From Acidobacteriota bacterium (GTDB lineage: Bacteria > Acidobacteriota > Terriglobia > Terriglobales > Acidobacteriaceae): a stretch of 64,000 nucleotides of DNA. Shown one piece after another: positions 1 to 64,000 of the stretch. The stretch spans positions 1 to 64,000 of the forward strand of contig QIAN01000028.1 of NCBI GenBank assembly GCA_003225005.1, given 5' to 3'. Made by a program: the position numbers and the translations under genes. Each line of letters opens with the position of its first letter. The stretch's first letter is position 1. The notes below the pieces were generated by a model. That model searched no databases. It was not told where the DNA came from and worked only from the letters and a program-made list of their open reading frames with translations.

Positions 1-151
1 AGACTGCGCTCTACCCATCCCGACTCTTGGGATAAATCTGAAGAAAACTCCAGCGGATTCGATTCCGGTCGATCTTAGGCCTAGGGTTCTAATGGCCCTC
101 ACACTAAGTGAAGGCCTCTTCTTCTCGAAACGGATTATAAGGAGATCCCAA

Positions 152-245
152 ATTGGAGAACATCATCGCCCGCTCGTCCGGTTAACGGGAGCCTCAGGCT
201 TCATCGGAAGCCGCCTCCTCAAGGCGCGGAATAAGGTGGGTTAGC
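152..245 (+). pseudogene. N-terminal remnant of an NAD-dependent epimerase/dehydratase
   Basis: A short reading frame contains the Rossmann glycine motif TGASGFIGSRLL typical of the first strand and helix of extended SDR epimerases, then stops at the TAG near 244. A Shine-Dalgarno-like AAGGAG lies at about 139-144, followed by a TTG at 153. The frame opened by that TTG gives a plausible N-terminus but hits TAA after ten codons. The glycine motif sits in another frame, so at least one frameshift separates start and motif. Nothing downstream continues the epimerase fold. This is a 5' fragment of a lost gene. Assignment to the superfamily is fair; substrate cannot be inferred. Confidence 0.5.
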
Positions 246-618
246 CCTTCGCTCGCTCGCTCGACGACCTGATTGTCCCAGACCACGAGTTGCTCCTCGC
301 TTGGGAGTTGTCACAACTGATTGCCCAGATTCGCGGTTCACTGGCGCCCAAAATGGTTGGGGTACACACCGCGGTACTACCTGGTCCACCACCTGGGTTC
401 TCCTCGCTCCGGAACCTGCCAAGTGCTGTGTTCTCCTCCAGAATCGCCCCTCTCTTCATGGCCACGGTCCTCCTTCGTCGCTATCACCGCGACGTGAGCT
501 CCCCCAATTCCAACTGGCTGAGTTTTTCGAGGGCAGGAGCGAATCCAAGAGCAACTGTCTCATTGAATTCTCATGTAAATGGCGGTAGAGTCGCTGGTAT
601 CTTGGCACGCGGCCGCCC
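246..618. other. Unassigned intergenic stretch
   Basis: Open frames exist on both strands here, but none has a recognisable domain, a convincing ribosome site or homology I can recall, and they overlap one another. The segment begins with a short GCTC tandem repeat (about 249-261). I see no gene. It probably belongs to the decayed flank left of the GAF-domain gene. Confidence 0.4.
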
Positions 619-630
619 CGGAGGCCAGAG

Positions 631-1368
631 ATGATTTCTCCGAAACCTGCAAATGAGAAACACAGACTGGCGACCCTACGCGGCTATGAGATCCTCGATA
701 CGGAACCGGAAGCGGCCTTCGACGATCTCACATCATTAGCTTCCTACATATGCCAAACTCCGATCGCACTGATTAGCCTCATCGATGCTGAGAGGCAATG
801 GTTCAAATCGAAGGTGGGTGTTTCAGTGACCGAGACCTCGCGCGACGTTGCCTTTTGCGCCTCGGCAATTCTCCAGTCAGATGTTTTCATCGTGCCTGAT
901 GCCAGTCAAGACGAGAGGTTTTCGGAGAATCCTTTGGTCGTTTCTGAACCTAAAATCCGCTTTTATGCGGGCGCAACTTTGATGACCGATGGTCAGGCGC
1001 TTGGAACCTTGTGCGTGATTGACCAGGTGCCCCGGACGCTGAGCCCGGAGCAGTTGGAAGCACTCCGAGCTTTGAGCCGCCAGGCGCTGGCGCAACTTGA
1101 GCTTCGGCGTAACCTCAAGAGGCTGGGACAATCTCTAGCAGCGCGTGATCGAGCAGAGGCCGAAAAAGAGCATACGCTTCAAGAACTGAAGGCGGCACTG
1201 GCGAACATCCGCACCTTAGAGGGACTGCTGCCAGTCTGTCTGTCTTGCAAAAAGATACAGGATCAAAGGGGCACTTGGCAGCCCTTCGAGTATTACGTGA
1301 GAACGCACTCGGAAGCGAAAGTCGCTCACAGAATCTGCCCTGATTGTTCCAAGGCGATCTCAGCGTGA
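631..1368 (+). CDS. GAF-domain protein with C-terminal Cys-pair tail
   Basis: A 245-residue soluble protein. Residues about 25-165 form a GAF domain of the type found N-terminal to histidine kinases and diguanylate cyclases (seen: the [17 protein letters not shown] and FYAGATL segments). A charged helical segment follows (about 165-205). The tail carries CxxCKK near residue 208 and CPDC near the end, a cysteine arrangement often appended to bacterial response regulators and GAF sensors. No kinase, cyclase or DNA-binding domain is present, so it is probably a stand-alone ligand or redox sensor acting through a partner. The start is supported by GGAGG at 620-624, six bases before ATG. A Ser/Thr kinase gene follows about 90 bp downstream on the same strand and could be a signalling partner; this is inference. 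Ligand unknown. Confidence 0.85.
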
Positions 1369-1457
1369 GTGCAGCGTGCTAGCTCGAGCTTTTAACTCGC
1401 CGTGCTTTGAATGGTAGTTGAGCCGTCTTAACCCGGCGGATTTGTCGCGGATCGTGT

Positions 1458-3869
1458 ATGGTTGGCAAAGTCATCTCCCACTACCGCGTCGAGGAACTTC
1501 TGGGCGGAGGCGGCATGGGAGTGGTGTACCGAGCCCAGGACCTAAGGCTGGGCCGAAACGTAGCGGTCAAGTTCCTCCCTCCGGCGCTGGTCAGCGATCC
1601 TCAGGTCCTGGAGCGATTTCAGCGCGAGGCGCGAGCCTCCTCTGCCCTCAACCATCCCAACATTTGTACCATCCACGAAATTGACGAATCGGAAGGCCAT
1701 CCCTTCATCGTGATGGAGTTCCTCGAAGGTCAGACTCTCAAGCACCTCATCACAGGTAAGCCACTGCCCAGCACTCAGATTCTTGACATCACCATCCAGA
1801 TTGCTGACGCTCTGGACGCCGCCCACGAGTCTGGCATCATCCATCGCGACCTGAAGCCGGCCAATATTTTCCTCACCCGGCGTGGCCAGACAAAAGTGCT
1901 GGATTTCGGCTTAGCCAAGCTGGTTCCTAGTCCGCACCGGGTCGCGGAAGGGGTGGGAATTTCCACTCTCCAGACCCTAACTGCGGAACAGCATTTAACG
2001 AGTACGGGTACCGCACTCGGCACGGTGGCCTACATGTCACCCGAGCAGGCTCGTGGCGAAGAGCTTGACCTGCGCAGCGATCTGTTTTCCCTCGGTGCTG
2101 TGTTGTATGAAATGGCCACCGGCCGATTAGCTTTCGGGATGGGAACCACTGCTGTGGTCTTCGAGGCCATCCTCAATCGCACGCCCGTCCCGGTTGCCCG
2201 TCTCAATCCTGATCTCCTCCCAGACGTGGGCTGGATCGTTGCCAAGTTACTGGAAAAAGACCGCCGTTTGCGTTACCAGTCCGCTGCCGAACTTCGCGCC
2301 GACCTAAGACGGATTAAGCGGGATAGCGAATCATCCGGGGTTCCCGCTCTGACACTGCCGGAACGGCCCAAGTCTCGCTGGCGCTCTCCCACAATCATTG
2401 CGGCGGCGAGCTGCGCCCTGCTCGTGGTGCTTCTGGCCCTGGCTCCGCGCAACTGGCGCGAGCGCCTGTCGAACCTATTCGCCCCCCCGCGAATTCACTC
2501 TGTCGCCGTACTGCCCTTTGTGAATGTCAGTGCTGACCCTAACATCGAGTACCTAGCCGATGGCCTAACCGAAGGAATCATCAGCAGCCTTTCCCGACTT
2601 CCCGAGCTGCGGGTCATGGCTCGCAGCACCGTGTTCAGCTACAAAGGCCGGGAATTCAGCGCCCAAAAAGTGGGCAAGGAGCTTAGTGTCGACGCTGTGC
2701 TGTTGGGACGCATCGCCCAGCGTGGGGATACCCTGACGATTCAAACTGACCTGGTCAGCGTTGCCTATGGTTCGGAATTGTGGGGCGGACAATACAATCG
2801 CAAGGTCGCTGATCTCCTCAGCGTTCAGGAAGACATCTCGAAGGAGATTTACGACAACTTGCGACCCAAACTGACCGGCCAGGAGACCCCTCAACTAACC
2901 AAGCACTACACCGAGAACCCAGAGGCTTATCAGCTCTACCTTCAGGGTCTCTATTACTGGAACAAGTGGACCGAAAGAGGCTTTACCAGGGCCATTGATT
3001 ATTTCAAGCAAGCGGTTGAGAGAGATCCAAAGTACGCTCTGGCCTATGCGGGTCTTGCTGATGCCTATAATTTCCTGGGTAATTCTGGCTACGCTGCCTC
3101 TAAGGAAGTTCGCCAAGAGGCTAAGTCGGCAGCCATGCATGCTCTCGAGATCGATGACATGCTGCCTGAGGCGCATGTCGCCCTCGCGCTTGTTCGGGAA
3201 GCTTACGACTGGGATTGGCCAGGCGCGGAAACTGAATTCAAACGGGCCATTCAGCTTGATCCCAATTCCGCCACCGCTCACCAGTGGTACGGCGATCTTC
3301 TGATCAGGTTGGGCCGGCTGGAAGAAGCCAAAGCTGAACTGAAGAAGGCCAAAGCCCTCGATCCCCTTTCCCAGCCCATCAATAGCAGCGTCGGATTGCA
3401 GCTCTATTTTGCGCGGCAATACGATCCCGCTATACAACAATTTAAACAGACGCTCGATCTGGACCCGAACTTTGTACCCGCACAGCATGCGCTTGAGGCG
3501 GCCTATGCTCAAAACGGGATGTACAGGGAGGCCGTTGGCGAGCGGCAAAAGGTTCTGACTCTTTCGGGGAATCCCGACCTGGCGGCCGCCATCGGCGAGG
3601 ACTACCGCAAATCGGGGTACGCGGGAGTGTTACAAAGCTCACTGGAAGGGTTAAAGGAAGTCTCCAAACAGCGCTACGTCTCTCCTTACAACATCGCGCA
3701 GATCCACGCCCGATTGCAGGAAAAAGATCAAGCCCTGGCTTGGCTGGAGCAGGCCTTCAGCGAGCGTGATAGCCAGCTGACGTACGTGAAAGTTGATCCT
3801 GCCTTCGACGAGATTCGCTCCGATCCGCACTTCCAGCAACTCCTCGAGCGTCTCGCTTTGCCCCAGTGA
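1458..3869 (+). CDS. Ser/Thr protein kinase with FlgO/TolB-like domain and TPRs
   Basis: An 803-residue membrane-anchored Hanks-type kinase. Residues about 1-285 hold the catalytic domain: glycine loop [13 protein letters not shown] lysine, HRDLKPAN catalytic loop, DFGLAK and the SPEQARG activation-segment end. One hydrophobic span (about 312-328, [17 protein letters not shown]) follows. Next comes a TolB/FlgO-like domain (SVAVLPF...[10 protein letters not shown], about 350-470), then a long TPR array to the C-terminus. This architecture is common in Acidobacteriota, where the kinase is cytoplasmic and the sensor part periplasmic. The ATG at 1458 places the kinase fold at the very N-terminus; the ribosome site is weak. 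All catalytic residues look intact. Substrate unknown. The gene ends six bases before the convergent PstS-like gene. Confidence 0.93.
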
Positions 3870-3875
3870 GCTTTC

Positions 3876-4364
3876 TCACCGCAGAGGATACCCCGGTTCC
3901 CCCGGCAAACGACCGTCCACCCGAATTACCTTGGTTCCCGGCCGCACTTCGCGCACGTCGGTAAGCGCGATCGCACCGGGAATGGCGCTCGCCAGTTCAT
4001 TGGCCATATCATTGGAGTAGACCACCTTGGGAGCAGTGGCCGACTCGGCGCGGAAGATTTTTGCAATCCAGTACTGTTTGAACTGTGACTCCGACATCTG
4101 GTAGATGGTCTTCAGCACCACGTTGCGCTCTCGCGCCACCGGCGCACGAATCAGCAAAACTACCGGAATGTTGGCGTTCCAGTATTGCCGCTCGCCCAGG
4201 AAGACTTTGCGAACTTCGGCCAGCGTCAAATTGTTCACCGGCGTGTCGGGGTGCACCACGATCGCGACATCGCCGTCATGGCTCTGTGCCGCCATGACCG
4301 CGCAGCTCAGGCAGATCCAGCCCAGGAGCAGGATTCCGCACGCGGGTTTTGAACATGCCCTCAT
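3876..4364 (-). CDS. PstS-like periplasmic phosphate-binding-type protein
   Basis: A 162-residue secreted protein with an N-terminal signal peptide (hydrophobic GILLLGWICLSCAVMA, then a likely cut before QSHD). The rest resembles the short PstS-like family: DVAIVVHPDTPVNNLTLAEV, a KVFLGE segment and a C-terminal GAIALTD loop. Full PstS proteins are about twice this length, so this is the small single-lobe type often seen beside porins. I chose the internal ATG at 4364 because it begins the signal peptide and follows the stop of the upstream porin gene; a longer frame from 4412 would overlap that gene. It is probably co-transcribed with the porin. Ligand could be phosphate, but the binding residues cannot be confirmed. 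Confidence 0.75.
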   Translation of the reverse strand: MRACSKPACGILLLGWICLSCAVMAAQSHDGDVAIVVHPDTPVNNLTLAEVRKVFLGERQYWNANIPVVLLIRAPVARERNVVLKTIYQMSESQFKQYWIAKIFRAESATAPKVVYSNDMANELASAIPGAIALTDVREVRPGTKVIRVDGRLPGEPGYPLR

Positions 4365-4371
4365 AGCGCAC

Positions 4372-5667
4372 TTAGAAGGTGAACGCAGTCTGGAAAAAAG
4401 CGCCGCCGACACGAGGTTTCCCTGCCCCTTGACGAAAGTTTCGATACTCGCCCTTGAATGCAGCGTAGTTCGTAATATCGTATCTCACCCCAACGAGCGA
4501 ACCGACCAGGTCGACCACGCTTGCCGTCCCCGTGATATCCCACACCGGCTCCACGCCTGGCCTATGAATATACTCGAAGCGATAATAAGGCTTCCATTTG
4601 TCTTCCTGCCAGGGAAGCCGGTACGCCAATTGCACATAGTAGCTCGTGGTATTAAATGTCTCGGACGTTTGCAAATCCCGGTGATGAACATTGGCGTACT
4701 CTGCGAGAAGTTCCGGGCGTTGCTTGTTCCACACCACGTACGCCGAGGCGATCCACTCATCGAAGTTCGTCCCGGGGTTCGGCGTAAGCTTGTCACGATA
4801 ATATGAGCCACCCACTTCCAGCCCGTAGACCCGGGTCGGTCGGGCAAACAGATTGGCTACCCACGCCCGGTTGTCATTGACATCGCCGCTGTCTCCGGCC
4901 CTGCTGAACATCGAGTTACGACCGTTGCCTATTCCCAGGTTGTAGCCCAGCCCCAGGGCCCCCGACGGGATGTTCCCTTCGGCTTGTAAGCCCACGAAAT
5001 GGACAGGAATGAATGTTCCCCCAAACTTGACCATTTGCGGACGGGCGATGGTCGTCTGCAGCCAGGCCCCATGATGGAAAGCCGTGTTCCAATACCCAAT
5101 CGGGGTGTGGTATTTGCCAAACGACATCTTGAAGTAGTCGTTGTAGTCATAGCGAATAATCGTGCGCTCGACATTTACCTCATACGTGTTGGGCTGCGCT
5201 GTGAAGCTGACTTCACCGAAATAGCTGACTTTCTGGGACAGTGGCGAAGCAAGGTGCAGCACGAATTGCCCCAGATCGAAACCGCTTACCGAACCTTTTT
5301 GGTCCGTTGCCGAAAAGTCTACGTCGCCGAAACCCCTGATTTGGAGCGAAGGATAATGGATTTGCGCCTCCCGCTCTTCCGTCGCACTTCCCATGTGCTC
5401 GGAGTGAGAAGCTGGTGCCGGACTGGCGCCAGCCTCCACCAATTTGATACCGGCTCCGGTCTGCGAACTTGAGTCAGCGGGTGGAGTTGTCGTAGCCTGT
5501 TTGCGTTCATGGTCTTCCAGTTCGGCGATCCGTTTCTCCAACTGTTCGACACGGTCGAGCAGACCTTGGATAGATGGTTCAGGTTCGGCGGATTGGGGCG
5601 GAGACTGGGCCAACAATGGGCTAGTAACCAACGAGACCAAGAGAAGCGGAAGCAATCGAGAGAGCAT
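4372..5667 (-). CDS. Outer-membrane porin with N-terminal coiled coil
   Basis: A 431-residue protein with signal peptide (LLPLLLVSLVTSPLLAQ), a short predicted coiled coil of LLDRVEQLEKRIAELE type, a low-complexity linker, and a long region of alternating aromatic/polar residues ending in Phe (TAFTF). That ending matches the terminal strand signature of outer-membrane barrels. The overall layout resembles phosphate-selective porin O/P or DcaP-type trimeric porins. ATG at 5667 is preferred over an upstream TTG at 5682 because GAGGAG lies eight bases before it. The next gene downstream encodes a PstS-like protein, which favours an anion or phosphate uptake role (inference). Confidence 0.8.
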   Translation of the reverse strand: MLSRLLPLLLVSLVTSPLLAQSPPQSAEPEPSIQGLLDRVEQLEKRIAELEDHERKQATTTPPADSSSQTGAGIKLVEAGASPAPASHSEHMGSATEEREAQIHYPSLQIRGFGDVDFSATDQKGSVSGFDLGQFVLHLASPLSQKVSYFGEVSFTAQPNTYEVNVERTIIRYDYNDYFKMSFGKYHTPIGYWNTAFHHGAWLQTTIARPQMVKFGGTFIPVHFVGLQAEGNIPSGALGLGYNLGIGNGRNSMFSRAGDSGDVNDNRAWVANLFARPTRVYGLEVGGSYYRDKLTPNPGTNFDEWIASAYVVWNKQRPELLAEYANVHHRDLQTSETFNTTSYYVQLAYRLPWQEDKWKPYYRFEYIHRPGVEPVWDITGTASVVDLVGSLVGVRYDITNYAAFKGEYRNFRQGAGKPRVGGAFFQTAFTF

Positions 5668-6037
5668 GGTGTGACTCCTCAAAAGGGTTGGTTGGGACCG
5701 ACTTTCTCTGCATTAGAAAGGACCCGACAAAGTCGCCCGCTAGTCTAGTCCGCTGGATGTCTTTCTCAAAGCACGGATTCCAGACCAGTACACATCACCA
5801 GTCTTGCTGATCCACCGCTTCGGCTGCTCCTCGGCAGCGATGCCCTCCGGTTCGTTCAAGAACATGAAGTCGCGAAGTTGGACTCTGACCGGAAATGGAA
5901 GGACCTGAGTATGTTCACGGACTTCACGCAAACCGAATAACCGGAAACTGGCGTGGAAGAGTGGCGTCGACGTTGTTTCGCGGATCGCTTCCTATAGCAA
6001 TCCAGCATCTTTAGAGAACAAGTGAACGAGAGAGAGT
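5668..6037. other. Intergenic stretch, no convincing gene
   Basis: The first part is the porin leader with its GAGGAG ribosome site. A 63-codon minus-strand frame (5740-5931) is open, but it shows no domain, signal peptide or ribosome site I can support. The stretch ends at the SDR-like fragment. I see no RNA gene or terminator. Confidence 0.4.
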
Positions 6038-6208
6038 ATGGGTTCGTTCGAAGGTAAAATAGTTCGAATCACTGGAGCCCGTACAGGCATTGGTCTCGCA
6101 GCCACCCTTCAGTTTGCCGCACGTGGAGTACAGGTCGTCGTCACGGTACGCCGCTCGGAGCCGCTGCAGCCTTTCGCACAGAAGCACACAGCAAGATCGA
6201 TTTCATAG
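6038..6208 (+). pseudogene. Short-chain dehydrogenase N-terminal fragment
   Basis: Fifty-six codons from ATG 6038 to TAG at 6206-6208. The translated start contains a classical SDR cofactor motif, GKIVRITGARTGIGLAA, followed by QFAARGVQVVVTVRRSE, which corresponds to the first beta-alpha-beta unit of an SDR of about 250 residues. The remainder (catalytic YxxxK, substrate region) is absent, and the sequence passes into an unrelated kinase-like fragment. A purine-rich stretch precedes ATG, so it might still be translated, but it cannot be a functional dehydrogenase. Confidence 0.7.
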
Positions 6209-6209
6209 T

Positions 6210-6383
6210 GGCGGACTCGGCGCATGCAGAGGATGCATCCAGAACTGTGGCCACACCGAGCTCGTCTGCGACATCGATCCCAACCTCACCAACGTGCTCA
6301 TTGGCGAAGACTGGACCATCTGGCGCATCGATTTCAGCCGCGCCTTCCTCCCCAGCAAGGACCTGCGCGAGCCGAGCTACTAG
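6210..6383 (+). pseudogene. C-terminal fragment of a phosphatidylinositol-kinase-like fold protein
   Basis: The open frame covering 6090-6383 carries in its last ~45 codons the segment DIDPNLTNVLIGEDW followed by IWRIDFSRAF, then LREPSY and a stop. This pattern (catalytic DxxxxN loop followed by an IDFxRAF metal-binding motif) is shared by a bacterial family with PI3/4-kinase-like folds of unknown substrate. Only the C-lobe core is left. The junction with the preceding SDR fragment lies at about 6200-6240. It is a relic created by deletion or recombination; a function is unlikely. Confidence 0.5.
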
Positions 6384-6433
6384 GTCGGGTTAGTGCGCAT
6401 GGGGAATTGTGAGGACACGATTTACAGTACATA

Positions 6434-6643
6434 GTGCAGGCCTACAAGTGGTATCTGATGGCAAGCGGTCAAGTTTTGCAAACCAGCCAGGCAGTGAGCC
6501 GGGCAATGACGACGGAGCAACTGCTCCGCGCCGAGCCAATGGCCGCCGATTGGCCGAGTAAAGCACAGAAGACTCCTGCGGCTTCGATTGGAGAAGTCAG
6601 GGATCGTTCGAAGAGAATGGGGATTGCAGCAGCTTTCGACTAG
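6434..6643 (+). pseudogene. Sel1/TPR-like C-terminal remnant
   Basis: A 69-codon frame starts with QAYKWYLMAS and later has the pattern SRAMTTEQLLRAEPMAADW. Together they resemble the last repeat of Sel1-like proteins, where AYKWxxLA is followed by xxxMTPEQIxxAxxLAxxW. The N-terminal repeats and any signal sequence are missing. It lies directly after two other gene fragments and so is most likely decayed. A short functional peptide cannot be excluded. Confidence 0.4.
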
Positions 6644-6790
6644 GTCTGAGCGCGAGAAGCGCGCAGCAGACCAATTGTCTGGACCCGACTCAAACTCGGA
6701 CTAAGAAAATTAGGAGACGTTTTCGGTTAAATGCCCGGACCTAGCGCTGGTTGTTGAGTCCAGCCTCGTCGGGAATCATTGCTGTTTTCG

Positions 6791-6820
6791 AAGTCAAAAT
6801 AAGTCAAAATAAGTCAAAAT
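6791..6820. repeat. Three perfect tandem copies of a 10-bp unit
   Basis: AAGTCAAAAT is repeated three times without a gap, about one helical turn per unit. The array ends ten bases before a TTGACA hexamer proposed as the -35 box of the pilin gene. Its position and helical spacing would suit a regulator binding site, but no regulator is known. Confidence 0.85.
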
Positions 6821-6829
6821 AGATTCCAG

Positions 6830-6859
6830 TTGACAGGTGGGTTTCTTGGGGCGGACAAT
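6830..6859 (+). promoter_or_regulatory. Candidate sigma-70-type promoter upstream of the Flp pilin gene
   Basis: A perfect TTGACA (6830-6835) is followed after 18 bases by GACAAT (6854-6859), four of six matches to TATAAT. It lies about 105 bp before the pilin start codon. The tandem 10-bp repeats sit immediately upstream. No experimental evidence; the -10 box is only moderate. Confidence 0.4.
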
Positions 6860-6963
6860 TCCAACCGTAGGCTCGCGCATAGCCCTTTACTCCTCGTTGT
6901 TCACCGCGCAGACACGCGAACTCCTATTTAGGAGGAGGCGGCCACGAGCATCAAGGAGGTTGT

Positions 6964-7125
6964 GTGCAAAGTCTGCTGAACATAATCTGGTCTGATGAAG
7001 GTCAGGACATCGCAGAGTACGCGGTCATGCTAGCGGTGATCCTGGTTCTCGTGGTCGGTACGATTCGGCTCGTTGGCTCTAATGCCAATAACGCTTTTTC
7101 CGCGGTCGCTAGTTCGATTCAATAG
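6964..7125 (+). CDS. flp: Flp/Fap-type pilin
   Basis: A 53-residue protein with the hallmarks of Flp pilins: a short N-terminal leader, the EGQDIAEYAVML segment containing the conserved Glu and Tyr after the processing region, a continuous hydrophobic helix (VILVLVVGTIRLVG) and a small polar C-terminus. Flp pilins are processed by a TadV-type peptidase, assembled by Tad/Cpa machinery and used for adhesion. The GTG start at 6964 is supported by AAGGAGG at 6953-6959. No tad genes occur in this window, so it is an orphan here and must rely on machinery elsewhere. The neighbouring DNA holds gene debris, but this frame looks intact. Confidence 0.85.
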   Translation: MQSLLNIIWSDEGQDIAEYAVMLAVILVLVVGTIRLVGSNANNAFSAVASSIQ

Positions 7126-8043
7126 ATCCCGACGAGAGCCGAGCGAACCCTCTTCTGTAAAATCAACTCGCGCGACGCCCTGCTAGGCTGTCTTCTCATT
7201 TCATTCACATGCAGGGTGCAGAAAGCCCCTATCTAAGATGGCGATTTGTCGGTAGGAGTCTCGGGAGTGGAAGATGATTGGGGAGGGATCTCCCATGCGA
7301 ATCTCGAAAAATACCGCGACATGGGCTCGCCGTATTCCATCATTGATCGGCTGTGAAGAAAGAGGGGGTCATGGCGAAGATTGCCAAGGTCATATCTCGG
7401 AATGCCACGGAGATTGAGGGCCGATGGAAGAAATTAAGTTAAGTTCAAGAACATTCTCGGCGCGAAGAGGAGTTCGCGTCGGGAAAACTTTTGACAGTCC
7501 ATCCCCGAGAGAGTTGGCGTTTGTGAGCGATTGGTAGCAATTGCTATCGCATTGAAACCGTGCCTCTTATGGACTTGTTGTTTAGAAATGTTAGCCGCCG
7601 CCAGCGTTCGCTCGCTCATGGAAATTGTTCGAAGTGAAACCTGGGAGCGGAGCGGCCCTTTAACGCAGGCGGTCGACCCCTCCGTCGCCGCCGTTCCCAA
7701 GACAATACTCCATTTGGAGTTCGAGCGACTGCTCATGGTTGGTTTTCTAGGTCCTTGGAATTTCTGGGTCCTTGGAATCGATCACTTGTCGTTTCGCAGA
7801 AGGACATGTCCCAAAGGAACATGTTCCGCCGTCGTCGGCAATGAGATTGTTGATGTAATCCCTCTAGCTGGTTAACGGGCACCGACGAGGATGGATGGCT
7901 TTTCACATCGCGTGCTGGCTTTTGGTCTCAGCGGATATGAACCTTCGAAATCTAGGCCGCTATTCCTCCGCAGTCCATACTCATTAGGGTATTGCCGAAT
8001 CAATAACGGAAGACTGAAGCGTTATCGCTTTCTAGGGATCGTC
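7126..8043. other. Intergenic stretch of about 900 bp without an assignable gene
   Basis: Two opposing frames of about 100 codons (minus 7434-7736 and plus 7531-7875) overlap each other. Neither has a family signature. A 23-codon frame at 7371-7442 has an ATG but no recognisable product. The upstream 51 codons of the frame entering the lipoprotein gene (from 7891) show no signal sequence and were left out. No promoter was convincing. Confidence 0.4.
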
Positions 8044-9381
8044 ATGAGTGGACGCTTTCTCGCTCCTCGTGCCGCAAAAGGTCTCTGGGCAACCAACCTA
8101 GGGCTGGCTCTTCTGTGTCTTGCGACTATGGCGGGTTGCCAAGGGTTCAGTTCCAGTAAGTCCTCGCTTCGGCAACAGTCTGGGGCCTTGGCCATGAGCG
8201 GCGCTAGCCTGGACTTCGGCAATGTCGATGCGGGCACGAGCAAGACGCTGACTGCAACTGCTTCGAATACCGGGACAGATTCCGTTACCATCACCAGCGC
8301 TTCCATCTCCAGTAAGTATTTCTCGCTGAGTGCGCCAAGTCTTCCGGCTGTGGTTGGCGCTGGCCAGAGTTCCACGATTAGTTTCGTCTTTAGTCCGAAC
8401 GCTGCTGGCGCATTCAGCGCCACGGTTTCGATTACCAGCAACGCCTCCAACAGCTCCGCCTTACTCTCGCTTTCAGGGACGGGAGTAGCGAACGGTCAAC
8501 TCGCGGCGAATCCGACCAGCGAGAGTTTTGGAACCGTGCGGGTCCAAAGCAATCAAAAATTGTGGGAGACGGTGAAGAACACTGGTGGTACGACTGTGAC
8601 GATTTCCCAGGTTGGAATCAGTGGCGCAGGTTTCACGCTGAGCGGCATTTCTACCCCGGTGACGCTCACGGCGGGACAGGCCGCGAGCTTTAGCGTGACT
8701 TTTGCGCCGCAATCGGCCGGCAGCGCCAGCGGAAGCGTCACGGTTTCGTCGAATGGGTCCAACCCGACCCTAACCATTCCGCTTTCAGGTACGGGGGCCA
8801 CGGCGGCTGGACAGTTGACTGCGACCCCAGCTCCCATCGCTGTGGGGAACGTGGTCGCGGGAACAAGCGGAACAGTCTCTGGAAGTCTGAATGCGAGCGG
8901 TTCGAACGTAACGGTCACGGCTGCCAGCACGAACAACTCGCGGTTCACAATAAGCGGCTTGTCGTTGCCGGTGATCATTCCGTCGGGACAGAGTGCGGCG
9001 TTTAAGGTGACATTCAGTCCACAAGTCGCGGGTGCGGATGGCGCAACTCTCACATTTACCAGCAATGCCCAGCCTTCCACAACGACTGATACGGCTACCG
9101 GCACGGGCACTCCGGGTCACACTCATACAGTCACCTTGTCGTGGAGTGCCAGCACCTCGCCTAACATTTCGGGATACAACGTCTACCGCGCGGTTTACGT
9201 AAGTTCCTGCGGCGCATACTCGAAGATCAACGGCTCCGCGCTGGATACAGTCACGACCTATTCGGACTTCTCGGTGATCGACGGCACAAACTACTGTTAT
9301 GCCACCACCGCTGTGAACTCCAGCAATGAAGAAAGCGGTTACTCGAACATCGTTTCAGACGTCCGGATTCCGGCTCCGTAG
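8044..9381 (+). CDS. Lipoprotein with Hydin/choice-of-anchor-D repeats and Fn3 domain
   Basis: A 445-residue secreted lipoprotein. The signal peptide ends in a lipobox (ATMAGC). Three Ig-like repeats of about 100 residues follow, each beginning with a FGNV, FGTV or VGNV core and containing GQSSTISFVFSP-type strands and an LSGTG ending. These belong to the ASPM-SPD-2-Hydin (choice-of-anchor D) group common in acidobacterial surface proteins. The C-terminus is a fibronectin type III-like domain (HTVTLSWSAS...GYNVYRA...YCYATTAV). I chose ATG 8044 because it starts the signal peptide and has AGGGA just upstream. It probably acts in adhesion or carbohydrate contact at the cell surface. A smaller Fn3 lipoprotein lies 3.5 kb downstream. 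Confidence 0.8.
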   Translation: MSGRFLAPRAAKGLWATNLGLALLCLATMAGCQGFSSSKSSLRQQSGALAMSGASLDFGNVDAGTSKTLTATASNTGTDSVTITSASISSKYFSLSAPSLPAVVGAGQSSTISFVFSPNAAGAFSATVSITSNASNSSALLSLSGTGVANGQLAANPTSESFGTVRVQSNQKLWETVKNTGGTTVTISQVGISGAGFTLSGISTPVTLTAGQAASFSVTFAPQSAGSASGSVTVSSNGSNPTLTIPLSGTGATAAGQLTATPAPIAVGNVVAGTSGTVSGSLNASGSNVTVTAASTNNSRFTISGLSLPVIIPSGQSAAFKVTFSPQVAGADGATLTFTSNAQPSTTTDTATGTGTPGHTHTVTLSWSASTSPNISGYNVYRAVYVSSCGAYSKINGSALDTVTTYSDFSVIDGTNYCYATTAVNSSNEESGYSNIVSDVRIPAP

Positions 9382-9457
9382 GCGACTGCGCTCCACCCAC
9401 TCGATTTCAGAGCGCGAACGATTTCTCAGTCAGTGACTGCTCCGAGACTCTAGGGGA

Positions 9458-9494
9458 CAAGCCACAACTGTAGAGTTGTTCTTGCGCGATCCCT
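9458..9494 (+). mobile_element. Terminal remnant of the ISAzo13-type element
   Basis: Thirty-seven bases match, with one mismatch, the reverse complement of 15883-15919, which is the 3' end of the ISAzo13-type transposase gene and its flank. No other part of the element is present here. It marks an old insertion or deletion next to the broken TPR gene. Confidence 0.75.
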
Positions 9495-9538
9495 AAGGAT
9501 GCGCTTTCCGGCGTATGCAGACAATCGCGAATTACCGC

Positions 9539-10302
9539 TCAAGAGCTCATCCGGTTCAAGGTTTCACGAATCTCGTCTGCAGCGGGAAAATTTGGACTGA
9601 TTTGTAGAGTACGCTGCAAGTGTTTTCTCGCGGCTGCCGTATTCTTCTGCTTCTGATAAATTCCAATATGGTACCGGTACGTGGCATTGTTGGGCGCCTT
9701 CTGCACGGCTTCTTGCAGTAGACGCGGCCATGTCGTAATGAGCCTTTTGGTAATAAGCCCACGCCAAGGTGTCCGCTGTACTCGGTGAATCCGGCATCCT
9801 TTGGCGCGCAATCCGCGCCAGATAAAGCGCCTCGTCGGTACTCTCCCTATTTTCCAGCATAAGGTAGGCCAGAGTGTTCGCCGCTGCACCCAAGTCAGGT
9901 TTGACTTGCAGAGCTTTTCGATACCCATCCTCGGCCCGTTGTGGTCTTCCATAAAGCTCTTCCATGGTTCCTGCGAAGAAGTATGCCGTTACATTTCTTG
10001 GGTGACTGGCAATTAAGGTTATAGGCGGTCGAAAGAGACCGAACGGCCTTCTGCAGCGAACTTTCATCTTCGGCCAGATCTTTATTGGCCACTTGCAACC
10101 CTCCAATCAGGGCATACACGGAGTCGTTGGTCGGAATTTTCGCGGCCTGCGCCCGTGCCCGCTCGAGGGCCTTGACCTTCTGATTTTGTGGCATCAGGAT
10201 ACTGACTAGCCCAGTTAAAGGCTCGAAATAACTTGGGCCCCGATCGGGAGCTTGCTCGTAGTATTTCCGTGACTCCTCATCTTTACCTTGTGTCGCGTAC
10301 CC
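9539..10302 (-). pseudogene. Frameshifted TPR protein gene
   Basis: Minus-strand translation gives a TPR array in three successive frames: [20 protein letters not shown]... to about 10040, then [18 protein letters not shown]...ANTLAYLMLEN...ADTLAWAYYQKAHYD to about 9725, then LLQEAVQKAPNNATYRYHIG...LQISPNFPAADEIRETLN to the stop. Each segment has repeat-like residues at the expected positions, so two indels broke one gene. The 5' part is missing and is replaced by an IS3-type terminus at 10303-10377. The style is like the long TPR lipoproteins found near exopolysaccharide/PEP-CTERM loci. Not functional as a whole. Confidence 0.8.
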
Positions 10303-10377
10303 TTCATGACGGTTCTCCTCTCCTTGGTCTGGGAGAACTCACATTCCAGGCGGTCCAGTTTTCGGGGGGTTACGTCA
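10303..10377 (-). mobile_element. IS3-type element left-end fragment
   Basis: Read on the minus strand, the stretch begins TGACGTAACCCC, continues with AACTGGACCGCCTGGAATG and a purine-rich GGAGAGGAGA before ATGAAG at 10307. This is the usual layout of an IS3-family inverted repeat, leader and orfA start as I recall it. After ATGAAG the sequence switches directly into the TPR gene, so only about 75 bp remain. Identification is from pattern memory only. Confidence 0.5.
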
Positions 10378-10716
10378 AATGACGGGTTGTTTCTTAACTA
10401 TCGGAGGTCAGCTGCAAGACATATTTATGGGTCGTTTGAAAAAGCAAAACGATAGACAATCCAGCGCCCAATCCAAGCAGAAACCAAGCCAACAGGTTGA
10501 GGTGGCTGCAACCGGCCCAAGCTGTACGCACAATTTGCCGGATCACATAAGAGCGTACGAGTAACGCCGAGAATGGAGACCCAAACCACGCTTTGTTGCA
10601 AGTGAACGTTCCGTGATACCCTCGCATTCTCTTGTTAGGCCACGTAGTGTGCTCGGGCTTCCTCGCTACCGTGACGAGGAGCGAAATTTCCGTATGCTTG
10701 ATAAAGGCAAAAAGTC
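10378..10716. other. Intergenic stretch with one possible membrane-peptide fragment
   Basis: A 77-codon minus-strand frame (10394-10627) contains one hydrophobic helix (LLAWFLLGLGAGLSIVLLF) but has no ribosome site or family signature that I recognise. It may be a gene fragment. The right end is the leader of the thioesterase gene. Nothing else is visible. Confidence 0.35.
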
Positions 10717-11202
10717 ATGACTGCTTTTGCGGGCAAAACACTTCAGTTTGGGGTGGTGCCGACAGAAACCAAAAAGTCCATGACCGGTCTCGATCTTTTG
10801 ACGGGCATCAAGAACGGAACCCTTCCCGCGCCGCCCATCCAACAAGTATTGGACTTTCGCATCTCGCGATTGAAGCGCGGACATACAGTTTTCGCTGGCG
10901 TCCCCAAGTATGAGTTTTACAATCCGCTCGGTTCTGTTCACGGAGGCTATATCGCTGCTCTGCTCGATTCGTGCATGGCATGTGCCGTGCATTCTACGCT
11001 TGAGGTCGGATACAACTATGCGACGATAGAAGTCAAGATCAACTATGTGAGACAAATTACAGCTGACACTGGAGAGGTACATGCCGAGGGGAAGGTCATC
11101 CACTTAGGAAAGCGTATCGCCACTGCGGAAGGTAGACTTCTTGATTCCGCTGGTAAGCTGTACGCCCACGGAACAACAACATGTTTGATCTTCGCCCTGT
11201 AG
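10717..11202 (+). CDS. PaaI-type hotdog-fold thioesterase
   Basis: A 161-residue cytoplasmic protein of the hotdog superfamily. The diagnostic segment NPLGSVHGGYIAALLDS (about residues 69-85) contains the HGG motif that binds CoA thioesters, followed by the long central helix and strands YATIEVKINYVRQI and GKVIHLGKRIATAEG. Family members hydrolyse aromatic or medium-chain acyl-CoAs, typically as tetramers. Length is normal for a PaaI homologue with a short N-terminal extension. It is convergent with the aldehyde dehydrogenase gene 34 bp away. Exact substrate unknown. Confidence 0.88.
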   Translation: MTAFAGKTLQFGVVPTETKKSMTGLDLLTGIKNGTLPAPPIQQVLDFRISRLKRGHTVFAGVPKYEFYNPLGSVHGGYIAALLDSCMACAVHSTLEVGYNYATIEVKINYVRQITADTGEVHAEGKVIHLGKRIATAEGRLLDSAGKLYAHGTTTCLIFAL

Positions 11203-11236
11203 ACGTTCGCCGAGAAATGCTGCGAGACTTATGAGC

Positions 11237-12664
11237 TCATCCCGCATAGCCCAGAACCGCTTTGAGCTCCAAGAATTCTTCCATTCCAGCTTCTCCCCAC
11301 TCTCTGCCGTTGCCCGACTGTTTGTAACCGCCAAAGCAAGCACCGAAGTCGACACGAGCACCGTTGATGTGGACATTGCCCGCACGGATCTGTTTAGCTA
11401 ACCGCCGGGCCCGTTCCAGATCGCCCGAGCTGATGAAGCCTGCAAGACCGTAGGGAGAGTCGTTCGCGATCGCGATGGCATCCGCCTCTTCGTCATAGGG
11501 AATGATGCACAGAACGGGACCGAAGATCTCCTCGCGGGCAATGATCATGTCGTTCCGCACGCCAGCGAATACTGTTGGCCTTGCATAAAAACCCTTTCGG
11601 AGGCCCTCTGGTCGGCCTGTGCCACCAGCAACCAAGGTAGCTCCCTCTTCGATCCCGCGTTGGATCAAACGCTGAACTCTCTCAAACTGTGCTTCACTCA
11701 CAAGAGGGCCGACGCTGGCATCGTCGCTGTGGGGATCGCCGACTCTTGCAGCTTCAGCCTCTTGTTTCGCGACCGCACTGGCTTCCGCCATTCTCGACCG
11801 CTGAACCAGCATGCGAGTTGGCGCATTGCAGGATTGCCCGGCATTACGGAAGCATGCTTGCACGCCTTCCCGCACCGCTTTTTCCAAGTCGGCATCCTCC
11901 AAGATAATGTTCGCCGACTTACCGCCCAGTTCCTGAGTAACCCGCTTCACAGTGGGTGCGGCCGCCTTAGCCACAGCGATGCCAGACCGTGTCGAGCCCG
12001 TGAATGAAACCATGGCAATGTCAGGGTTGGAAGCAATGGCGGCTCCAACCCCAGGACCATCTCCATTTACGAGATTGAAGACTCCTGGTGGAACGCCGGC
12101 CTCATCGATAATTTGCGCGAAAAGATGAGCCGATAAGGGCGCCAATTCACTTGGCTTCAGGACTATCGTGCAACCTGCCGCCAGCGCTGGCGCCGCCTTG
12201 CAGGTAATCTGGTTCATCGGCCAGTTCCAGGGGGTGATGAGCCCGCAGACTCCAATTGCTTCTTTTCGCATCAGAGTTGAACCTTGTACCTCATCAAACT
12301 TGAAGTTTTCTAAAACCCTCACGGCTTCTGACAAGTGGGCCAGCCCGGCCGGCACCTGCGCCTTTCGAGACAGGGAAATGGGAGCGCCCATCTCGCAAGT
12401 AATCCGTTCCGCCATCTCCTCGCCCCTTGCCTTGTAAACCTCGATAATCCTGCGCAAGAGCGCCAATCGCTCCGCCCGACTGGTCTCCGAGTAGGACGCG
12501 AATGCTCGCTTGGCTGCATCAACCGCGTCAGCAACATCGGTCGCGCCACCGAGAGAAATGGTTTCGGTCGGCTCTTCAGTTGCCGGATTGATCACCGTGA
12601 AGTCACGGGCTTCAGCAGGGTCAACCCACTTTCCATCGATATAAAATTTTCGGTAATCGGTCAT
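11237..12664 (-). CDS. NAD(P)-dependent aldehyde dehydrogenase
   Basis: A 475-residue member of the aldehyde dehydrogenase superfamily, normal in length. Visible landmarks are LITPWNWPMNQ (N-terminal cofactor region), GSTRSG, the catalytic glutamate segment TQELGGKSANII, the nucleophile segment AGQSCNAPTRM with Cys, and EEIFGPVLCI near the C-terminus. It would oxidise an aldehyde to its acid in the cytoplasm. The nearest relatives, by pattern, are the broad-specificity enzymes annotated as acting on betaine, salicyl or lactaldehyde-type substrates; I cannot choose among these. It is divergent from the Fn3 lipoprotein gene, with about 180 bp between them for promoters. Confidence 0.93.
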   Translation of the reverse strand: MTDYRKFYIDGKWVDPAEARDFTVINPATEEPTETISLGGATDVADAVDAAKRAFASYSETSRAERLALLRRIIEVYKARGEEMAERITCEMGAPISLSRKAQVPAGLAHLSEAVRVLENFKFDEVQGSTLMRKEAIGVCGLITPWNWPMNQITCKAAPALAAGCTIVLKPSELAPLSAHLFAQIIDEAGVPPGVFNLVNGDGPGVGAAIASNPDIAMVSFTGSTRSGIAVAKAAAPTVKRVTQELGGKSANIILEDADLEKAVREGVQACFRNAGQSCNAPTRMLVQRSRMAEASAVAKQEAEAARVGDPHSDDASVGPLVSEAQFERVQRLIQRGIEEGATLVAGGTGRPEGLRKGFYARPTVFAGVRNDMIIAREEIFGPVLCIIPYDEEADAIAIANDSPYGLAGFISSGDLERARRLAKQIRAGNVHINGARVDFGACFGGYKQSGNGREWGEAGMEEFLELKAVLGYAG

Positions 12665-12847
12665 ATGAATTCTCTGCCTGCGATACTGAACAGGTCATCA
12701 CTAGCACAATTGCAGTGTTCCCTTATTCAATTCTCGCACGAGCCGAAGTGCTCCGGCTGCACCTGATTTGGAATACTTGATCGAGATCTGCCCTCAGGAG
12801 TGGCACAAAATGGCCCTACCTAGGAGCAACGCATTTAGGATAAAAGA

Positions 12848-13483
12848 GTGTTCGAAGCCATGGCTGCTATTTCAGGAAATCGTTGGAAAATCCTCCGGCA
12901 TATTCGATTCAACGGGAAAGTCGCAGCACTGACGATCGCTTGCATGTCGCAAGCCTTCACTGGCTGCAGCCGAGTTCCAGAATCACACGGCGAACCGCAA
13001 TCGGTGCCAGCCGCGAGGGAAAACGTCATTGCTGCCGCACCCAACCCCGTTCTTCCGCCCTGTCCCAGAACGCCCTATCCTATGCTTCCGGCGTCGGCAC
13101 CGGGAAGCGGTCACCACAAAGTATTTCTTTCGTGGAACGCCAGCACCTCGTCTGGCCAACCGGGCGCTACTACTGTAGGTTATTACTTGTATCGAAGCCA
13201 AAAGAAGGACACGGCGAAGAAACTGCCGAAGTGCCCGGCTTGTGAGCAGGTCAACCTTATGCCTTTGCTCAGCTCGCGCTGCGTGGATGACCTCGTAAAG
13301 GACCACACGACCTATTATTACGTAGCAATTGCTATCAACTCCGGCGGAGGCACCAGCTCCCCTACAAATGAGGCCATCGCCGAAATACCGGGGGCAGCCA
13401 AACAAAACCCAGCTCCTCCCGACGCCGCCTCCTATCCTGCGTGTCGCGCGCCGACCGTTCCAAACCAGCCGCCCGAGCCCTAG
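12848..13483 (+). CDS. Small lipoprotein with Fn3-like domain
   Basis: A 211-residue secreted lipoprotein with a basic N-terminus, hydrophobic stretch and lipobox AFTGC. After a Pro-rich linker comes one fibronectin type III-like domain (KVFLSWNAS...VGYYLYRSQKK...TYYYVAIAINSGG). An inserted loop carries a CPAC pair, and the tail is Pro-rich. The domain resembles the C-terminal domain of the larger lipoprotein at 8044-9381. GTG at 12848 is used; an ATG at 12860 is an alternative. Probably outer-surface; partner unknown. Confidence 0.7.
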   Translation: MFEAMAAISGNRWKILRHIRFNGKVAALTIACMSQAFTGCSRVPESHGEPQSVPAARENVIAAAPNPVLPPCPRTPYPMLPASAPGSGHHKVFLSWNASTSSGQPGATTVGYYLYRSQKKDTAKKLPKCPACEQVNLMPLLSSRCVDDLVKDHTTYYYVAIAINSGGGTSSPTNEAIAEIPGAAKQNPAPPDAASYPACRAPTVPNQPPEP

Positions 13484-13603
13484 ATGGATTGTCCCACGGA
13501 AGTATCATTGACTCCCGAATTCGGCTGTCGTAATGTACCGACTGCGGGGGGCCGCAGATACGCGTCTCCGTAGACCTTTCAGCATTGCTGCGAAGGAGGC
13601 TGA

Positions 13604-14470
13604 ATGTCATTCGCGGGCGGCGCATCGGGAACGTGGACCTATTTCGAGGACAAATGGCAAGACGGCAACGTGCCGATTATGAGTCCACGTACGCATGCTG
13701 CATGGCTCTGCTCGGTGGTTTTTGATGGTGCGCGGGCGTTCGAAGGAGTTACCCCGGATCTCGAACTCCATTGTGCGCGAGTGAATGAATCGGCGAAGAA
13801 AATGTTCCTCAAGCCAATCGTCTCAACCGAGACCTGGGTCAAACTTGCACGGGAAGGCATAGCGCGATTTGGCAAGGATGCCGCGCTTTACATCCGGCCG
13901 ATGTACTGGGCGGAAAAAGAAGGACCATGGGTTCAGGCCCATGATCCCGAATCCACTCGTTGGTGCCTGTGCATTTACGAGGCGCCGATGCGTCAGCCAC
14001 AAGGATTCTCGGTTACGCTTTCGCCTTATCGGCGCCCGACCTTAGAAACAATGCCGGTCGACGCAAAGGCGGGATGTCTGTATCCGAACAATGCGCGCTC
14101 TCTGTTCGAGGCGCATTCACGCAAATTCGACAACGCCATTGTTTGCGACCTGCTAGGCAACGTCGCCGAACTGGCCACCTCGAATATTTTCATGGCCAAG
14201 GAAGGTGTTGTTTACACTCCCATACCCAACGGAACGTTCCTCGCGGGTATCACTCGCGAACGAGTGATAGGGCTCCTGCGCGACGACGGCGTAACCGTAA
14301 TCGAGAAGGTGATGACTTACCAGGAATATGAATCGGCGGACGAGATCTTCTCCACCGGTAATTATTCTAAGGTGGTTCCCGTTACTCGAATCGGGGATCG
14401 CCGATTAGAATTTGGCCCCCTTTACACGAAAGCCAGAAAACTGTACTGGGAATTCGCGCATGGATCGTGA
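13604..14470 (+). CDS. Class IV PLP aminotransferase (branched-chain type)
   Basis: A 288-residue cytoplasmic enzyme of PLP fold type IV. Seen: the substrate-side loop VVFDGARAFEGV, an arginine-bearing IRPMYW strand, the lysine segment VDAKAGCLYPN expected to bind PLP, the LGNVAELATSNIFM region and the phosphate-binding LAGITRERV loop. It is closest in pattern to branched-chain aminotransferases (IlvE) but is slightly short, and D-amino-acid aminotransferase or aminodeoxychorismate lyase relatives cannot be excluded. A well-formed promoter for the next gene lies just after its stop. No operon partner is obvious. Confidence 0.85.
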   Translation: MSFAGGASGTWTYFEDKWQDGNVPIMSPRTHAAWLCSVVFDGARAFEGVTPDLELHCARVNESAKKMFLKPIVSTETWVKLAREGIARFGKDAALYIRPMYWAEKEGPWVQAHDPESTRWCLCIYEAPMRQPQGFSVTLSPYRRPTLETMPVDAKAGCLYPNNARSLFEAHSRKFDNAIVCDLLGNVAELATSNIFMAKEGVVYTPIPNGTFLAGITRERVIGLLRDDGVTVIEKVMTYQEYESADEIFSTGNYSKVVPVTRIGDRRLEFGPLYTKARKLYWEFAHGS

Positions 14471-14506
14471 GTTTTTTAAGCTGGGGCGCCACGCTGCGGT
14501 TCATGA

Positions 14507-14534
14507 TTGACAAAATCAAAGGCCGATAGATAAT
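14507..14534 (+). promoter_or_regulatory. Candidate sigma-70-type promoter for the AAA+ ATPase gene
   Basis: TTGACA at 14507-14512 is separated by 16 bases from GATAAT at 14529-14534 (five of six matches to TATAAT). It lies 36 bp after the aminotransferase stop and about 80 bp before the GTG of the ATPase gene, so that gene appears to have its own promoter. A run of C residues (about 14565-14575) lies in the leader. Confidence 0.55.
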
Positions 14535-14616
14535 AGACTGGTCGGGCTTCTTGGGCTGATTCTACCCCCCCCTCCCCCAGCACGAGGAGTCATTTCCCAG
14601 CGAAAAGGTAGGAACC

Positions 14617-15675
14617 GTGTTGCTAGATTTCTTCGGTCTTCGAGAGCAGCCCTTCGGCGTCACACCCGACCCGCGCTATCTCTATCTCAGTTCGGGGCAT
14701 CGGGATGCCCTTGCGTCCATGCATTACGGGATTGAGTCGAACTGCGGATTTGTGACTCTGATCGCTCCGCCGGGAATGGGAAAAACGACAATGCTGTTTG
14801 ACATCCTGTCGAACCTCGATCAAAAAGCCAGGACCGCGTTCCTGTTTCAAAACAAGTGCACCCCGCGCGAGTTCATGCGATTCCTTTTGGCCGAACTTGG
14901 GGTACAGGACGATTCCCAAGATTTCGTTCGGATGCTCGCACAGTTCAACCGGTGTTTGTTACAAGAAGCAAGGGCCGGGAGGCGCTTTGTCATAATCATT
15001 GACGAAGCGCAAAATCTGGATGAATCTGTATTAGAGGCAATTCGGCTACTCTCCAACTTCGAAACTCCCCGCGTTAAGTTATTGCAGATTATTTTAGCTG
15101 GACAGCCGGGGCTGGCTGACAAACTCATCAAGCCATCGCTCAGCCAATTGCGGCAACGCATTACTTCAGTCAGCGGATTGAGTCCGCTCACGGCCGAAGA
15201 AACGGGCGCCCTAATCGCTCACCGCTTGCAGGTGGCGGGGTATACGGGCGGACCGTTATTCTCTCCAGAGGCTCGACATTTGATCGCTGAATTTAGCGAA
15301 GGTATTCCACGTCAGATCATCAAATACTGTTTTCATGCGCTTGGTCTCGCTCATGGGGCGCGGAAGCACTCGGTTGACGCTGCCATGGTACGGACAGCGG
15401 CCCGCCGTCTTGATATCGGCCAATTTGTTTCAGAAGTCGGAGCGAAGAGGGCAGCTAACCTCGCGACCAGCATGGAATCGAATCCGAGCCCTATTCGATC
15501 TGTTGATGACTTCGCCACAGAAGGCACAGAGTCTTCAAGCTCGACTGTCGCTTCCCACAATGCTTCCCAGCAGGACTTGACCCCCGAAGAAGCCATCATA
15601 TACATGCGGAATTTAGTCCGGCGCTTGCATAGCCGCCGCGGTGGGCTGGGTCGTCCCGATCGGCAGTCACTCTAG
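14617..15675 (+). CDS. ExeA-like AAA+ ATPase (XrtA-associated type)
   Basis: A 352-residue AAA+ protein. The start MLLDFFGLREQPFGVTPDPRY is the hallmark of the ExeA/GspA-like family. Walker A is APPGMGKTT (about 50-58) and Walker B is VIIIDEAQNL (about 125-134). The C-terminal third is a charged linker without a membrane segment or peptidoglycan-binding domain. Related proteins (TIGR03015-like) accompany exosortase/polysaccharide loci, which fits the exopolysaccharide locus that starts a few kb away, although strand and spacing show it is not part of that operon. GTG at 14617 is supported by an AGGTAGGA stretch; a TTG follows directly. It likely powers assembly at the envelope. Confidence 0.85.
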   Translation: MLLDFFGLREQPFGVTPDPRYLYLSSGHRDALASMHYGIESNCGFVTLIAPPGMGKTTMLFDILSNLDQKARTAFLFQNKCTPREFMRFLLAELGVQDDSQDFVRMLAQFNRCLLQEARAGRRFVIIIDEAQNLDESVLEAIRLLSNFETPRVKLLQIILAGQPGLADKLIKPSLSQLRQRITSVSGLSPLTAEETGALIAHRLQVAGYTGGPLFSPEARHLIAEFSEGIPRQIIKYCFHALGLAHGARKHSVDAAMVRTAARRLDIGQFVSEVGAKRAANLATSMESNPSPIRSVDDFATEGTESSSSTVASHNASQQDLTPEEAIIYMRNLVRRLHSRRGGLGRPDRQSL

Positions 15676-15882
15676 ATCCCTCCCGTTCGCTACGACGTGA
15701 AATTCGGCTTCGTGACACGGTGTCCCCAACGAAATACACCTGCCTCCAACAGACTTTCCCATTCGACGCCTATTATTGTCATCACGCCTGTCCAAATTAG
15801 GATTTCGATTTGTGGAAGAAAAGAGGCCGAGCATTTGGTAGCTTGAGGTTGGGTTCACGGAAGAACCAATCACAAACCTACT
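15676..15882. other. Flank between the ATPase gene and the IS element
   Basis: No gene is visible. A weak imperfect dyad around 15847-15880 ends close to the IS boundary. The stretch may contain the terminator of the ATPase gene, but no strong stem with a T-run was found. Confidence 0.35.
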
Positions 15883-15904
15883 AAGGGATCGCGCAATAAC
15901 AACT

Positions 15905-17600
15905 CTACAGTTGTGGCTTGATGGTGTAATTCCACTGGGGCAGAGTTTGGTGGTGCTGCAATCGAAGGGAAGCAATTTGATCGCGTGTGGGCTTGAGACC
16001 GCAAGGATAGAAACGGCGGTCGAGGTAGGCGGTGACCTGAAGTCCGGTTTGGGTTTGTGTGATACGGGGGTAGTTGAGGATCCTCTGGTAGGAATCTAGC
16101 GGTTCGCCGGCCCAGTTGCGCGAGACTTCGGAGAAGAGGCGATGCTCGATGGGATTCCACTTGGAAGCACCGGTGGGATAGTGAGCCATGGTGACGGCCA
16201 GGGCAAAGGAGTTGGCCAGTTGGGACTGGAGCTCGGTTTTCCAGGCGTAACAGCGGCAACTGTTGCTGCCCCCGGTATCGGCCAGAATGAGCAGTTGGCG
16301 GGAACCGCGATAGCGGGTGGAACCTTCCTGGCGCCACCAATGAGCGATGGCATGAGCGGCGAAGGTGGGGGTGTCGTGGGAAACGCCGACCACCAGAGCA
16401 CCGCGATTTTCCGTGACATCGTAAATCCCGTAAGGAATGGCGACCCCGATGGAATCGGTGCGGAAGTCGTGATCGTAAAGACGACGCGGGGCAGATTCCC
16501 AACGACAGCCAGGATTTTTGAAATTGCCGACGAGTTCGCGTTTCTTGCTGTCCACGCTGACGATGGGCAGATGACGGCGCTGGAAACGGTAGCGCAACTC
16601 GGCGAGATATTCGAACTGTAGGTTGCGGTTGGGACTCGAACTGGTGGAGATCTGCTTTTGATTGACGCGCAAGGAATAGCCCATATCATGGAGCAGGCGG
16701 GCGACGTATTAGGGGAGACGGCAATGCCGAGTTTGGCCAGCTCTTCCGCGATGGTGGTGGTAGTACGGCGAGACCAGCGTAAACCAGTCATGGGATCGCC
16801 CGCGGTATCGTGTTCGAGCAGGCAATGGAGAACCGCGATTATGTCGGGCGTTTTTTTTCCGCCGGAGTACGACCCCCGCCGGTGCGGCGAGATCGGCCGC
16901 TGACCACATTCTGATCCAGCAGTTGCTGCCGACCGCGGGCCACGGTATGTACGTCCAAGCCCAGGAAATCGCCGAGCAGAGTGTCGCCGCCGTGGCCCAG
17001 GCGGATGGATTCCAGCCCGGCAAACAATCGGCGCTGTTGTTCATCGAGCAGGCCATAGAACAAAAGGATGGCAGTCTTGAGTTCATCGGGAGAAGCCTGG
17101 AGGTCGGCGGAATGGACGGCCACCGGGACGGCCTGAGCGCTGCACCGGGCGAGCATCTGTTTGCGGCGTGGCATGGACTCGATGGCGGTATAGAGAAACT
17201 GGCCCTCGACCTCCATTCGTGCCAAGCGCTGTTGCTCGACCAGATGGCGGAGAGGCTGCTGCACTTCGGCGTGCAGGGCGTCGGCCAATTCCTGGGCATA
17301 GTAGCCCTGGGGCGACTGGTTCACGAAAATTTCCACGGTGGCCAGCAGGGTGCCGTGGCGGGAGAACCAGACACCTTCCTGCGACCACAGTCCGCGATCG
17401 TCGAAGCGAGCGATTTCGGGCAGGGTGTAGAAGCGGCCGCGATGGGTGTAGCTGGCGAGATATTGAAGCGGCTTCAGTTTACGAAAGACAGTGAGATCGG
17501 TGTCTGTGCCGAGAACGCGTTTCAGCTCGGGCAGATCGGCGATCTTGCTACGGCGGAGATGTTGGCGCAGGGCGGAGGGATCGAAGGAAGTGGGTCGCAT
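15905..17600 (-). pseudogene. ISAzo13-family transposase, two frame changes
   Basis: Three frames together give a complete ISAzo13-like transposase. Frame 1 (17600-16839) has the N-terminal DNA-binding half. It hits an A8 run (16851-16858 on the plus strand as T8), and a -1 shift there gives the expected continuation KKTPDIIAVLHCLLEHD. A second change near 16705 appears to be a one-base deletion and leads into frame 3, which holds the catalytic half: PIVSVDSKKRELVGNF, LILADTGGSN and TGASKWNPIEHRLFSE with the DDE residues. The A8 shift could be programmed; the second cannot, so the enzyme is likely dead. Confidence 0.8.
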
Positions 17601-17601
17601 A

Positions 17602-17648
17602 ATGTTAGAGTTCACACTAATTGAAGAGGATAGTGTGAACTATAACAT
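17602..17648. repeat. Imperfect 17-bp inverted repeat beside the transposase start
   Basis: ATGTTAGAGTTCACACT and its near reverse complement (one mismatch) are separated by 13 bases, directly upstream of the transposase ATG. It could be an operator, a hairpin limiting read-in from outside promoters, or part of the element's end. Confidence 0.7.
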
Positions 17649-17662
17649 AATCAAACTGGGGG

Positions 17663-18085
17663 TCCTGGCTGGGAATATCGATCACGTCTTTCTGACTGGG
17701 CGAAGTTTCGCCTGACCAAAGGGGCGGTGAAGCTGCATTTGCTGCTGGACCACGACGGGTACCTGCCGTCTTTTGCGGTCATCACCGAGGGCAAAAAGCA
17801 TGAGGTACGGGTGGCGCCGCAGACGCAATTCACGCCCGGGACCATTCTGGTGTTTGACCGGGGCTACACGGACTACGGGGTAGTGCAGGAACTGGCGGTT
17901 CCGCAGCGGCGGGGCGTGCTGCGCGACCAAGTGATCTTTTTCCATAAGCTGGCGCAGTCCGGCATCGATGCCTACTTCCGACGGATCGAATTCTACGATG
18001 AAGAGCACGATCGGGTGCTGGTGTTTCTGACCAGCCAATAGAGAGCCGGCAGCGGCAACCATCGCTGCGATATTTATTGTCATAA
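17663..18085 (+). pseudogene. Fragment of an IS4-type transposase
   Basis: Translation shows DWAKFRLTKGAVKLH, then LLLDHDGYLPSFAVITEGKK, VFDRGYTDYG, RRGVLRDQVIFF and EEHDRVLVFLTSQ, all typical of an IS4-family DDE transposase. The N-terminal third is absent. The part normally lying between VFDRGYTDY and RRGVLRDQ is deleted. A frame change near the first lines and another after 18041 (the following ATIAAIF matches the next conserved block) complete the decay. It abuts the 3' end of the exopolysaccharide locus. Confidence 0.75.
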
Positions 18086-18112
18086 GACCTAGGACCACAG
18101 GCCACGTCATTC

Positions 18113-19156
18113 TTAGCCCTGCGCTTCTCTCAGATAACGAGAGAGGATTGACGCGAGATGCTCGAAGTGCGTCGTAATGATTTCTAGATGATCCCCTGGC
18201 ACCGTCTCCACTTCAACACCCCTCGCTAACTTGGACCAAACTGCGCAAGGATCGTCGGGAAAGTCAGTGGTGATTTCGGCCCTCACAAATTTTATCCTGC
18301 CGTCATAAAACCGGGGCTGATAGCGTGTCAGTGCAGCATAGGCGCTTTCCCGCACGCGTTGAATTACCGGGGAGATCGCGCTTGGTGATTGGTAGCGGGC
18401 CTTCCCGTTTCGGTCACCCGGAATGCGTAACCGCCGTTGAGAACGCTGTGTGATGTACGCAATCGCATCGCGTATAGGCAACTTCGTCATGAGGGAGGCA
18501 GAACGCTTTGCTAAGCGCAAATGCTGACGAAGCCGTTGCATCGGCACCAAGTAACGCATGTGCGGATAACTATCCAGCATCGCCAACAGCGCGACCTTTT
18601 CTCCTCTCTCGGATAAGAGCTGGGCCATTTCCAAAGTTACTAGACCGCCTAGCGAATACCCAACGAGCAAGTAAGGTCCACGGGGCTGTATCTCATTGAT
18701 GGCTTCCAGATAGAAGCGAGCCATATCGGTAATATCTTCGAACGGTTCATCGGCGCCGTCTACACCTTTGGCTTGCATCCCATAAATCGGATTTGGGCAT
18801 TGCATGTGCTTTATCACTTGAAAGAAATCAATCACGCTGCCACCCAAGCCATGAGTAATAAACACTGGCGGCGTCTTGCTGCCAGCCTTCAGGAGCACAA
18901 CCGGTGGGCACCGTGGAGGTGTCGACTGTTCCAACAAAGCCGCCAGGGAAGCGATGGTCGAGGCGTGATAGATCATAACTGGTGGCAGTTCTCGGCCACA
19001 CGTCTCGGCGATTTCGTTGAATAGTTGAAGAGCCAGCGAGGAATCGCCTCCGAGATCAAAAAAGTTTTCGTCGATATTAATCGATGGTAGTTGCAGGACA
19101 TGCTGCCAAATCGGAGTTAGCAGCTCAACCATCGTGGATGTCGATTGATTCTTCAC
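18113..19156 (-). CDS. Peptidyl-carrier protein-thioesterase didomain protein
   Basis: A 347-residue cytoplasmic protein. Residues about 8-75 form a carrier domain with the phosphopantetheine site LGGDSS (Ser39). Residues about 85-345 form an alpha/beta-hydrolase thioesterase: HGLGGS oxyanion loop, VGYSLGG nucleophile elbow (Ser168) and a C-terminal VPGDHLE with the catalytic His. Both domains look catalytically complete. Free-standing PCP-TE proteins receive an aminoacyl or acyl group loaded by a separate adenylation enzyme. It is the last gene of the leftward exopolysaccharide/NRPS locus; its 3' end borders IS debris. A GTG start with AGGTGA upstream is used. Its natural loading enzyme may be the acyl-AMP ligase at 20484-22013 or the adenylation domain at 53449-56184 (inference). 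Confidence 0.88.
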   Translation of the reverse strand: MKNQSTSTMVELLTPIWQHVLQLPSINIDENFFDLGGDSSLALQLFNEIAETCGRELPPVMIYHASTIASLAALLEQSTPPRCPPVVLLKAGSKTPPVFITHGLGGSVIDFFQVIKHMQCPNPIYGMQAKGVDGADEPFEDITDMARFYLEAINEIQPRGPYLLVGYSLGGLVTLEMAQLLSERGEKVALLAMLDSYPHMRYLVPMQRLRQHLRLAKRSASLMTKLPIRDAIAYITQRSQRRLRIPGDRNGKARYQSPSAISPVIQRVRESAYAALTRYQPRFYDGRIKFVRAEITTDFPDDPCAVWSKLARGVEVETVPGDHLEIITTHFEHLASILSRYLREAQG

Positions 19157-19257
19157 GGTTCACCTGATCGGGAAGCTAAAAAGGGGAAGCTTGTTCTTTT
19201 TGCGAAGCGAGACCATCCCGGCTGGCCAATCATCTTATTGAAACAATCTGCAGTTTC

Positions 19258-20274
19258 TCACAAGCAATTTGCCAGTATGCGCGACCCAGAACCCCTCGGG
19301 TTAGGAAGATATTGATAGGAGAACCTAGCAATCCAATGTAAAGCCTGCCTTGCCACCAAGATGAACCATGCCAGCCTTCCGATATTCCCATCGGCTGAAA
19401 ACTGCCACGCTAACCGGAGCATGTTTAAACGCTCGCGATGACTCACTCGAATTCCAAGCCCTACGGAAGAAATAATATCGAACGTTCTCCCTTCCAGATA
19501 CGCGGAGCGCATCGCCTTTCGAAGGTATGGTAGAAGACGCAACGATACGGCGTGTTGTACGATTGCTCCAGGAACAAACAAAGGCAGCTCTCCACTCCTG
19601 ATGAGATTGGCCAATAAGAGAGTGTCTTCAGCCCTAATTGCAATAGGATCGAACAGGCCTGCCTCGATATCAACTTTATTTCGTCGGATGGCGAATCCGG
19701 CTGCATTCAAATATCGAATAACACCGTTTGGCTGAAGGAAGTGATTTTGCAGAGTCATGAGGCGCAGTTGTTCGGCTTTCCCGACCGATCCGTTGGCACA
19801 ATCTCCAACCAAGTGGAGTTGAAGAAAATGTTGTTCTGGCGAGGCGCCGACCGTTCTGTTCAGCACCCGCAAACAGTCCAGATCGAGCCTGCAATCAGCG
19901 TCCACAAACACCAGTACTGGTGCTTTAGAGGCCTGAATTCCACGATTTCTCGCGGTGGAAATGCCGGCATGAGCCTGTCTGATAATTGTGAGCGAATAAC
20001 GGTTTTTCCAGTTCGAGATGTACTCCGGTGCAGTTTCCCTGCTGCCATCATCGACAATAATGACCTCAAAACTCGCCGTAGCCATTTGTTGCGCCAACGA
20101 TCTTAAACATTCCCTCAATCGTGCCCAATCATTATAGACAGCGACGATGATGCTGAAGTCCAGAGAGCTTCCTGCACTGGAAAGACCTGCGTCGAGTTGC
20201 CTTGAAACGCTGGAATCAGTCACGCCAGACGCCTGCGTTACAGAATTGAGGGTGAAATCATAATGGGTTTTCAT
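19258..20274 (-). CDS. Family 2 glycosyltransferase
   Basis: A 338-residue GT-A fold enzyme. Residues about 40-150 carry FSIIVAVYNDWARLRECL (nucleotide-binding start), VIIVDDGS and VFVDADCRLD with the metal-binding DxD. A RAEDTLL acceptor-side acidic segment follows at about 215. The N-terminal 35 residues are variable. It would transfer one sugar to the lipid-linked repeat unit on the inner face of the membrane. It lies between a PCP-TE gene and the acyl-AMP ligase gene, all leftward, so it probably belongs to the same transcript. Donor and acceptor unknown. Confidence 0.88.
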   Translation of the reverse strand: MKTHYDFTLNSVTQASGVTDSSVSRQLDAGLSSAGSSLDFSIIVAVYNDWARLRECLRSLAQQMATASFEVIIVDDGSRETAPEYISNWKNRYSLTIIRQAHAGISTARNRGIQASKAPVLVFVDADCRLDLDCLRVLNRTVGASPEQHFLQLHLVGDCANGSVGKAEQLRLMTLQNHFLQPNGVIRYLNAAGFAIRRNKVDIEAGLFDPIAIRAEDTLLLANLIRSGELPLFVPGAIVQHAVSLRLLPYLRKAMRSAYLEGRTFDIISSVGLGIRVSHRERLNMLRLAWQFSADGNIGRLAWFILVARQALHWIARFSYQYLPNPRGSGSRILANCL

Positions 20275-20483
20275 TCATTTGCACAATATTCGATCAAGGA
20301 CAAGCTCAGTGGAAGGGAGAGCCCTTTTCATGAAGCAGAGAACGAGGGAAAGGAAATATGCGCGTCGAGCAGCAGGCATCAAAGGAGGAGATTACCGGAA
20401 AGGGGGACGCGAGTCGAAGGCCTGCTTGTGGCCGCGAAGACTGGGTTTGAGATGAGAAGTGGAACTTGCGCTCTTCCGTTGCG

Positions 20484-22013
20484 TCAGGAAGCAGGGATCA
20501 GCTTGGCAAGTTCGGCCTTCACCACTTTGCCGGTAGGGGTGACTGGCAATTCGGGGATAAACAGAATTTGAGATGGTCGTTTGTATGGTGCAAGATGGCG
20601 CGCGACATGTTCTTCCAGGGCGGTGCCTGAGAGTGATGAGCCTGGCAGTGCTTGCACAAAGGCTACGATCTCTTCATCGCCTTTGGAGCCCTCCACGGAG
20701 CGACCGATCACGGCAGACCGGACTACAGCCGGATGCGCATTCAACACAACTTCCACTTCGGCCGGATAGACATTCAGGCCAAAACGTACGATCAACTCTT
20801 TTGTGCGCCCCACGATGAAGAGGTTGTTGTCTTCAAACCGGGCGAGATCCCGGGTGTTGAACCATCCTTCTGGATCGATTGCACTTGCTGTCTCGTCAGG
20901 AGCTCGATAATAGCCCTTCATTACGTTTGGCCCGCGCACCCGTAGTTCCCCGACTTGTCCGGCGGGCACTGAATTGCCAGCCGGATCGACCAGCTTGACT
21001 TCCACTCCTGGAAATATTGGGCCCACCGAATCATCTTTGCGCGGAGATTCGACCCGAGTCTGAGCGATGTTCGGAGAGCATTCGGTCACACCGTAGCCAT
21101 TGTGCAGCACCAAGCCGAACAGTTTCTCAACCTCCAATTTGAGCGCGAGATGGAGCGGCGCGCTGGCTGATGAAATGATCCGAAGGGCCGGAAAGTTAAG
21201 CGACTTCATCCTTTTCAGTTTTGTGTATTCCAGGAACATTGAGAACATTGCGGGCGCGCCTAACACAACCGTAATCCCATCCCGTTCGAAGGAGGCGAGC
21301 GCGGCAACAGGATCGAAACGCGTCACCAGATAAAGCGTCGCACCGCTGAGCAATGTTCCCAAAAGCACTACCGAAACCCCTACGACGTGAGACATCGGCA
21401 TGATGCCGTAAAGCCGGTCGTCCGAGGTTAAGGATCTTATTTTCGACGCTCCAGCGGCCACAAATAGCAGGTTTCGATGTGTCAACATCACACCCTTGGG
21501 AGCCCCAGTCGTGCCGGACGAGTAGATTAAGGCGCCGACTCTATCCTCAGGATTCGGATCGATTGCTTCCGGTTCGACGTTTTCGTTCAGTTCTCCGACG
21601 CCGACTAGTCCGAGACCGCGTACTTCTTCGATGCGAGCACCACGTCGCTTCGCATGATTTGTGGCTTGCGGGGACCCACTCACGCTGTAAAGCACGAGGC
21701 GGGGTCCAGAATGTTCTCGAATCTTATCGATCTCACCCGCTGAAAGACGTGCATTCACCAGTACTGGCCAAGCTTCCAGCGCGCTGACGGCGAAAAAAAG
21801 GGCCACCGAGATCCGGGAGTTATCGCACACGACCATGACTCGGTCTCCGGGGCGCACTCCCGAACCAACCAGCGAAGCCTGGGTTTCGGTAATTGCAGAT
21901 GCCAATTCACCATACGTCCACGTCCCGGATGCTTCCACTAAGGCCGGACGTTCGCGCGAGCGCTCCGCCCATAACCTGACAACGTCAATTATCTGTCTGG
22001 GGAGGGTGTTCAA
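20484..22013 (-). CDS. Acyl-AMP ligase (ANL superfamily, acyl-CoA synthetase-like)
   Basis: A 509-residue adenylating enzyme. Seen: the P-loop YSSGTTGAPKGVMLTHRN, the GYGVTECSP core, GWFNTRDLARF, the hinge GRTKELIVRFG and the C-terminal PTGKVVKAEL with the catalytic lysine. Pattern and length fit fatty-acid or small carboxylic-acid ligases rather than NRPS adenylation domains. It has no carrier domain, but a PCP-TE protein is encoded 54 bp upstream in the same direction, and a second lies downstream. The simplest reading is that it charges one of these carriers or CoA with an acyl or amino-acid group. The start is a TTG; no strong ribosome site was seen, so the start is uncertain. Confidence 0.87.
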   Translation of the reverse strand: MNTLPRQIIDVVRLWAERSRERPALVEASGTWTYGELASAITETQASLVGSGVRPGDRVMVVCDNSRISVALFFAVSALEAWPVLVNARLSAGEIDKIREHSGPRLVLYSVSGSPQATNHAKRRGARIEEVRGLGLVGVGELNENVEPEAIDPNPEDRVGALIYSSGTTGAPKGVMLTHRNLLFVAAGASKIRSLTSDDRLYGIMPMSHVVGVSVVLLGTLLSGATLYLVTRFDPVAALASFERDGITVVLGAPAMFSMFLEYTKLKRMKSLNFPALRIISSASAPLHLALKLEVEKLFGLVLHNGYGVTECSPNIAQTRVESPRKDDSVGPIFPGVEVKLVDPAGNSVPAGQVGELRVRGPNVMKGYYRAPDETASAIDPEGWFNTRDLARFEDNNLFIVGRTKELIVRFGLNVYPAEVEVVLNAHPAVVRSAVIGRSVEGSKGDEEIVAFVQALPGSSLSGTALEEHVARHLAPYKRPSQILFIPELPVTPTGKVVKAELAKLIPAS

Positions 22014-22066
22014 TCTGTCACCGCTGCGTTCATCTTGTCGTTTGATTACAAAGCGGATGAATGCCG

Positions 22067-23212
22067 TCAGGCGAGTTGAGCCCGACAGATTTCGCCCTTG
22101 GATATCGCCATGTCAAGAGACTTGCTCAGAGCGATGGCCAAGTGTTTGACGAACGGATCCCTGAGCATGTCGGGGGGATAGACGGGCAAGGAGACGATTT
22201 CCTGGCCTCCTTGGGCGAGGAGGTCCCATTTCATCTCTGGCTTGGCATAAAGCCCGTACTGTTTTACGGGACGAAAATCGGTAATCGCGCCCGCGTACGA
22301 CCGTGATACGTACTGTGAACGCGCCCGATTGTTTGCTTCCCACACCTGCTTTAGCGCAAACGATTCTGATAGGGATGGTCCCGAGGGGGCTTCGGCGGCG
22401 CTTAGCGGAGAAACTTGCTGTCGCGCAGGTTTCTCTGGAGCAACCCTAACCTCACCACTGCGAGCGCGGAGGAGGTTGGCCGCACGAAACTTCCATTGTT
22501 GGAAGACGTAATAGCCTCGACTCAGAACCGAAGGGGGAGGGACTCTCGACCAATTGATGGTGTCGAACAAGGCTAGAAAGCCAACAACTTCGCCGCTTTT
22601 TTGGAGTTGCTGAGCCATCTCCAACGCGATTGTTCCACCCATACGGTACCCACCAAGGAAATAAGGACCCTGTGGCTGCAACTTTCTTATCTCTTCCAAG
22701 TAAAGCGCCGCCATATCCTCGATTCGGGTTAAGGGAGGGCGGTTTCCGTCCAAACCTTGAGACTGCAGACCATAAAATGGCTGGTCTGGAGCGAGGTGAC
22801 GCGCAAGATCCTGATATATGGAAACGTCTCCCGCGGTTCCATGGATACAGAAGAAAGGAGGGCGCGAACCAGCCGGCTGCATTGGGACGAGCGGAGAGAC
22901 CCCGCGATCCGCGCCGGCAGTGCGGAGAACTCTCGCGAACTCACGCACTGTAGGGGCTTCGAACAGCATAGGCAGGGGGATTTTGATTTTGAATGCTTTT
23001 TCGACCTGAGCGAAAAGTTGGATCGTCAGGGCCGAATCGCCGCCCAGGTCAAAGTAGTTCTCGTCGAGTCCGACTGAATCGATGCCCAGAAGCTCCTGCC
23101 AAATATGAGATAGACGACTCTCGATGTCGTCCTGTGTCTCGCGGCACGCTGCGGACACCTCGGCAGAATCTGCTGTTGCAGTCTCTTTTTGATAATGGAA
23201 TTCATTCGTCAT
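22067..23212 (-). CDS. Carrier-thioesterase didomain protein with altered TE nucleophile
   Basis: A 381-residue protein. The carrier domain spans about 28-98, with LGGDSA carrying the phosphopantetheine Ser60. The TE-like domain spans about 105-375: IHGTAGD oxyanion loop and an elbow reading GGYRMGG, where the usual serine is Arg190 (codon CGT). The C-terminal motif is LPVYPPDML instead of the GDH motif. So it may be a non-hydrolytic carrier or docking protein rather than a thioesterase. ATG 23212 is preferred over 23272 because it has GGGGAC eight bases upstream and begins the compact protein. It precedes the acyl-AMP ligase gene, and the pair probably forms a loading unit. Confidence 0.87.
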   Translation of the reverse strand: MTNEFHYQKETATADSAEVSAACRETQDDIESRLSHIWQELLGIDSVGLDENYFDLGGDSALTIQLFAQVEKAFKIKIPLPMLFEAPTVREFARVLRTAGADRGVSPLVPMQPAGSRPPFFCIHGTAGDVSIYQDLARHLAPDQPFYGLQSQGLDGNRPPLTRIEDMAALYLEEIRKLQPQGPYFLGGYRMGGTIALEMAQQLQKSGEVVGFLALFDTINWSRVPPPSVLSRGYYVFQQWKFRAANLLRARSGEVRVAPEKPARQQVSPLSAAEAPSGPSLSESFALKQVWEANNRARSQYVSRSYAGAITDFRPVKQYGLYAKPEMKWDLLAQGGQEIVSLPVYPPDMLRDPFVKHLAIALSKSLDMAISKGEICRAQLA

Positions 23213-23399
23213 AGCATCAGTCCCCAATTGTCGGCTCCTCTTCCGTCTATCCTTTGTAGATTCGATGAACAATCTTGTACAATCCGCGAAAGCTCGTGAG
23301 CCAAAATCATGCGTCTCCGCAGAACGACCACGTAACAGTCAGGCGTTAACCGTCTTGCACGTTCTGAATGCTAAAGCGGCTCCGTGATCTTTGCGCGCG

Positions 23400-24362
23400 T
23401 TAGGACCGTCCCACATTCGTTTCGGCAGAATCCTGGGGCCGGCGAAGCCAAGCCTCTCGCCAATAAACAAATTCGCAGCGGGAGCATCCGCCGAATGCAA
23501 TGTGAGCGCATCCGCAGTGTGAGCCCTCCAGGAAGACTGTATTTTTGAGGCTGCGCATCTCTCCCGACCCATCGACGATTAACTTATCAATTCTTCTCTC
23601 TACCCGACGTTGCTGCCCGCACAAAAGCCGCATGTTCGGCGAAAACCATAGTCCGCGGTTGTTGGCGTGCTCATCCAACGTCTCAAAGATGCTCTCCAGA
23701 GGCTTCACTTCCGCCCATTCTCCAGGCTGTAGGTTGAGTGTTGTCGTCGGCGTGGCCTTGGTTTTCCTAGCACCATATGGGCCGAAAAGTAACCATCGCG
23801 CCTTCCAGAACGCCCAAATAGCAATGCGCCGTGCCATTTCCAGCGGACCACAATTGCCTGCACGGATCTCGGCTAACCACTTCGAATAGCGCTCCGATCT
23901 TTTCAACTTCCTGGTTGCTCTCAGCAGCTCGCTTGCCTGACAAAAATAGGTGTTCGGTCTGACCGAGGTCTTCAGGCGAGCCCGGAGTTGGTCATTCGCT
24001 TCGGGATCAGGCACTGATGGCGCAACCCCATCCTCGACTTTGCGAAGCCACGCCTCACGCCAGAAAATTGTACAGGCCTTCTGGCAGCCGTCGTGATCGG
24101 CACCCGAGCAACGCAGTCCGTCCAGCAGGACGACGTCGTCTGTCCGGAATTCACCGAAATACCAACCCGTTTTCATCCCTGAGGCACAGACTTTCACCAC
24201 TCGTTGAGATACCCGGAACCGTCGCCCACAGTACTCGACCATTTCTCGCATGAACGGTAGTTGATCCACAGTGCCAGCGCCGTCGAGAGTCGCGGCGATT
24301 TCAGTCGGAGTCTTTACCTCAACTAAGTCGCCGGGACGAAGTTGTGAATTTCTTTGCTTCAC
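23400..24362 (-). CDS. Internally duplicated Cys-motif protein of unknown function
   Basis: A 320-residue soluble protein with no signal peptide. It contains two copies of a domain of about 100 residues (about 8-113 and 213-311) joined by a charged helical linker. Both copies start LxPGDLVEVK or LQPGEWAEVK, share a C-G-x(4)-V motif, then a VxLxG strand, a C...GC..C cluster and end in FWREAWLR or YWREAWLR. The Cys spacing (several within about 20 residues) suggests metal binding. I do not recognise the family. The neighbours are the PCP-TE/AMP-ligase pair downstream and the cupin upstream, so it may take part in the same acyl or amino-acid chemistry. The GTG start has AAGGATC upstream. Confidence 0.75.
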   Translation of the reverse strand: MKQRNSQLRPGDLVEVKTPTEIAATLDGAGTVDQLPFMREMVEYCGRRFRVSQRVVKVCASGMKTGWYFGEFRTDDVVLLDGLRCSGADHDGCQKACTIFWREAWLRKVEDGVAPSVPDPEANDQLRARLKTSVRPNTYFCQASELLRATRKLKRSERYSKWLAEIRAGNCGPLEMARRIAIWAFWKARWLLFGPYGARKTKATPTTTLNLQPGEWAEVKPLESIFETLDEHANNRGLWFSPNMRLLCGQQRRVERRIDKLIVDGSGEMRSLKNTVFLEGSHCGCAHIAFGGCSRCEFVYWREAWLRRPQDSAETNVGRS

Positions 24363-24424
24363 TTGTAGATTTGATCCTTACCCAATTCCGATTTTACCGA
24401 AGCACGGCGGAGGCACAGACAAAG

Positions 24425-24892
24425 CTACGAGGAGGGCGATCGCCACTTGCCTGAGATACCCGCGACGTGCCGAAACTTGCTCCATGCTTTTACAGCGAAC
24501 GCCAGCGGTTGGCTCACGGAATTCTTTAGAACAGCAACTTTTCTGAAATGATGAGGGTGACGCCAGATGGCGTTGGTCCCGGCTGGGAAGAATGCCACGT
24601 CTCCCGCGCCAAACCGACGCTCCACGCCCTTTCCGTCGGTCATGAACCCTTCGCCCGACAGAACAATGTAAGCCTCATCCTTGCTGTAGTGCCATTTATA
24701 GCTGACCGCCCCGCACTCCCACACTACGACGTACGCGAGCCGATCTCGGGTCGTGCCTAGAATCTTACTGCGCGTTTCCGGTTGCCCGCTCAATACCCAC
24801 TCAGGGGGAATCGAGTCGGGCTCCAGTTGTACGTCTGCCAGAGTGGTGGTCAATACATTTGCGTCAAAGCTCAGTGTTTCCATACTCGACAT
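24425..24892 (-). CDS. Cupin-domain protein
   Basis: A 155-residue single-domain cupin. The metal-binding first motif is represented by KWHYSKDEAYIVLSGEG (two residues of HxH replaced by W-H-Y, with Glu after), and the second by FGAGDVAFFPAGTNAIWRHP with a late His. It resembles the small DUF861-type cupins that bind ureidoglycolate or sugar-like ligands, but the metal site is only partly conserved. GGAGG seven bases before ATG 24892 fixes the start. It lies in the leftward locus between the MetA-like gene and the Cys-motif protein. Role unknown. Confidence 0.78.
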   Translation of the reverse strand: MSSMETLSFDANVLTTTLADVQLEPDSIPPEWVLSGQPETRSKILGTTRDRLAYVVVWECGAVSYKWHYSKDEAYIVLSGEGFMTDGKGVERRFGAGDVAFFPAGTNAIWRHPHHFRKVAVLKNSVSQPLAFAVKAWSKFRHVAGISGKWRSPSS

Positions 24893-24955
24893 GAAGAGTC
24901 CTCCGTCATCGTACTCACTGAGAAACTAGCCGTCATTTCGCATTGTGGTTCGGTT

Positions 24956-26026
24956 CTACAGTGCTGCCGACCGCTTGCGCAGCGTTTTGCCGTACCCTGC
25001 CACAGTGACATAGGCAGGACTCTCGGCTTTTCTTTTGCGCACGTATTCCAGCCAGTTGCAATAAATACTATTCGCTGATGAGTTCCAGCCGTTCTGTAGT
25101 GTTTCGACAACGGAGGATTCCGGGAAGTTTGCAATGGTTTCTTCACGCCGATTGGATAAAGCGTTCTCCCTGAAATCAGCTAAGAGTCTTGCGGCTGCCG
25201 CGTCAAAATATCCCTTGGGCAGCGAGGGGTAAGTGTCCCTTTCCCCTCCGAGGAATCGCTTTATGTCTCTCCTGTATTCCTTTAGAAGAGTTCGCGATCC
25301 GTACTCCGGATGACCTTGGAAATGCACGAACAGGCAGTTCGTTTTCCTCTTGGCAAACGAATCAACACCAGCTTCGGCCGATTTGGTGATGACGGCGTAT
25401 CCGCACTCCCGCAATTCGTCCTGCCGCACTTCGTTCCATCGGGAATGCGGAAAGCGTATCTGATCGGAGTTGTGGCCCGTCAGCAGATGATGGGGTGCCT
25501 TCGCGAAATCAAAGACACCAAATCGCTTGTCGTCGAGTCTGTGCCGCTCAATGCCGTCACTGTGTAACACACCAGCGTGCGCGGCCAGACACGACAGGAC
25601 TGCCGAGACGGTATGGCGTTCGGCCCAATCCAGAAGTTCAGTCAGCACGTGCCAATATGGCTCCTCGCGCAGATTCGGACAGTGCGGCTCGGTGCCCGTA
25701 ACGATTGCGGCATCGAACCGGGTGTTCCAAAGATCGTCAAAGTCCTGATAGAAGTTGTCGAAATGTTTCCGGCCGCGTTCGCCTCGCGCAATCCCGGGCA
25801 ACGAATAAAGTTTGATGCGAACAGGAATGTCGCCCGCTGCGGCTTCGAGAAGTTCGAAGAACTGCATTTCTGTGTCTTCGAGTGCCGGGTCTGGCATGTT
25901 ATTTACGAGGGCGATTTTGATGTAGTCGGTACGGCGTCCGTAACCGTTGATCGATAGCACGGGGTGAAAACTCGCCCGTTCCGCCCAGCGAGGTGGTATT
26001 CGTCCCCGATCTAGGAAAATTGGCAT
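24956..26026 (-). CDS. metA: MetA-like homoserine O-acyltransferase
   Basis: A 356-residue protein of the glutamine-amidotransferase-like MetA family. Seen: IKIALVNNMPDPALEDTE (characteristic MetA start), the VTGTEP loop, the nucleophile region AVLSCLAAHAGVLH with Cys, FVHFQGHPEYG and DTYPSLPKGYF. Family enzymes acylate homoserine with acetyl- or succinyl-CoA; which one is used cannot be told by eye. ATG 26026 has GGGAGGG before it and starts the family domain; a longer frame from 26101 would overlap the upstream gene. It is encoded just after the sulfhydrylase gene (MetY), so both steps from homoserine to homocysteine are present. Its place in an exopolysaccharide locus is unusual. Confidence 0.85.
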   Translation of the reverse strand: MPIFLDRGRIPPRWAERASFHPVLSINGYGRRTDYIKIALVNNMPDPALEDTEMQFFELLEAAAGDIPVRIKLYSLPGIARGERGRKHFDNFYQDFDDLWNTRFDAAIVTGTEPHCPNLREEPYWHVLTELLDWAERHTVSAVLSCLAAHAGVLHSDGIERHRLDDKRFGVFDFAKAPHHLLTGHNSDQIRFPHSRWNEVRQDELRECGYAVITKSAEAGVDSFAKRKTNCLFVHFQGHPEYGSRTLLKEYRRDIKRFLGGERDTYPSLPKGYFDAAAARLLADFRENALSNRREETIANFPESSVVETLQNGWNSSANSIYCNWLEYVRKRKAESPAYVTVAGYGKTLRKRSAAL

Positions 26027-26069
26027 GATAACCCTCCCCGGTTCATGGCCAGCAAAGAAGCCCCAAGTC

Positions 26070-27347
26070 TCATTGCGCCGCGCAGTCGAGCGCTTGAGCA
26101 AGATCGGCGATGATGTCGTCGATATGCTCGATGCCCACGCTAAGCCGTATCATCTCCGGCGTAACCCCTACCTTCGCTTGTTCTTCTGCTGTCAGTTGAC
26201 GGTGGGTTGTGGAGGCGGGATGACAAGCCAGCGACTTGGCATCGCCCATATTCACCATGCGTTTGAACAAGCGCAGGGCATTGAAACATTTCGTGCCCGC
26301 CTCAAAGCCACCTTTCACACCGAAGGTCAGCAGTGAGCAGCGGCGGCAGCCTAAATACCGCTGGGCCATCGAATACAAGGGGTTGTCGGGAAACCCAGCG
26401 TAATTGACCCAGTCCACGAGAGAATGTTCGCGCAGATACTCGGCGACTTTTCGGGCATTTTCAACGTGGCGCTCGACACGCAGCGCAAGCGTCTCGACTC
26501 CCTGAATCAGCAGGAAGCCATTGAAGGGTGACAAGGTGGCGCCGGTGTTGCGTTGGCAAACAGTTCGGCAACGCGCAATGTAAGCGGAGTCGCCATAGTG
26601 CTCGACATAGACCACGCCGTGATAAGCGATTTCCGGACGGTTGAGCATGTAGTAACGCTCGGGATAATCGCGCCAGGGAAACTTTCCGCTGTCGACAATC
26701 ATTCCACCAAGCGTTGTGCCGTGTCCTCCCATGAATTTCGTCATGGAATGCACAACAACATCGGCACCATATTCAATGGGTCTCAAGAGGATGGGCGTGG
26801 CAATCGTATTGTCGACAATTAAAGGCACGCCATGCTTGTGCGCAACTCTTGCTAAACCTTCAATGTCGGCCACGTTCCCGGCGGGGTTACCGACACTCTC
26901 ACAGAAAACGGCTCTCGTGTTTTCGTCGATTAGTTTTTCGACAGCTTCAGGATGGTCACTCTCCGCAAAGCGCGTGGTAATTCCCCGCTTCGCAAAAACG
27001 TGTGCGAATAAGGTGTAAGTGGCTCCGTAAAGCTGCGGAATAGAAACAATGCTGTTGCCCATCTCAGCAATGTTGATGATGGAGTATTCGATGGCTGCCA
27101 TTCCGGAGCTGACGCTTAAGGCTTCCACACCTCCTTCAAGGGCGGCGACTCGCTTCTCGAGCACCGCATTTGTCGGATTGCCGATTCGCGTGTATATGTT
27201 TCCTTCGACTTCCAAATTAAACAGAGCGGCTCCATGCTCCGCGCTGTCAAACTCGAAAGCGATCGTCTGATAGATCGGGACCGCCACCGCCTTGGTTGTC
27301 GGGTCGCCGTCGTAGCCCACGTGAATTGCGATGGTCTCTCTCTTCAT
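26070..27347 (-). CDS. metY: O-acetylhomoserine aminocarboxypropyltransferase (sulfhydrylase)
   Basis: A 425-residue PLP enzyme of the Cys/Met metabolism family. It opens ETIAIHVGYDGDPTTKAV, has the phosphate-binding segment SSGMAAIEYS, and the PLP lysine region HSMTKFMGGHGTTLGG (about residue 210). Length fits MetY (about 430) rather than MetB or MetC (about 390). It converts O-acetylhomoserine and sulfide to homocysteine and acetate in the cytoplasm. The downstream MetA-like gene begins 44 bp after its stop. Together they form a direct-sulfhydrylation pair. The ATG start is clear; the ribosome site is weak. Confidence 0.92.
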   Translation of the reverse strand: MKRETIAIHVGYDGDPTTKAVAVPIYQTIAFEFDSAEHGAALFNLEVEGNIYTRIGNPTNAVLEKRVAALEGGVEALSVSSGMAAIEYSIINIAEMGNSIVSIPQLYGATYTLFAHVFAKRGITTRFAESDHPEAVEKLIDENTRAVFCESVGNPAGNVADIEGLARVAHKHGVPLIVDNTIATPILLRPIEYGADVVVHSMTKFMGGHGTTLGGMIVDSGKFPWRDYPERYYMLNRPEIAYHGVVYVEHYGDSAYIARCRTVCQRNTGATLSPFNGFLLIQGVETLALRVERHVENARKVAEYLREHSLVDWVNYAGFPDNPLYSMAQRYLGCRRCSLLTFGVKGGFEAGTKCFNALRLFKRMVNMGDAKSLACHPASTTHRQLTAEEQAKVGVTPEMIRLSVGIEHIDDIIADLAQALDCAAQ

Positions 27348-27394
27348 TCGTTACACCGTATCTCTACATCCGCTGAATCAGCCGATTCATCGAT

Positions 27395-28681
27395 TCACGA
27401 ACGCAATGCGGGCTCTTCTCCCAGCGATCGAGAATGCTCTGTTGTGGAAGGGATAACACTTGGCCCAGGAATGTTGATGGAATCTGCCGGCAGCGATTTC
27501 AATATCGTCCGCGTGAGTGTGCGAGCAGCAAACCCAGCGCCGAAGGCAAATCGCATGACGGGTCCGAAGCTGTTAGCGGCTGCGACTCCGATAAAGTAAA
27601 GACCGGGAACGGATGATTCGAAGGCGGAAGACAAGACTGGCGCGCCGTTTACGGTTCTGACCTTAGAACGGAGGTCCGCGCTGAGGAAACGGAGCCGTTC
27701 CATATCCACACGGTAACCGGTCGCCGCGATGACGTGCTCTGTCAGCACTTCACGCTGAGTGCCATCTGCAGCCTGAAGGTTTAGTCGTACTCGGCCATTC
27801 TTTATCGCGGCACCCTGCGTCGAGTATCCGAGCAAGAGAGGAGCCCTCATCACCTTATCCTTGATAAACCACCCTCCAGAAGGGCCAAGGGTGGTGCGCA
27901 CAAGGTGCAAACGCAACTGCTCAGGCAGATAGTGAAAGGCACCCGGTCCATTCGCAAAAAAGCGCGAGCGCAACCCTGGACCAAGCCCCGATTTTGGATG
28001 CCGAATCTGCTTCCATAAAGAACGCTTGGCACCGTTGGGACCGCTGTGGAACTGCAAGGAAGGCCGCCGAGCTACAAGCTGTACGTCCGCGCCGGCATCG
28101 CGCAACAATCCAGTCAAGTCCAGGGCCGATGCCCCGCCCCCGAGCACCACAACGCTGTGACCTTTGAAGGATCCAAGTTCATGATGCTCGTAGCTATGCG
28201 ACAGGAACTCCTCCGGCAACTGGGCCAACTGAGGGGGAACGTATTTGAAATGGGTAATACCGACGGCGAGCACCACCTGCCGGGCCGAAACTGTCTCACC
28301 ATAGTCGAGCCGCAGACGAAATCCACCCGGCATGCGGTCGAGACCGACAACCATCCGGTCTTCCAGCTCAGGCACCATTCGCCGCCCAAAGGCGAGCCCG
28401 TAGTCAGCGAAGGTATCAAGTCGAACTGGAATGCCTGAGTCAGCGTACTCGATACCGCGCTCAGCACAAAAATGTTTCAGCGTGAAATCACGATTGGGAT
28501 CGTAAATGTCCGACGCGAAACCGTCAGACTTGAGCATCATGCCTTTTGGCATATGCGCCACCCAGCTGTCCATCGGGCGGCCGAAAATACGGAATGGAAT
28601 GCCGCAACGCCGGAAATGCGCCGCTAAAGAGAGTCCGTAAGGACCCGCGCCAACAATCGCAATATTCACCATGGCTTTCAC
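27395..28681 (-). CDS. FAD/NAD(P)-binding oxidoreductase (flavin monooxygenase-like)
   Basis: A 428-residue flavoprotein. The N-terminal IAIVGAGPYGLSLAAHF is the FAD dinucleotide-binding motif, and the second Rossmann motif is VVVLGGGASALDLTGLL (about 175-191). The ATGYRVD motif near residue 325 is typical of the lysine/ornithine N-monooxygenase and flavin-dependent monooxygenase group. Several acidobacterial and rhizobial polysaccharide loci have homologues of this kind. It may hydroxylate an amino acid or oxidise a carrier-bound intermediate, but this is inference. GTG at 28681 follows AAGGAA closely; an ATG at 28672 is possible. Confidence 0.85.
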   Translation of the reverse strand: MKAMVNIAIVGAGPYGLSLAAHFRRCGIPFRIFGRPMDSWVAHMPKGMMLKSDGFASDIYDPNRDFTLKHFCAERGIEYADSGIPVRLDTFADYGLAFGRRMVPELEDRMVVGLDRMPGGFRLRLDYGETVSARQVVLAVGITHFKYVPPQLAQLPEEFLSHSYEHHELGSFKGHSVVVLGGGASALDLTGLLRDAGADVQLVARRPSLQFHSGPNGAKRSLWKQIRHPKSGLGPGLRSRFFANGPGAFHYLPEQLRLHLVRTTLGPSGGWFIKDKVMRAPLLLGYSTQGAAIKNGRVRLNLQAADGTQREVLTEHVIAATGYRVDMERLRFLSADLRSKVRTVNGAPVLSSAFESSVPGLYFIGVAAANSFGPVMRFAFGAGFAARTLTRTILKSLPADSINIPGPSVIPSTTEHSRSLGEEPALRS

Positions 28682-28770
28682 GAGTTCCTTCGAGGTGGTT
28701 TAGGCTAATCGAAAACAACGCACAAGAATGGGGGAGGCACTTGGAGGACTAATGCAAGCAAAGTGACCCT

Positions 28771-30687
28771 TTAGGCCGAGAGTCGAAACCCATTTTGCAG
28801 GACACACGCGCTCAGCACCATCATGAGTACCTGATCATCTGCTACACGTGAACTTTCGTCCGTGTTCTGCAGGCTGTCGAGTACCTTTATTATTTTATTG
28901 CGATCAAAGAATGGCATTGAGGCTAGAACAGGCCCACGAAGCGTATCTTGCAAGAGAAGGCTGAGCCGCCCCCTCGGATTCAGCGCCGCGGGGGGGCTGA
29001 GAAATGGATGTTTCGGCCTGCGATAGGCGGTCTCGGTAATGACGTCGCGTAGCGCCTCTCTGAGAATGTACTTCTGGGTCGCTCCGCGTATCTTTTGAGT
29101 AGTCGGCTGGGAGCGCATCAGTTGCACAAGATGATGGTCGAGAAATGGTAACCGTCCCTCAACCGAATGCCCCATTTCCATGCGATCACCCAACAGCACG
29201 AGAAGATAGTTGGGCAGCCGGGTTTTTGCCCACAGATAAAGAGACTGGTTCAACGGCTCCCGACCGGCGAGCTGACCGGGCACATCAATATCATTGAAGA
29301 AGCTACGGTAATCGTCGCGGCCCTGGAAACTTCCGAGGAAGTCCTGATTTAGCATTTCATGCACCCTCGCTGATAGGACGTACGAAGTTCCTATCCAGCC
29401 GGGGACAAAACCAAGAAGCCGTTTAACCGAATCGAGAGATCGGCCGTTCCCGTTCCGCGGCGAGAAGCCCGCCGACGCGTGGTTGTTTTCTTCCGTTCTC
29501 TGCGGATCAGGCTGTGCCCTTTTTCCCGATCCGTTTGCAGCCAGGTCCCGCCGGAAATGCTGGTATCCTCCTAGAATTTCGTCGGAGCCTTCGCCGGTGA
29601 GCACGACCTTGTAACCAGCATCCTGTACGGCCCGGCTGAGCAGATACTTGGCCACTCCGTGCGCATTCACGCAAAGAATTTCTGATTGCAGAATGGCGTC
29701 GGAGAAATGATCGGCAAGATCGTCCTGCTGAATAGGAATGGGACAGAATTCCGCTTGGGCCTTCGCCGCCATTTCCCTGGCAATGTGGCTTTCATCGTAT
29801 TCGCTACGGTCGAAGGTCAGAGTGAAAGCGCGCAATGGCCCCGTGTGGTGACGTGCCGCGAGACCGAGGATAGCGCAAGAGTCGATTCCTCCACTGAGGT
29901 AACAACCTACCGGAACATCGGCGCGGAGGCGGATGCGAACAGCTTCGTCCAAGGCATCCCGAAATTCCTGGGCATATTCCGCATCCGATCGCACCGGCCC
30001 AGCATCGGCCGCGCACGGATAGTTGAAATCCCAATACTGGTGAATCTTGACCTGGTTGTCAGTCGCAAGCAGGTAGTGGCCGGGAGGTATCTGGGAGATA
30101 CCCTCGAACAGCGTGCGCCTCTGATGGCCACCGATCCCGCCCGAATGATAAAGGGACTCGCGATCCCAGCGCGCCGGCACTCCTGCTGCGAAGAGGGCCT
30201 TCACTTCGGATGCAAAGTAAAGAACGCCCTCGTGCATTGCATAGAAGAGCGGCTTGATACCAAACCGGTCCCGGGCGGCAAACAACGTTCTATTGACCCC
30301 GTCCCAAAGGATGATTGCGAATTCGCCCCGCAGCCGCTGCAGGCAATGAGCACCGAGGTCTTCGTAAAGATGGAGAGCCACCTCGCTATCCGATCGAGTC
30401 CGAAGCCGATGTCCGTTCTGTTCGAGTTCCTTCTGAATCGCCTCGTAATTGTAGAATTCGCCGTTAACAATAATGCGAAGAGTTTCGTCTTCATTTGCGA
30501 TCGGCTGATCTCCGGTCGTGAGGTCGATGATACTAAGACGCGCGTGCCCCAGCCCGACTCGACGATCGGCAGCGATCCAGTATCGCTGTCCGTCGGGGCC
30601 CCGGTGATGAAGGCTTTTTGTGGCTTTCTCCAGGACTTCATCCGCGATGGGTGTCTGCCGGGAACAAACTGCAACGATTCCGCACAT
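28771..30687 (-). CDS. asnB: Asparagine synthase (glutamine-hydrolysing)
   Basis: A 638-residue two-domain enzyme. The N-terminal MCGIVAVCS provides the Cys nucleophile of the glutaminase domain; RLSIIDLTTGDQPI and GEFYN follow. The synthetase domain carries the pyrophosphate loop LSGGIDSCAILGL (about 260) and VVLTGEGSDEILGGYQHF. Length and motifs fit full AsnB. In polysaccharide and peptide loci, such enzymes may amidate a sugar acid or amino acid instead of making free asparagine. GAGG about nine bases before ATG 30687 supports the start. The adjacent aspartate kinase strengthens an Asp-family theme. Confidence 0.93.
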   Translation of the reverse strand: MCGIVAVCSRQTPIADEVLEKATKSLHHRGPDGQRYWIAADRRVGLGHARLSIIDLTTGDQPIANEDETLRIIVNGEFYNYEAIQKELEQNGHRLRTRSDSEVALHLYEDLGAHCLQRLRGEFAIILWDGVNRTLFAARDRFGIKPLFYAMHEGVLYFASEVKALFAAGVPARWDRESLYHSGGIGGHQRRTLFEGISQIPPGHYLLATDNQVKIHQYWDFNYPCAADAGPVRSDAEYAQEFRDALDEAVRIRLRADVPVGCYLSGGIDSCAILGLAARHHTGPLRAFTLTFDRSEYDESHIAREMAAKAQAEFCPIPIQQDDLADHFSDAILQSEILCVNAHGVAKYLLSRAVQDAGYKVVLTGEGSDEILGGYQHFRRDLAANGSGKRAQPDPQRTEENNHASAGFSPRNGNGRSLDSVKRLLGFVPGWIGTSYVLSARVHEMLNQDFLGSFQGRDDYRSFFNDIDVPGQLAGREPLNQSLYLWAKTRLPNYLLVLLGDRMEMGHSVEGRLPFLDHHLVQLMRSQPTTQKIRGATQKYILREALRDVITETAYRRPKHPFLSPPAALNPRGRLSLLLQDTLRGPVLASMPFFDRNKIIKVLDSLQNTDESSRVADDQVLMMVLSACVLQNGFRLSA

Positions 30688-30795
30688 TCCAATAGTCCTC
30701 GAACCTATAAGCTAGTGAAGCCGTGCCGTTGTCGCATACGTCATTCTGTCATGGTGGAATGCAGTCGGAGGAAACTGCATTCGCGAAAGCACTGA

Positions 30796-32373
30796 CTAAA
30801 CGGCAGAGACGGGAGTTTCATCGGGGCGGTCACGAAATGCACTGGCAAATTCGGCTCCCGACAACTGGAATTCCCGATGGATCGTCGCCAACGCCGCTTG
30901 CATATCAGTCTTTGTGACGAGAAAGGAGAGACTGAAGGGGGACGAGCCTTGCGCGATAGATGTGATGTTTATATTCTCCCGACTCAGCGCAGTAAGGGTG
31001 CGCCCAACGACACTGGATGGACTTCGCATGTTCCGCCCCACTACACTGACAATTGCAACTGTCGAATCGAGCAGAATATGTTCCACTTTTTCCTGCGCCA
31101 AATCGTGAGCGAACTCACCCCGTAACGCCTCGATGGTGCGATTGGCGAGCGAGGCTGAAACCACCAGCGAAGTGTCATTCGGCGATGATGAATGTGAAAT
31201 CAAGAGAAAGTCGGCCCGCCAACGATCCGCAAATGCGCCGTCTAAGAAACCCGACACTCCTGCAGTGGCAGGACCTCGTACCGTAATCAGGGCGACGTCG
31301 CTAATCGCTGTGAGTGCCGTAACGCTTCCGGCAACGTTCTCGGGTCCGGAAGACGTAATTTTGGTGCCCGGCCGTTCCGGAGCGAAAGTGTTGCGAATCC
31401 AGAGCGGGATGCCGCATTTCATGATCGCGTTAAGAGTTTTCGGATGCAGCACTTTTGCGCCAAAGTACGCGAGCTCGGCCGCTTCTCGATATGAGATTTC
31501 TGGAATCGTGCACGCGCCCGGTACGAGTCGTGGGTCCGCTGTGTGTAGGCCGTCAACATCCTTCCAAATAATGACTTCGTCCGCATCTAAAGCAGCGGCT
31601 AAGATTGTAGCGGAGTAATCCGAGCCTCCCCGACCGAGAGTTGTACGCGCCCCTTCCACGGTAACTCCGATGAAGCCGGTCACAACCGGCGCGACACCCC
31701 GCTGCAAGAGCGGACGTAGTCGCGCTTGGCAGCTTTTTCGCGTCAGATCCATCTGGGGCTCAGCAGCGCCATGATACGAGTCAGTCACGACGAGTTCGGT
31801 GGCTTCAATGGCCTCGCTGGCAATTCCCTCTTGAGCCAGGACGGCCGCAACAACCGGAGCACAGAGGCGCTCGCCCAGGCTCAAGATGGAATCGCGTGCG
31901 CGTGGCGTCAATTCACGTAACAGCATGGCGCCCCGAAGGAGTTCGTCACATTCCCGGAAAAGCTCGTGCATCTGACGCTCTATACGGCTTCTCTCGTCTA
32001 ACGAACGAATCAACCCGCTCAGCAAGGCAACGTGCTGCTCCCGGAGGGTATCGAGAATTGCCTCCACCAGTGTTCGATTTCCTGCCTCCGATCCCGAGGC
32101 TGCCTCGATCAACTTGTTGGTCACGCCGCTCATCGCCGAGACTACAACCACGACGTCGCTCTCTCCGGACGCTGCTTTAATCAGCTTGACAACTCCCTCG
32201 ATACAGGATGCGCCCGCGACAGAGGTCCCGCCAAATTTCATTACTCGGAGTGTCCTCTTCACCTTGCGGTGCACATGGGCGTGAACAGATCGATGCTCGA
32301 GGAATCGGTCAGCGGAAGATTCTGTGACCCTCAGTGCAGAATTCGCGCTCGGCACATTAATGCTTCTAGTCAT
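30796..32373 (-). CDS. lysC: Aspartate kinase
   Basis: A 525-residue aspartokinase of the monofunctional type. Residues about 45-60 contain MKFGGTSVAG, the nucleotide-binding start; TLGRGGSDYSAT and DGLHTADPR follow in the kinase domain. Two ACT domains form the C-terminal third (NINITSIAQGSSPFSLSF near the end). It phosphorylates aspartate, entering the Asp-family pathway toward homoserine, Met, Thr and Lys. ATG 32373 is preceded by GGGGAAAGG. The 44-residue extension ahead of MKFGGTS is unusual, and a start nearer 32241 cannot be excluded. Located four genes upstream of MetY and MetA, it may feed a locus-specific amino-acid supply. Confidence 0.9.
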   Translation of the reverse strand: MTRSINVPSANSALRVTESSADRFLEHRSVHAHVHRKVKRTLRVMKFGGTSVAGASCIEGVVKLIKAASGESDVVVVVSAMSGVTNKLIEAASGSEAGNRTLVEAILDTLREQHVALLSGLIRSLDERSRIERQMHELFRECDELLRGAMLLRELTPRARDSILSLGERLCAPVVAAVLAQEGIASEAIEATELVVTDSYHGAAEPQMDLTRKSCQARLRPLLQRGVAPVVTGFIGVTVEGARTTLGRGGSDYSATILAAALDADEVIIWKDVDGLHTADPRLVPGACTIPEISYREAAELAYFGAKVLHPKTLNAIMKCGIPLWIRNTFAPERPGTKITSSGPENVAGSVTALTAISDVALITVRGPATAGVSGFLDGAFADRWRADFLLISHSSSPNDTSLVVSASLANRTIEALRGEFAHDLAQEKVEHILLDSTVAIVSVVGRNMRSPSSVVGRTLTALSRENINITSIAQGSSPFSLSFLVTKTDMQAALATIHREFQLSGAEFASAFRDRPDETPVSAV

Positions 32374-32543
32374 ATATCTGCCTTTCCCCACAGGACAGGT
32401 CATCCGCTAAGTCGAGCACTCACAAGAGGAAGTAGTTTTCAGACGGCGACGGAGGCGATCAACAGAGGATTGGACCTTGTTGCTTCTTATCTCAACCAAG
32501 GGAGCAGTGCCGTCCAGGAAGACGGAAAAGAATCCATGGGCCA

Positions 32544-33785
32544 TCAAAGGCGTCGCAGGCCGATGGCCGAAGACGCTTTGATCCAATCAGGCTCGGATTT
32601 AGAGAACCAGGCTCTCCGCTTTCGAGCTTGGTCGACGCACGCGCGAAGCAGTTCGGGCTCTTCCCAGGGAACATCGTGATAGCTCGAACGCAAGAATGGG
32701 CTGTGGGGATCACTTATCCACTCGTGCGGAAACAACGTGATCGTATCCTTTTCAGTAACCCTTGCAGCCGGTTGCACAGCCTCTCCGGAAACTGCCGCGC
32801 GCAAAGCTGCGGGAAGATCTTGTCCGGCACCCAGAGTCAGATGCGTAACTTGAGTCGCTCGCGGATTGACCTCGAGGAGATAGGCATTTCCAGTTTCTGC
32901 CTCCAGCACAAAATCAAATCCATGCAGTCCCGAGAGATTGAGCCTACGGACTATCTTTTCCACTGCAGCTGACATCTCCGGATTGTCGATCCGCTGCACG
33001 ACGGTGGCCGGTCCCCTTAAGCTCCGCTTTTTTAGTACTTCAAAATGAAGAGTGGCCAGAACTGTCCCTTTCCAGCAAGCAACGGCACTCGTTGCTTCGC
33101 GTCCCGCTACGTAGGACTGCGCATTCACGACGTAGCGATGCCGCAGTAAAGACGGCCAAACCAATGCGGTGTCCCGGTCAACTAAAGCTCGCTTAGCTGC
33201 TCGTGCCAGAAGTGGAGGAGCTTGCAATGCGCGAAGGGCCTGTTCCGCTTGTTCAAGGGTGTGGACGACTCGTACGCCTTCGCCGCCTGAAGTACCGTTT
33301 GCTTTCAGGACCACAGGAAAACCTGCGTCGGCGGACCATCTTCTAAGATCGTCGGCATCGTTGATGACTGCGGTTCTGGGAGCCCGGACACCCTCTTCTT
33401 TGGCCAATTCCATGAAAGCAGTTCTGGCATGAACCACGGAGAAGCTGTCTGGGGCACCCAGCGAACGCTCGATTGAGGTGCAAATCAGGCCTCCAGTTCC
33501 GCCGTGCTTCCTTTCTCGGTCATAGAGCTGGTGCAGATGCCAGGTTGCAAGATCGTCACCTGGAACTATGATGTCCGGCTTGGACTCGGCGATTGCATCA
33601 GCGAAGCATGCCGCGGGTGCCAGGCCCTTGTAAAAGTAAATCTTGGACACGACACTGGTCTTGCCGATCGGATGCTGGGAGGGACAGAGACCTTCCACAG
33701 TGCACCCCGCATTTGCCAGGGCAACTGCTAGACGCGCAGTCGTAAACCAACGAGCAGTAGCGACAACTAACACTTTCGGTTTCAA
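32544..33785 (-). CDS. ATP-grasp domain protein
   Basis: A 413-residue ATP-grasp enzyme. Seen: the pre-ATP-grasp start KPKVLVVATARWFT, the ATP-binding lysine and glycine loop PVVLKANGTSGGEGV (about 150-165), and the metal/ATP-binding FVLEAETGNAYLLEVNPRATQ (near 290-310). Members ligate a carboxylate to an amine, thiol or imine. In natural-product and polysaccharide loci, they often form peptide or amide bonds. The start is uncertain: TTG 33785 follows a GGAGG stretch and begins the domain, but the open frame extends 183 bp further upstream. Substrate unknown; the context suggests an amino acid or a uronic acid. Confidence 0.82.
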   Translation of the reverse strand: MKPKVLVVATARWFTTARLAVALANAGCTVEGLCPSQHPIGKTSVVSKIYFYKGLAPAACFADAIAESKPDIIVPGDDLATWHLHQLYDRERKHGGTGGLICTSIERSLGAPDSFSVVHARTAFMELAKEEGVRAPRTAVINDADDLRRWSADAGFPVVLKANGTSGGEGVRVVHTLEQAEQALRALQAPPLLARAAKRALVDRDTALVWPSLLRHRYVVNAQSYVAGREATSAVACWKGTVLATLHFEVLKKRSLRGPATVVQRIDNPEMSAAVEKIVRRLNLSGLHGFDFVLEAETGNAYLLEVNPRATQVTHLTLGAGQDLPAALRAAVSGEAVQPAARVTEKDTITLFPHEWISDPHSPFLRSSYHDVPWEEPELLRACVDQARKRRAWFSKSEPDWIKASSAIGLRRL

Positions 33786-34008
33786 CTTCGTCCAGACCTC
33801 CGCTTTCAAGAGCAGCGAATAGCAAGAATCTATGGGGAACGACTTAGAGCTTCGTGGGGATCTACACCGGCTTACGCTGGAACGGAACGATCTAGACCAC
33901 GCTGGGGGAAAGCGCAGATGCTCACTTAGATTCCCACATTTGAACTTCGCAATCGCTGCCGCGAACAAATCGGCTTCAAATCAAGTTCACACCTGCATGC
34001 GGTAGAAA

Positions 34009-35199
34009 CTAGAGCGAAGAATCACCATCGAAGCCGCTGGGATTCCAGATCATTGGGTCCGCCAACCGTGACGCCAATCTGTCGTTCGCGGCTTTGTAAT
34101 AATACAACCAGCTTGGCAACTTGCGCCTGTAAGGCTTGAGTTTTGAGATTGCGTCTTCAACTTCCTGTCCCATCCCGATGTACTCCAACATGTGAATTCC
34201 CTCGCTATGACATCTCTTTATCGCGGAACGTAACATCGGGACGAGCAGTGCGTTCTTTCCGTCCAGAGCCTGGAAATCGATCAGGCGCATGCGCTTGAGG
34301 CCAAACTTGGGGCTGTCTTGCCTGCAAAAGATGGAATAAGCCACAAGTTTAGAACCACTCATCACAGTAAGGATCCACAGCTGATCTCTAAGCATGGCGT
34401 ACTTAAAGTGCCAGTCCAGCACCTCTCGCGTTCGAACGGCAAGGAGCAGGCACGACTTCTCCCTCCGGGATGCTTGCCAGAAAGCGTCAAAACGCTCATC
34501 AAAACCCTCGCAGCAAGAAACTGATGCTTCGTCACAATTCTCATCCCGGCCTTTTCCTGCAAACAATTTCCGAACCAACAATGCTCCAGAAAGCGCATAG
34601 CTCAAATGTCGACGCAGAGGAAGCCCCTTCATCGCAATCAAGCTGGACGCAAAGCCTAAGCTGTTTGTGACCCAGAATGCGGACTGATCCCATGCACCGG
34701 CCGGAACCGGCACCGAGTTGAACATTCCCAGCACCGGTGAGGATTGGACGTTCGCAGTTGTGCCTAAGTAGATATCTACATTCTGCTGGGTAAAATAGCG
34801 TTGCAGGAGTGGAACTGAATAATTTCGATACTGTGTGTCCACCACCCAGGCTCGAGTTGCGGCCGCGATCAGAGGCTGGCCCTCTAACTCATACATCAGT
34901 GGGATATTTCCGACATATCCTACAACTTGCCCGCGACTCTCTGCAATCCACCCAATCGGCCAGTTCGGCGTGTTCGGTCCGCATGCAGGGTTCGAGGTCC
35001 AGAGATGGGTCCATTCTCCATATTCTTTGCTTTCAAGCCCGTACTGCGACTCAAGAGAGCAAATTTCAGGATAATCGTCGAACGAGGCCTCGCGAATGTC
35101 GACAGAACGAGAACTTCTCTGACGCGCTCGCTGGCAATCAACATCTTTGACTATTTGCAGCATTTGCTTGGGCAGGCAGACCGATTTACATCGACGCAT
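34009..35199 (-). CDS. GNAT-like acyltransferase
   Basis: A 396-residue protein (from ATG 35199). The first acetyltransferase-like part contains VDIREASFDDYPEICSLE and AESRGQVVGYVGNIP, a GNAT core. A second half (ILTVMSGSKLVAYSIFCRQD to LEYIGMG) looks like a second GNAT fold, as in FemAB-type or exopolysaccharide-locus aminoacyl/acyl transferases. Probably it N-acylates an amino sugar or joins an acyl or aminoacyl group to a sugar. The start was set after the upstream glycosyltransferase stop (35247); a longer frame up to 35385 overlaps that gene. It lies between the ATP-grasp and glycosyltransferase genes on the same strand. Confidence 0.7.
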   Translation of the reverse strand: MRRCKSVCLPKQMLQIVKDVDCQRARQRSSRSVDIREASFDDYPEICSLESQYGLESKEYGEWTHLWTSNPACGPNTPNWPIGWIAESRGQVVGYVGNIPLMYELEGQPLIAAATRAWVVDTQYRNYSVPLLQRYFTQQNVDIYLGTTANVQSSPVLGMFNSVPVPAGAWDQSAFWVTNSLGFASSLIAMKGLPLRRHLSYALSGALLVRKLFAGKGRDENCDEASVSCCEGFDERFDAFWQASRREKSCLLLAVRTREVLDWHFKYAMLRDQLWILTVMSGSKLVAYSIFCRQDSPKFGLKRMRLIDFQALDGKNALLVPMLRSAIKRCHSEGIHMLEYIGMGQEVEDAISKLKPYRRKLPSWLYYYKAANDRLASRLADPMIWNPSGFDGDSSL

Positions 35200-35246
35200 A
35201 AAGCCGATTCGACTTTTTTCCCAGGGTAAGGACTTCCCAGCCCTCC

Positions 35247-36533
35247 TCATGCAACCTTGCCTGCAACGACAACGGGATCCCCGGAATATCTGTGCGTACC
35301 TACGCGGGATTCGGGCACGATGAAGTCTGAACCATTCAGTAATTCCTCGTAAGTGCGAACCAAGGTCGCTTCCGTCAGGTCCCAAGCCAAGACCTCTTGA
35401 AATCTTTTCTTCGCGAATCTCGCCATTCTTTGCCTGCGTTCTTCATCCTCCAGGAGCTCACGAACACCAGTTGCGAATTTGTTAACATCGTTCGGTTCGA
35501 TGTAGTGAGCTGCTTCCAGAGCCGAGCGCCGATGCTCAACCAGATCAAACGCAACGGTCGGCTTTCCGAATGACATGTATTCCACGATCTTATTCATTGT
35601 GGAACAATTGTTAAAGTGAGTACACGGGTCGGGGTCAACGCATATGTCAGCGCTAGACAGATATAGACAAAGCTGCTCATCGTCTATTTGCCCAAGGAAC
35701 TCCACGGTATCGGTAACATCAAGTTCAGCAGCCAAGGATTGCATCGATCTCTGATTAGGACCGTCACCTATGATTACAAATCGTGTATCACTTCCATACT
35801 GACGTCGGTAGATGCGAATAGCACGCAATAAGTAATCTACGCCGTCTTGCTTACCGATCTGCCCGAGGAATACCACTAAATGCTTGCGCCCTTGCTTGAG
35901 ATCGGTTTTTGGTCCGTCAACTTTAGCCCACCCAAGCCGCGGGCCACTCCGGACCACGACAATCTTTTCGTCGGAGAGCCGACCTCTCGTCCTCGCGATC
36001 TGCCGATAAGATTCATTCACTGCGACCACAACGTCTGCGGTGCGAAAGGTTAGCTGCTCGAGTAATAGAAGAATGGAGTAGACCACTCCTCGTGGGGGGT
36101 GGCCTTTCGCGACGTACAGCTCGGGACACAGATCATGATGATCGAAAACGAACTTGACACCCAGGGGACGAAATAGTAGTGCAATTGCAAAATAGGTATC
36201 CGGTGGATTGCAAGCATGAATGGCTTGAAAGGGGCATCTGAGATAGGCTACGACCGCTAGCATTAAGGTTGCCAGCCAGCAATAAGTAAACTCCAGGAAG
36301 TACCCCAGCACACTATCACTGGATTCGATGAGGAGCGGATATCGATAGATGTGAACTCCATACAGGCACTCATAACTTTTCGCGTACCTTTTTGACTTGG
36401 GGCAAATCACCGTAACGCCGAAGCCAGCACGACTAAGGGTACCTGCCTCTTGCCAGACCCGGCGGTCGAACGGAACCGGCAGATTCTGAACTATCATCAA
36501 AATGTTGTGCGAAGAGGAACGGGCGCTAGTCAC
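35247..36533 (-). CDS. Family 4 glycosyltransferase
   Basis: A 428-residue GT-B retaining glycosyltransferase. The N-terminal domain starts ILMIVQNLPVPFDRRVWQEA, a typical start of GT4 enzymes of capsule loci, and the C-terminal domain holds LVVFLGQIGKQDGVDYLL, VIIGDGP and the late EYMSFGKPTVAFDLVEHR donor-binding helix. It likely adds a sugar during repeat-unit synthesis in the cytoplasm. It follows the priming transferase gene after a 96-bp gap and precedes the GNAT-like gene. Donor sugar unknown. Confidence 0.9.
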   Translation of the reverse strand: MTSARSSSHNILMIVQNLPVPFDRRVWQEAGTLSRAGFGVTVICPKSKRYAKSYECLYGVHIYRYPLLIESSDSVLGYFLEFTYCWLATLMLAVVAYLRCPFQAIHACNPPDTYFAIALLFRPLGVKFVFDHHDLCPELYVAKGHPPRGVVYSILLLLEQLTFRTADVVVAVNESYRQIARTRGRLSDEKIVVVRSGPRLGWAKVDGPKTDLKQGRKHLVVFLGQIGKQDGVDYLLRAIRIYRRQYGSDTRFVIIGDGPNQRSMQSLAAELDVTDTVEFLGQIDDEQLCLYLSSADICVDPDPCTHFNNCSTMNKIVEYMSFGKPTVAFDLVEHRRSALEAAHYIEPNDVNKFATGVRELLEDEERRQRMARFAKKRFQEVLAWDLTEATLVRTYEELLNGSDFIVPESRVGTHRYSGDPVVVAGKVA

Positions 36534-36629
36534 GAAACATCTCCTTCACGCTCCAGGTTTTTTTGCAGTTGTGGAAGCCATCTACGGGCATCCAGCGCGC
36601 CTGCGGCTTCGGACCAAGGCCAAGGGCAA

Positions 36630-38066
36630 TCAAGCGGCGCCGGATCCTTTCAGCACCGCCGGAATCGTTTTGATTAGAATCTTGAAGTCGAGCCACAAAG
36701 ACCACTTGTCGATATATTGCAGATCAAGCTGCATCCACTTGTCGAAGGAAATTGAACTCCGTCCATTGACCTGCCACAGGCAGGTAAGGCCAGGCCTCAC
36801 TGTAAAGCGCCGTCTCTGCCAGTCGTTAGCGAAGCCCTCATAATCCCGCGATGGAAGCGGGCGTGGGCCAACCAGGCTCATATCACGTTTTAATACATTG
36901 AACAATTGGGGGAGTTCATCGAGGCTGGTTTTCCGCAAAAATCTTCCAATGGGCGTAATTCGAGGATCGTTCTTCATCTTAAAAACCGGGCCAGAAACCT
37001 CATTCAGATGCTCGAGATCTTTCATCCTTTGCTCGGCATCCACTACCATCGTGCGGAACTTGTAAATCTCAAATACACGTTTGTTATAGCCCAGGCGCCG
37101 TTGACTGAACAGAACCGGACCGGACGAAGTAAGCTTGATCAACACGGCCACTACCAGCATGATGGGCAGAAGTAGAACCAGCAGAATCGCCGAGCCAACG
37201 ATATCGATCCCGTCTTTCATGAACAGCGGCCACCCCTCTGTAGTACCCGTGTAGTGCGTGATTAAAGGGGTTCCTTCAACTTCGTCCATCTCGGTCTGGG
37301 ACAACTTAAGATCGAAAATGTTGGATAAGAACCGAGTGGTGATTCCTTGCTGTTCGCAAAGAGTGGCGATCTTAGCCGCCCAGGTATGGAGAGACCCCAT
37401 GGGCAACGCGATGACGACTTCATCCACAACATTCTTTCTAAGGAAATCAGGGAGAGTGAGGAAGTCGGCGACGATGGGGAGACCCGAGCCGTTGAAGGCA
37501 CTTAGTCCATTCCATTCCTGATCGACGAATCCGATGATGCGGTAACCAAGTTCCGGCCGGGTCTCAATTTGGCGGGCAAACCCAAGAGCGCGAGAATTGG
37601 TTCCGAGAATCAGCATCTGGCGAAGATTCCTGCCATGGCGGCGTATTCGCTCTAGGAGAGCGCGCTGAAGCACTCGTTGGCTGGCCGCGATCGCGGTGGT
37701 CGAGGCCCAAAAAACCATGAGAAAGTCGGCTGTGATCATCTTGACACGGAAAAGCAGCAGAACTGCTGCGATAAGGATGGTCCCAGCTGTGGTTGCGCCC
37801 ACCGCATCAAGAACATCGGCTTTTCTATTCGACATTCGTCGTGAGTTGTAAAGTCCAAACCCAGACAAAACGATGTGCCACACGGGCAGCAGAGCAAGGA
37901 ACAGAAGCACGTTCGCTACCTTTATTCGAATCGATAAGAACGTGGAAAGAGTTATCGTACTCTCATGCATTGTTAATGAGGTGGCCAGAAAGAAAGATGC
38001 AACCATCATGACTAAGTCGACTGCCTTCACGAGACTCAGCAAGAGATTTCGTCGAATCGTGCTCAT
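36630..38066 (-). CDS. Undecaprenyl-phosphate sugar phosphotransferase (priming transferase)
   Basis: A 478-residue polytopic membrane enzyme of the WbaP/WcaJ family. Four to five hydrophobic segments occupy the first 120 residues, then a CoA-binding-like cytoplasmic domain (GRNLRQMLILGTNSRAL) and another membrane helix. The C-terminal bacterial sugar transferase domain shows KFRTMVVDAEQRM, LRKTSLDELPQLFNVLKRDMSLVGPRP and RPGLTCLWQVNGRS. It transfers a sugar-1-phosphate (often glucose or galactose) to undecaprenyl phosphate, beginning repeat-unit assembly. The gene is preceded by a 170-bp gap that contains a strong hairpin. Confidence 0.92.
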   Translation of the reverse strand: MSTIRRNLLLSLVKAVDLVMMVASFFLATSLTMHESTITLSTFLSIRIKVANVLLFLALLPVWHIVLSGFGLYNSRRMSNRKADVLDAVGATTAGTILIAAVLLLFRVKMITADFLMVFWASTTAIAASQRVLQRALLERIRRHGRNLRQMLILGTNSRALGFARQIETRPELGYRIIGFVDQEWNGLSAFNGSGLPIVADFLTLPDFLRKNVVDEVVIALPMGSLHTWAAKIATLCEQQGITTRFLSNIFDLKLSQTEMDEVEGTPLITHYTGTTEGWPLFMKDGIDIVGSAILLVLLLPIMLVVAVLIKLTSSGPVLFSQRRLGYNKRVFEIYKFRTMVVDAEQRMKDLEHLNEVSGPVFKMKNDPRITPIGRFLRKTSLDELPQLFNVLKRDMSLVGPRPLPSRDYEGFANDWQRRRFTVRPGLTCLWQVNGRSSISFDKWMQLDLQYIDKWSLWLDFKILIKTIPAVLKGSGAA

Positions 38067-38118
38067 AAGAGGACCTCACTCGCTCCAGTTCAGCTTGAGG
38101 ACAAGTTCAGGGATGGAG

Positions 38119-38139
38119 AGGTTGGCACGCGGCCAACCT
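38119..38139. promoter_or_regulatory. Perfect 8-bp hairpin in the leader of the priming transferase gene
   Basis: AGGTTGGC, a five-base loop and GCCAACCT form a perfect stem 53-73 bp upstream of the transferase start. There is no following T-run in either direction, so it is not a typical terminator. It could be a pause or antitermination element within the long transcript, or protect an RNA end. Confidence 0.6.
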
Positions 38140-38238
38140 AGACTTCGACAACTAGATTTGAGATAGCGATTGTAAGGAAGCTGACTTCATGCCGTTAGTT
38201 AGTGTTACCTATGCCCGAGAATAAGCGACTTAGAGTGG

Positions 38239-39474
38239 TCAGACCGGTCGGGAGAGGCAACGGAGAATTTGATCTTTATAGTGCTGAGACTTGGCATCTA
38301 CGTGGCGGCCTCTCGCTTCCAGCGCTTCAAGAACAGAGTGTAGGCAGTACAGCAAAAAGGATGCCCTTTCGATCGGCGATTTCAGGTCATCGGGGTAGCG
38401 GACCTGCTTCTCGTTGAGCAGGATTGAGGTCCGCTCGTGGAAACGGAATATATCCCACATTGTGGGGAGCTGCCATTTCGCGGATTCCCAGTCGAAAACG
38501 TATAACTGGCCATCTTGTTGGCGTGTGTTCCAGGGTGCAAAATCACCGTGGATCAGACCACATCGCAATTTCGTTTCGCCTAAAAGTTGGCCTGCCGTCC
38601 GCAGTGCGTCCTGCCCGACGCGCCGCCATTCGAGATCCAAACTGCCTTCCACGCAGCGCCAGGACCTATCGAACTCTTCGACGAGCTGGCAACCCGGTTT
38701 TTCGACGAAATTGACGTCCTGCAGAAGCCCGAGAAAGTCCTCGTGCATTTTCCCGAAGCGCGGCGGTCCAGGTTTGCGCGGTCCCCCCGACTGGAACAAA
38801 ATAAAGTCATTCTCCCAATCGCCGGAGTGAAGCACCCGAGGGACATGGGGGTGTAAAGCGGAGGAACTTTCCCACAGATGGTCCAGTACTTTGGCCTCAT
38901 TGCGGACGCATTCCACGGCCGCCACTGTGAGGGGTAATTTGATATAACCTAAGATTTCGCCGTCAGGTCGCATAACCTGGACGACCAACGCATGAAACTG
39001 ATCAACGTTCCCGAGGGACAGTGCAAACTCCGGCTGCTTTTCTCCTGTAACCTCGGAGACCAAGGCCTGCAAAGGTAGTGGTTTTCGCGAGGCCAGCAAA
39101 ACCTTCGTGCTGGTCTGCCCTTTCCAGCCCAGCCGGATCATCCCGGTGAGCAAAGACTTGAACAAACTCCCTCGAATTGAAAAAGGGACATACAACTTGA
39201 GTCCGCTCAACATGAGGGACGTCTTCACGGGCAGAAGCCATCGTGGTTGTGAACGATCCGGTAGGATGGAAAATTCCTGAACATGAGTGAATCGATTCCT
39301 CTCCAGATCATGCCGAAGTCGTCGGGAGGTATGGAACGAGATCAAGACAGAATTTTCCTGCGAAGGAGGAACGAAATCTTCCGTCTCCCCTAAAACTTGG
39401 GGCTCGCAGCCGGCAAATGTCTTGCAGATTATGGTCATCCGCCGGTTTTCGCCTTTACTTTCGGTCAGCATTTC
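38239..39474 (-). CDS. Phosphotransferase-fold protein (APH-like)
   Basis: A 411-residue protein whose second half has the aminoglycoside-phosphotransferase/choline-kinase core: RCGLIHGDFAPWNTR (catalytic loop HGDxxxxN) followed by LYVFDWESAKW (metal-binding D). The N-terminal half lacks a clear nucleotide-binding lysine motif that I can place. Similar proteins occur in exopolysaccharide loci and may phosphorylate a sugar or alcohol. ATG 39474 has GAGGTG upstream; a TTG at 39537 overlapping the stop of the preceding glycosyltransferase is the alternative. Substrate unknown. Confidence 0.78.
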   Translation of the reverse strand, partial: EMLTESKGENRRMTIICKTFAGCEPQVLGETEDFVPPSQENSVLISFHTSRRLRHDLERNRFTHVQEFSILPDRSQPRWLLPVKTSLMLSGLKLYVPFSIRGSLFKSLLTGMIRLGWKGQTSTKVLLASRKPLPLQALVSEVTGEKQPEFALSLGNVDQFHALVVQVMRPDGEILGYIKLPLTVAAVECVRNEAKVLDHLWESSSALHPHVPRVLHSGDWENDFILFQSGGPRKPGPPRFGKMHEDFLGLLQDVNFVEKPGCQLVEEFDRSWRCVEGSLDLEWRRVGQDALRTAGQLLGETKLRCGLIHGDFAPWNTRQQDGQLYVFDWESAKWQLPTMWDIFRFHERTSILLNEKQVRYPDDLKSPIERASFLLYCLHSVLEALEARGRHVDAKSQHYKDQILRCLSRPV

Positions 39475-39533
39475 AGCAGCACCTCTCTCCGCGCGTACGC
39501 CGGACTGATCCGGGACGCCCAGGGCCTTGGCAG

Positions 39534-40712
39534 TCAATTAAGAATTGGTTGCGAGATTGTTTGCTTATAAATGGTCATCAGTGATTCGTAATTTCGCTCT
39601 GCGCTGTACTTCGATTCATAATCCGCCCTGCAGTCTCTCCCCATGCGGAGGGTGTCTGCGGGGTGGTTCCAGGCCCATTCGATCCGTTCCGCTAATTCGG
39701 TTGCGTCATTTGGTTGAAACAAGAAGCCTGTGCGTTCCGGAGAGATCAGTTCTTGGACGGCTCCGATATTCGCGGCGATTACTGGAACACCACAAGCAAA
39801 TGCCTCGGCAATAGCCATGGGGAAATTCTCATAACAGCGGCTGGGAACAACCAGAAATCGCGCGCCCTTGATGGCGTCGACTACCTGTGCGCGTGAAATC
39901 TGACCGCGGAAGACTATTCTCGGATCACCGGAATATTGGGAACACAGCTCCTGCCGAAGAGGGCCATCACCGATGACGAAGAGCGGGATGTTCCCTTGTA
40001 CACGCGTCCACGCTTGCAATAAAGTGTCGACTCCCTTTTCTTTGCTTAGCCTACCGACATACAGGACGAAGTCACCAGCATTGGTCCGTGCGCCAGGATC
40101 GGGGTAGACAAAATTCGGCTTCACGGCCAGCTTGTGCGCCGGCAATCCGCCCTGGATGAACTTGCCTTTTGCGAAGTTGCTGAGTGCAATAAAGGTGTGA
40201 ATGCTGTCCCAGGTTTGTCGTGCCCGATGAAAAGCCAACATGAATGCGAGAACGGCAGTAGCGGACCGTGAATCGTGGTAGCAAGCATAAGCGATGCTGT
40301 GAAGGAGATTCTTCTCAACACACTGTTCACAAATCCGCCCGTCACGAAGGAAATTGGCCTCAGGACAAAACAGGCGGTAATTATGAAGAGTCTGCACTAC
40401 CGGTACTCCGAAATCCTGGCAAGCCGAATACACAGAGGGGGAAATCATGGCTAAGGTGTTATGGACATGCACTAAGTCTGGGGAAGTACGCTGGAGCAAA
40501 TCAGTTATCTCGTCGTGGGGTTCACTTGCCCAGACGGTCTGCTTAGCCATCCTCAGACGGTGCAGTAGAGAATCATCGTGGATTTCCGAGTTGCTACGGG
40601 TATAAACGACGATATCCTGGCCCCCGTCGCGCAGTAACTGTGCCTCTTGCTCGAAGATAACGTCTTCACCGCCGGGCTGCCGGTATGAATTGTGGACGAG
40701 CAGGATCTTCAC
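39534..40712 (-). CDS. Family 4 glycosyltransferase
   Basis: A 392-residue GT-B enzyme. Seen: MKILLVHNSYRQPGGEDVIF at the start, FVLYVGRLSKEKGVDTLL and PLFVIGDGP in the second domain, and VPSRCYENFPMAIAEAFACG containing the E-x7-E donor-binding motif (Glu at both ends). The PGGEDVIFEQEAQLL start is typical of capsule/exopolysaccharide GT4 enzymes. Its stop overlaps a possible start of the APH-like gene, implying coupled translation. Sugar donor unknown. Confidence 0.92.
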   Translation of the reverse strand: MKILLVHNSYRQPGGEDVIFEQEAQLLRDGGQDIVVYTRSNSEIHDDSLLHRLRMAKQTVWASEPHDEITDLLQRTSPDLVHVHNTLAMISPSVYSACQDFGVPVVQTLHNYRLFCPEANFLRDGRICEQCVEKNLLHSIAYACYHDSRSATAVLAFMLAFHRARQTWDSIHTFIALSNFAKGKFIQGGLPAHKLAVKPNFVYPDPGARTNAGDFVLYVGRLSKEKGVDTLLQAWTRVQGNIPLFVIGDGPLRQELCSQYSGDPRIVFRGQISRAQVVDAIKGARFLVVPSRCYENFPMAIAEAFACGVPVIAANIGAVQELISPERTGFLFQPNDATELAERIEWAWNHPADTLRMGRDCRADYESKYSAERNYESLMTIYKQTISQPILN

Positions 40713-40764
40713 AGAAGTTCTGCTCCTAAGCAGTTGAAACGGGATGGCTCAAGCCGTAACATAA

Positions 40765-41526
40765 TCAGATGCTGCCGTAACTTTTCGCGCCTAGCACCTG
40801 CAAAGTGATATTCCACAAGAAGCGGGGGTTGTTGAGCAAATATCGTTTCCAAAGCCGTCTAGGTTCCTGAAGCAGCCGGTGCATCCATTGCAAGCCCCAC
40901 CTCTTCATCCAGCCAGGGGCGTCACGTAAACGGCCTGTATGAATGTCAAAAGCGGCGCCCACCCCAATCATGACGCTGGCAGCTAGTTCGCACCCGTGAT
41001 TGGCCATGAATCGTTCTTGCTTGGGCGTGCTCAGCCCGACCCAAAAGAGATCTGGCTTCAGACGTGCAATTTCTTCCTTCAACCCAAGGAACTCCGATGC
41101 GGTCGGTGGACGAAAAGGGGGCGTGTAGGTGCCCACGATCTCGATGCCTGGAAAATTCGCCAGGAGAACGTCTCTGAGTTCCTGGGCGACCCCGGGCGCG
41201 CCGCCGTACAGGAAATGGGTGTAGCCCTTTTGCGCGGAGCGCCGACAGATTTCCCACATGAGGTCCGGTCCGAAGACGCGTTGAATGCTTTTAAATCCTT
41301 GGAGCTTTCCCACCCAGACGGTGGGCATGCCATCGGGCACTGTGAGCATAGACTCGTTAAGAATTGATCGGAATTCGGGGTCATTCTGTGCCTCCATGAT
41401 CCCGTGGACGCCGGTCACGCAGACGTACCCCTTCGTTCGAGTTGTGAGAGCGCACTCGATGTGGTCGGCTGCGACTGCGATATCGACCGCGTGGATTCCC
41501 ACGCCTAGTACATTTGCTCGTTCCAT
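40765..41526 (-). CDS. WecG/TagA/CpsF-family glycosyltransferase
   Basis: A 253-residue member of GT26. Seen: VCVTGVHGIMEAQNDPEF, the LTVPDGMPTVWVGK loop, FGPDLMW, THFLYGGAPGVAQEL and DLFWVGLSTPKQERFM. These cover the conserved core of WecG/TagA enzymes, which add N-acetylmannosaminuronate or N-acetylmannosamine to a lipid-linked acceptor. It is therefore likely to add the second sugar after the priming step. Membrane-associated. The gene is divergent from the plus-strand glycosidase gene, with 147 bp between them that must hold promoters. Confidence 0.92.
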   Translation of the reverse strand: MERANVLGVGIHAVDIAVAADHIECALTTRTKGYVCVTGVHGIMEAQNDPEFRSILNESMLTVPDGMPTVWVGKLQGFKSIQRVFGPDLMWEICRRSAQKGYTHFLYGGAPGVAQELRDVLLANFPGIEIVGTYTPPFRPPTASEFLGLKEEIARLKPDLFWVGLSTPKQERFMANHGCELAASVMIGVGAAFDIHTGRLRDAPGWMKRWGLQWMHRLLQEPRRLWKRYLLNNPRFLWNITLQVLGAKSYGSI

Positions 41527-41673
41527 AAATGTGAAGGCCTAGTCCTTCTGACTTCTGAGCCACCTAGGGTTACGCAGTATCATCCGTGTGCGTGCTTATT
41601 TTGAAGATTTCTGCTAAGCGCGCCCATTGCTAGAAGCAATGGGAGGAAAATTCCCACTCCGAGGTAGTTGAAA

Positions 41674-43137
41674 ATGTACAGACTCTGCAGCGTGCTCCCC
41701 CCGCCGGAAGCTCCATGCCGCACCGCGCCGAGACTTTGGAACCCACTCTTTTCGGCAACGGTATTCGCAATCGGTCTATTATTCAGTCTTCATGCCTATT
41801 CGCAGGCACCCTCAACTCCGGTTCCGTCGACCTTCTTCGGTATGACCTCAATTGTGCCTTCCTCGGAATATCCAACGGTTTCCATCGGCAATTTTGGCAA
41901 GGAATCGGCCGCAGAATGGGGGTATATCGAGCCTAACGCCCCTACAGGAGGCGGCTGTCCGGGCACGGCGAATTGCGCCCACACCTACAACTGGTCAACG
42001 CTCGATTCCTATGTCTCAACCGCCGCGGCACATGGGATTCCTTTTATGTGGACTTGGGATTATGCCCCCAGTTGGGCCACCGGCGGCGCCGGTTGTGGCT
42101 CGTCAGCGAGGTGTACGGGCAACATCACCGATTTGGCGGACATGGATGCATTCGTTCAGGCCCTAGTGACTCGTTATGACGGCAATCACGGGCACGGTAC
42201 GATCCAGGCGTACGAAACGGGCAATGAAGTCTGGTCCAGTGGGGGCTTCACAGGCACCATGTCGCAATTGGTGACGATCATCAATCGCATGGTCCGTGAC
42301 ATTCGAGCCGCCAACCCCAACGCCAAGGTCGGCGGACCGGTTGGGGAAGGCGCGCCTGATTACTACTACGTTTCCGGCGGCAAAATCGACCAGTTCTTCG
42401 CGGCGGGCGGGACTAAAGACTTTAACTTCATTACTTTCCACGGTTATCCTCATCATTCGGATGACTCTCCGGAGTATCTGGTCGGTTCCTGCGTTCCTTC
42501 CGGCTCTTCAGACGGGCATGGAGAGGTCGCATGCATCAAAGCAATGATGGCCCGCAACGGCATCCCGAGCTCCACGCCCATCTGGATGACGGAAGGTGGC
42601 TGGGCAGACTCCTCGTACTCGAATTGCGTCAATCGAACCGGGGGCGGAAGCTCTACGACGGGGTGTGAGAACACGACGAATAATGTCCTCAAACAAGCCT
42701 TCGTCTCGCGTTACATGCTGGAGATGTGGTCTGCTGGGGTGAGCCGCGCAAATTGGTATGACTGGGGCAATCGCGGCTGGGGGACCTTGTGCGTTCCTGG
42801 ATCATGCGGCGCTACTACGGCCGCCAGCGCCTGGCAACAGGTCTATAACTGGATGGTCGGTTCGACGATGACCACTCCCTGCGCGATTGAATCAGGCTCA
42901 ATTTGGACTTGCGGCTTAACCCTAAGCGGCGGAACTCAGGCATTGGCGGTTTGGAACACGTCAGGATCTAGCGGCTACCCAGTTCCTAGCGCATACACGC
43001 AATATTCTGATTTATCCGGCAACACGAATTCTGCGGGATCGTCAGTCACGATTGACATCACTCCCATATTGCTGCGAGGAGGCGTGGTGGCGACAGCACC
43101 GAAACCACCCACGAGTCTAAGGATTGTTGTCCAATAG
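41674..43137 (+). CDS. Secreted GH39-like glycoside hydrolase
   Basis: A 487-residue protein with signal peptide (LFSATVFAIGLLFSLHAYSQA). The catalytic domain has clan GH-A features: YETGNEVWSS with the acid/base Glu at the NE pair and IWMTEGGWAD with the likely nucleophile Glu. It resembles GH39-like enzymes of acidobacterial exopolysaccharide loci. The C-terminal part is a beta-sandwich (VWNTSGSSG...YSDLSGN), ending at a short PPTSL linker as if an Fn3 domain had been lost. It is the only plus-strand gene in the locus. ATG 41674 has GAGG nine bases upstream. It is paralogous to 48519-50048. It probably cleaves or trims the polymer in the periplasm or outside. Confidence 0.85.
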   Translation: MYRLCSVLPPPEAPCRTAPRLWNPLFSATVFAIGLLFSLHAYSQAPSTPVPSTFFGMTSIVPSSEYPTVSIGNFGKESAAEWGYIEPNAPTGGGCPGTANCAHTYNWSTLDSYVSTAAAHGIPFMWTWDYAPSWATGGAGCGSSARCTGNITDLADMDAFVQALVTRYDGNHGHGTIQAYETGNEVWSSGGFTGTMSQLVTIINRMVRDIRAANPNAKVGGPVGEGAPDYYYVSGGKIDQFFAAGGTKDFNFITFHGYPHHSDDSPEYLVGSCVPSGSSDGHGEVACIKAMMARNGIPSSTPIWMTEGGWADSSYSNCVNRTGGGSSTTGCENTTNNVLKQAFVSRYMLEMWSAGVSRANWYDWGNRGWGTLCVPGSCGATTAASAWQQVYNWMVGSTMTTPCAIESGSIWTCGLTLSGGTQALAVWNTSGSSGYPVPSAYTQYSDLSGNTNSAGSSVTIDITPILLRGGVVATAPKPPTSLRIVVQ

Positions 43138-43140
43138 GCA

Positions 43141-43807
43141 CTAAACGCTGGCCGCTGGGGCGTGGATGGGTTGCAACGACCTGAAGGGTCGTGGAAGGAC
43201 ATTCATACACTCCCTGCAGGTTGCAATCATTGTATATTCTTGCTCGGCGGCTAGTCGCATCACCAGCGCGTTGACGAAACCGCCGGGTACCGCTGTGAAA
43301 CGGACCGACTCGCCGAGGACGTCTTCAAGCCAAGAACGGCTTTCGGCCAACTCCTCGCGACACTCCTGTTCTGATATGTGAGTCAGTTTGCGGTGAGTGG
43401 TTCCATGAGTTCCCAGAGAGAAACCACACTGCCGCAGTTCGCGGATTTGGGGAGGGCGCATGAAATCGGGTTTTTGGAGGCAGCGATCACGAGTCACGAA
43501 AAAGGTCGCCGTGAAACCATACTCGTGCAGACAATCCGCGGCTCGCATCGAACTGATGTGACCGTCATCCACTGTGAGTACTACATAGCGAGCTGGCAAG
43601 GCCTGGGCGAGGCTGAGACGACTCCGTAGGGATTCGAAACCTTCGAACCGTATGACCCTCGGAGTAGAGAAAATTTAACTGGGACCGTAGCGCCGCCTCG
43701 CTGATCGTATATTGGCCCGCTGCATTTCCGATTTGGTGATACGTCAAGCATGCGAACTGACTGGTTACGCTGGTCTTTGCGGGCAACGTTGAAGCACCTC
43801 TCATCAA
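43141..43807 (-). pseudogene. Polysaccharide deacetylase, frameshifted
   Basis: Two frames make one NodB-type deacetylase. The first gives LTYHQIGNAAGQYTISEAAL...LYSEGHTV. Near 43645 the frame is lost, and the second frame continues EGFESLRSRLSLAQALPARYVVLTVDDGHISS, with the metal-binding Asp pair, then FSLGTHGTTHRKLTH with the two His (HxxxH). One inserted base would explain the break. A sequencing or assembly error is possible, because both halves are well preserved. It is convergent with the GH39-like gene, three bases apart. Confidence 0.8.
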
Positions 43808-43812
43808 TCAGC

Positions 43813-44724
43813 TCAAGCTCCCGCAACGCCGGACAACTGTGGATGCGAAGAGGTTCCGAAATAATCATTGATCAGCGTTTCACAAATCTTACGAGACTGC
43901 TGGCTGCAGAACCAATCGGTGGGCTCGCCCGAATGAGACCGAATTCGTAGCTCGCGTCGGTAGTTCCCGTTGAGGATCTTGAGAGAAATTCTTTTAGCGC
44001 GATAGATCTCCGAGAGCAAGTCGTAGCCAAAGTCTGGAAGTTTCATACGGCTCCAAGTGCGTTGCACGCGCAGCCGCTCCGCTCGTCGCTTGTCGGTTTG
44101 CAGGCTGGCATTTTGTCCCGTCCAACGGAAAGCGCCCAGAAGACTTGGATAGTAGCTGAATGCTTTGCCCATAGCGCCAAGCCGAACGAAGTACTCAAAA
44201 TCCATGACCACGCGATAATCCACGTCGATGAATATCCCTTGCTCAAAAATCGAACGCTTGAAGAACGTGTTTAGCGTACCGATAAAACAGCCGTAATAGA
44301 GCAAAATGTTGTAGTTGAAGCGGTGAGCCGGCTTTGTGCGGAGGACGTGGCCCTTCTCGTCAACCCCAATTCCATCTCCGTAGATCACGTCGGCCTCGGG
44401 GTGAGCCTGAAAGGCTTGCGCAATCGCAGGAAGTGCGCCCGGCAAGTAGTACTCGTCCGCGTTGAGCCAGCCCACGATCTCGCCGGTTGCCATCCGAAAA
44501 CCCTTATTGAGCCCATCCGACTGACCGCGGTCTCCTTCTGACACGAAACGCACGTTTGGGTAACGTCGCACAATTTCCGCAGTGTTATCGCTCGAGAGAG
44601 CGTCAATGATAATGTGCTCGAAGTTCGGATAGTTCTGCTCCTGGACACTTCGAATCGCGTCTTCGAGATAGCGCCCCATATTGAGGCAGGGAGTCACGAT
44701 GGATATGCGCGGAAGGGTGCTCAT
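43813..44724 (-). CDS. Family 2 glycosyltransferase
   Basis: A 303-residue GT-A glycosyltransferase. The N-terminal RISIVTPCLNMGRYLEDAI, the VRFVSEGDRGQSDGLNKG segment and NADEYYLPG with the DxD-like acidic pair belong to the WcaA-like group. The C-terminal part has DFEYFVRLG and FRWTGQNAS. ATG 44724 follows GAGGTGAT. It lies between the two deacetylase genes, all leftward. Transfers a sugar within the repeat unit; donor unknown. Confidence 0.9.
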   Translation of the reverse strand: MSTLPRISIVTPCLNMGRYLEDAIRSVQEQNYPNFEHIIIDALSSDNTAEIVRRYPNVRFVSEGDRGQSDGLNKGFRMATGEIVGWLNADEYYLPGALPAIAQAFQAHPEADVIYGDGIGVDEKGHVLRTKPAHRFNYNILLYYGCFIGTLNTFFKRSIFEQGIFIDVDYRVVMDFEYFVRLGAMGKAFSYYPSLLGAFRWTGQNASLQTDKRRAERLRVQRTWSRMKLPDFGYDLLSEIYRAKRISLKILNGNYRRELRIRSHSGEPTDWFCSQQSRKICETLINDYFGTSSHPQLSGVAGA

Positions 44725-44797
44725 AGATAGGATCACCTCAAACTTGTTTAGTTATCTCTCACGGCAAGCATGATCGCTAAGGGGTGGTTCAAAAACT

Positions 44798-45604
44798 TCA
44801 GCGGTTGAGCGAGGACATTGGTTTGGCGTTATCGTGCTGCATGGGGGGATGGCTTCCTTTACTATCCCTGATGTACCCATCCTGGCGTAACCGGAGTAGG
44901 TCACCATTACTAACATAGACGACATCCTTATGCCCATGTACGTAATCGAGTACTTCTTTTACTTTCCCCCAAAGGCCCAATGACTCGATTTCCCATGAAT
45001 GACCATACAGATGCCACACTCCGCCGGAACGCAGGACTCGGTCAAAGAGTTGTTTTGCGAGTTGCACCCAGTCGGAACAGTTGTGGCCCTCGCTGGCATA
45101 CAATCGCCATCGGCGAATCTGCGGCATGCGAAGAAGATTTCGCAGATACGCGTTACGGGACAGAGGGTACGCTTGCAGAGTGACGGGCATAGCAAACGGA
45201 GAAAAATCGGGGGAGCAGGATAGCATGCGTGTTGTGCGCGCACCTTTGTATCCAGCCCGTTTTAGTTCGGTGATTGCGTTCTGGTTATAGCGTCCATTAG
45301 GGTAGCAGAACATTGAAACTTGTTTCCCGGTGATCTGCTCGAGAGCGTCTTTGCACGTCCGCACCTCGCGCCTGAGTTCCTCCAATGGTAACCGTGGCAG
45401 GGTCCGGTGGGAAAAAGTATGACCTCCGATCTCGAAACCCTCAGCAGAGAGAGAGAGTAGCTGGGAGTTACTAAGGCGGACAGCGGCAATGTCGGCGGTT
45501 AAGGGTACATAAAACGTACCCGCCAGTCCGCGTTCCCCTAGCATGTCGGCAATCTTCACGTCGGCGCGATCGCCGTCGTCCCAACTTGTGGTTACGATAC
45601 GCAT
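44798..45604 (-). CDS. Polysaccharide deacetylase (NodB domain)
   Basis: A 268-residue carbohydrate esterase of the NodB type. Seen: VTTSWDDGDRADVKIA with the catalytic DD pair, IGGHTFSHRTLP with the His-binding motif, FCYPNGRYN and a later VWHLYGHSWEIE His segment. No signal peptide from ATG 45604, so it may act on precursors in the cytoplasm; a longer frame up to 45718 exists but overlaps the upstream gene and adds no signal peptide. Probably N-deacetylates an amino sugar of the repeat unit. It precedes a GT2 gene and follows the NT/kinase protein. Confidence 0.88.
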   Translation of the reverse strand: MRIVTTSWDDGDRADVKIADMLGERGLAGTFYVPLTADIAAVRLSNSQLLSLSAEGFEIGGHTFSHRTLPRLPLEELRREVRTCKDALEQITGKQVSMFCYPNGRYNQNAITELKRAGYKGARTTRMLSCSPDFSPFAMPVTLQAYPLSRNAYLRNLLRMPQIRRWRLYASEGHNCSDWVQLAKQLFDRVLRSGGVWHLYGHSWEIESLGLWGKVKEVLDYVHGHKDVVYVSNGDLLRLRQDGYIRDSKGSHPPMQHDNAKPMSSLNR

Positions 45605-45629
45605 TTTGGGCCCTGTAAACAGATGGCCA

Positions 45630-47081
45630 TTACCGGCTGGCGTCTGCCGCCAAAGGTACGTTCGAACATGTAAGGCAAACTCCATGCCGCTTACTAAATC
45701 TACAAACGAGGTAGTCAATCGCGGTGGCCAACACTTGCCTCTGGGCAGCGTCGAGACCTTGATCAGTCAAAACGAGCCTGGTCATCCTGGAATTATTGTG
45801 GACCAAGCGGCGATATCCATCCCGTTGCCGGCAGACTTCATCGAAGCTCAATTCACCTTTTCGGGAAAGGATGGTTGTTTCTGAAGCATCCAGAATCAGC
45901 ACCAGTTTTTCGCGTGGCGGCACTAATCGTTCCAGCAAATGCGCTGCCCAATGCGGTCCGCCGTAGCGGTAACGTCTGGAGTCGACCAGCACGTCAGAGA
46001 ATGAACGGTCGAAGATCACCAAGCCGCGGCGGACCAGAACTGGCCAAATCTGGAAAACAAATCCAAGAATGTTATCTAAAAAGAAAAGGAGGAGATAAAC
46101 CACCGAAGCGATTCGCCCACGCGGTGGGAACCGGTGGGGTTCGGTGACGGCTTCCTCTGATTTGCTTCCGCCCAACACTCCGGGGCGCCAATGATATAAG
46201 CGCTGCATGGCAAACAGTGGCTTTAGCGTTTCCGACAAGAAATTTGCCACAGTGGTTTTTCCGGCACCATCCGGACCGAGCAGAACAACGAGCGCTCCCG
46301 AAGGTTGCCAGCATCGTTTTGCCGAACGGAAAAGTTTTCGGGATAGGCAGCCTATTACTTGCAAGGGGTGCCGCTTCAAACTGATTACCCAGAGCCGCCG
46401 CCGCAAGTCCGGCAGGAGATCTTGGATGCGGGTGTTTGCACACGCCTCAATCACCTTCCGACTCCAACTGAGGCCGAACAATCTTTCTGCAGCGCGGTCT
46501 GCTACTTCCCGATCCAACTGCTGAGTTAACGCTTGCAGGCGCTTCACTTCGAAGTCAGAGATGCCACCAGTCGCAGCCGCTGTGGCAAGCAGCAAGGTGA
46601 ATTCCCTCGCGGGCGAGACCACCCAGACTGCTCCTTGCCTCTGGCGGTTTTCCAAAAGAGCTTCTGCAGAAAGCACTTTGCGGCCCCCGGCGAACTGTCC
46701 GAAACAGAAATCGAGAACCGCACATTCGACTGCGTCAGCGCGCAACCACAAAAAGCTGAACAAGTGCCTCTCGGCCGAATCCTGAGTATGCTGAAGTAAC
46801 CAGTAGCCGTCCTGATGCAGGAGTCTGAAAACCGATGACAGCCTCGTCTCATCCCGTGTGGACAATGCCAGACGCGTTGTGCTCGATTGAAAGTCACCGA
46901 CCTTTGCATTCTTTGGCGGAAGAACACAATATGAGATACCCAATTCACCCAGACTCATAAAAAGGGCGCGGAGAAAATCCGGATGACTTAGCTGGCGCGC
47001 CCCTGTAGGGTCGACAGACGATTGCACGGTCAAAGCTCTTCCACAAGTGATCCTACGTTTGACATGGTCGCTTGTCTTCAT
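45630..47081 (-). CDS. Nucleotidyltransferase-like/thymidylate-kinase-like fusion protein A
   Basis: A 483-residue cytoplasmic protein. Residues about 30-240 resemble a minimal nucleotidyltransferase fold, but the expected acidic pair is replaced (Thr68 and Arg70 in the aligned position). Residues about 262-470 form a P-loop kinase of thymidylate-kinase type with an intact Walker A, GPDGAGKTT (269-277), an FDRSFSDVLVD segment with the DR motif and VLILDAS. It has a homologue at 52043-53452 whose two domains have the opposite condition. Such proteins are frequent in capsule loci, where they may phosphorylate a sugar, nucleotide or lipid. Function not established. Confidence 0.78.
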   Translation of the reverse strand: MKTSDHVKRRITCGRALTVQSSVDPTGARQLSHPDFLRALFMSLGELGISYCVLPPKNAKVGDFQSSTTRLALSTRDETRLSSVFRLLHQDGYWLLQHTQDSAERHLFSFLWLRADAVECAVLDFCFGQFAGGRKVLSAEALLENRQRQGAVWVVSPAREFTLLLATAAATGGISDFEVKRLQALTQQLDREVADRAAERLFGLSWSRKVIEACANTRIQDLLPDLRRRLWVISLKRHPLQVIGCLSRKLFRSAKRCWQPSGALVVLLGPDGAGKTTVANFLSETLKPLFAMQRLYHWRPGVLGGSKSEEAVTEPHRFPPRGRIASVVYLLLFFLDNILGFVFQIWPVLVRRGLVIFDRSFSDVLVDSRRYRYGGPHWAAHLLERLVPPREKLVLILDASETTILSRKGELSFDEVCRQRDGYRRLVHNNSRMTRLVLTDQGLDAAQRQVLATAIDYLVCRFSKRHGVCLTCSNVPLAADASR

Positions 47082-48074
47082 CTACGCGGCTGGTGCAGCT
47101 GCTGGCTCCTTTATCTTTTCAACTTCCGCTTCGATCCAACGGTAGGTGGGAACGAGTCCTTGGGCGAGGGTTGTGGCAGGCTCCCACCCGAGTACCTGGC
47201 GCAGCCGGGTATTGTCACTGTTGCGGCCACGCACACCTTGCGGCTTACTTTGATCGTGGACCTTAACCAGTTTCTTGCCAGCGATCCCGCTGATCAGATC
47301 GACCAAATTGTCAATCGAGATAAGTTCGTCGGTGCCAAGGTTGAGGGGCTCACGATAGTCTGAGGCCATGAGCCGCCGTAATCCCTCAACACAGTCAGTT
47401 ACGTACATGAACGAGCGGGTTTGCTTGCCATCGCCCCAGATCTCGATTTTTTGGCCGTGATCCGCCAAAGCTACCTTACGAGAAATTGCGGCAGGCGCCT
47501 TTTCCTTGCCCCCGCTGTAAGTACCCAGAGGACCGTAAACATTGTGGAAGCGAACGATACGAGTGTCGAGTTTGTGGTCTTTCCAGTAATACTTACACAT
47601 TTGTTCGGCAAAGAGCTTTTCCCAGCCGTATCCCGGCTCTGGATCAGCGGGATGAGCGTCCTCTTCGCACAATGGCGCGACATCGGCGCTCCTTTGCTTG
47701 TGCTGCGCGTACACGCAGGCGGATGAGGAGAAAAGGAATTTCTTCACATGATTGACTCGGCTCGCTTCCAGCATGTGCGCGTTGATCAGCGTATTGTTTC
47801 GGGTGATGTCTGCCAGATAGGCAGTGATATAGCCGATACCTCCCATATCCGCGGCGAGATTGTACACCTCATCGATCTCGCGGGTGACCCGTTCACAATT
47901 TTCGTACTGGCGGAGGTCGACAACCTCAAATTCGTCGGCGGCAGACAATTCAAACTCGGATGACTTGATGTCAGCTCCGCGGACCCAGTATCCGTCCTCT
48001 TTGAGTGTCCGGACAAGATGGTGCCCGATGAAACCGCCCGCCCCCGTCACTAATATGCGCTTCTCTATCTTCAT
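47082..48074 (-). CDS. GDP-mannose 3,5-epimerase-like extended SDR
   Basis: A 330-residue extended SDR. Seen: RILVTGAGGFIGHHLVRTL (NAD motif), NLAADMGGIGYIT, SSSACVYA, the YGWEKLFAE catalytic Tyr and Lys segment, RFHNVYGPLGTYSGGKEKAPAA and FMYVTDCVEG. The AADMGG and GGKEKAPAA motifs are diagnostic of GDP-mannose 3,5-epimerase, known in plants, which makes GDP-L-galactose and GDP-L-gulose. Bacterial homologues occur in exopolysaccharide loci. AAGGAGA precedes ATG 48074. It likely supplies a GDP-sugar donor for the glycosyltransferases here. Confidence 0.88.
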   Translation of the reverse strand: MKIEKRILVTGAGGFIGHHLVRTLKEDGYWVRGADIKSSEFELSAADEFEVVDLRQYENCERVTREIDEVYNLAADMGGIGYITAYLADITRNNTLINAHMLEASRVNHVKKFLFSSSACVYAQHKQRSADVAPLCEEDAHPADPEPGYGWEKLFAEQMCKYYWKDHKLDTRIVRFHNVYGPLGTYSGGKEKAPAAISRKVALADHGQKIEIWGDGKQTRSFMYVTDCVEGLRRLMASDYREPLNLGTDELISIDNLVDLISGIAGKKLVKVHDQSKPQGVRGRNSDNTRLRQVLGWEPATTLAQGLVPTYRWIEAEVEKIKEPAAAPAA

Positions 48075-48518
48075 TTTGGTTTCTCCTTGAATGTGTTGAA
48101 TCGATCCTAAAAGATTGGAACTCGGTTGTCCGTGATGCGATAGGATGCTGCCAACCGCCTAGCAGTGCCCTTCGCCCCGGCAAGTGCAGATGTCGGGATG
48201 GGGACGTTTCGGTTGTTTGCGAGATGTGAGCGGTTATCGTCAGCCGCGCGCTTCGGGATTCCAGAAACGGCACGACATCGATGGGAGTCTTGTTTGAACC
48301 AAAGAATCGATTGCGCCAGAAACCAGATTAAGGCCAGGTGCAATGATTTCCGATTTATGAGGTATCTGTGCGGGCACTGCCCTATAGAAATACTTTCTAG
48401 GAAACGCGACGCTCTGAGCAAGAACTGTTGGTGCTCCTCAGCAGCGCCGTCGTCTTTGGTACGGGAGAATCGTTGCGCTCCAAGCAGCCATCCGTCTATT
48501 AAGCCGAGTTACAGGCAC
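48075..48518. other. Intergenic stretch, no assignable gene
   Basis: About 440 bp between the epimerase and the second GH39-like gene. A minus-strand frame (48107-48421) and a plus-strand frame (48165-48563) overlap and have no recognisable domain. The right edge of the stretch is the 3' end of the glycosidase gene; the left edge is the epimerase leader with AAGGAGA. The stretch could hold an internal promoter. Confidence 0.4.
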
Positions 48519-50048
48519 CTAGTGCGTCGTAGCAGTCAACCCGGTTGGTGGCGCTACAGGTGATCCAGACCCAACCAACAAAATAGGAAGAGTCCCGATC
48601 GACACAGTGGTGTCGCTTCCCGATATCGATTTCTCCGCTCCCGACAAGTCCCTGTAACTGGTCCAAGCACCCGCGGGAATGGTGAACGAGCTAGACCCTG
48701 AAGTGTTCCATACTGCCTCATAGGTAGATCCGCTGTTGCCCAGGGTACAAGTCCATGTAGACCCCGCGGCGAGGGCGCAAGGGCTCACCATCGTCGAGCC
48801 AATCATCCAGTTGTGCACCTGCTGGTATGCAGTGATGTTCGCTGAATTGCCGTTGATCGAACCCCACTGGCTGTTATCCCAGGAGTACCAAGCTTGCTGC
48901 GATGTCCCAGCAGCCCAGCTTAATAACAAAAAGCGACCGATGAAGGCCGGCTGCGAGCCCGAGTAGCCGCTATTCGTGCCCCAACTACCTTCCGTATCCC
49001 ATACTTTAGGCGTACCACCGCTGAAATTCGTGACACTGTCGCGAGCTATTGCTGCCTTAACACAAGGAACGAACCCTGTTGACGCGCAGCTGCCTTGACC
49101 CCCAGATGCGCCCGCACCACTAATCACAATCTCCGGGACTACATTAGCCGTGTGCGGATACCCGTGATAACTCACCACGTCAAGATGTGCAGAATTACCG
49201 GGAATGGCCTTCCATGCCGCCCACATTTGATCGAAAGCGCCGCCGGATTGGTAATACCCGTCAGGTTGAGCCCATCCCATGCCCACGATAAGCGCAGACG
49301 GGTTGACGGCTTTTATGGCCTTGACGATTCGGTCTGACTGGGCAGCATATTGCGCCGGTGTACCGGCGTAGTCCGTTTCATTTCCTAGCTCATACGAGCC
49401 GATGTAGCCATGACTGCCACCGTTATAGCGATTCACCAGCGCAGTGACGAAGGCTTGTTGATCAAGTGTATGATCGGGAACAACTGGCCCGCGGCATGCT
49501 TGCCCGGGAGGAATTGATCTGCAATCTACACCGTTGGTTGCCCAGGGTGGCGCTTCCGTAAAGAAAAACATGAAGGGCACACCGTGGGCGGTTGCAGTCG
49601 ATAGATAAGTGTCAAGCATTGACCAATTATAGGTGTGGGTACAGTTGACTGTGCCCGGACACCCGCTTCCTGATGGAGCGGTTTGCTCTATGTAGCTCCA
49701 CTCCGCCGCCGACTCTTTTCCCATGTTTCCGACAGGAACCGTGGGGTACGTCGAGCCCGGGTTGACAAGCGTCTGGCCGAAAAAGGTAGTGGGAATCGTC
49801 CCGTTTGGAGCTTGAGCATGACTCACTTGTGCAAGGATCACTACCATGACAAACACTAGAGCCACCGAGAGTGGGAACAGAAATCTGCAGATTCGCCCGA
49901 TCCCGAACGGGAAAATCCATTCGCAGGTTCTTTGGTGCTCGCTGGTTTCATTCCGACTGTTTAGGTGAGGCGAGGTCTGGCTTTGCGTATCCGTTGTGAG
50001 ATTGAAAAGGATTCCCGGGGGGAGAACGGTTGAACGTTTCATTATCAA
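48519..50048 (-). CDS. Secreted GH39-like glycoside hydrolase (paralogue)
   Basis: A 509-residue homologue of the protein at 41674-43137. The N-terminus is long; a hydrophobic segment (FPLSVALVFVMVVILAQVSHAQA, about 57-80) acts as signal or anchor. The catalytic domain has YELGNETDYA with the acid/base NE pair and VWDTEGSWG with the probable nucleophile. The C-terminal beta-sandwich (VWNTSGSSS...YRDLSGAE) again ends in PPTGLTAT, the first strand of an Fn3 domain that is not continued. It reads with the locus, unlike its paralogue. Probably trims or degrades the polymer; substrate unknown. Confidence 0.85.
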   Translation of the reverse strand: MIMKRSTVLPPGILFNLTTDTQSQTSPHLNSRNETSEHQRTCEWIFPFGIGRICRFLFPLSVALVFVMVVILAQVSHAQAPNGTIPTTFFGQTLVNPGSTYPTVPVGNMGKESAAEWSYIEQTAPSGSGCPGTVNCTHTYNWSMLDTYLSTATAHGVPFMFFFTEAPPWATNGVDCRSIPPGQACRGPVVPDHTLDQQAFVTALVNRYNGGSHGYIGSYELGNETDYAGTPAQYAAQSDRIVKAIKAVNPSALIVGMGWAQPDGYYQSGGAFDQMWAAWKAIPGNSAHLDVVSYHGYPHTANVVPEIVISGAGASGGQGSCASTGFVPCVKAAIARDSVTNFSGGTPKVWDTEGSWGTNSGYSGSQPAFIGRFLLLSWAAGTSQQAWYSWDNSQWGSINGNSANITAYQQVHNWMIGSTMVSPCALAAGSTWTCTLGNSGSTYEAVWNTSGSSSFTIPAGAWTSYRDLSGAEKSISGSDTTVSIGTLPILLVGSGSPVAPPTGLTATTH

Positions 50049-50677
50049 TTTGCCTCGAAATCGTGATTTGCCGTCGACAGTTCGCTTGGAAAATCAGCCC
50101 AAGCTGATCCAAACTAATGCAACTGATTCTAGCAATGACCCTTTTGGCAGCACTAGCTTACAGAGGTGCTAGAACCTTTGACACAACTCAAGACGCCTTC
50201 TCGGACGCATCGCCTAGCCGACGAAAGTTGGCGCGCGGATCTGACACGAAAACGCTCACTCCCGTCACTCGTCTCCTTTCCCGGACTTGCGCCCGAGGTT
50301 AGCTCTAATTTCCTCCATCCCAGTTTTCTTTTGGGAAACCATCGTCTCGAAACCGTCACTGTGCATGACATTCCCGCAATCGTCGCGCCTTGTTCCCGGT
50401 CTTCCGTCTGCAGCAATGAGACTTTCGCTCCTCCTTCGTCCCAGAAGCCTTCCAGCCCAACTGTGCGATGGAGTGCGGCGCAAGGGGCTGACGTTTGCCC
50501 CGCTTCAGCTCCGTACAAATCGGCAGCCCGCGCTGCCAACCACGGGGGCATGACAACTATAAACGCTGCGACTGCCTCCGCCAGCGACTGACGCACCATG
50601 GCCGCGCTTTCGGGCCGCGTTTGCACTGCAGTGCCAGGTTTTCTTCGACGTACAGCGCTTATGATTAAGGATTCGCT
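50049..50677. other. Intergenic stretch with weak open frames
   Basis: About 630 bp between glycosidase and glycosyltransferase genes. A 157-codon minus-strand frame (50153-50626) has a weak hydrophobic start near 50599 (VAAFIVVMPPWLAARA), and a 141-codon plus-strand frame (50166-50591) overlaps it. Neither shows a known domain or ribosome site. It may hold a leader, an internal promoter or a decayed gene; I see nothing firm. Confidence 0.35.
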
Positions 50678-51979
50678 CTAGCATTTAGCCGAGGGGTAAA
50701 CCAACTCGCTATCGCATATTTCTGTGTTTCTGTTACTGGCCAAAGAATACATGCGATTCATCCATTCGCCCTTTTTTCCCCAATTAAAATCGCTTTCGAC
50801 CCGCCGCTGCGCGGCCCTACCAAAGCGAAAGCGGAGAGCGGGGTCGGCAGCAAGCCGACTGAAAGCACCGGCTAGATCGTCAACGACTTGCTCGGGTGTT
50901 GTGGCGGGCACCTTGATGCCTGTCTCTTCGGTTACCTGAAGTGCAGGCCCCCCAAGGTCAAGACAAATGACAGGGCGTCCTGCTGCCATCGCCTCTAGGC
51001 ACACATTGCCAAAAGCTTCGTGTAAGGCGGGATGAACCAACACATCGCACTCTTCCAGTCTCGCGTAAACCTCTTGAAGTGTGCGGAATCCTCCCCAGAA
51101 AACCACTTTCCGTTCCACGCCGAGCTGGCGGGCCAGACTCTTCAGATGATCTTGCTCGGGGCCTGCGCTCACGATCCAATATTCGCTGTCGGGGCAGCTA
51201 GCCTGAAACTCTGCAAACGCACGCAGCGACAGGTGAAAACCTTTCCAATGAATCAAGCGCCCCATGCTTATAAGCCTAAAAGGTCTCAAGTCTCGAATGG
51301 GAAAAGTCGCAAACAGTTGTCTCTCGCTGCGAGTCATTCCAAATTGTGGGTGGACCTTTACAACTTTGGCTCCAAGCTTTCGCAGCCGTACAGCTGTTTG
51401 TTCAGTCGTTGCGATTGCAATGCGAGAACGTCTCGCAGCGATCCGCAGTATCGGATTAAGGGAGGCAAGACTGCGCCCAAAGTTGCGGAATAGCTCATAG
51501 AACTTTCCGTGGCTAGAGAGATCCCGCCAGAATCCTGCCGGCGCAGATTCTCCGCCGCCTACCGGTCCCCATACAAACGGCACAGGAAGCAGGGCCAAAA
51601 AGCTTGGAACCCAATACTGCCCAAACGTCACGTGGTGGATTATGTCAAAGCTGTTTCGGCGGTGTAATGTTCTCGCAAGAAAGAAAATTGCGAACTGCCA
51701 CAGATGATAATAAAGGTGTGCTCCATGCTGTTTCCGTTTCCAGAAACGAGCCCACTGCGGAAGATCGAAGTAAACCCAATGAACATTTGGCAGCGGATCT
51801 TTGGCTAAGGCCCGTTCAATCAGATCACGATTGTTCGCTCGCGTTATCACCCAGACTTCGTGAAAACGGGCAATCTGCTGAACCCACATCCAACCAACAG
51901 CAGGTTCAGAACCCTTGTCCGGTTCGCATGCGTAAGCTGAAATAAGTACTCGCAGATGTTGTCCTGCCTGTCCTGGCAA
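50678..51979 (-). CDS. Family 4 glycosyltransferase
   Basis: A 433-residue GT-B enzyme. Seen: VLISAYACEPDKGSEPAVGW in the N-terminal domain, a WGPVGGGESAP loop, LISMGRLIHWKGFHLSL in the donor domain and VHPALHEAFGNVCLEAMAAG with the E-x7-E motif. The YACEPDKGSEPAVGW start marks the group acting in capsule and exopolysaccharide loci. Cytoplasmic or peripheral membrane. It lies between an intergenic stretch and the second NT/kinase protein, all on the minus strand. Donor sugar unknown. Confidence 0.92.
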   Translation of the reverse strand: MPGQAGQHLRVLISAYACEPDKGSEPAVGWMWVQQIARFHEVWVITRANNRDLIERALAKDPLPNVHWVYFDLPQWARFWKRKQHGAHLYYHLWQFAIFFLARTLHRRNSFDIIHHVTFGQYWVPSFLALLPVPFVWGPVGGGESAPAGFWRDLSSHGKFYELFRNFGRSLASLNPILRIAARRSRIAIATTEQTAVRLRKLGAKVVKVHPQFGMTRSERQLFATFPIRDLRPFRLISMGRLIHWKGFHLSLRAFAEFQASCPDSEYWIVSAGPEQDHLKSLARQLGVERKVVFWGGFRTLQEVYARLEECDVLVHPALHEAFGNVCLEAMAAGRPVICLDLGGPALQVTEETGIKVPATTPEQVVDDLAGAFSRLAADPALRFRFGRAAQRRVESDFNWGKKGEWMNRMYSLASNRNTEICDSELVYPSAKC

Positions 51980-52042
51980 TTAGCAATTTTGTGAACTCAC
52001 CATCATGACCCGATCGCGGGCTGATGAACTCGACAAGTTCGT

Positions 52043-53452
52043 TTAAGTTCGACCTTTGTTCGCTGCTCGAAAAGCTCCGGGTGGACCGTGCTGACGTTCA
52101 AAACGCTGCCACAAGTGTTCGATGACAATGGTAGTAGCCTCAGCACTGAGTTGGGAGAACGACCCTGTGGAATTGACAACGCGAACAGAAGGCCTTCTAT
52201 CACCGCAGGTTGCACGCGATTTTCTTTGGCCGTCTGTCTCTCCCGAGGACATTTCCGGTTTGCGAGAAAGAACGCCTCCCTCCGTGGCGTCCAGAACCAG
52301 CATGAGATCAGGTTGCGGTATTAGCCGGCGCAGCATCCTCGCCAACCACGACGTATCTTCATATGGATAACGTTCCGGATCAGTCAGAACCTCGTTGAAG
52401 TAGCCGTCGAATACAACTAGACCCGATCGGGCAAGAACCGGTCGAATTACAACCCAGTACCCCAGCCAATATTCCACAAAGTGAGCTAAAAGCCTGCCGG
52501 GGGCCCAGCCATGACGACGCAGACCTACGAGGAGGGAGCGCGCCTGCTCGCGCGTGGTGTTTGCTCTCCACAGTTTGAAGGGCCAATGAAAGAGCTTGTG
52601 CCTGTCGAACGCGGGACCAACCGCTTGAACCAGATGCTCTATAAGTCTGTTCTTAACTGTCCCGTCTGGACCCATGACAGAGATAAAAAGACCCGTAGGG
52701 TGAGACCATCTACGAACAAGCCGTATGAAATCGGAAAGCAGATCCGCTGTCAACCTCAATGGATTTCGCACAAGACTTGTTTGCCACGCCCGTCTCCTAC
52801 CTTTCGCGAGGAGGGGGTTCAGGCGACCGCTTTCGCACGCGTTGACGATACGTATCTTCACTGCGCCCAGCAAAACCTTACCGGCTAGTTTTTCCGCTGT
52901 GGGCCGGCCTAACCGCTCAACGAGGAACTTCAGTCTGCGTTGGTGCCTCGCAGGCGCGGTTGCCTTCCAGATTCTTCTCGCCAGCAGGTAAGTGAATTCT
53001 TCCTCGAGAGCGGGTACCCAGAACATGTCGTGCCTGCGGCGGCTGAAGAGAAGCAGCTTGACGGACGGTGCGAGCAGAGCGCCACGCTGGTGCTTGAAAA
53101 TAACGTCAATGGCCAGAGAGTTGATCGTGGGTCCTTCGAACCATAAAAAACGAAAACAGTATGATTCCACGTAATAATTAATAACCTGAACCAGCGAATA
53201 CCCCTTGCTCTTCAAAAGCCGAAACACAAATAGTAGACCTTGATAATCTTCAGGATGCACCGCGATATCCAAGTCGCTAGATAATTGTTGTGGTATTTCG
53301 TCCCACGAGTGAAGTACACAATAGCGAACATGGTTGCGATCAAGACAAGTAAAGAAACTTAACAGTAAGTCCTCGCGGCTGCGACTCGACGCAGACGTCT
53401 GTTTTGACCAATGAGCGAGGGGGGCTCCGCTTTCCACATTTTTAGAAATCAT
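52043..53452 (-). CDS. Nucleotidyltransferase-like/thymidylate-kinase-like fusion protein B
   Basis: A 469-residue paralogue of 45630-47081. Here the N-terminal nucleotidyltransferase-like domain keeps the acidic pair, SSDLDIAVHPED (Asp60 and Asp62), and a third Asp in LAIDVIFK. The C-terminal kinase-like domain has a degenerate P-loop, GPDGTVKNR (261-269): the glycine before the lysine is valine and the following Thr/Ser is Asn. The substrate-lid region is also divergent. ATG 53452 overlaps the stop of the NRPS gene as ATGA, so translation is probably coupled. A longer frame from 53482 exists. Role unknown; a carrier or sugar nucleotidyltransferase is possible. Confidence 0.8.
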   Translation of the reverse strand: MISKNVESGAPLAHWSKQTSASSRSREDLLLSFFTCLDRNHVRYCVLHSWDEIPQQLSSDLDIAVHPEDYQGLLFVFRLLKSKGYSLVQVINYYVESYCFRFLWFEGPTINSLAIDVIFKHQRGALLAPSVKLLLFSRRRHDMFWVPALEEEFTYLLARRIWKATAPARHQRRLKFLVERLGRPTAEKLAGKVLLGAVKIRIVNACESGRLNPLLAKGRRRAWQTSLVRNPLRLTADLLSDFIRLVRRWSHPTGLFISVMGPDGTVKNRLIEHLVQAVGPAFDRHKLFHWPFKLWRANTTREQARSLLVGLRRHGWAPGRLLAHFVEYWLGYWVVIRPVLARSGLVVFDGYFNEVLTDPERYPYEDTSWLARMLRRLIPQPDLMLVLDATEGGVLSRKPEMSSGETDGQRKSRATCGDRRPSVRVVNSTGSFSQLSAEATTIVIEHLWQRFERQHGPPGAFRAANKGRT

Positions 53453-56184
53453 GTGGTTAGCCAGCTTTCCGCTCTCCGGCATGGGGCAGTAAGATAACTT
53501 CTCAAGTTGCTGGCTAGAATCTCGACATTAGGCTCAATGAAAAAGCGGACGATCCAGTTCGAATAGCCGGGGACCTGATGAACTTTTAGTCTCGGCGCAA
53601 GCCCCATCCAATATTGGCTCTCCCAATCGCCGCCTGGTTCCCGACGAGTTGCCTGAAAAAGCGCCATTTGCCCAGGAAACGGTTCAGGACGATAGTCTCT
53701 CAAAGCGGGTCCCAGGATCTCTTGAATGTTTCGGCCGCGACCGTTGGCCTGAGGCGGTCGTAACTGGTGAAGGAGTTTCCGGAGCCGTTCATTGAGGATG
53801 TTGGAGAGAACCCTGCTGCGCGCGCGGATATGGTCCTTGATGTACTCGATCGCTTCTCCGTAGTTCAAGCCTTGCAGGTTCTCGGTATGAAACTTTACTC
53901 TCTCGGTCAGCCAACGCCGTTGGACTGCATTCGAATGTTCAATGTAGTCCTGGTAACAGATATGAGGTTCGAACAAAGCTAGGGTTGCGACTTGTTGGCC
54001 CTGAGATAGGAGATGAGTGGCAGTTGCATAAGCCAGTAACCCTCCTGCACAGATGCCCCCAAGATGATACGGACCCTCCGGCTGTAATTCACGCATTTGC
54101 CTGGCGAGAGAAGCTGCCACGTCCTCCATCCTATAAGGGGCGGACACTTGGCTTCCGTCAACAAGGGTTGGATCAACACCGATCAGGGGTTGGTCAGAGC
54201 CCAGGCGTCGCGCTAGAGACCGGAAGATGGGGCCTGCAGTGAAGCCAAAGCAGAAGAAGGGTGGATTAGACCCAGAAGGCTGAATAGGAGCTAGTGCGGA
54301 TGGCCAACGAAGAGCACTACTGTTGCCCAGCACGGAGGCCTGTTTTTCAATAGTTGGTGCTTCGAAGATCGCGGCCATCGATAGTTTCTTGCCGAACGTC
54401 TGCTCGATTCGCCGAAGTAGTTTTGCAACAAGCAGGGAATGTCCGCCCAGTTCAAAGAAGTTTTCTTTGACCCCGACACTACGTACATTGAGGACGGACT
54501 CCCATAGTTTCGTTAGTTGGGATTCAATGTTGTTCCTAGGGGCTATGTATCCTTTGTGCGGCGGCAAGTCCAATTGCTCGGGCAGCGGGAGAGCTCTGCG
54601 ATCCACCTTACCATTCGGAGTCAATGGCAAAGCGTCCAAGAATACGAAGCGGGATGGAAGCATGTAATCGGGCAGTCTCTTTTTAAGGAACTCGCGTAAT
54701 TCATCAGCAGCGAGAGCCTTCGTTCGGCCGACAGCAACATACGCGACCAACCGTTTGTCACCTGGACCGTCTTCCAGCGCGACAACCACGTTTTTGGCGG
54801 CTCCCGGATATTCGGCTAATACTGATTCTATTTCGCCCAGCTCGATTCGAAAGCCTCGTACCTTCACCTGATTATCAATTCGTCCCAGGCACTCAATGTC
54901 TCCATTGGGCTGATACCTGGCAAGGTCTCCGGTCCTATACAAACGCGCTCCACTCCCCTGTTCACGAAATGGATCGGGAATGAACTTATCCGCGGTCAAG
55001 TCAGGACGATGAAGATATCCTCGGGCAACACCATCGCCACCAATGTATAGCTCCCCAGGGACACCGACGGGCACCGGTTCGAGGTTGCTGTCCAGGATGT
55101 AAATCTGCGTATTCGCGATAGGCTTGCCGACCGTGATTGGACCCGCGCTCGAAGTGATTTGCGACGTGGTAGACCAAATGGTGGTTTCAGTGGGGCCATA
55201 CATGTTCCAGACCGCTGAAGATCTGGTTAATAACTCGCCGACCAGGTCACGCGGCAAGGCCTCTCCACCGCACAGCACTTTTAGGTCCTTGCTGCCGCGC
55301 CATCCGGCTTCCACGAGCAGTCTCCAGGTAGCCGGTGTGGCCTGCATCACCGTGGGTACTGTTCTTTCTAAGGTTTGCCGCAATTGATACCCATCCGAAG
55401 CCGTATCGCGGCTAACCAGCACGACACAGGAGCCCACAATCAATGGCAAATAGACTTCCAATCCGGCAATGTCAAATGACACCGTTGTTACTGCCAACAG
55501 AACATCCTTTTCTGTTAGCCCAGGCCTTGACCGCATCGAAACCAAGAAATTAACGACGGAGCGGTGACAGATCTGGACACCTTTGGGCTTACCAGTCGAT
55601 CCTGAAGTATAGATTACGTACGCTAGATCTTCGGCACGTGCCCTTCCACAACAATTCTCAGGACTTTCTCGGGTAATCGCACCCGAATCGATGAAAACCA
55701 ATTGATCTTTGTATTCAGAAAATCTCGAGCGAAACAGTTCCTCTGTTACTAGTACCTTCAATCCAGAATCCTGAAGCATAATGGTGAGCCGATCCGATGG
55801 GTATCGGGGGTCGAGCGGAACGTAAGCGCCTCCTGCCTTCAGAATTCCAAGTAACCCGATGATCATATCGGGTGAACGCTCAATGCAAATGCCCACAAGG
55901 ACGTCTGGGCCGACACCCTGTTTCAGCAAACAGCGCGCCAGCTGATTGGACCGGTTGTTTAGCTCACCATAGGTCAATCGTCGGTTCTCAAACACAACCG
56001 CAATGGCATCGGGCGTTCGGGCAGCCTGCTCCTCAAAGAGATGATGGATGCATTTATTTTTTGGATAATCCGCCTGCGTATCGTTCCATTGCACCAGCAG
56101 TCGATGTAGTTCGTCATCATTCACCGGAGATGAACTCAACTGAAGCTGCTCGGAATTTTCAGAAATCTGCTCGACGTCGGCCAT
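53449..56184 (-). CDS. Single-module NRPS: adenylation-PCP-thioesterase
   Basis: A 911-residue protein. Adenylation domain about 45-535: LTYGELN, YTSGSTGKPKGV, NMYGPTETTIW, RTGDLARY, the GRIDNQVKVRG hinge and NGKVDRR. PCP about 550-620 with LGGHSL (Ser583). TE-like domain about 630-905 with elbow GGICAGG (Cys712 in the nucleophile position) and VPGYSNW in place of the usual GDH motif. There is no condensation domain, so it loads an amino acid and releases or transfers it. The specificity pocket read by eye is close to the glycine code. ATG 56184 follows GAGG; an upstream frame to 56268 is less likely. The NT/kinase protein B is coupled downstream. Confidence 0.9.
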   Translation of the reverse strand: MADVEQISENSEQLQLSSSPVNDDELHRLLVQWNDTQADYPKNKCIHHLFEEQAARTPDAIAVVFENRRLTYGELNNRSNQLARCLLKQGVGPDVLVGICIERSPDMIIGLLGILKAGGAYVPLDPRYPSDRLTIMLQDSGLKVLVTEELFRSRFSEYKDQLVFIDSGAITRESPENCCGRARAEDLAYVIYTSGSTGKPKGVQICHRSVVNFLVSMRSRPGLTEKDVLLAVTTVSFDIAGLEVYLPLIVGSCVVLVSRDTASDGYQLRQTLERTVPTVMQATPATWRLLVEAGWRGSKDLKVLCGGEALPRDLVGELLTRSSAVWNMYGPTETTIWSTTSQITSSAGPITVGKPIANTQIYILDSNLEPVPVGVPGELYIGGDGVARGYLHRPDLTADKFIPDPFREQGSGARLYRTGDLARYQPNGDIECLGRIDNQVKVRGFRIELGEIESVLAEYPGAAKNVVVALEDGPGDKRLVAYVAVGRTKALAADELREFLKKRLPDYMLPSRFVFLDALPLTPNGKVDRRALPLPEQLDLPPHKGYIAPRNNIESQLTKLWESVLNVRSVGVKENFFELGGHSLLVAKLLRRIEQTFGKKLSMAAIFEAPTIEKQASVLGNSSALRWPSALAPIQPSGSNPPFFCFGFTAGPIFRSLARRLGSDQPLIGVDPTLVDGSQVSAPYRMEDVAASLARQMRELQPEGPYHLGGICAGGLLAYATATHLLSQGQQVATLALFEPHICYQDYIEHSNAVQRRWLTERVKFHTENLQGLNYGEAIEYIKDHIRARSRVLSNILNERLRKLLHQLRPPQANGRGRNIQEILGPALRDYRPEPFPGQMALFQATRREPGGDWESQYWMGLAPRLKVHQVPGYSNWIVRFFIEPNVEILASNLRSYLTAPCRRAESWLTT

Positions 56185-56316
56185 TAGGAGATCCTCGTCC
56201 CCGATACGTTGGAAAATTGGATGGGAGTGATGACTATCTGTACCTGCCCAGGTACGTGTTATGGACACCGGTTTCGCTCATCGACTTGAGCGAGTCCAAG
56301 CGCACAGTTTTACGGT

Positions 56317-57780
56317 TCAGCTCTGTGACTCAAGTTTAGTGAGTGTTCGTGGCTGCGGTCCTCCGGCAAGAAATGCCGGGGATGCTCCTGTCATCCCAAT
56401 CTTCGCGCAGACATAAGACACGTAGAAAGCGAGCGTCAAGGTAGCAAGAACAGGGAAGTATTCGAGCGCGTCAGCATAACTCTCGCCCGTATTTATCACC
56501 AGGAAGGAGGTGATGACCGAAAGCAGCAGTACGCCGATGTCGTGATTGCTGTGGTCCAGAGACCTAAGCTGCCAGCCGTTCCTCCAGCAGATCGCGAGGA
56601 ACGCGAACATGATTACAAGTCCCGTGAAACCTAGCTCGGCAGCAATATCGAGATATCCGTTATGAGCAGACGTGGGCGCCCACTCCACCGCTCCTCGATG
56701 CACCCGATCGGAGGTCCAATAGGCGCCATAGCCATAACCCAGCCACGGTTGCGCACATACATCGCGCCAAACGACATCCCATAGCTCTGTACGACCGGAG
56801 ACCGTCTGAAGCGCGTCATCACTGGCACCCCGTTTCCACAATGCGCCGAACGAGTCGCTGGAGGCAAGCGCGAGAAGCAGGCAGCCAACCGTCGCGACTG
56901 CGGCAATCCGGCCCTTACTACGAGCGTTCAGGACTTCGCACGTAAGTAATCCTGCCGCGGTGGCGATCAGGCTGGTTCGTGATTTGGATAATAGCAACGC
57001 CGTTCCCGAAACTGCCAGGATGGCAAGCGGTATCCCAGCAGCGTGCCAGATATTGCGATTATGACGAGTCACCCAGATGGCAAGAAAAACCAGTGCCGCC
57101 ACCCATGAGAACTGATTTTCTCGTCCAAATGATCCCAGTCGCCAGCCAAGGTCGAAAAGGTGGAAGTTTCCTGCCGCGATGGCAGCCACCAGCACCGCGG
57201 CGCAAGCAAGCGAACCTAAAACGCAAATGTGACGCACCAAGAGCGTACCGCCCTGCCGATGCTGGCCGTAATACCCAACCGCCATCCCGGCCGCAAAAAC
57301 GGTACAGCAGATGGCAACGGCTGTACGCCGAGCGGTAAGCGCGGGATCAGCAGACCAGAGTTCCGACAGGAGGGCCAAAGGAAGAAACAGGAAAAACCAC
57401 CTCAACGCATCCGAGCCACCCACTTCGAAACGAACGCGAAGTAAAAGGAGCAGACCAATTCCGAACAGGGCGAGGATCGTGACCTGACGCACTGAATCAC
57501 CCGTCTCGATGTCATTTGCCATTACAGCCGTCGATACCAGTTCCGCGGGTTGGGCACTGAAGATGAATCGCATCGGTAACCAAACCAAAAGGGCGACCAC
57601 AAGCGGCATTAATAGCGCTGGTCTGTAAAGCACCACGAGGCTTCCCAAGCCGGCCAGAATACCGGCAACGGGCGAATAGACGAACACACACGCGGCGACG
57701 AGCATAAGTAATGCGAAGCGAAGCCATACGCCGAGGCGCATCGCCGGCATTGCGCTGCTGCTGTATCGATGAGAACGCAT
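56317..57780 (-). CDS. O-antigen ligase/Wzy-type polymerase
   Basis: A 487-residue polytopic membrane protein with about ten to twelve hydrophobic segments. The Wzy/WaaL signature domain is present: a large loop with GRTELWDVVWRDVCAQPWLGYGYG and PTSAHNGYLDIAAELGFTG, characteristic of the O-antigen ligase family. In this context it most likely polymerises repeat units in the periplasm. ATG 57780 is used because it starts two bases after the stop of the flippase gene. The frame extends upstream to 58629, but that part has no transmembrane pattern and lies over the flippase gene. Confidence 0.88.
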   Translation of the reverse strand: MRSHRYSSSAMPAMRLGVWLRFALLMLVAACVFVYSPVAGILAGLGSLVVLYRPALLMPLVVALLVWLPMRFIFSAQPAELVSTAVMANDIETGDSVRQVTILALFGIGLLLLLRVRFEVGGSDALRWFFLFLPLALLSELWSADPALTARRTAVAICCTVFAAGMAVGYYGQHRQGGTLLVRHICVLGSLACAAVLVAAIAAGNFHLFDLGWRLGSFGRENQFSWVAALVFLAIWVTRHNRNIWHAAGIPLAILAVSGTALLLSKSRTSLIATAAGLLTCEVLNARSKGRIAAVATVGCLLLALASSDSFGALWKRGASDDALQTVSGRTELWDVVWRDVCAQPWLGYGYGAYWTSDRVHRGAVEWAPTSAHNGYLDIAAELGFTGLVIMFAFLAICWRNGWQLRSLDHSNHDIGVLLLSVITSFLVINTGESYADALEYFPVLATLTLAFYVSYVCAKIGMTGASPAFLAGGPQPRTLTKLESQS

Positions 57781-57782
57781 GG

Positions 57783-59141
57783 TTATTGATCTACCAAGGG
57801 CATGATCGAAGCCGGGCACGCGTTGAGCTCTATCCGAGATTGCTCCACGCGGCGGTAGAAAAATCGGAACACCAGGACCACCGCTACCCCGTTGGCCAGG
57901 ACCAGCGTCGCAACCGCACCGGGCACTCCAAAAATCAGCGTGGCAGGAATTCCCACGCATACGGTGATCCCGCTGGAGACACAAAAGGCCGCAAAGACTG
58001 ATGACGTCGACCGAACGGCACGCAGCCCAATGCCCGGCCCGTGAGCGGCGACGGCAAGGATCGAAGATAGGCCCACCCAGGGCACGAGAGGACTCAGTCC
58101 GGTGTACTTGTCGGCATAAAGCGCGTGAAGAGCTTGAGTGCTGAACAGCACCAAGATCACCCAGTAAACCGCAGCTCCGGCGGCAAACAGAACAGTCACC
58201 TTGCGCACCAGAGAGATGACGGAGGCGGAACCGTGAGAACTCTCCCGTTGCGCCGCGTAAGGTTGTGCCAGGAGGGAAAGCGCAGTAGCGGTTTGCCCTA
58301 CCGGCAAGGTGAGATTCAACAAGGCCCGCAACTCCGCCGCGGGCAGCATCATGGAGTGCCCGCTGAACAGCACATAATAGATGTTGGAGGGTATCCAAAC
58401 TACGAACGAACTGGCTAGAATCCAGCGCCCGTAGCTCCAATGCTGCACACAAACACTCCGCAGCGTCATTCCAGGGCCGGCTCTGTAAACCGGCTTTAAA
58501 CGAATGAATTGCACCAGGGCGGCAACGAGCGCGGTAGCGGCCATGAGCAGAAATACAGTCAAAGGCGATATCTGGCCACGACGTTGGAGGACCAGAATGC
58601 CCAGCAACAGCAGTACGCCGTACAGACACCCGCCGACCATGGAACCTTTAGGGGAGAGCTTAACGTAAAACGCATTGCGCGTGAGCCATAGAAGCAGGAT
58701 GCAGGGCGTCGCGACCGCTATCCCGGCTATGGCCGAGGATAATGCGTTGGCGTGCATGAGCCTGCCCTCGACCCAGGATGAGACTCCCAGAACCAGCAGC
58801 AGCAGCAGCGACAAGCCGATGTAGACGCGCAACAGTATGCCGAAATACTCCCGCAGGCGTTCTCTGTAGGTGGAGGGACCGAAAACACTCATGGGCTCCA
58901 AGATGAGCGCTTGGAAAATCAGCGACAGCAGCAGGAACAACGCATAGGCAATTGCGTATGCCCCGTATTGTGCTGGCGCCAACCACCGCGCGAGCAGAAC
59001 CCCGACGATGAAATTCGATCCCGTCATGACTCCCTGGTCGAGCACAGCTAAGGAAGCCTTTCCCACCCACGTCTTGATACGTGCCCAGAACGCGGGAAAT
59101 CGAACGTTCTGAACAAAAGCGGCAACAGCAGTGAGCTTCAT
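57783..59141 (-). CDS. Wzx-type oligosaccharide flippase
   Basis: A 452-residue membrane protein with about twelve hydrophobic helices. It has the MOP-superfamily pattern: an early SLAVLDQGVMTGSNFIVGVLLARWLAPAQYGAY segment, then alternating helices and short charged loops, e.g. FVVWIPSNIYYV. Wzx proteins move undecaprenyl-linked repeat units across the inner membrane. The gene is two bases upstream of the polymerase gene and close to the CpsD-like gene, making a standard Wzx/Wzy set. Confidence 0.88.
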   Translation of the reverse strand: MKLTAVAAFVQNVRFPAFWARIKTWVGKASLAVLDQGVMTGSNFIVGVLLARWLAPAQYGAYAIAYALFLLLSLIFQALILEPMSVFGPSTYRERLREYFGILLRVYIGLSLLLLLVLGVSSWVEGRLMHANALSSAIAGIAVATPCILLLWLTRNAFYVKLSPKGSMVGGCLYGVLLLLGILVLQRRGQISPLTVFLLMAATALVAALVQFIRLKPVYRAGPGMTLRSVCVQHWSYGRWILASSFVVWIPSNIYYVLFSGHSMMLPAAELRALLNLTLPVGQTATALSLLAQPYAAQRESSHGSASVISLVRKVTVLFAAGAAVYWVILVLFSTQALHALYADKYTGLSPLVPWVGLSSILAVAAHGPGIGLRAVRSTSSVFAAFCVSSGITVCVGIPATLIFGVPGAVATLVLANGVAVVLVFRFFYRRVEQSRIELNACPASIMPLVDQ

Positions 59142-59160
59142 GTTTTCCGGATCGGGCTGG

Positions 59161-59886
59161 TCACAACCGCTTGTATACGGAGGCAGGTATGGGATACTCG
59201 CGTTGGTTAAGAACCGTTCCTAAGACTTTGATGCCGGTGCTTTCTAAGTCGTCGACGGCGCGCTTGACTGCAGGTCGGGGTGTATGGCCTGCCTTCAACA
59301 CCAAAACGGCCCCATCCACCAAAGTCCCAGGCCGCACTCGGGAACCTCTGGTCGCCGAAGACATGTCCAGCAGGACATATTCAAATTCTTGTCGCAAGAG
59401 AAGCAGTGACGCTTCGAGTCGTTGCTGCGAAGACATAGCATCATCAGCTTCAGTGTTGGCCCCCGGCAGTACCCAAAGATTGCCTCCAACTTTTCGAACC
59501 AATGTGTGCAGAGGCTTGTCCTCGATAATCACTTCCCATCTTTGGTCATTCGGGACCTGAAAATGCTGGCGGATCCAGCTCGAATTTGTCCCGACCTCGA
59601 CCAGGCATACCGAAGCAGTCGTTTCCGCACAAAGCGCCTCCGCGCTGTGAACGACGACCCAGGTGCACCCCACACCCGAAGCCGCTCCGGTAAACAGGAC
59701 ACACCGCGAATTACCATCGGCGAGGAATAACCGATGCACCAGTTGGTGAAGCGCTTCGGATGTTCGCGGTCCAACCTTAGACTTCAGCCTCCTGAGTTCA
59801 ACAGGTTCGGCCTCGCCCCGCTGCCGAACGACGGAGCTCGCAAACTTCCTGTCAACTTCCTTAAGGAGCTCAAAGTGTCTGCTCAT
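59161..59886 (-). CDS. CpsD-like ATPase with degenerate P-loop
   Basis: A 241-residue member of the CpsD/CapB tyrosine-kinase-like ParA fold. The nucleotide-binding start reads LFTGAASGVGCTWVV (residues about 65-79), where the usual Lys before Thr is Cys. The later Walker B-like strand is YVLLDMSS. Only two tyrosines occur in the tail, and no Tyr cluster is visible. ATG 59886 overlaps the stop of the Wzc gene as ATGA. Its partner is the Wzc/GumC protein encoded upstream. It likely modulates chain length or export rather than acting as a normal kinase; this is inference. Confidence 0.8.
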   Translation of the reverse strand: MSRHFELLKEVDRKFASSVVRQRGEAEPVELRRLKSKVGPRTSEALHQLVHRLFLADGNSRCVLFTGAASGVGCTWVVVHSAEALCAETTASVCLVEVGTNSSWIRQHFQVPNDQRWEVIIEDKPLHTLVRKVGGNLWVLPGANTEADDAMSSQQRLEASLLLLRQEFEYVLLDMSSATRGSRVRPGTLVDGAVLVLKAGHTPRPAVKRAVDDLESTGIKVLGTVLNQREYPIPASVYKRL

Positions 59887-61427
59887 TGTGGGCTGCTCAT
59901 TGGTTTGCCTGGAATTATCTGCGGGGTCCACGGCACAACTGGCACAGTTGCTAGCACGGGTATCTGGACAAACTGCTCAAGCTGCTGTGGGGTTCTAAAT
60001 GTATTGTCAGCGTGCTCAAGCGTGAACCACAGTCCGGCCGTGAGAACCGTTGCGAGTGCCAGCCCTACCAGGAAATAAGAGGCCCTTGAGCGGTTAGGGA
60101 TGTAGGAATGGGTGGCGGGCTGAATGACTGTAACGTTCAAAATCCTATGTTGATCAAGGACATGAGTAATGCGGGCTTCCTCTCGTTTCCGCGTGTAAAG
60201 AGCGTAATTTTCCTCCGCCGATTTCGCGTTGCGTACGAGGTCCCCATATCGCAGTTGCTGTCCATCCATCGCGACTGCCTGGCGCTTATAGGTTTCTACA
60301 ATGCGGGAAAGATTGTCAGCTCTAGAGTCCAGGGACTGCAGCTGTGCCTTGGCCTTCGCCAGCTCGGAATCCGTCCACTGACGGATAGGATTGACATCGG
60401 TCGTCTGATCACGCAGAGGGGAACTCTTGGCAGACGAAAGCGCCGCCTCAGTCGTGGCGATTTCTTGCTCAAGCTCCTGCAGGGGTGGATAGGTAGGCTT
60501 ATATTTGGCCAAAAGTTCGGTACGTTTTAATTCCAACTTAAGAAGGGTGGCCTTCAAATCCTGCAACAATTGCGGATTATCCGAACTGCGTACTTGGGTC
60601 GTCACGCGGTCCGGCGCAAGCGCTGCTTCCTTCTCCAGCGTCCGAATCCGAGCGTTGGTTTCAGAGATTTGCGAGCGCGTCTCTTGCAGCATGGCCTCAA
60701 ACTCATTCTGCTTTTGCAACATCGCATCACGTTGCGCTTGAGGTGTCACTACCCCATTTTTGCCCTGCGAAAATTCACTTAATGCGGCCTCTGCTTTCTC
60801 TAATTCGTCGGAATATTTTGCAACCTCCTGATCAAAGAAACCCAGATCGCTGGAACTATGCACTGCTACGTGCTTTTCGAGATAGGAACTTACCACTGTA
60901 TCGACTACGCGGGCGGAAAGCTCGGCTGAACGGGAGCTGTATCGGATACTGAGCATGTTGGTCTTAGGAAGAACTTCCACCTTGAGGCGCGAGCGTAGCG
61001 GAGCCGTTGCCTCCCCGATGTTCCGTTCCAGCTCGACCTGCCCATTGGCGGGACGCACCAGTCCGCACTCGATCACGACCTTGCGGAACAAATCGTCGCT
61101 CCGGATTAGTTCCACTTCCGAGTTCAACTCTTCTCCGCTTATTACAGATTCACGTGTCTGAACTTGGTCTGCACCCGGCGTAAGGACAGGATCCACACGT
61201 TGATGTTTGACCAGTATCTTTGCTTCGGATTCATATTGTCGTGGAATCAAGAAAGCGACAAGCGCCGCGAGCAAAACGATCCCCAAGAAACAGGAGACGA
61301 GCACTCTTTGGTAACGAAAACCTGTAGCTAACAGGTCACGGACATTCAGAACCGGCGGACGGTGTTGTTGCCTGACCATAAGTACATTACGTTGCACTGC
61401 AATGCCTTCGCCATTCGCTTCGTCCAT
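59883..61427 (-). CDS. Wzc/GumC-type chain-length determinant protein
   Basis: A 514-residue inner-membrane protein. A first transmembrane helix (VLVSCFLGIVLLAALVAFLI, about 39-58) follows a short cytoplasmic start, then the Wzz domain (YESEAKILVKHQRVDPVLTP), a long predicted coiled coil (about 200-430), and a second helix (YFLVGLALATVLTAGLWFTL) near the end. It lacks its own kinase domain; the CpsD-like ATPase is separate and translationally coupled. It bridges Wza and the polymerase and sets polymer length. GGGAG precedes ATG 61427. Confidence 0.93.
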   Translation of the reverse strand: MDEANGEGIAVQRNVLMVRQQHRPPVLNVRDLLATGFRYQRVLVSCFLGIVLLAALVAFLIPRQYESEAKILVKHQRVDPVLTPGADQVQTRESVISGEELNSEVELIRSDDLFRKVVIECGLVRPANGQVELERNIGEATAPLRSRLKVEVLPKTNMLSIRYSSRSAELSARVVDTVVSSYLEKHVAVHSSSDLGFFDQEVAKYSDELEKAEAALSEFSQGKNGVVTPQAQRDAMLQKQNEFEAMLQETRSQISETNARIRTLEKEAALAPDRVTTQVRSSDNPQLLQDLKATLLKLELKRTELLAKYKPTYPPLQELEQEIATTEAALSSAKSSPLRDQTTDVNPIRQWTDSELAKAKAQLQSLDSRADNLSRIVETYKRQAVAMDGQQLRYGDLVRNAKSAEENYALYTRKREEARITHVLDQHRILNVTVIQPATHSYIPNRSRASYFLVGLALATVLTAGLWFTLEHADNTFRTPQQLEQFVQIPVLATVPVVPWTPQIIPGKPMSSPQ

Positions 61428-61447
61428 AAAAAACTCCCGTGAGGTTT

Positions 61448-62206
61448 CTAGAAAGTTGTGCCCAAGCCGATTCCGGGGTTCGGAATGAACTGCCGAATTT
61501 TGGAAAAGGCGCTTTGCGGGACAAAAAGTGTGTCACCGGGCTTCAAATGAGTATCCTCCGTGAGGTCACGGCTTTTCAGTATCTTCTTCACATTTACCAG
61601 CCTGGCTTCGTACAGGTCCGGGGAAACCTTTCGGTACAACACTACCTGCGAGTGTTTGGCTGAATTATTGAATCCACCCGCAATGGCGATGGCCTGAGTA
61701 ATCGTCATGTCACCCCGCAACTCGTATTTACCCGGGTGTCCTACTTGTCCACCGACGACTACATACGGTTTCTCGAAGTCCTTGAGCACGATGGCGATTG
61801 CCGGATCCTGCAGAATCTTGCCGTACGCGTTGCGCACGATCTCGGCAACCGCTGGGAGTGATCGTCCCGCAACACGCACATCTCCGACCTCGCGGAGAGA
61901 AATGTACCCGTCCGGTTGTATGGTCACGGTTTGATTGAATTCGGGCGTGAACTCGAAGGTGAGTTCCAACACGTCGTCAGCTCTTAACTCGTATCGAGGA
62001 TATCTCTGGGTTTCGAGTTGCGGGTGCAATTTGCCTTTATCGGGGCTAGGGTCAGCCTGAGTAGCATCACCCGATCGCTTGCTTTCACCGTTCTGCGCGA
62101 GGCTGCTGGTGATGACGAGCGCTACCATAAAGAAGACGCCGATTGTGCCGGTCAAGGTAAATCGCTTTTGCGGTGGGAATGGCCCGAAAATCTGGTAGTT
62201 GGTCAC
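61448..62206 (-). CDS. Polysaccharide export protein (Wza-like)
   Basis: A 252-residue exported protein. A hydrophobic signal (GTIGVFFMVALVITSSLAQ) is followed by the polysaccharide export domain (RADDVLELTF...VTIQPDGYISLREVGDVRVAG) and an SLBB domain (PYVVVGGQVGHPGKYELRGDMTITQAIAIAGGF). It lacks the usual lipobox Cys near the cut site and is shorter than E. coli Wza (about 380), so it would have fewer SLBB domains and no C-terminal helix pore. It forms the periplasmic/outer-membrane export channel for the polymer. It precedes the Wzc gene by 21 bp. Confidence 0.92.
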   Translation of the reverse strand: MTNYQIFGPFPPQKRFTLTGTIGVFFMVALVITSSLAQNGESKRSGDATQADPSPDKGKLHPQLETQRYPRYELRADDVLELTFEFTPEFNQTVTIQPDGYISLREVGDVRVAGRSLPAVAEIVRNAYGKILQDPAIAIVLKDFEKPYVVVGGQVGHPGKYELRGDMTITQAIAIAGGFNNSAKHSQVVLYRKVSPDLYEARLVNVKKILKSRDLTEDTHLKPGDTLFVPQSAFSKIRQFIPNPGIGLGTTF

Positions 62207-62215
62207 CGAACTCTC

Positions 62216-63277
62216 CTAAGCCGTACGACGAGGGAAGGGCGAGGAACACTTTGGATCGATGATACTATACTGATCAATTTTGTACAGAAGCGTTCTATAG
62301 CTGACCCTAAGCAGGCGCGCGGCGGCTCTACGGTTCCAGGATGTTTGGTCAAGCACCAGTGCGATCGCACCGCGCTCTGCTTCTCCTCTTACGCTTTGCA
62401 ATAGCGATTTGCTACCGAAATCATTGAATCTGGATTCGAAGCCTTCAGGCGCCTCTGACTTCGGGGGAATTTGCCAAGCATTGTATACGTTTCGATCGAA
62501 AGAGATCGCTGGACCGTCGTTCGCTTCGATTAAGTAACGCTTTACGAATTTCTCTAACTCCCGAAAATTCCCGGGCCATGGATAACTCTGGCAAGATTCC
62601 ACCACCGCGGCCGAGAAATTCCGCGGCGATAATGCCGATTGCTTTGCCACTTGGTGCATGACATGGTCCAGCAGCAGGGGAATTTCCTCCCTCCTGTGGC
62701 GTAAAGGAGGTACCTGGACGGTACAAGCGCTCAGGTGATAATAGATCCCTTCATTTAATTTCCGTTCCGCCAAGGCGTGATCGACTTTCACGTCGGAAGT
62801 CGCCAGAATTCGCACATCCACGTGCACCGTATTCTCTCCGCCGAACCGGGAGAACGGTTTGTCCTCCAGCACGCGAAGAAGTTCGGCCTGGAGCCGGGCC
62901 GGCATTTCCGTGATCTGGTCGAGCAGGATCGTGCCCTTATCACAAAGCTCAAACACTCCAGCTTTTACAGGTTCATCGTCGGTGAAGGCGCCTGCTTCAT
63001 AACCGAAAAGCTCTCCTTGCAGAAAATCCGCCGGGAGTGCAGCACAGTTCACTTTGAGGAAGCGATGATCGGAACGAGCGGAAAGCTTGTGAATCAGCCG
63101 GGCGATAAGCTCTTTTCCGCTGCCGCTCTCTCCCAGAATCAAAACGGGGATGTCAATCTTGGCGAGAACTTCAGCGCAGGCCCGAATCTTGCCCATGATG
63201 GGACTGGCTGCAATAAAGAAGAGCTCCGCACTATCCTCAATACAATTATTTATGTAATTAGTGCTTTCAGTTTCCAT
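62216..63277 (-). CDS. NtrC-like AAA+ regulator with altered GAFTGA and Walker B
   Basis: A 353-residue regulator of sigma-54-activator type, without a receiver domain. Walker A is GESGSGKEL (49-57). The loop that should read GAFTGA is GAFTDD (97-102), and Walker B is ILLDQI with Gln in place of the catalytic Glu. A Fis-type helix-turn-helix ends the protein (RRAAARLLRVSYRTLLYKI). Both substitutions argue against canonical sigma-54 activation. ATG 63277 has GAGGAG upstream; a TTG at 63298 is the alternative. It lies just after the NusG-like gene, at the head of the exopolysaccharide locus, which it presumably regulates. Confidence 0.9.
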   Translation of the reverse strand: METESTNYINNCIEDSAELFFIAASPIMGKIRACAEVLAKIDIPVLILGESGSGKELIARLIHKLSARSDHRFLKVNCAALPADFLQGELFGYEAGAFTDDEPVKAGVFELCDKGTILLDQITEMPARLQAELLRVLEDKPFSRFGGENTVHVDVRILATSDVKVDHALAERKLNEGIYYHLSACTVQVPPLRHRREEIPLLLDHVMHQVAKQSALSPRNFSAAVVESCQSYPWPGNFRELEKFVKRYLIEANDGPAISFDRNVYNAWQIPPKSEAPEGFESRFNDFGSKSLLQSVRGEAERGAIALVLDQTSWNRRAAARLLRVSYRTLLYKIDQYSIIDPKCSSPFPRRTA

Positions 63278-63335
63278 GTCGCTCCTCAGCCGACCCAATC
63301 ATTGGACGAGCTGTTCGAACCGAAACCATAGAGAA

Positions 63336-63884
63336 TTAGCAAGGCTCGATGTCGTATCCCTGAATGCTGACCGCCAGGGATCGGTGGATTGCGCCCACCG
63401 AAATCACCAAGACATCGTCGCTGTTTCGTCGGAGAAAAATACCCTCCACGCCGTCCAGCGCACCGCCGCGAACTCTGACGCGCTGCCCTACCTCCAGAAA
63501 TGGGTGCGATACACAAGTCATATTTCGGTCGACGATGGTTCTCACCGACGCGATCTGCTCTTCGGGAATTGCGGAGCCTTCCGGCGCACAACCCACGAAG
63601 CGAACCACCCCAGGTGTACGTAGCACCTTGACGCGCCATTCGTTGCAAGGGATGAGTTGAATGAAAAGGTATCCGGGAAATAACGGAAGTTCTACTTTCT
63701 TCCGGCGGTCACTCCAAAGGTGGGTTTTGGTGATCGTGGGCAAGTACGAAGACATGCCCCGCATCTGCAGGTGGTGATTAACGAATTTCTCATGGCGCGA
63801 ACGCGTCTGAACCGCATACCAGATCGGCTGAGCACTTTCAGAAAACGAGTGAGTGTAGTTTTCAGTACCGACCAACGTATTCAC
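63336..63884 (-). CDS. Specialised NusG paralogue (RfaH/UpxY/LoaP-type)
   Basis: A 182-residue transcription elongation factor. The NGN domain (IWYAVQTRSRHEKFVNHHLQ, then LPLFPGYLFIQLIP) is followed by a KOW domain (VGQRVRVRGGALDGVEGIFL). NusG itself is normally in a ribosomal/secE setting, so this is a specialised paralogue acting on its own locus. Such factors keep RNA polymerase elongating through very long operons. It is the first gene of a run of leftward genes of more than 40 kb, which fits. Start is GTG at 63884 with GGAG upstream. Confidence 0.88.
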   Translation of the reverse strand: MNTLVGTENYTHSFSESAQPIWYAVQTRSRHEKFVNHHLQMRGMSSYLPTITKTHLWSDRRKKVELPLFPGYLFIQLIPCNEWRVKVLRTPGVVRFVGCAPEGSAIPEEQIASVRTIVDRNMTCVSHPFLEVGQRVRVRGGALDGVEGIFLRRNSDDVLVISVGAIHRSLAVSIQGYDIEPC

Positions 63885-63902
63885 AGCTCCGCCCTCTCGG
63901 TC

Positions 63903-63920
63903 ACACCAGTTCTCTGGTGT
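63903..63920 (-). promoter_or_regulatory. Small perfect hairpin in the leader of the NusG-like gene
   Basis: ACACCAG, a four-base loop and CTGGTGT form a perfect stem with 18 bp between its end and the GTG start. In the minus-strand RNA it is a stem with an AGAA loop. Specialised NusG factors such as RfaH and LoaP recognise hairpin elements in the leader, so this is a candidate target; no match to the known ops sequence was seen. Confidence 0.5.
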
Positions 63921-63957
63921 TCCGCTTGAAAGTGAAATAGCACGGCGCTTCGGGGGG

Positions 63958-63996
63958 AAGGTGCTGATGCGAGCGACGACTTGTTAACAGCACCTT
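63958..63996. repeat. 9-bp inverted repeat at the right edge
   Basis: AAGGTGCTG (63958-63966) and CAGCACCTT (63988-63996) are perfect inverted copies separated by 21 bp, upstream of the NusG-like gene. Centre-to-centre spacing is 30 bp, close to three helical turns, which would suit two sites for a dimeric regulator such as the NtrC-like protein; speculative. Confidence 0.6.
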
Positions 63997-64000
63997 AACC

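Follow-up and report, generated by a model that had tools for sequence, protein, structure and literature searches.

A recurring Acidobacteriota gene set with free PCP-TE proteins, an AMP ligase and homoserine-side genes, merged with an exopolysaccharide locus

In the D-alanylation (Dlt) of teichoic acids, an amino-acid-activating A domain and a carrier feed a cell-surface polymer. In the fusaric acid pathway, FUB7 uses a nucleophile derived from an aldehyde to make a C-C bond. The fusaric acid cluster contains an aspartate kinase, a homoserine O-acetyltransferase, a thiol lyase and an NRPS-like enzyme (PMC10967133, in the part cited here). In the cited part of PMC9210659, the thioesterase (TE) of Pks13 releases its product on polyols, with trehalose preferred, after activation by the AMP ligase FadD32. 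Our literature search (titles and abstract openings, mostly of open-access papers) found no description of the gene set reported here, and a term search of PMC1569441 found no mention of a ligase, decarboxylase, acyl carrier, asparagine synthase or acidobacterium.

Gene content of the locus

The window is the whole stretch of DNA analysed, with a length of 64,000 nucleotides; its features are listed in Table 1. The original prediction placed an A-PCP-TE protein, two free PCP-TE proteins, an AMP ligase and an ATP-grasp among same-strand exopolysaccharide (EPS) genes that lacked a condensation domain, and Pfam and the ORF set bore this out. A greedy non-overlapping ORF set has 35 members of 150 aa or more with starts past 18000: 34 are on the minus strand, and in 30 of 33 cases neighbours are separated by less than 220 bp. 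The sole plus-strand ORF is glycosidase-like (41668-43137). No condensation domain was found on the window contig (C246), all seven matches in the genome being on other contigs. Promoter and terminator scans stayed at chance level.

Table 1. Features of the locus in window coordinates
Feature	Position	Strand	Basis
Aldehyde dehydrogenase	11237..12664	-	NCBIfam matches below the cut-offs shown; 70-74% homologues in L011 and in G509 and G526 module loci
Branched-chain-type aminotransferase of the module	13604..14470	+	PRK13356 461.6 bits, cut-off 262; 72-84% homologues in 11 other module genomes
ATPase related to the XrtA/PEP-CTERM-associated ATPase	14617..15675	+	TIGR03015 225.6 bits, below cut-off 324.5
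Free PCP-TE (PCPTE_ser)	18113..19156	-	Pfam PP-binding 53.6 bits, Thioesterase 95.6 bits
Family-2 glycosyltransferase of the module	19258..20274	-	Pfam PF00535; 50-55% homologues in 7 other module genomes
Acyl-AMP ligase	20484..22013	-	Pfam AMP-binding 277 bits; 59-67% homologues in 8 other module genomes
Second free PCP-TE (PCPTE_arg)	22067..23272	-	Pfam PCP and TE
Cys-rich protein, two repeats (by eye)	23400..24362	-	No Pfam or NCBIfam family
Cupin	24425..24892	-	Pfam Cupin_3
Homoserine O-acyltransferase, MetA family	24956..26101	-	NCBIfam PRK05368.1-3 386.8 bits, cut-off 358
O-acylhomoserine sulfhydrylase-type PLP enzyme, MetY family	26070..27347	-	TIGR01326 615.8 bits, cut-off 495.1
FAD/NAD(P)-binding oxidoreductase	27395..28681	-	Pfam Pyr_redox_3; eight 58-71% homologues in related loci
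Asparagine synthase-type amidotransferase (AsnB)	28771..30687	-	TIGR01536 450 bits, cut-off 267.1; TIGR03108 358.8 bits, below cut-off 816.9
Aspartokinase	30796..32403	-	TIGR00657 373.4 bits, cut-off 208.7
ATP-grasp ligase	32544..33968	-	Pfam CPSase_L_D2 and ATP-grasp; 52-65% homologues in 7 other module genomes
ORF previously called GNAT-like	34009..35385	-	No family match over a cut-off
Polyprenyl glycosylphosphotransferase, EPS initiation, WcaJ-type	36630..38066	-	TIGR03025 425.6 bits, cut-off 295.55
A-PCP-TE	53449..56268	-	Pfam A, PCP and TE
EPS assembly block: Wzy-, Wzx-, kinase-, Wzz- and Wza-type genes, sigma-54-type regulator	56317..63298	-	Pfam, NCBIfam, reading
ThDP enzyme, decarboxylase-like, just outside the window	65444-66988 (L079:1444-2988)		Pfam, both TPP domains

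Among the EPS genes of the locus, Pfam matched Wzy_C (80.3 bits), Poly_export (54.9 bits) and glycosyltransferases; the Wzz-type protein matched TIGR03007 below its cut-off. The Wzx-type (57783) and kinase-type (59161) ORFs had no Pfam match at E<=0.5 and were identified by reading alone; the sigma-54-type regulator was also assigned by reading.

PCPTE_ser keeps the carrier Ser (LGGDS), and its TE has GYSLG and a C-terminal VPGDH. The GxSxG motif is present in all 15 aligned proteins and the C-terminal His in all 14 that cover the site, L051 being gapped there; the alignment left out the G621 copy and one G509:C1 copy. The carrier Ser is missing in 5 of the 15 proteins examined. PCPTE_arg, with relatives at 47-54% in four Acidobacteria contigs, also keeps its carrier Ser. 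Its TE nucleophile position holds Arg in the window and Cys in seven of the eight aligned proteins, and the usual C-terminal His is absent in all eight. The pairing of a Ser or Cys nucleophile with a C-terminal His, as in type I thioesterases, is present in PCPTE_ser and not in PCPTE_arg. The presence-table search found no P450 or phosphopantetheinyl transferase on the window contig; PF01648 has two matches in the genome, both off that contig.

On the homoserine side, MetA is the only HTS match in the genome, which holds three aspartokinases over the cut-off (window copy included) and two other strong Cys/Met PLP enzymes besides MetY. MetY relatives at E<=1e-150 occur in 10 of 250 sampled class genomes, own included: five at 81-100% (own included; the four others at 81-85%) and five at 64-69%. 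The close form is rare in the class and thus is not its general methionine route. The window MetY scored 508 bits to a sulfhydrylase versus 434 bits to FUB7, and its sequence does not separate sulfur from carbon chemistry. MetA, MetY, aspartokinase, AsnB, the FAD enzyme, the cupin and the Cys-rich ORF were absent from the gene list of the original prediction, and the aminotransferase, aldehyde dehydrogenase and ThDP enzyme lie outside the region it covered. This ThDP enzyme is 64% identical to the L013 copy, whose nearest solved structure is benzoylformate decarboxylase.

The Cys-rich protein was matched in 9 of the 199 phylum genomes searched, counting its own, with homologues at 61% (L011) and 68% (L060); its predicted structure had a mean pLDDT of 37.6 (two-sequence alignment), so no fold was drawn from it. 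The GNAT label given earlier to the ORF at 34009-35385 was not confirmed: at E<=0.001 neither Pfam nor NCBIfam gave a match, and at E<=0.5 no GNAT family appeared. Its 29% homologue L080_7, placed between the AMP ligase and MetA, has a sub-threshold GNAT match (16.9 of 22 bits). The window ORF and the upstream gene share 139 bases, which makes a later true start probable.

The A-PCP-TE has the TE motif GICAG and lacks His at the aligned C-terminal place. Its A-domain code, read at the known motif positions, is D-I-L-Q-L-G-M-I-W(-K), the K being the invariant Lys. The DILQLGMIWK code was reported for four Gly-activating domains (PMC12283262, in the part cited here), and this separate protein probably activates glycine. 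At E<=1e-45 its PCP-TE part finds matches in 31 of 399 class genomes, counting its own; none of the others exceeds 46% identity and most are in long NRPS-like ORFs, and the module loci resemble it only generically (24-33%). The original prediction grouped it with the free PCP-TEs in one system, and these identities do not support it as part of the conserved module.

Recurrence and polysaccharide neighbourhood of the module

PCPTE_ser relatives at E<=1e-50 were found in 14 of 399 class genomes, own included. A conserved co-occurrence in Acidobacteriota had been proposed as a check of the original prediction, and the same partner genes do surround PCPTE_ser in 13 of these 14 genomes; G520, whose match reaches 39% and comes from an open frame of 531 aa, was left out. 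The free PCP-TEs and the AMP ligase belong to a larger recurring set with MetA, MetY, the FAD enzyme, ATP-grasp, aminotransferase, ThDP enzyme and glycosyltransferase.

The presence table covers 16 loci of 14 genomes: G520 was left out, G496 was added from the MetY search, and the extra own-genome PCP-TEs (G000:C519, C366), L011 and L014 were not included. Counted by genome, the aminotransferase and the ThDP enzyme are each present in 12 of 14, the AMP ligase in nine, MetA, MetY, glycosyltransferase and ATP-grasp in eight each, P450 in six and aspartokinase in two (the window and G509). MetA and the AMP ligase are present in all eight loci with a close MetY (80-100%). The G509 set is scattered: it occupies three contigs, of which one is an EPS locus. 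L071 and L074 were inspected by eye alone, and L070 and L082 through ORF lists and table searches alone. L011 and L050 had no nucleotide match, their equal size being coincidental.

Among plasmids, 84 records matched the ThDP enzyme, and two were examined. A Bradyrhizobium plasmid encodes a fatty acid-CoA ligase, an aldehyde dehydrogenase and a P450 within ~9 kb, with no annotated PCP-TE, MetA, MetY or aminotransferase, and was discarded as a module; the second plasmid, with none of these genes, was discarded too. For the FAD enzyme there were eight records. The four examined all have an ATP-grasp or carboxylate-amine ligase gene nearby; three contain clear polysaccharide regions and the fourth one glycosyltransferase ~5.5 kb off. 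MetA, MetY and PCP-TE had no match in these four at E<=1e-10.

Polysaccharide genes stand alongside the module in many of the related loci. The flanks of L068, L069 and L073 encode epimerases, glycosyltransferases, and Wzx and Wzy families (Pfam; 40 of 49 ORFs tallied, the omitted nine being module members or non-sugar-looking, which biases the tally toward sugar genes). For L053, L072, L066 and L067, 38 of 43 ORFs were tallied, with the first 25 of 142 families considered, and a few ORFs of L066 and L067 that look sugar-type by eye are not among them. Clear polysaccharide genes near the module were not found at G509:C1 and G456 and only weak ones at G526, from flanks inspected by eye and Pfam; the module keeps its glycosyltransferase at G456, which showed no other sugar genes, and at G526, which had few. 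Sugar genes flank many loci and not all, and thus the polysaccharide link is common, not obligatory. The original prediction held that a module away from polysaccharide loci would speak against its reading, and this is partly the case, at these three loci.

Proposed pathway and alternatives

The genes, their families, their joint recurrence and the active-site motifs are demonstrated. From them we tentatively favour a dedicated module, present in scattered Acidobacteriota, in which a homoserine branch and a keto-acid branch meet in a carrier-bound amino-acid-derived unit ending on a sugar. Aspartokinase and MetA would supply O-acylhomoserine, and the MetY-type enzyme would swap its acyl group for a sulfur or carbon nucleophile. 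The aminotransferase, ThDP decarboxylase and aldehyde dehydrogenase would take an amino acid to a keto acid, an aldehyde and then an acid. The FAD enzyme, plus P450 in relatives, may oxidise an intermediate. The AMP ligase would put an acid on the carrier of the PCP-TE proteins, and the TE that retains Ser and His would offload it to sugar or water, the sugar being added by the module's own glycosyltransferase. Since the module is merged with the EPS operon in the window, the simplest target would be the polymer or its lipid-linked unit. A more specific version, which we think improbable, is a FUB7-like C-C bond between O-acylhomoserine and the aldehyde from the aminotransferase and ThDP enzyme: the new amino acid would be activated on a free PCP and transferred by the TE to a surface glycan.

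A free metabolite is nearly as likely as the sugar-destined unit. The genes would then form a secondary-metabolite cluster for a free small molecule (e.g. a pipecolate-like or sulfur amino acid derivative), and their placement among EPS genes would reflect shared genomic islands. The sugar-poor surroundings at G509:C1, G456 and G526, the P450 of six genomes, a PKS-like ORF seen by eye on the G456 contig, and the sporadic spread in the class are in line with such a product; however, the glycosyltransferase accompanies the set in eight of 14 genomes and many loci adjoin polysaccharide genes. In PCPTE_arg, having Arg where the TE nucleophile should be could reflect decay, and a transposase (PF07592; start in another frame by eye) lies between the module genes and the aminotransferase and aldehyde dehydrogenase, splitting them. 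Despite both observations, we doubt that the window copy is a decaying remnant, as its module ORFs are open with lengths usual for their families and both carrier Ser sites are retained.

It is also unlikely that MetA, MetY and aspartokinase simply serve ordinary methionine synthesis and lie here by chance, with the pathway reduced to the PCP-TEs, ligase, aminotransferase and ThDP enzyme. MetA and MetY do each exceed an ordinary family cut-off, and the HTS family search found no further match in the genome, but the AMP ligase accompanies MetA-MetY in every one of the eight loci, close MetY is rare in the class, and other aspartokinases and Cys/Met PLP enzymes are available in the genome (two of each). 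Finally, exosortase could attach PEP-CTERM proteins to an acceptor made by the module, which we regard as very improbable. An exosortase lies within ~35 kb of a PCP-TE on the same contig in 5 of 15 genomes (G514, G526, G621, G509 and G500) and the window has an XrtA-type ATPase homologue. Nevertheless, PF09721 is not enriched (9 of 15 PCP-TE or close-MetY genomes, G520 included, versus 89 of 151 class genomes), and contig C246 has no match, the three of this genome being elsewhere.

If the product is sugar-bound, the module would represent a new mode of decorating bacterial surface polysaccharides via thioester carriers. Even as a free metabolite, it would come from a carrier-protein pathway in which homoserine supply is paired with keto-acid supply, for which we found no description. 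Acidobacteriota polymers and metabolites are poorly known, and the gene set provides a precise handle for picking strains and genes.

Comparison with known systems

With XrtA/PEP-CTERM (EpsH) EPS loci, the window shares EPS genes, an AsnB-type amidotransferase and an XrtA-type ATPase homologue, and some module relatives also share FemAB and exosortase. However, the system-specific models examined stay below their cut-offs for AsnB and the ATPase (Table 1), for the A-PCP-TE (TIGR03098, 231.6 of 592.35) and for the FemAB of relatives (TIGR03019); for the AMP ligase, TIGR03098 was not among the best 25 of 110 matches. To our knowledge, XrtA systems include no free PCP-TEs, MetA, MetY or ThDP enzyme.

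Nonribosomal peptide synthetases share the A, PCP and TE domains, but they differ from the window contig in its lack of a condensation domain and in its two carriers being free-standing didomains. Unlike in Dlt, the A domain of the window is fused to PCP and TE and falls short of the DltA cut-off (283.9 of 476 bits), and no membrane O-acyltransferase was identified beside the A-PCP-TE.

FadD32/Pks13 of mycobacteria is alike in that an acyl-AMP ligase loads a carrier and a TE delivers the acyl group to a sugar (PMC9210659, cited part). Each free PCP-TE aligns with a C-terminal portion of the Pks13 model (68.6 and 70.7 bits versus a cut-off of 2100), whereas here the PCP-TEs are free proteins and they and the ligase come without a ketosynthase domain in Pfam.

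The fusaric acid (FUB) cluster of Fusarium shares an aspartate kinase, a homoserine O-acyltransferase, a MetY-type enzyme, an NRPS-like protein, a flavin enzyme and a hydrolase (PMC10967133, cited part). It differs in that no PKS gene was seen in the window, where the module adds an aminotransferase, a ThDP enzyme, free PCP-TEs and a glycosyltransferase, and in that FUB9 is FMN-dependent whereas the window flavin enzyme is FAD/NAD(P)-binding. The FUB-like clustering of aspartokinase, homoserine O-acyltransferase and MetY-type enzyme is found in the window, and MetA-MetY in eight loci.

Gene order around the carrier proteins

Contig C246 has 78,316 bases, with the window covering 1-64000, and belongs to a genome of 7.9 Mb in 550 contigs. 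Between ~63.3 and 18.1 kb, the minus strand carries 34 of the 35 ORFs (ORFs of at least 150 aa, greedy non-overlapping set). The upper part of this run is an exopolysaccharide (EPS) assembly and glycosyltransferase locus, and it includes the A-PCP-TE gene, ~20 kb upstream of the ATP-grasp. The lower part encodes, in transcription order, ATP-grasp, aspartokinase, AsnB, FAD enzyme, MetY and MetA, followed by a cupin, a Cys-rich protein, a PCP-TE, an AMP ligase, a glycosyltransferase, and a second PCP-TE.

An ISAzo13-type transposase gene, whose start is apparently in another frame (by eye), sits between the module and the two genes for its aminotransferase and aldehyde dehydrogenase. Past it lie the aldehyde dehydrogenase, the aminotransferase (branched-chain-type), and an XrtA-type ATPase homologue. 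GC skew around the transposase is 0.17 (16-18 kb). Directly outside the opposite window end, we found a ThDP enzyme (64% identity to the copy of locus L013) and a CxxCH protein. The CxxCH-motif family recurs beside module genes and by eye looks lipoprotein-like with a repeat region.

Coordinates of the features discussed (no prefix, window positions; L, fetched loci or contig pieces; L079 continues the window contig beyond position 64000)
Feature	Location	Strand	Remarks
Free PCP-TE, PCPTE_ser	18113-19156	-	
Free PCP-TE, PCPTE_arg	22067-23272	-	
A-PCP-TE	53449-56268	-	
ISAzo13-type transposase	15905-17615	-	PF07592, 294 bits, model positions 51-308 of 308
Glycosidase-like protein	41668-43137	+	Sole plus-strand gene within the EPS run
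Glycosidase-like paralogue	48519-50048	-	44% identical to the preceding protein
Long protein	45630-47081	-	Matches Pfam thymidylate kinase, 32.8 bits vs cut-off 27
Long protein, layout like the preceding one by eye	52043-53482	-	No Pfam match at E<=0.001
ThDP enzyme	L079:1444-2988		
CxxCH family	L079:3112-4425 (window contig 67112-68425), L060:9845-11005, L052:4178-5377, L058:12125-13357, L072:2491-3798, L086:12358-13617		
Further FAD enzyme + ATP-grasp	L060:3905-6396, L061:14892-17306, L069:14130-16651, L080:2777-5326, L083:4260-6550		ATP-grasp read by eye
Relative of the Cys-rich protein	L035:9591-13769		34% identity

Recurrence and the polysaccharide link

The original prediction placed carrier chemistry inside an EPS locus, which the analysis confirmed, although its gene list missed the enzymes that define the set. 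The set does recur, with the same partners repeatedly present in 16 loci from 14 genomes, the window's included. PCPTE_ser had matches in 14 of 399 class genomes at E<=1e-50, surrounded by the same partner genes over and over. For PCPTE_arg, the named genome collection gave 21 loci: four Acidobacteria contigs matched at 47-54% over nearly the whole protein, and the best segments of the remaining 17 reached only 35-48%. It also matched in 40 of 297 phylum-sample genomes at E<=1e-40, mostly within long NRPS-like ORFs.

In the presence table of these 16 loci, read at identity thresholds of our own choice, the aminotransferase and the ThDP enzyme each occurred in 12/14 genomes, the AMP ligase in 9/14, MetA, MetY, glycosyltransferase, and ATP-grasp in 8/14 each, PCPTE_arg (at >=48%) in 7/14, and P450 and phosphopantetheinyl transferase in 6/14 each. 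MetA and the AMP ligase accompany MetY in each of the eight loci that have it. L012 (genome G553) and L013 (genome G514) supplied the queries for ThDP enzyme, P450, phosphopantetheinyl transferase, FemAB, deacetylase, and exosortase, so these two genomes match themselves. L013 is identical to L059, and L012 and L054 are identical over their final 1000 bases. Absences are weak evidence, as several contigs span only 6 to 24 kb.

Sugar genes, many assigned by reading translations, lie nearby in the window, G621, G500, and G609, in G553, G514, and G579 (read), and in G499 in part and G509:C14 (both read). No clear sugar genes were seen near the module in G509:C1, G456, or G400, and those of G526 are weak; the sequences of G541 and G496 do not reach far enough to judge. 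Thus, the polysaccharide link is common without being obligatory. Exosortase and PCP-TE share one contig in five genomes, but by genome exosortase is not commoner than in the class (9/15 vs 89/151).

Beyond the module, the relative of the Cys-rich protein has WcaJ-, Wza-, and Wzz-type genes as neighbours, and no carrier module was seen in its 19.9-kb locus; therefore, the family may be generally associated with EPS loci. In five loci, a further FAD enzyme adjoins further ATP-grasp types, distinct from the window's FAD/ATP-grasp pair. Plasmids of Granulicella, Mesorhizobium, and Bradyrhizobium also have FAD and ATP-grasp-type genes within polysaccharide regions.

Carriers and thioesterases

The phosphopantetheine Ser is kept in both free carriers of the window, and phosphopantetheinyl transferase (PF01648) has two matches elsewhere in the genome. 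Among the 15 PCPTE_ser proteins examined, all have GxSxG and five have lost the carrier Ser, which suggests from sequence that the thioesterase may serve a carrier that a partner provides. In the PCPTE_arg family, the nucleophile place holds Cys in 7/8 and Arg in the window copy, and none of the eight aligned proteins has His at the usual C-terminal place; therefore, a normal hydrolase is unlikely. The window's genome has two more PCP-TE relatives (L050 on G000:C519 and L051 on G000:C366), L050 without the carrier Ser.

For A-PCP-TE, the TE motif is GICAG, with no His at the aligned place. Read at the residue positions that we take to form it, the A-domain code is the same as one reported for four Gly-activating domains (PMC12283262). 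A-PCP-TE had been expected to be tied to the free PCP-TEs, but neither the presence table nor the class search associated it with the module.

Proposed pathway and its precedents

The homoserine-branch genes are probably dedicated rather than housekeeping. In a 250-genome class sample, MetY is found at 81-85% in four other genomes and at 64-69% in five more, and the other 240 have no match at E<=1e-150. In the window's genome, three aspartokinases pass the cut-off, and it has two other strong Cys/Met PLP enzymes, one split across two frames. In G509, the ATP-grasp likewise adjoins an aspartokinase part, here within an 876-aa ORF. Against the dedicated reading, the window MetA is the sole HTS match of its genome.

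MetY at 64-69% and a MetA relative also occur together with AMP-ligase-like genes in a second recurrent cluster type (L084-L088). By eye, L086 and L087 also carry a PLP decarboxylase-like and a small oxygenase-like gene, and in L087 sugar genes come after the cluster.

For the keto-acid branch, benzoylformate decarboxylase is the nearest among solved structures to the L013 ThDP enzyme. In the alignment, the residue that we take to be His70 of benzoylformate decarboxylase is kept, and the place that we take to be its His281 is not His. We propose that the homoserine branch would meet the keto-acid branch in a carrier-bound unit, which would then be moved onto sugar; all substrates are those we infer.

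We regard the gene set as a variant of carrier-protein pathway, with no description among the papers listed by our literature search. Two parts of the proposal have precedents: for the homoserine branch, the fusaric acid (FUB) cluster of Fusarium (PMC10967133), and for delivery to sugar, the mycobacterial AMP ligase FadD32 with the carrier/TE protein Pks13 (PMC9210659).
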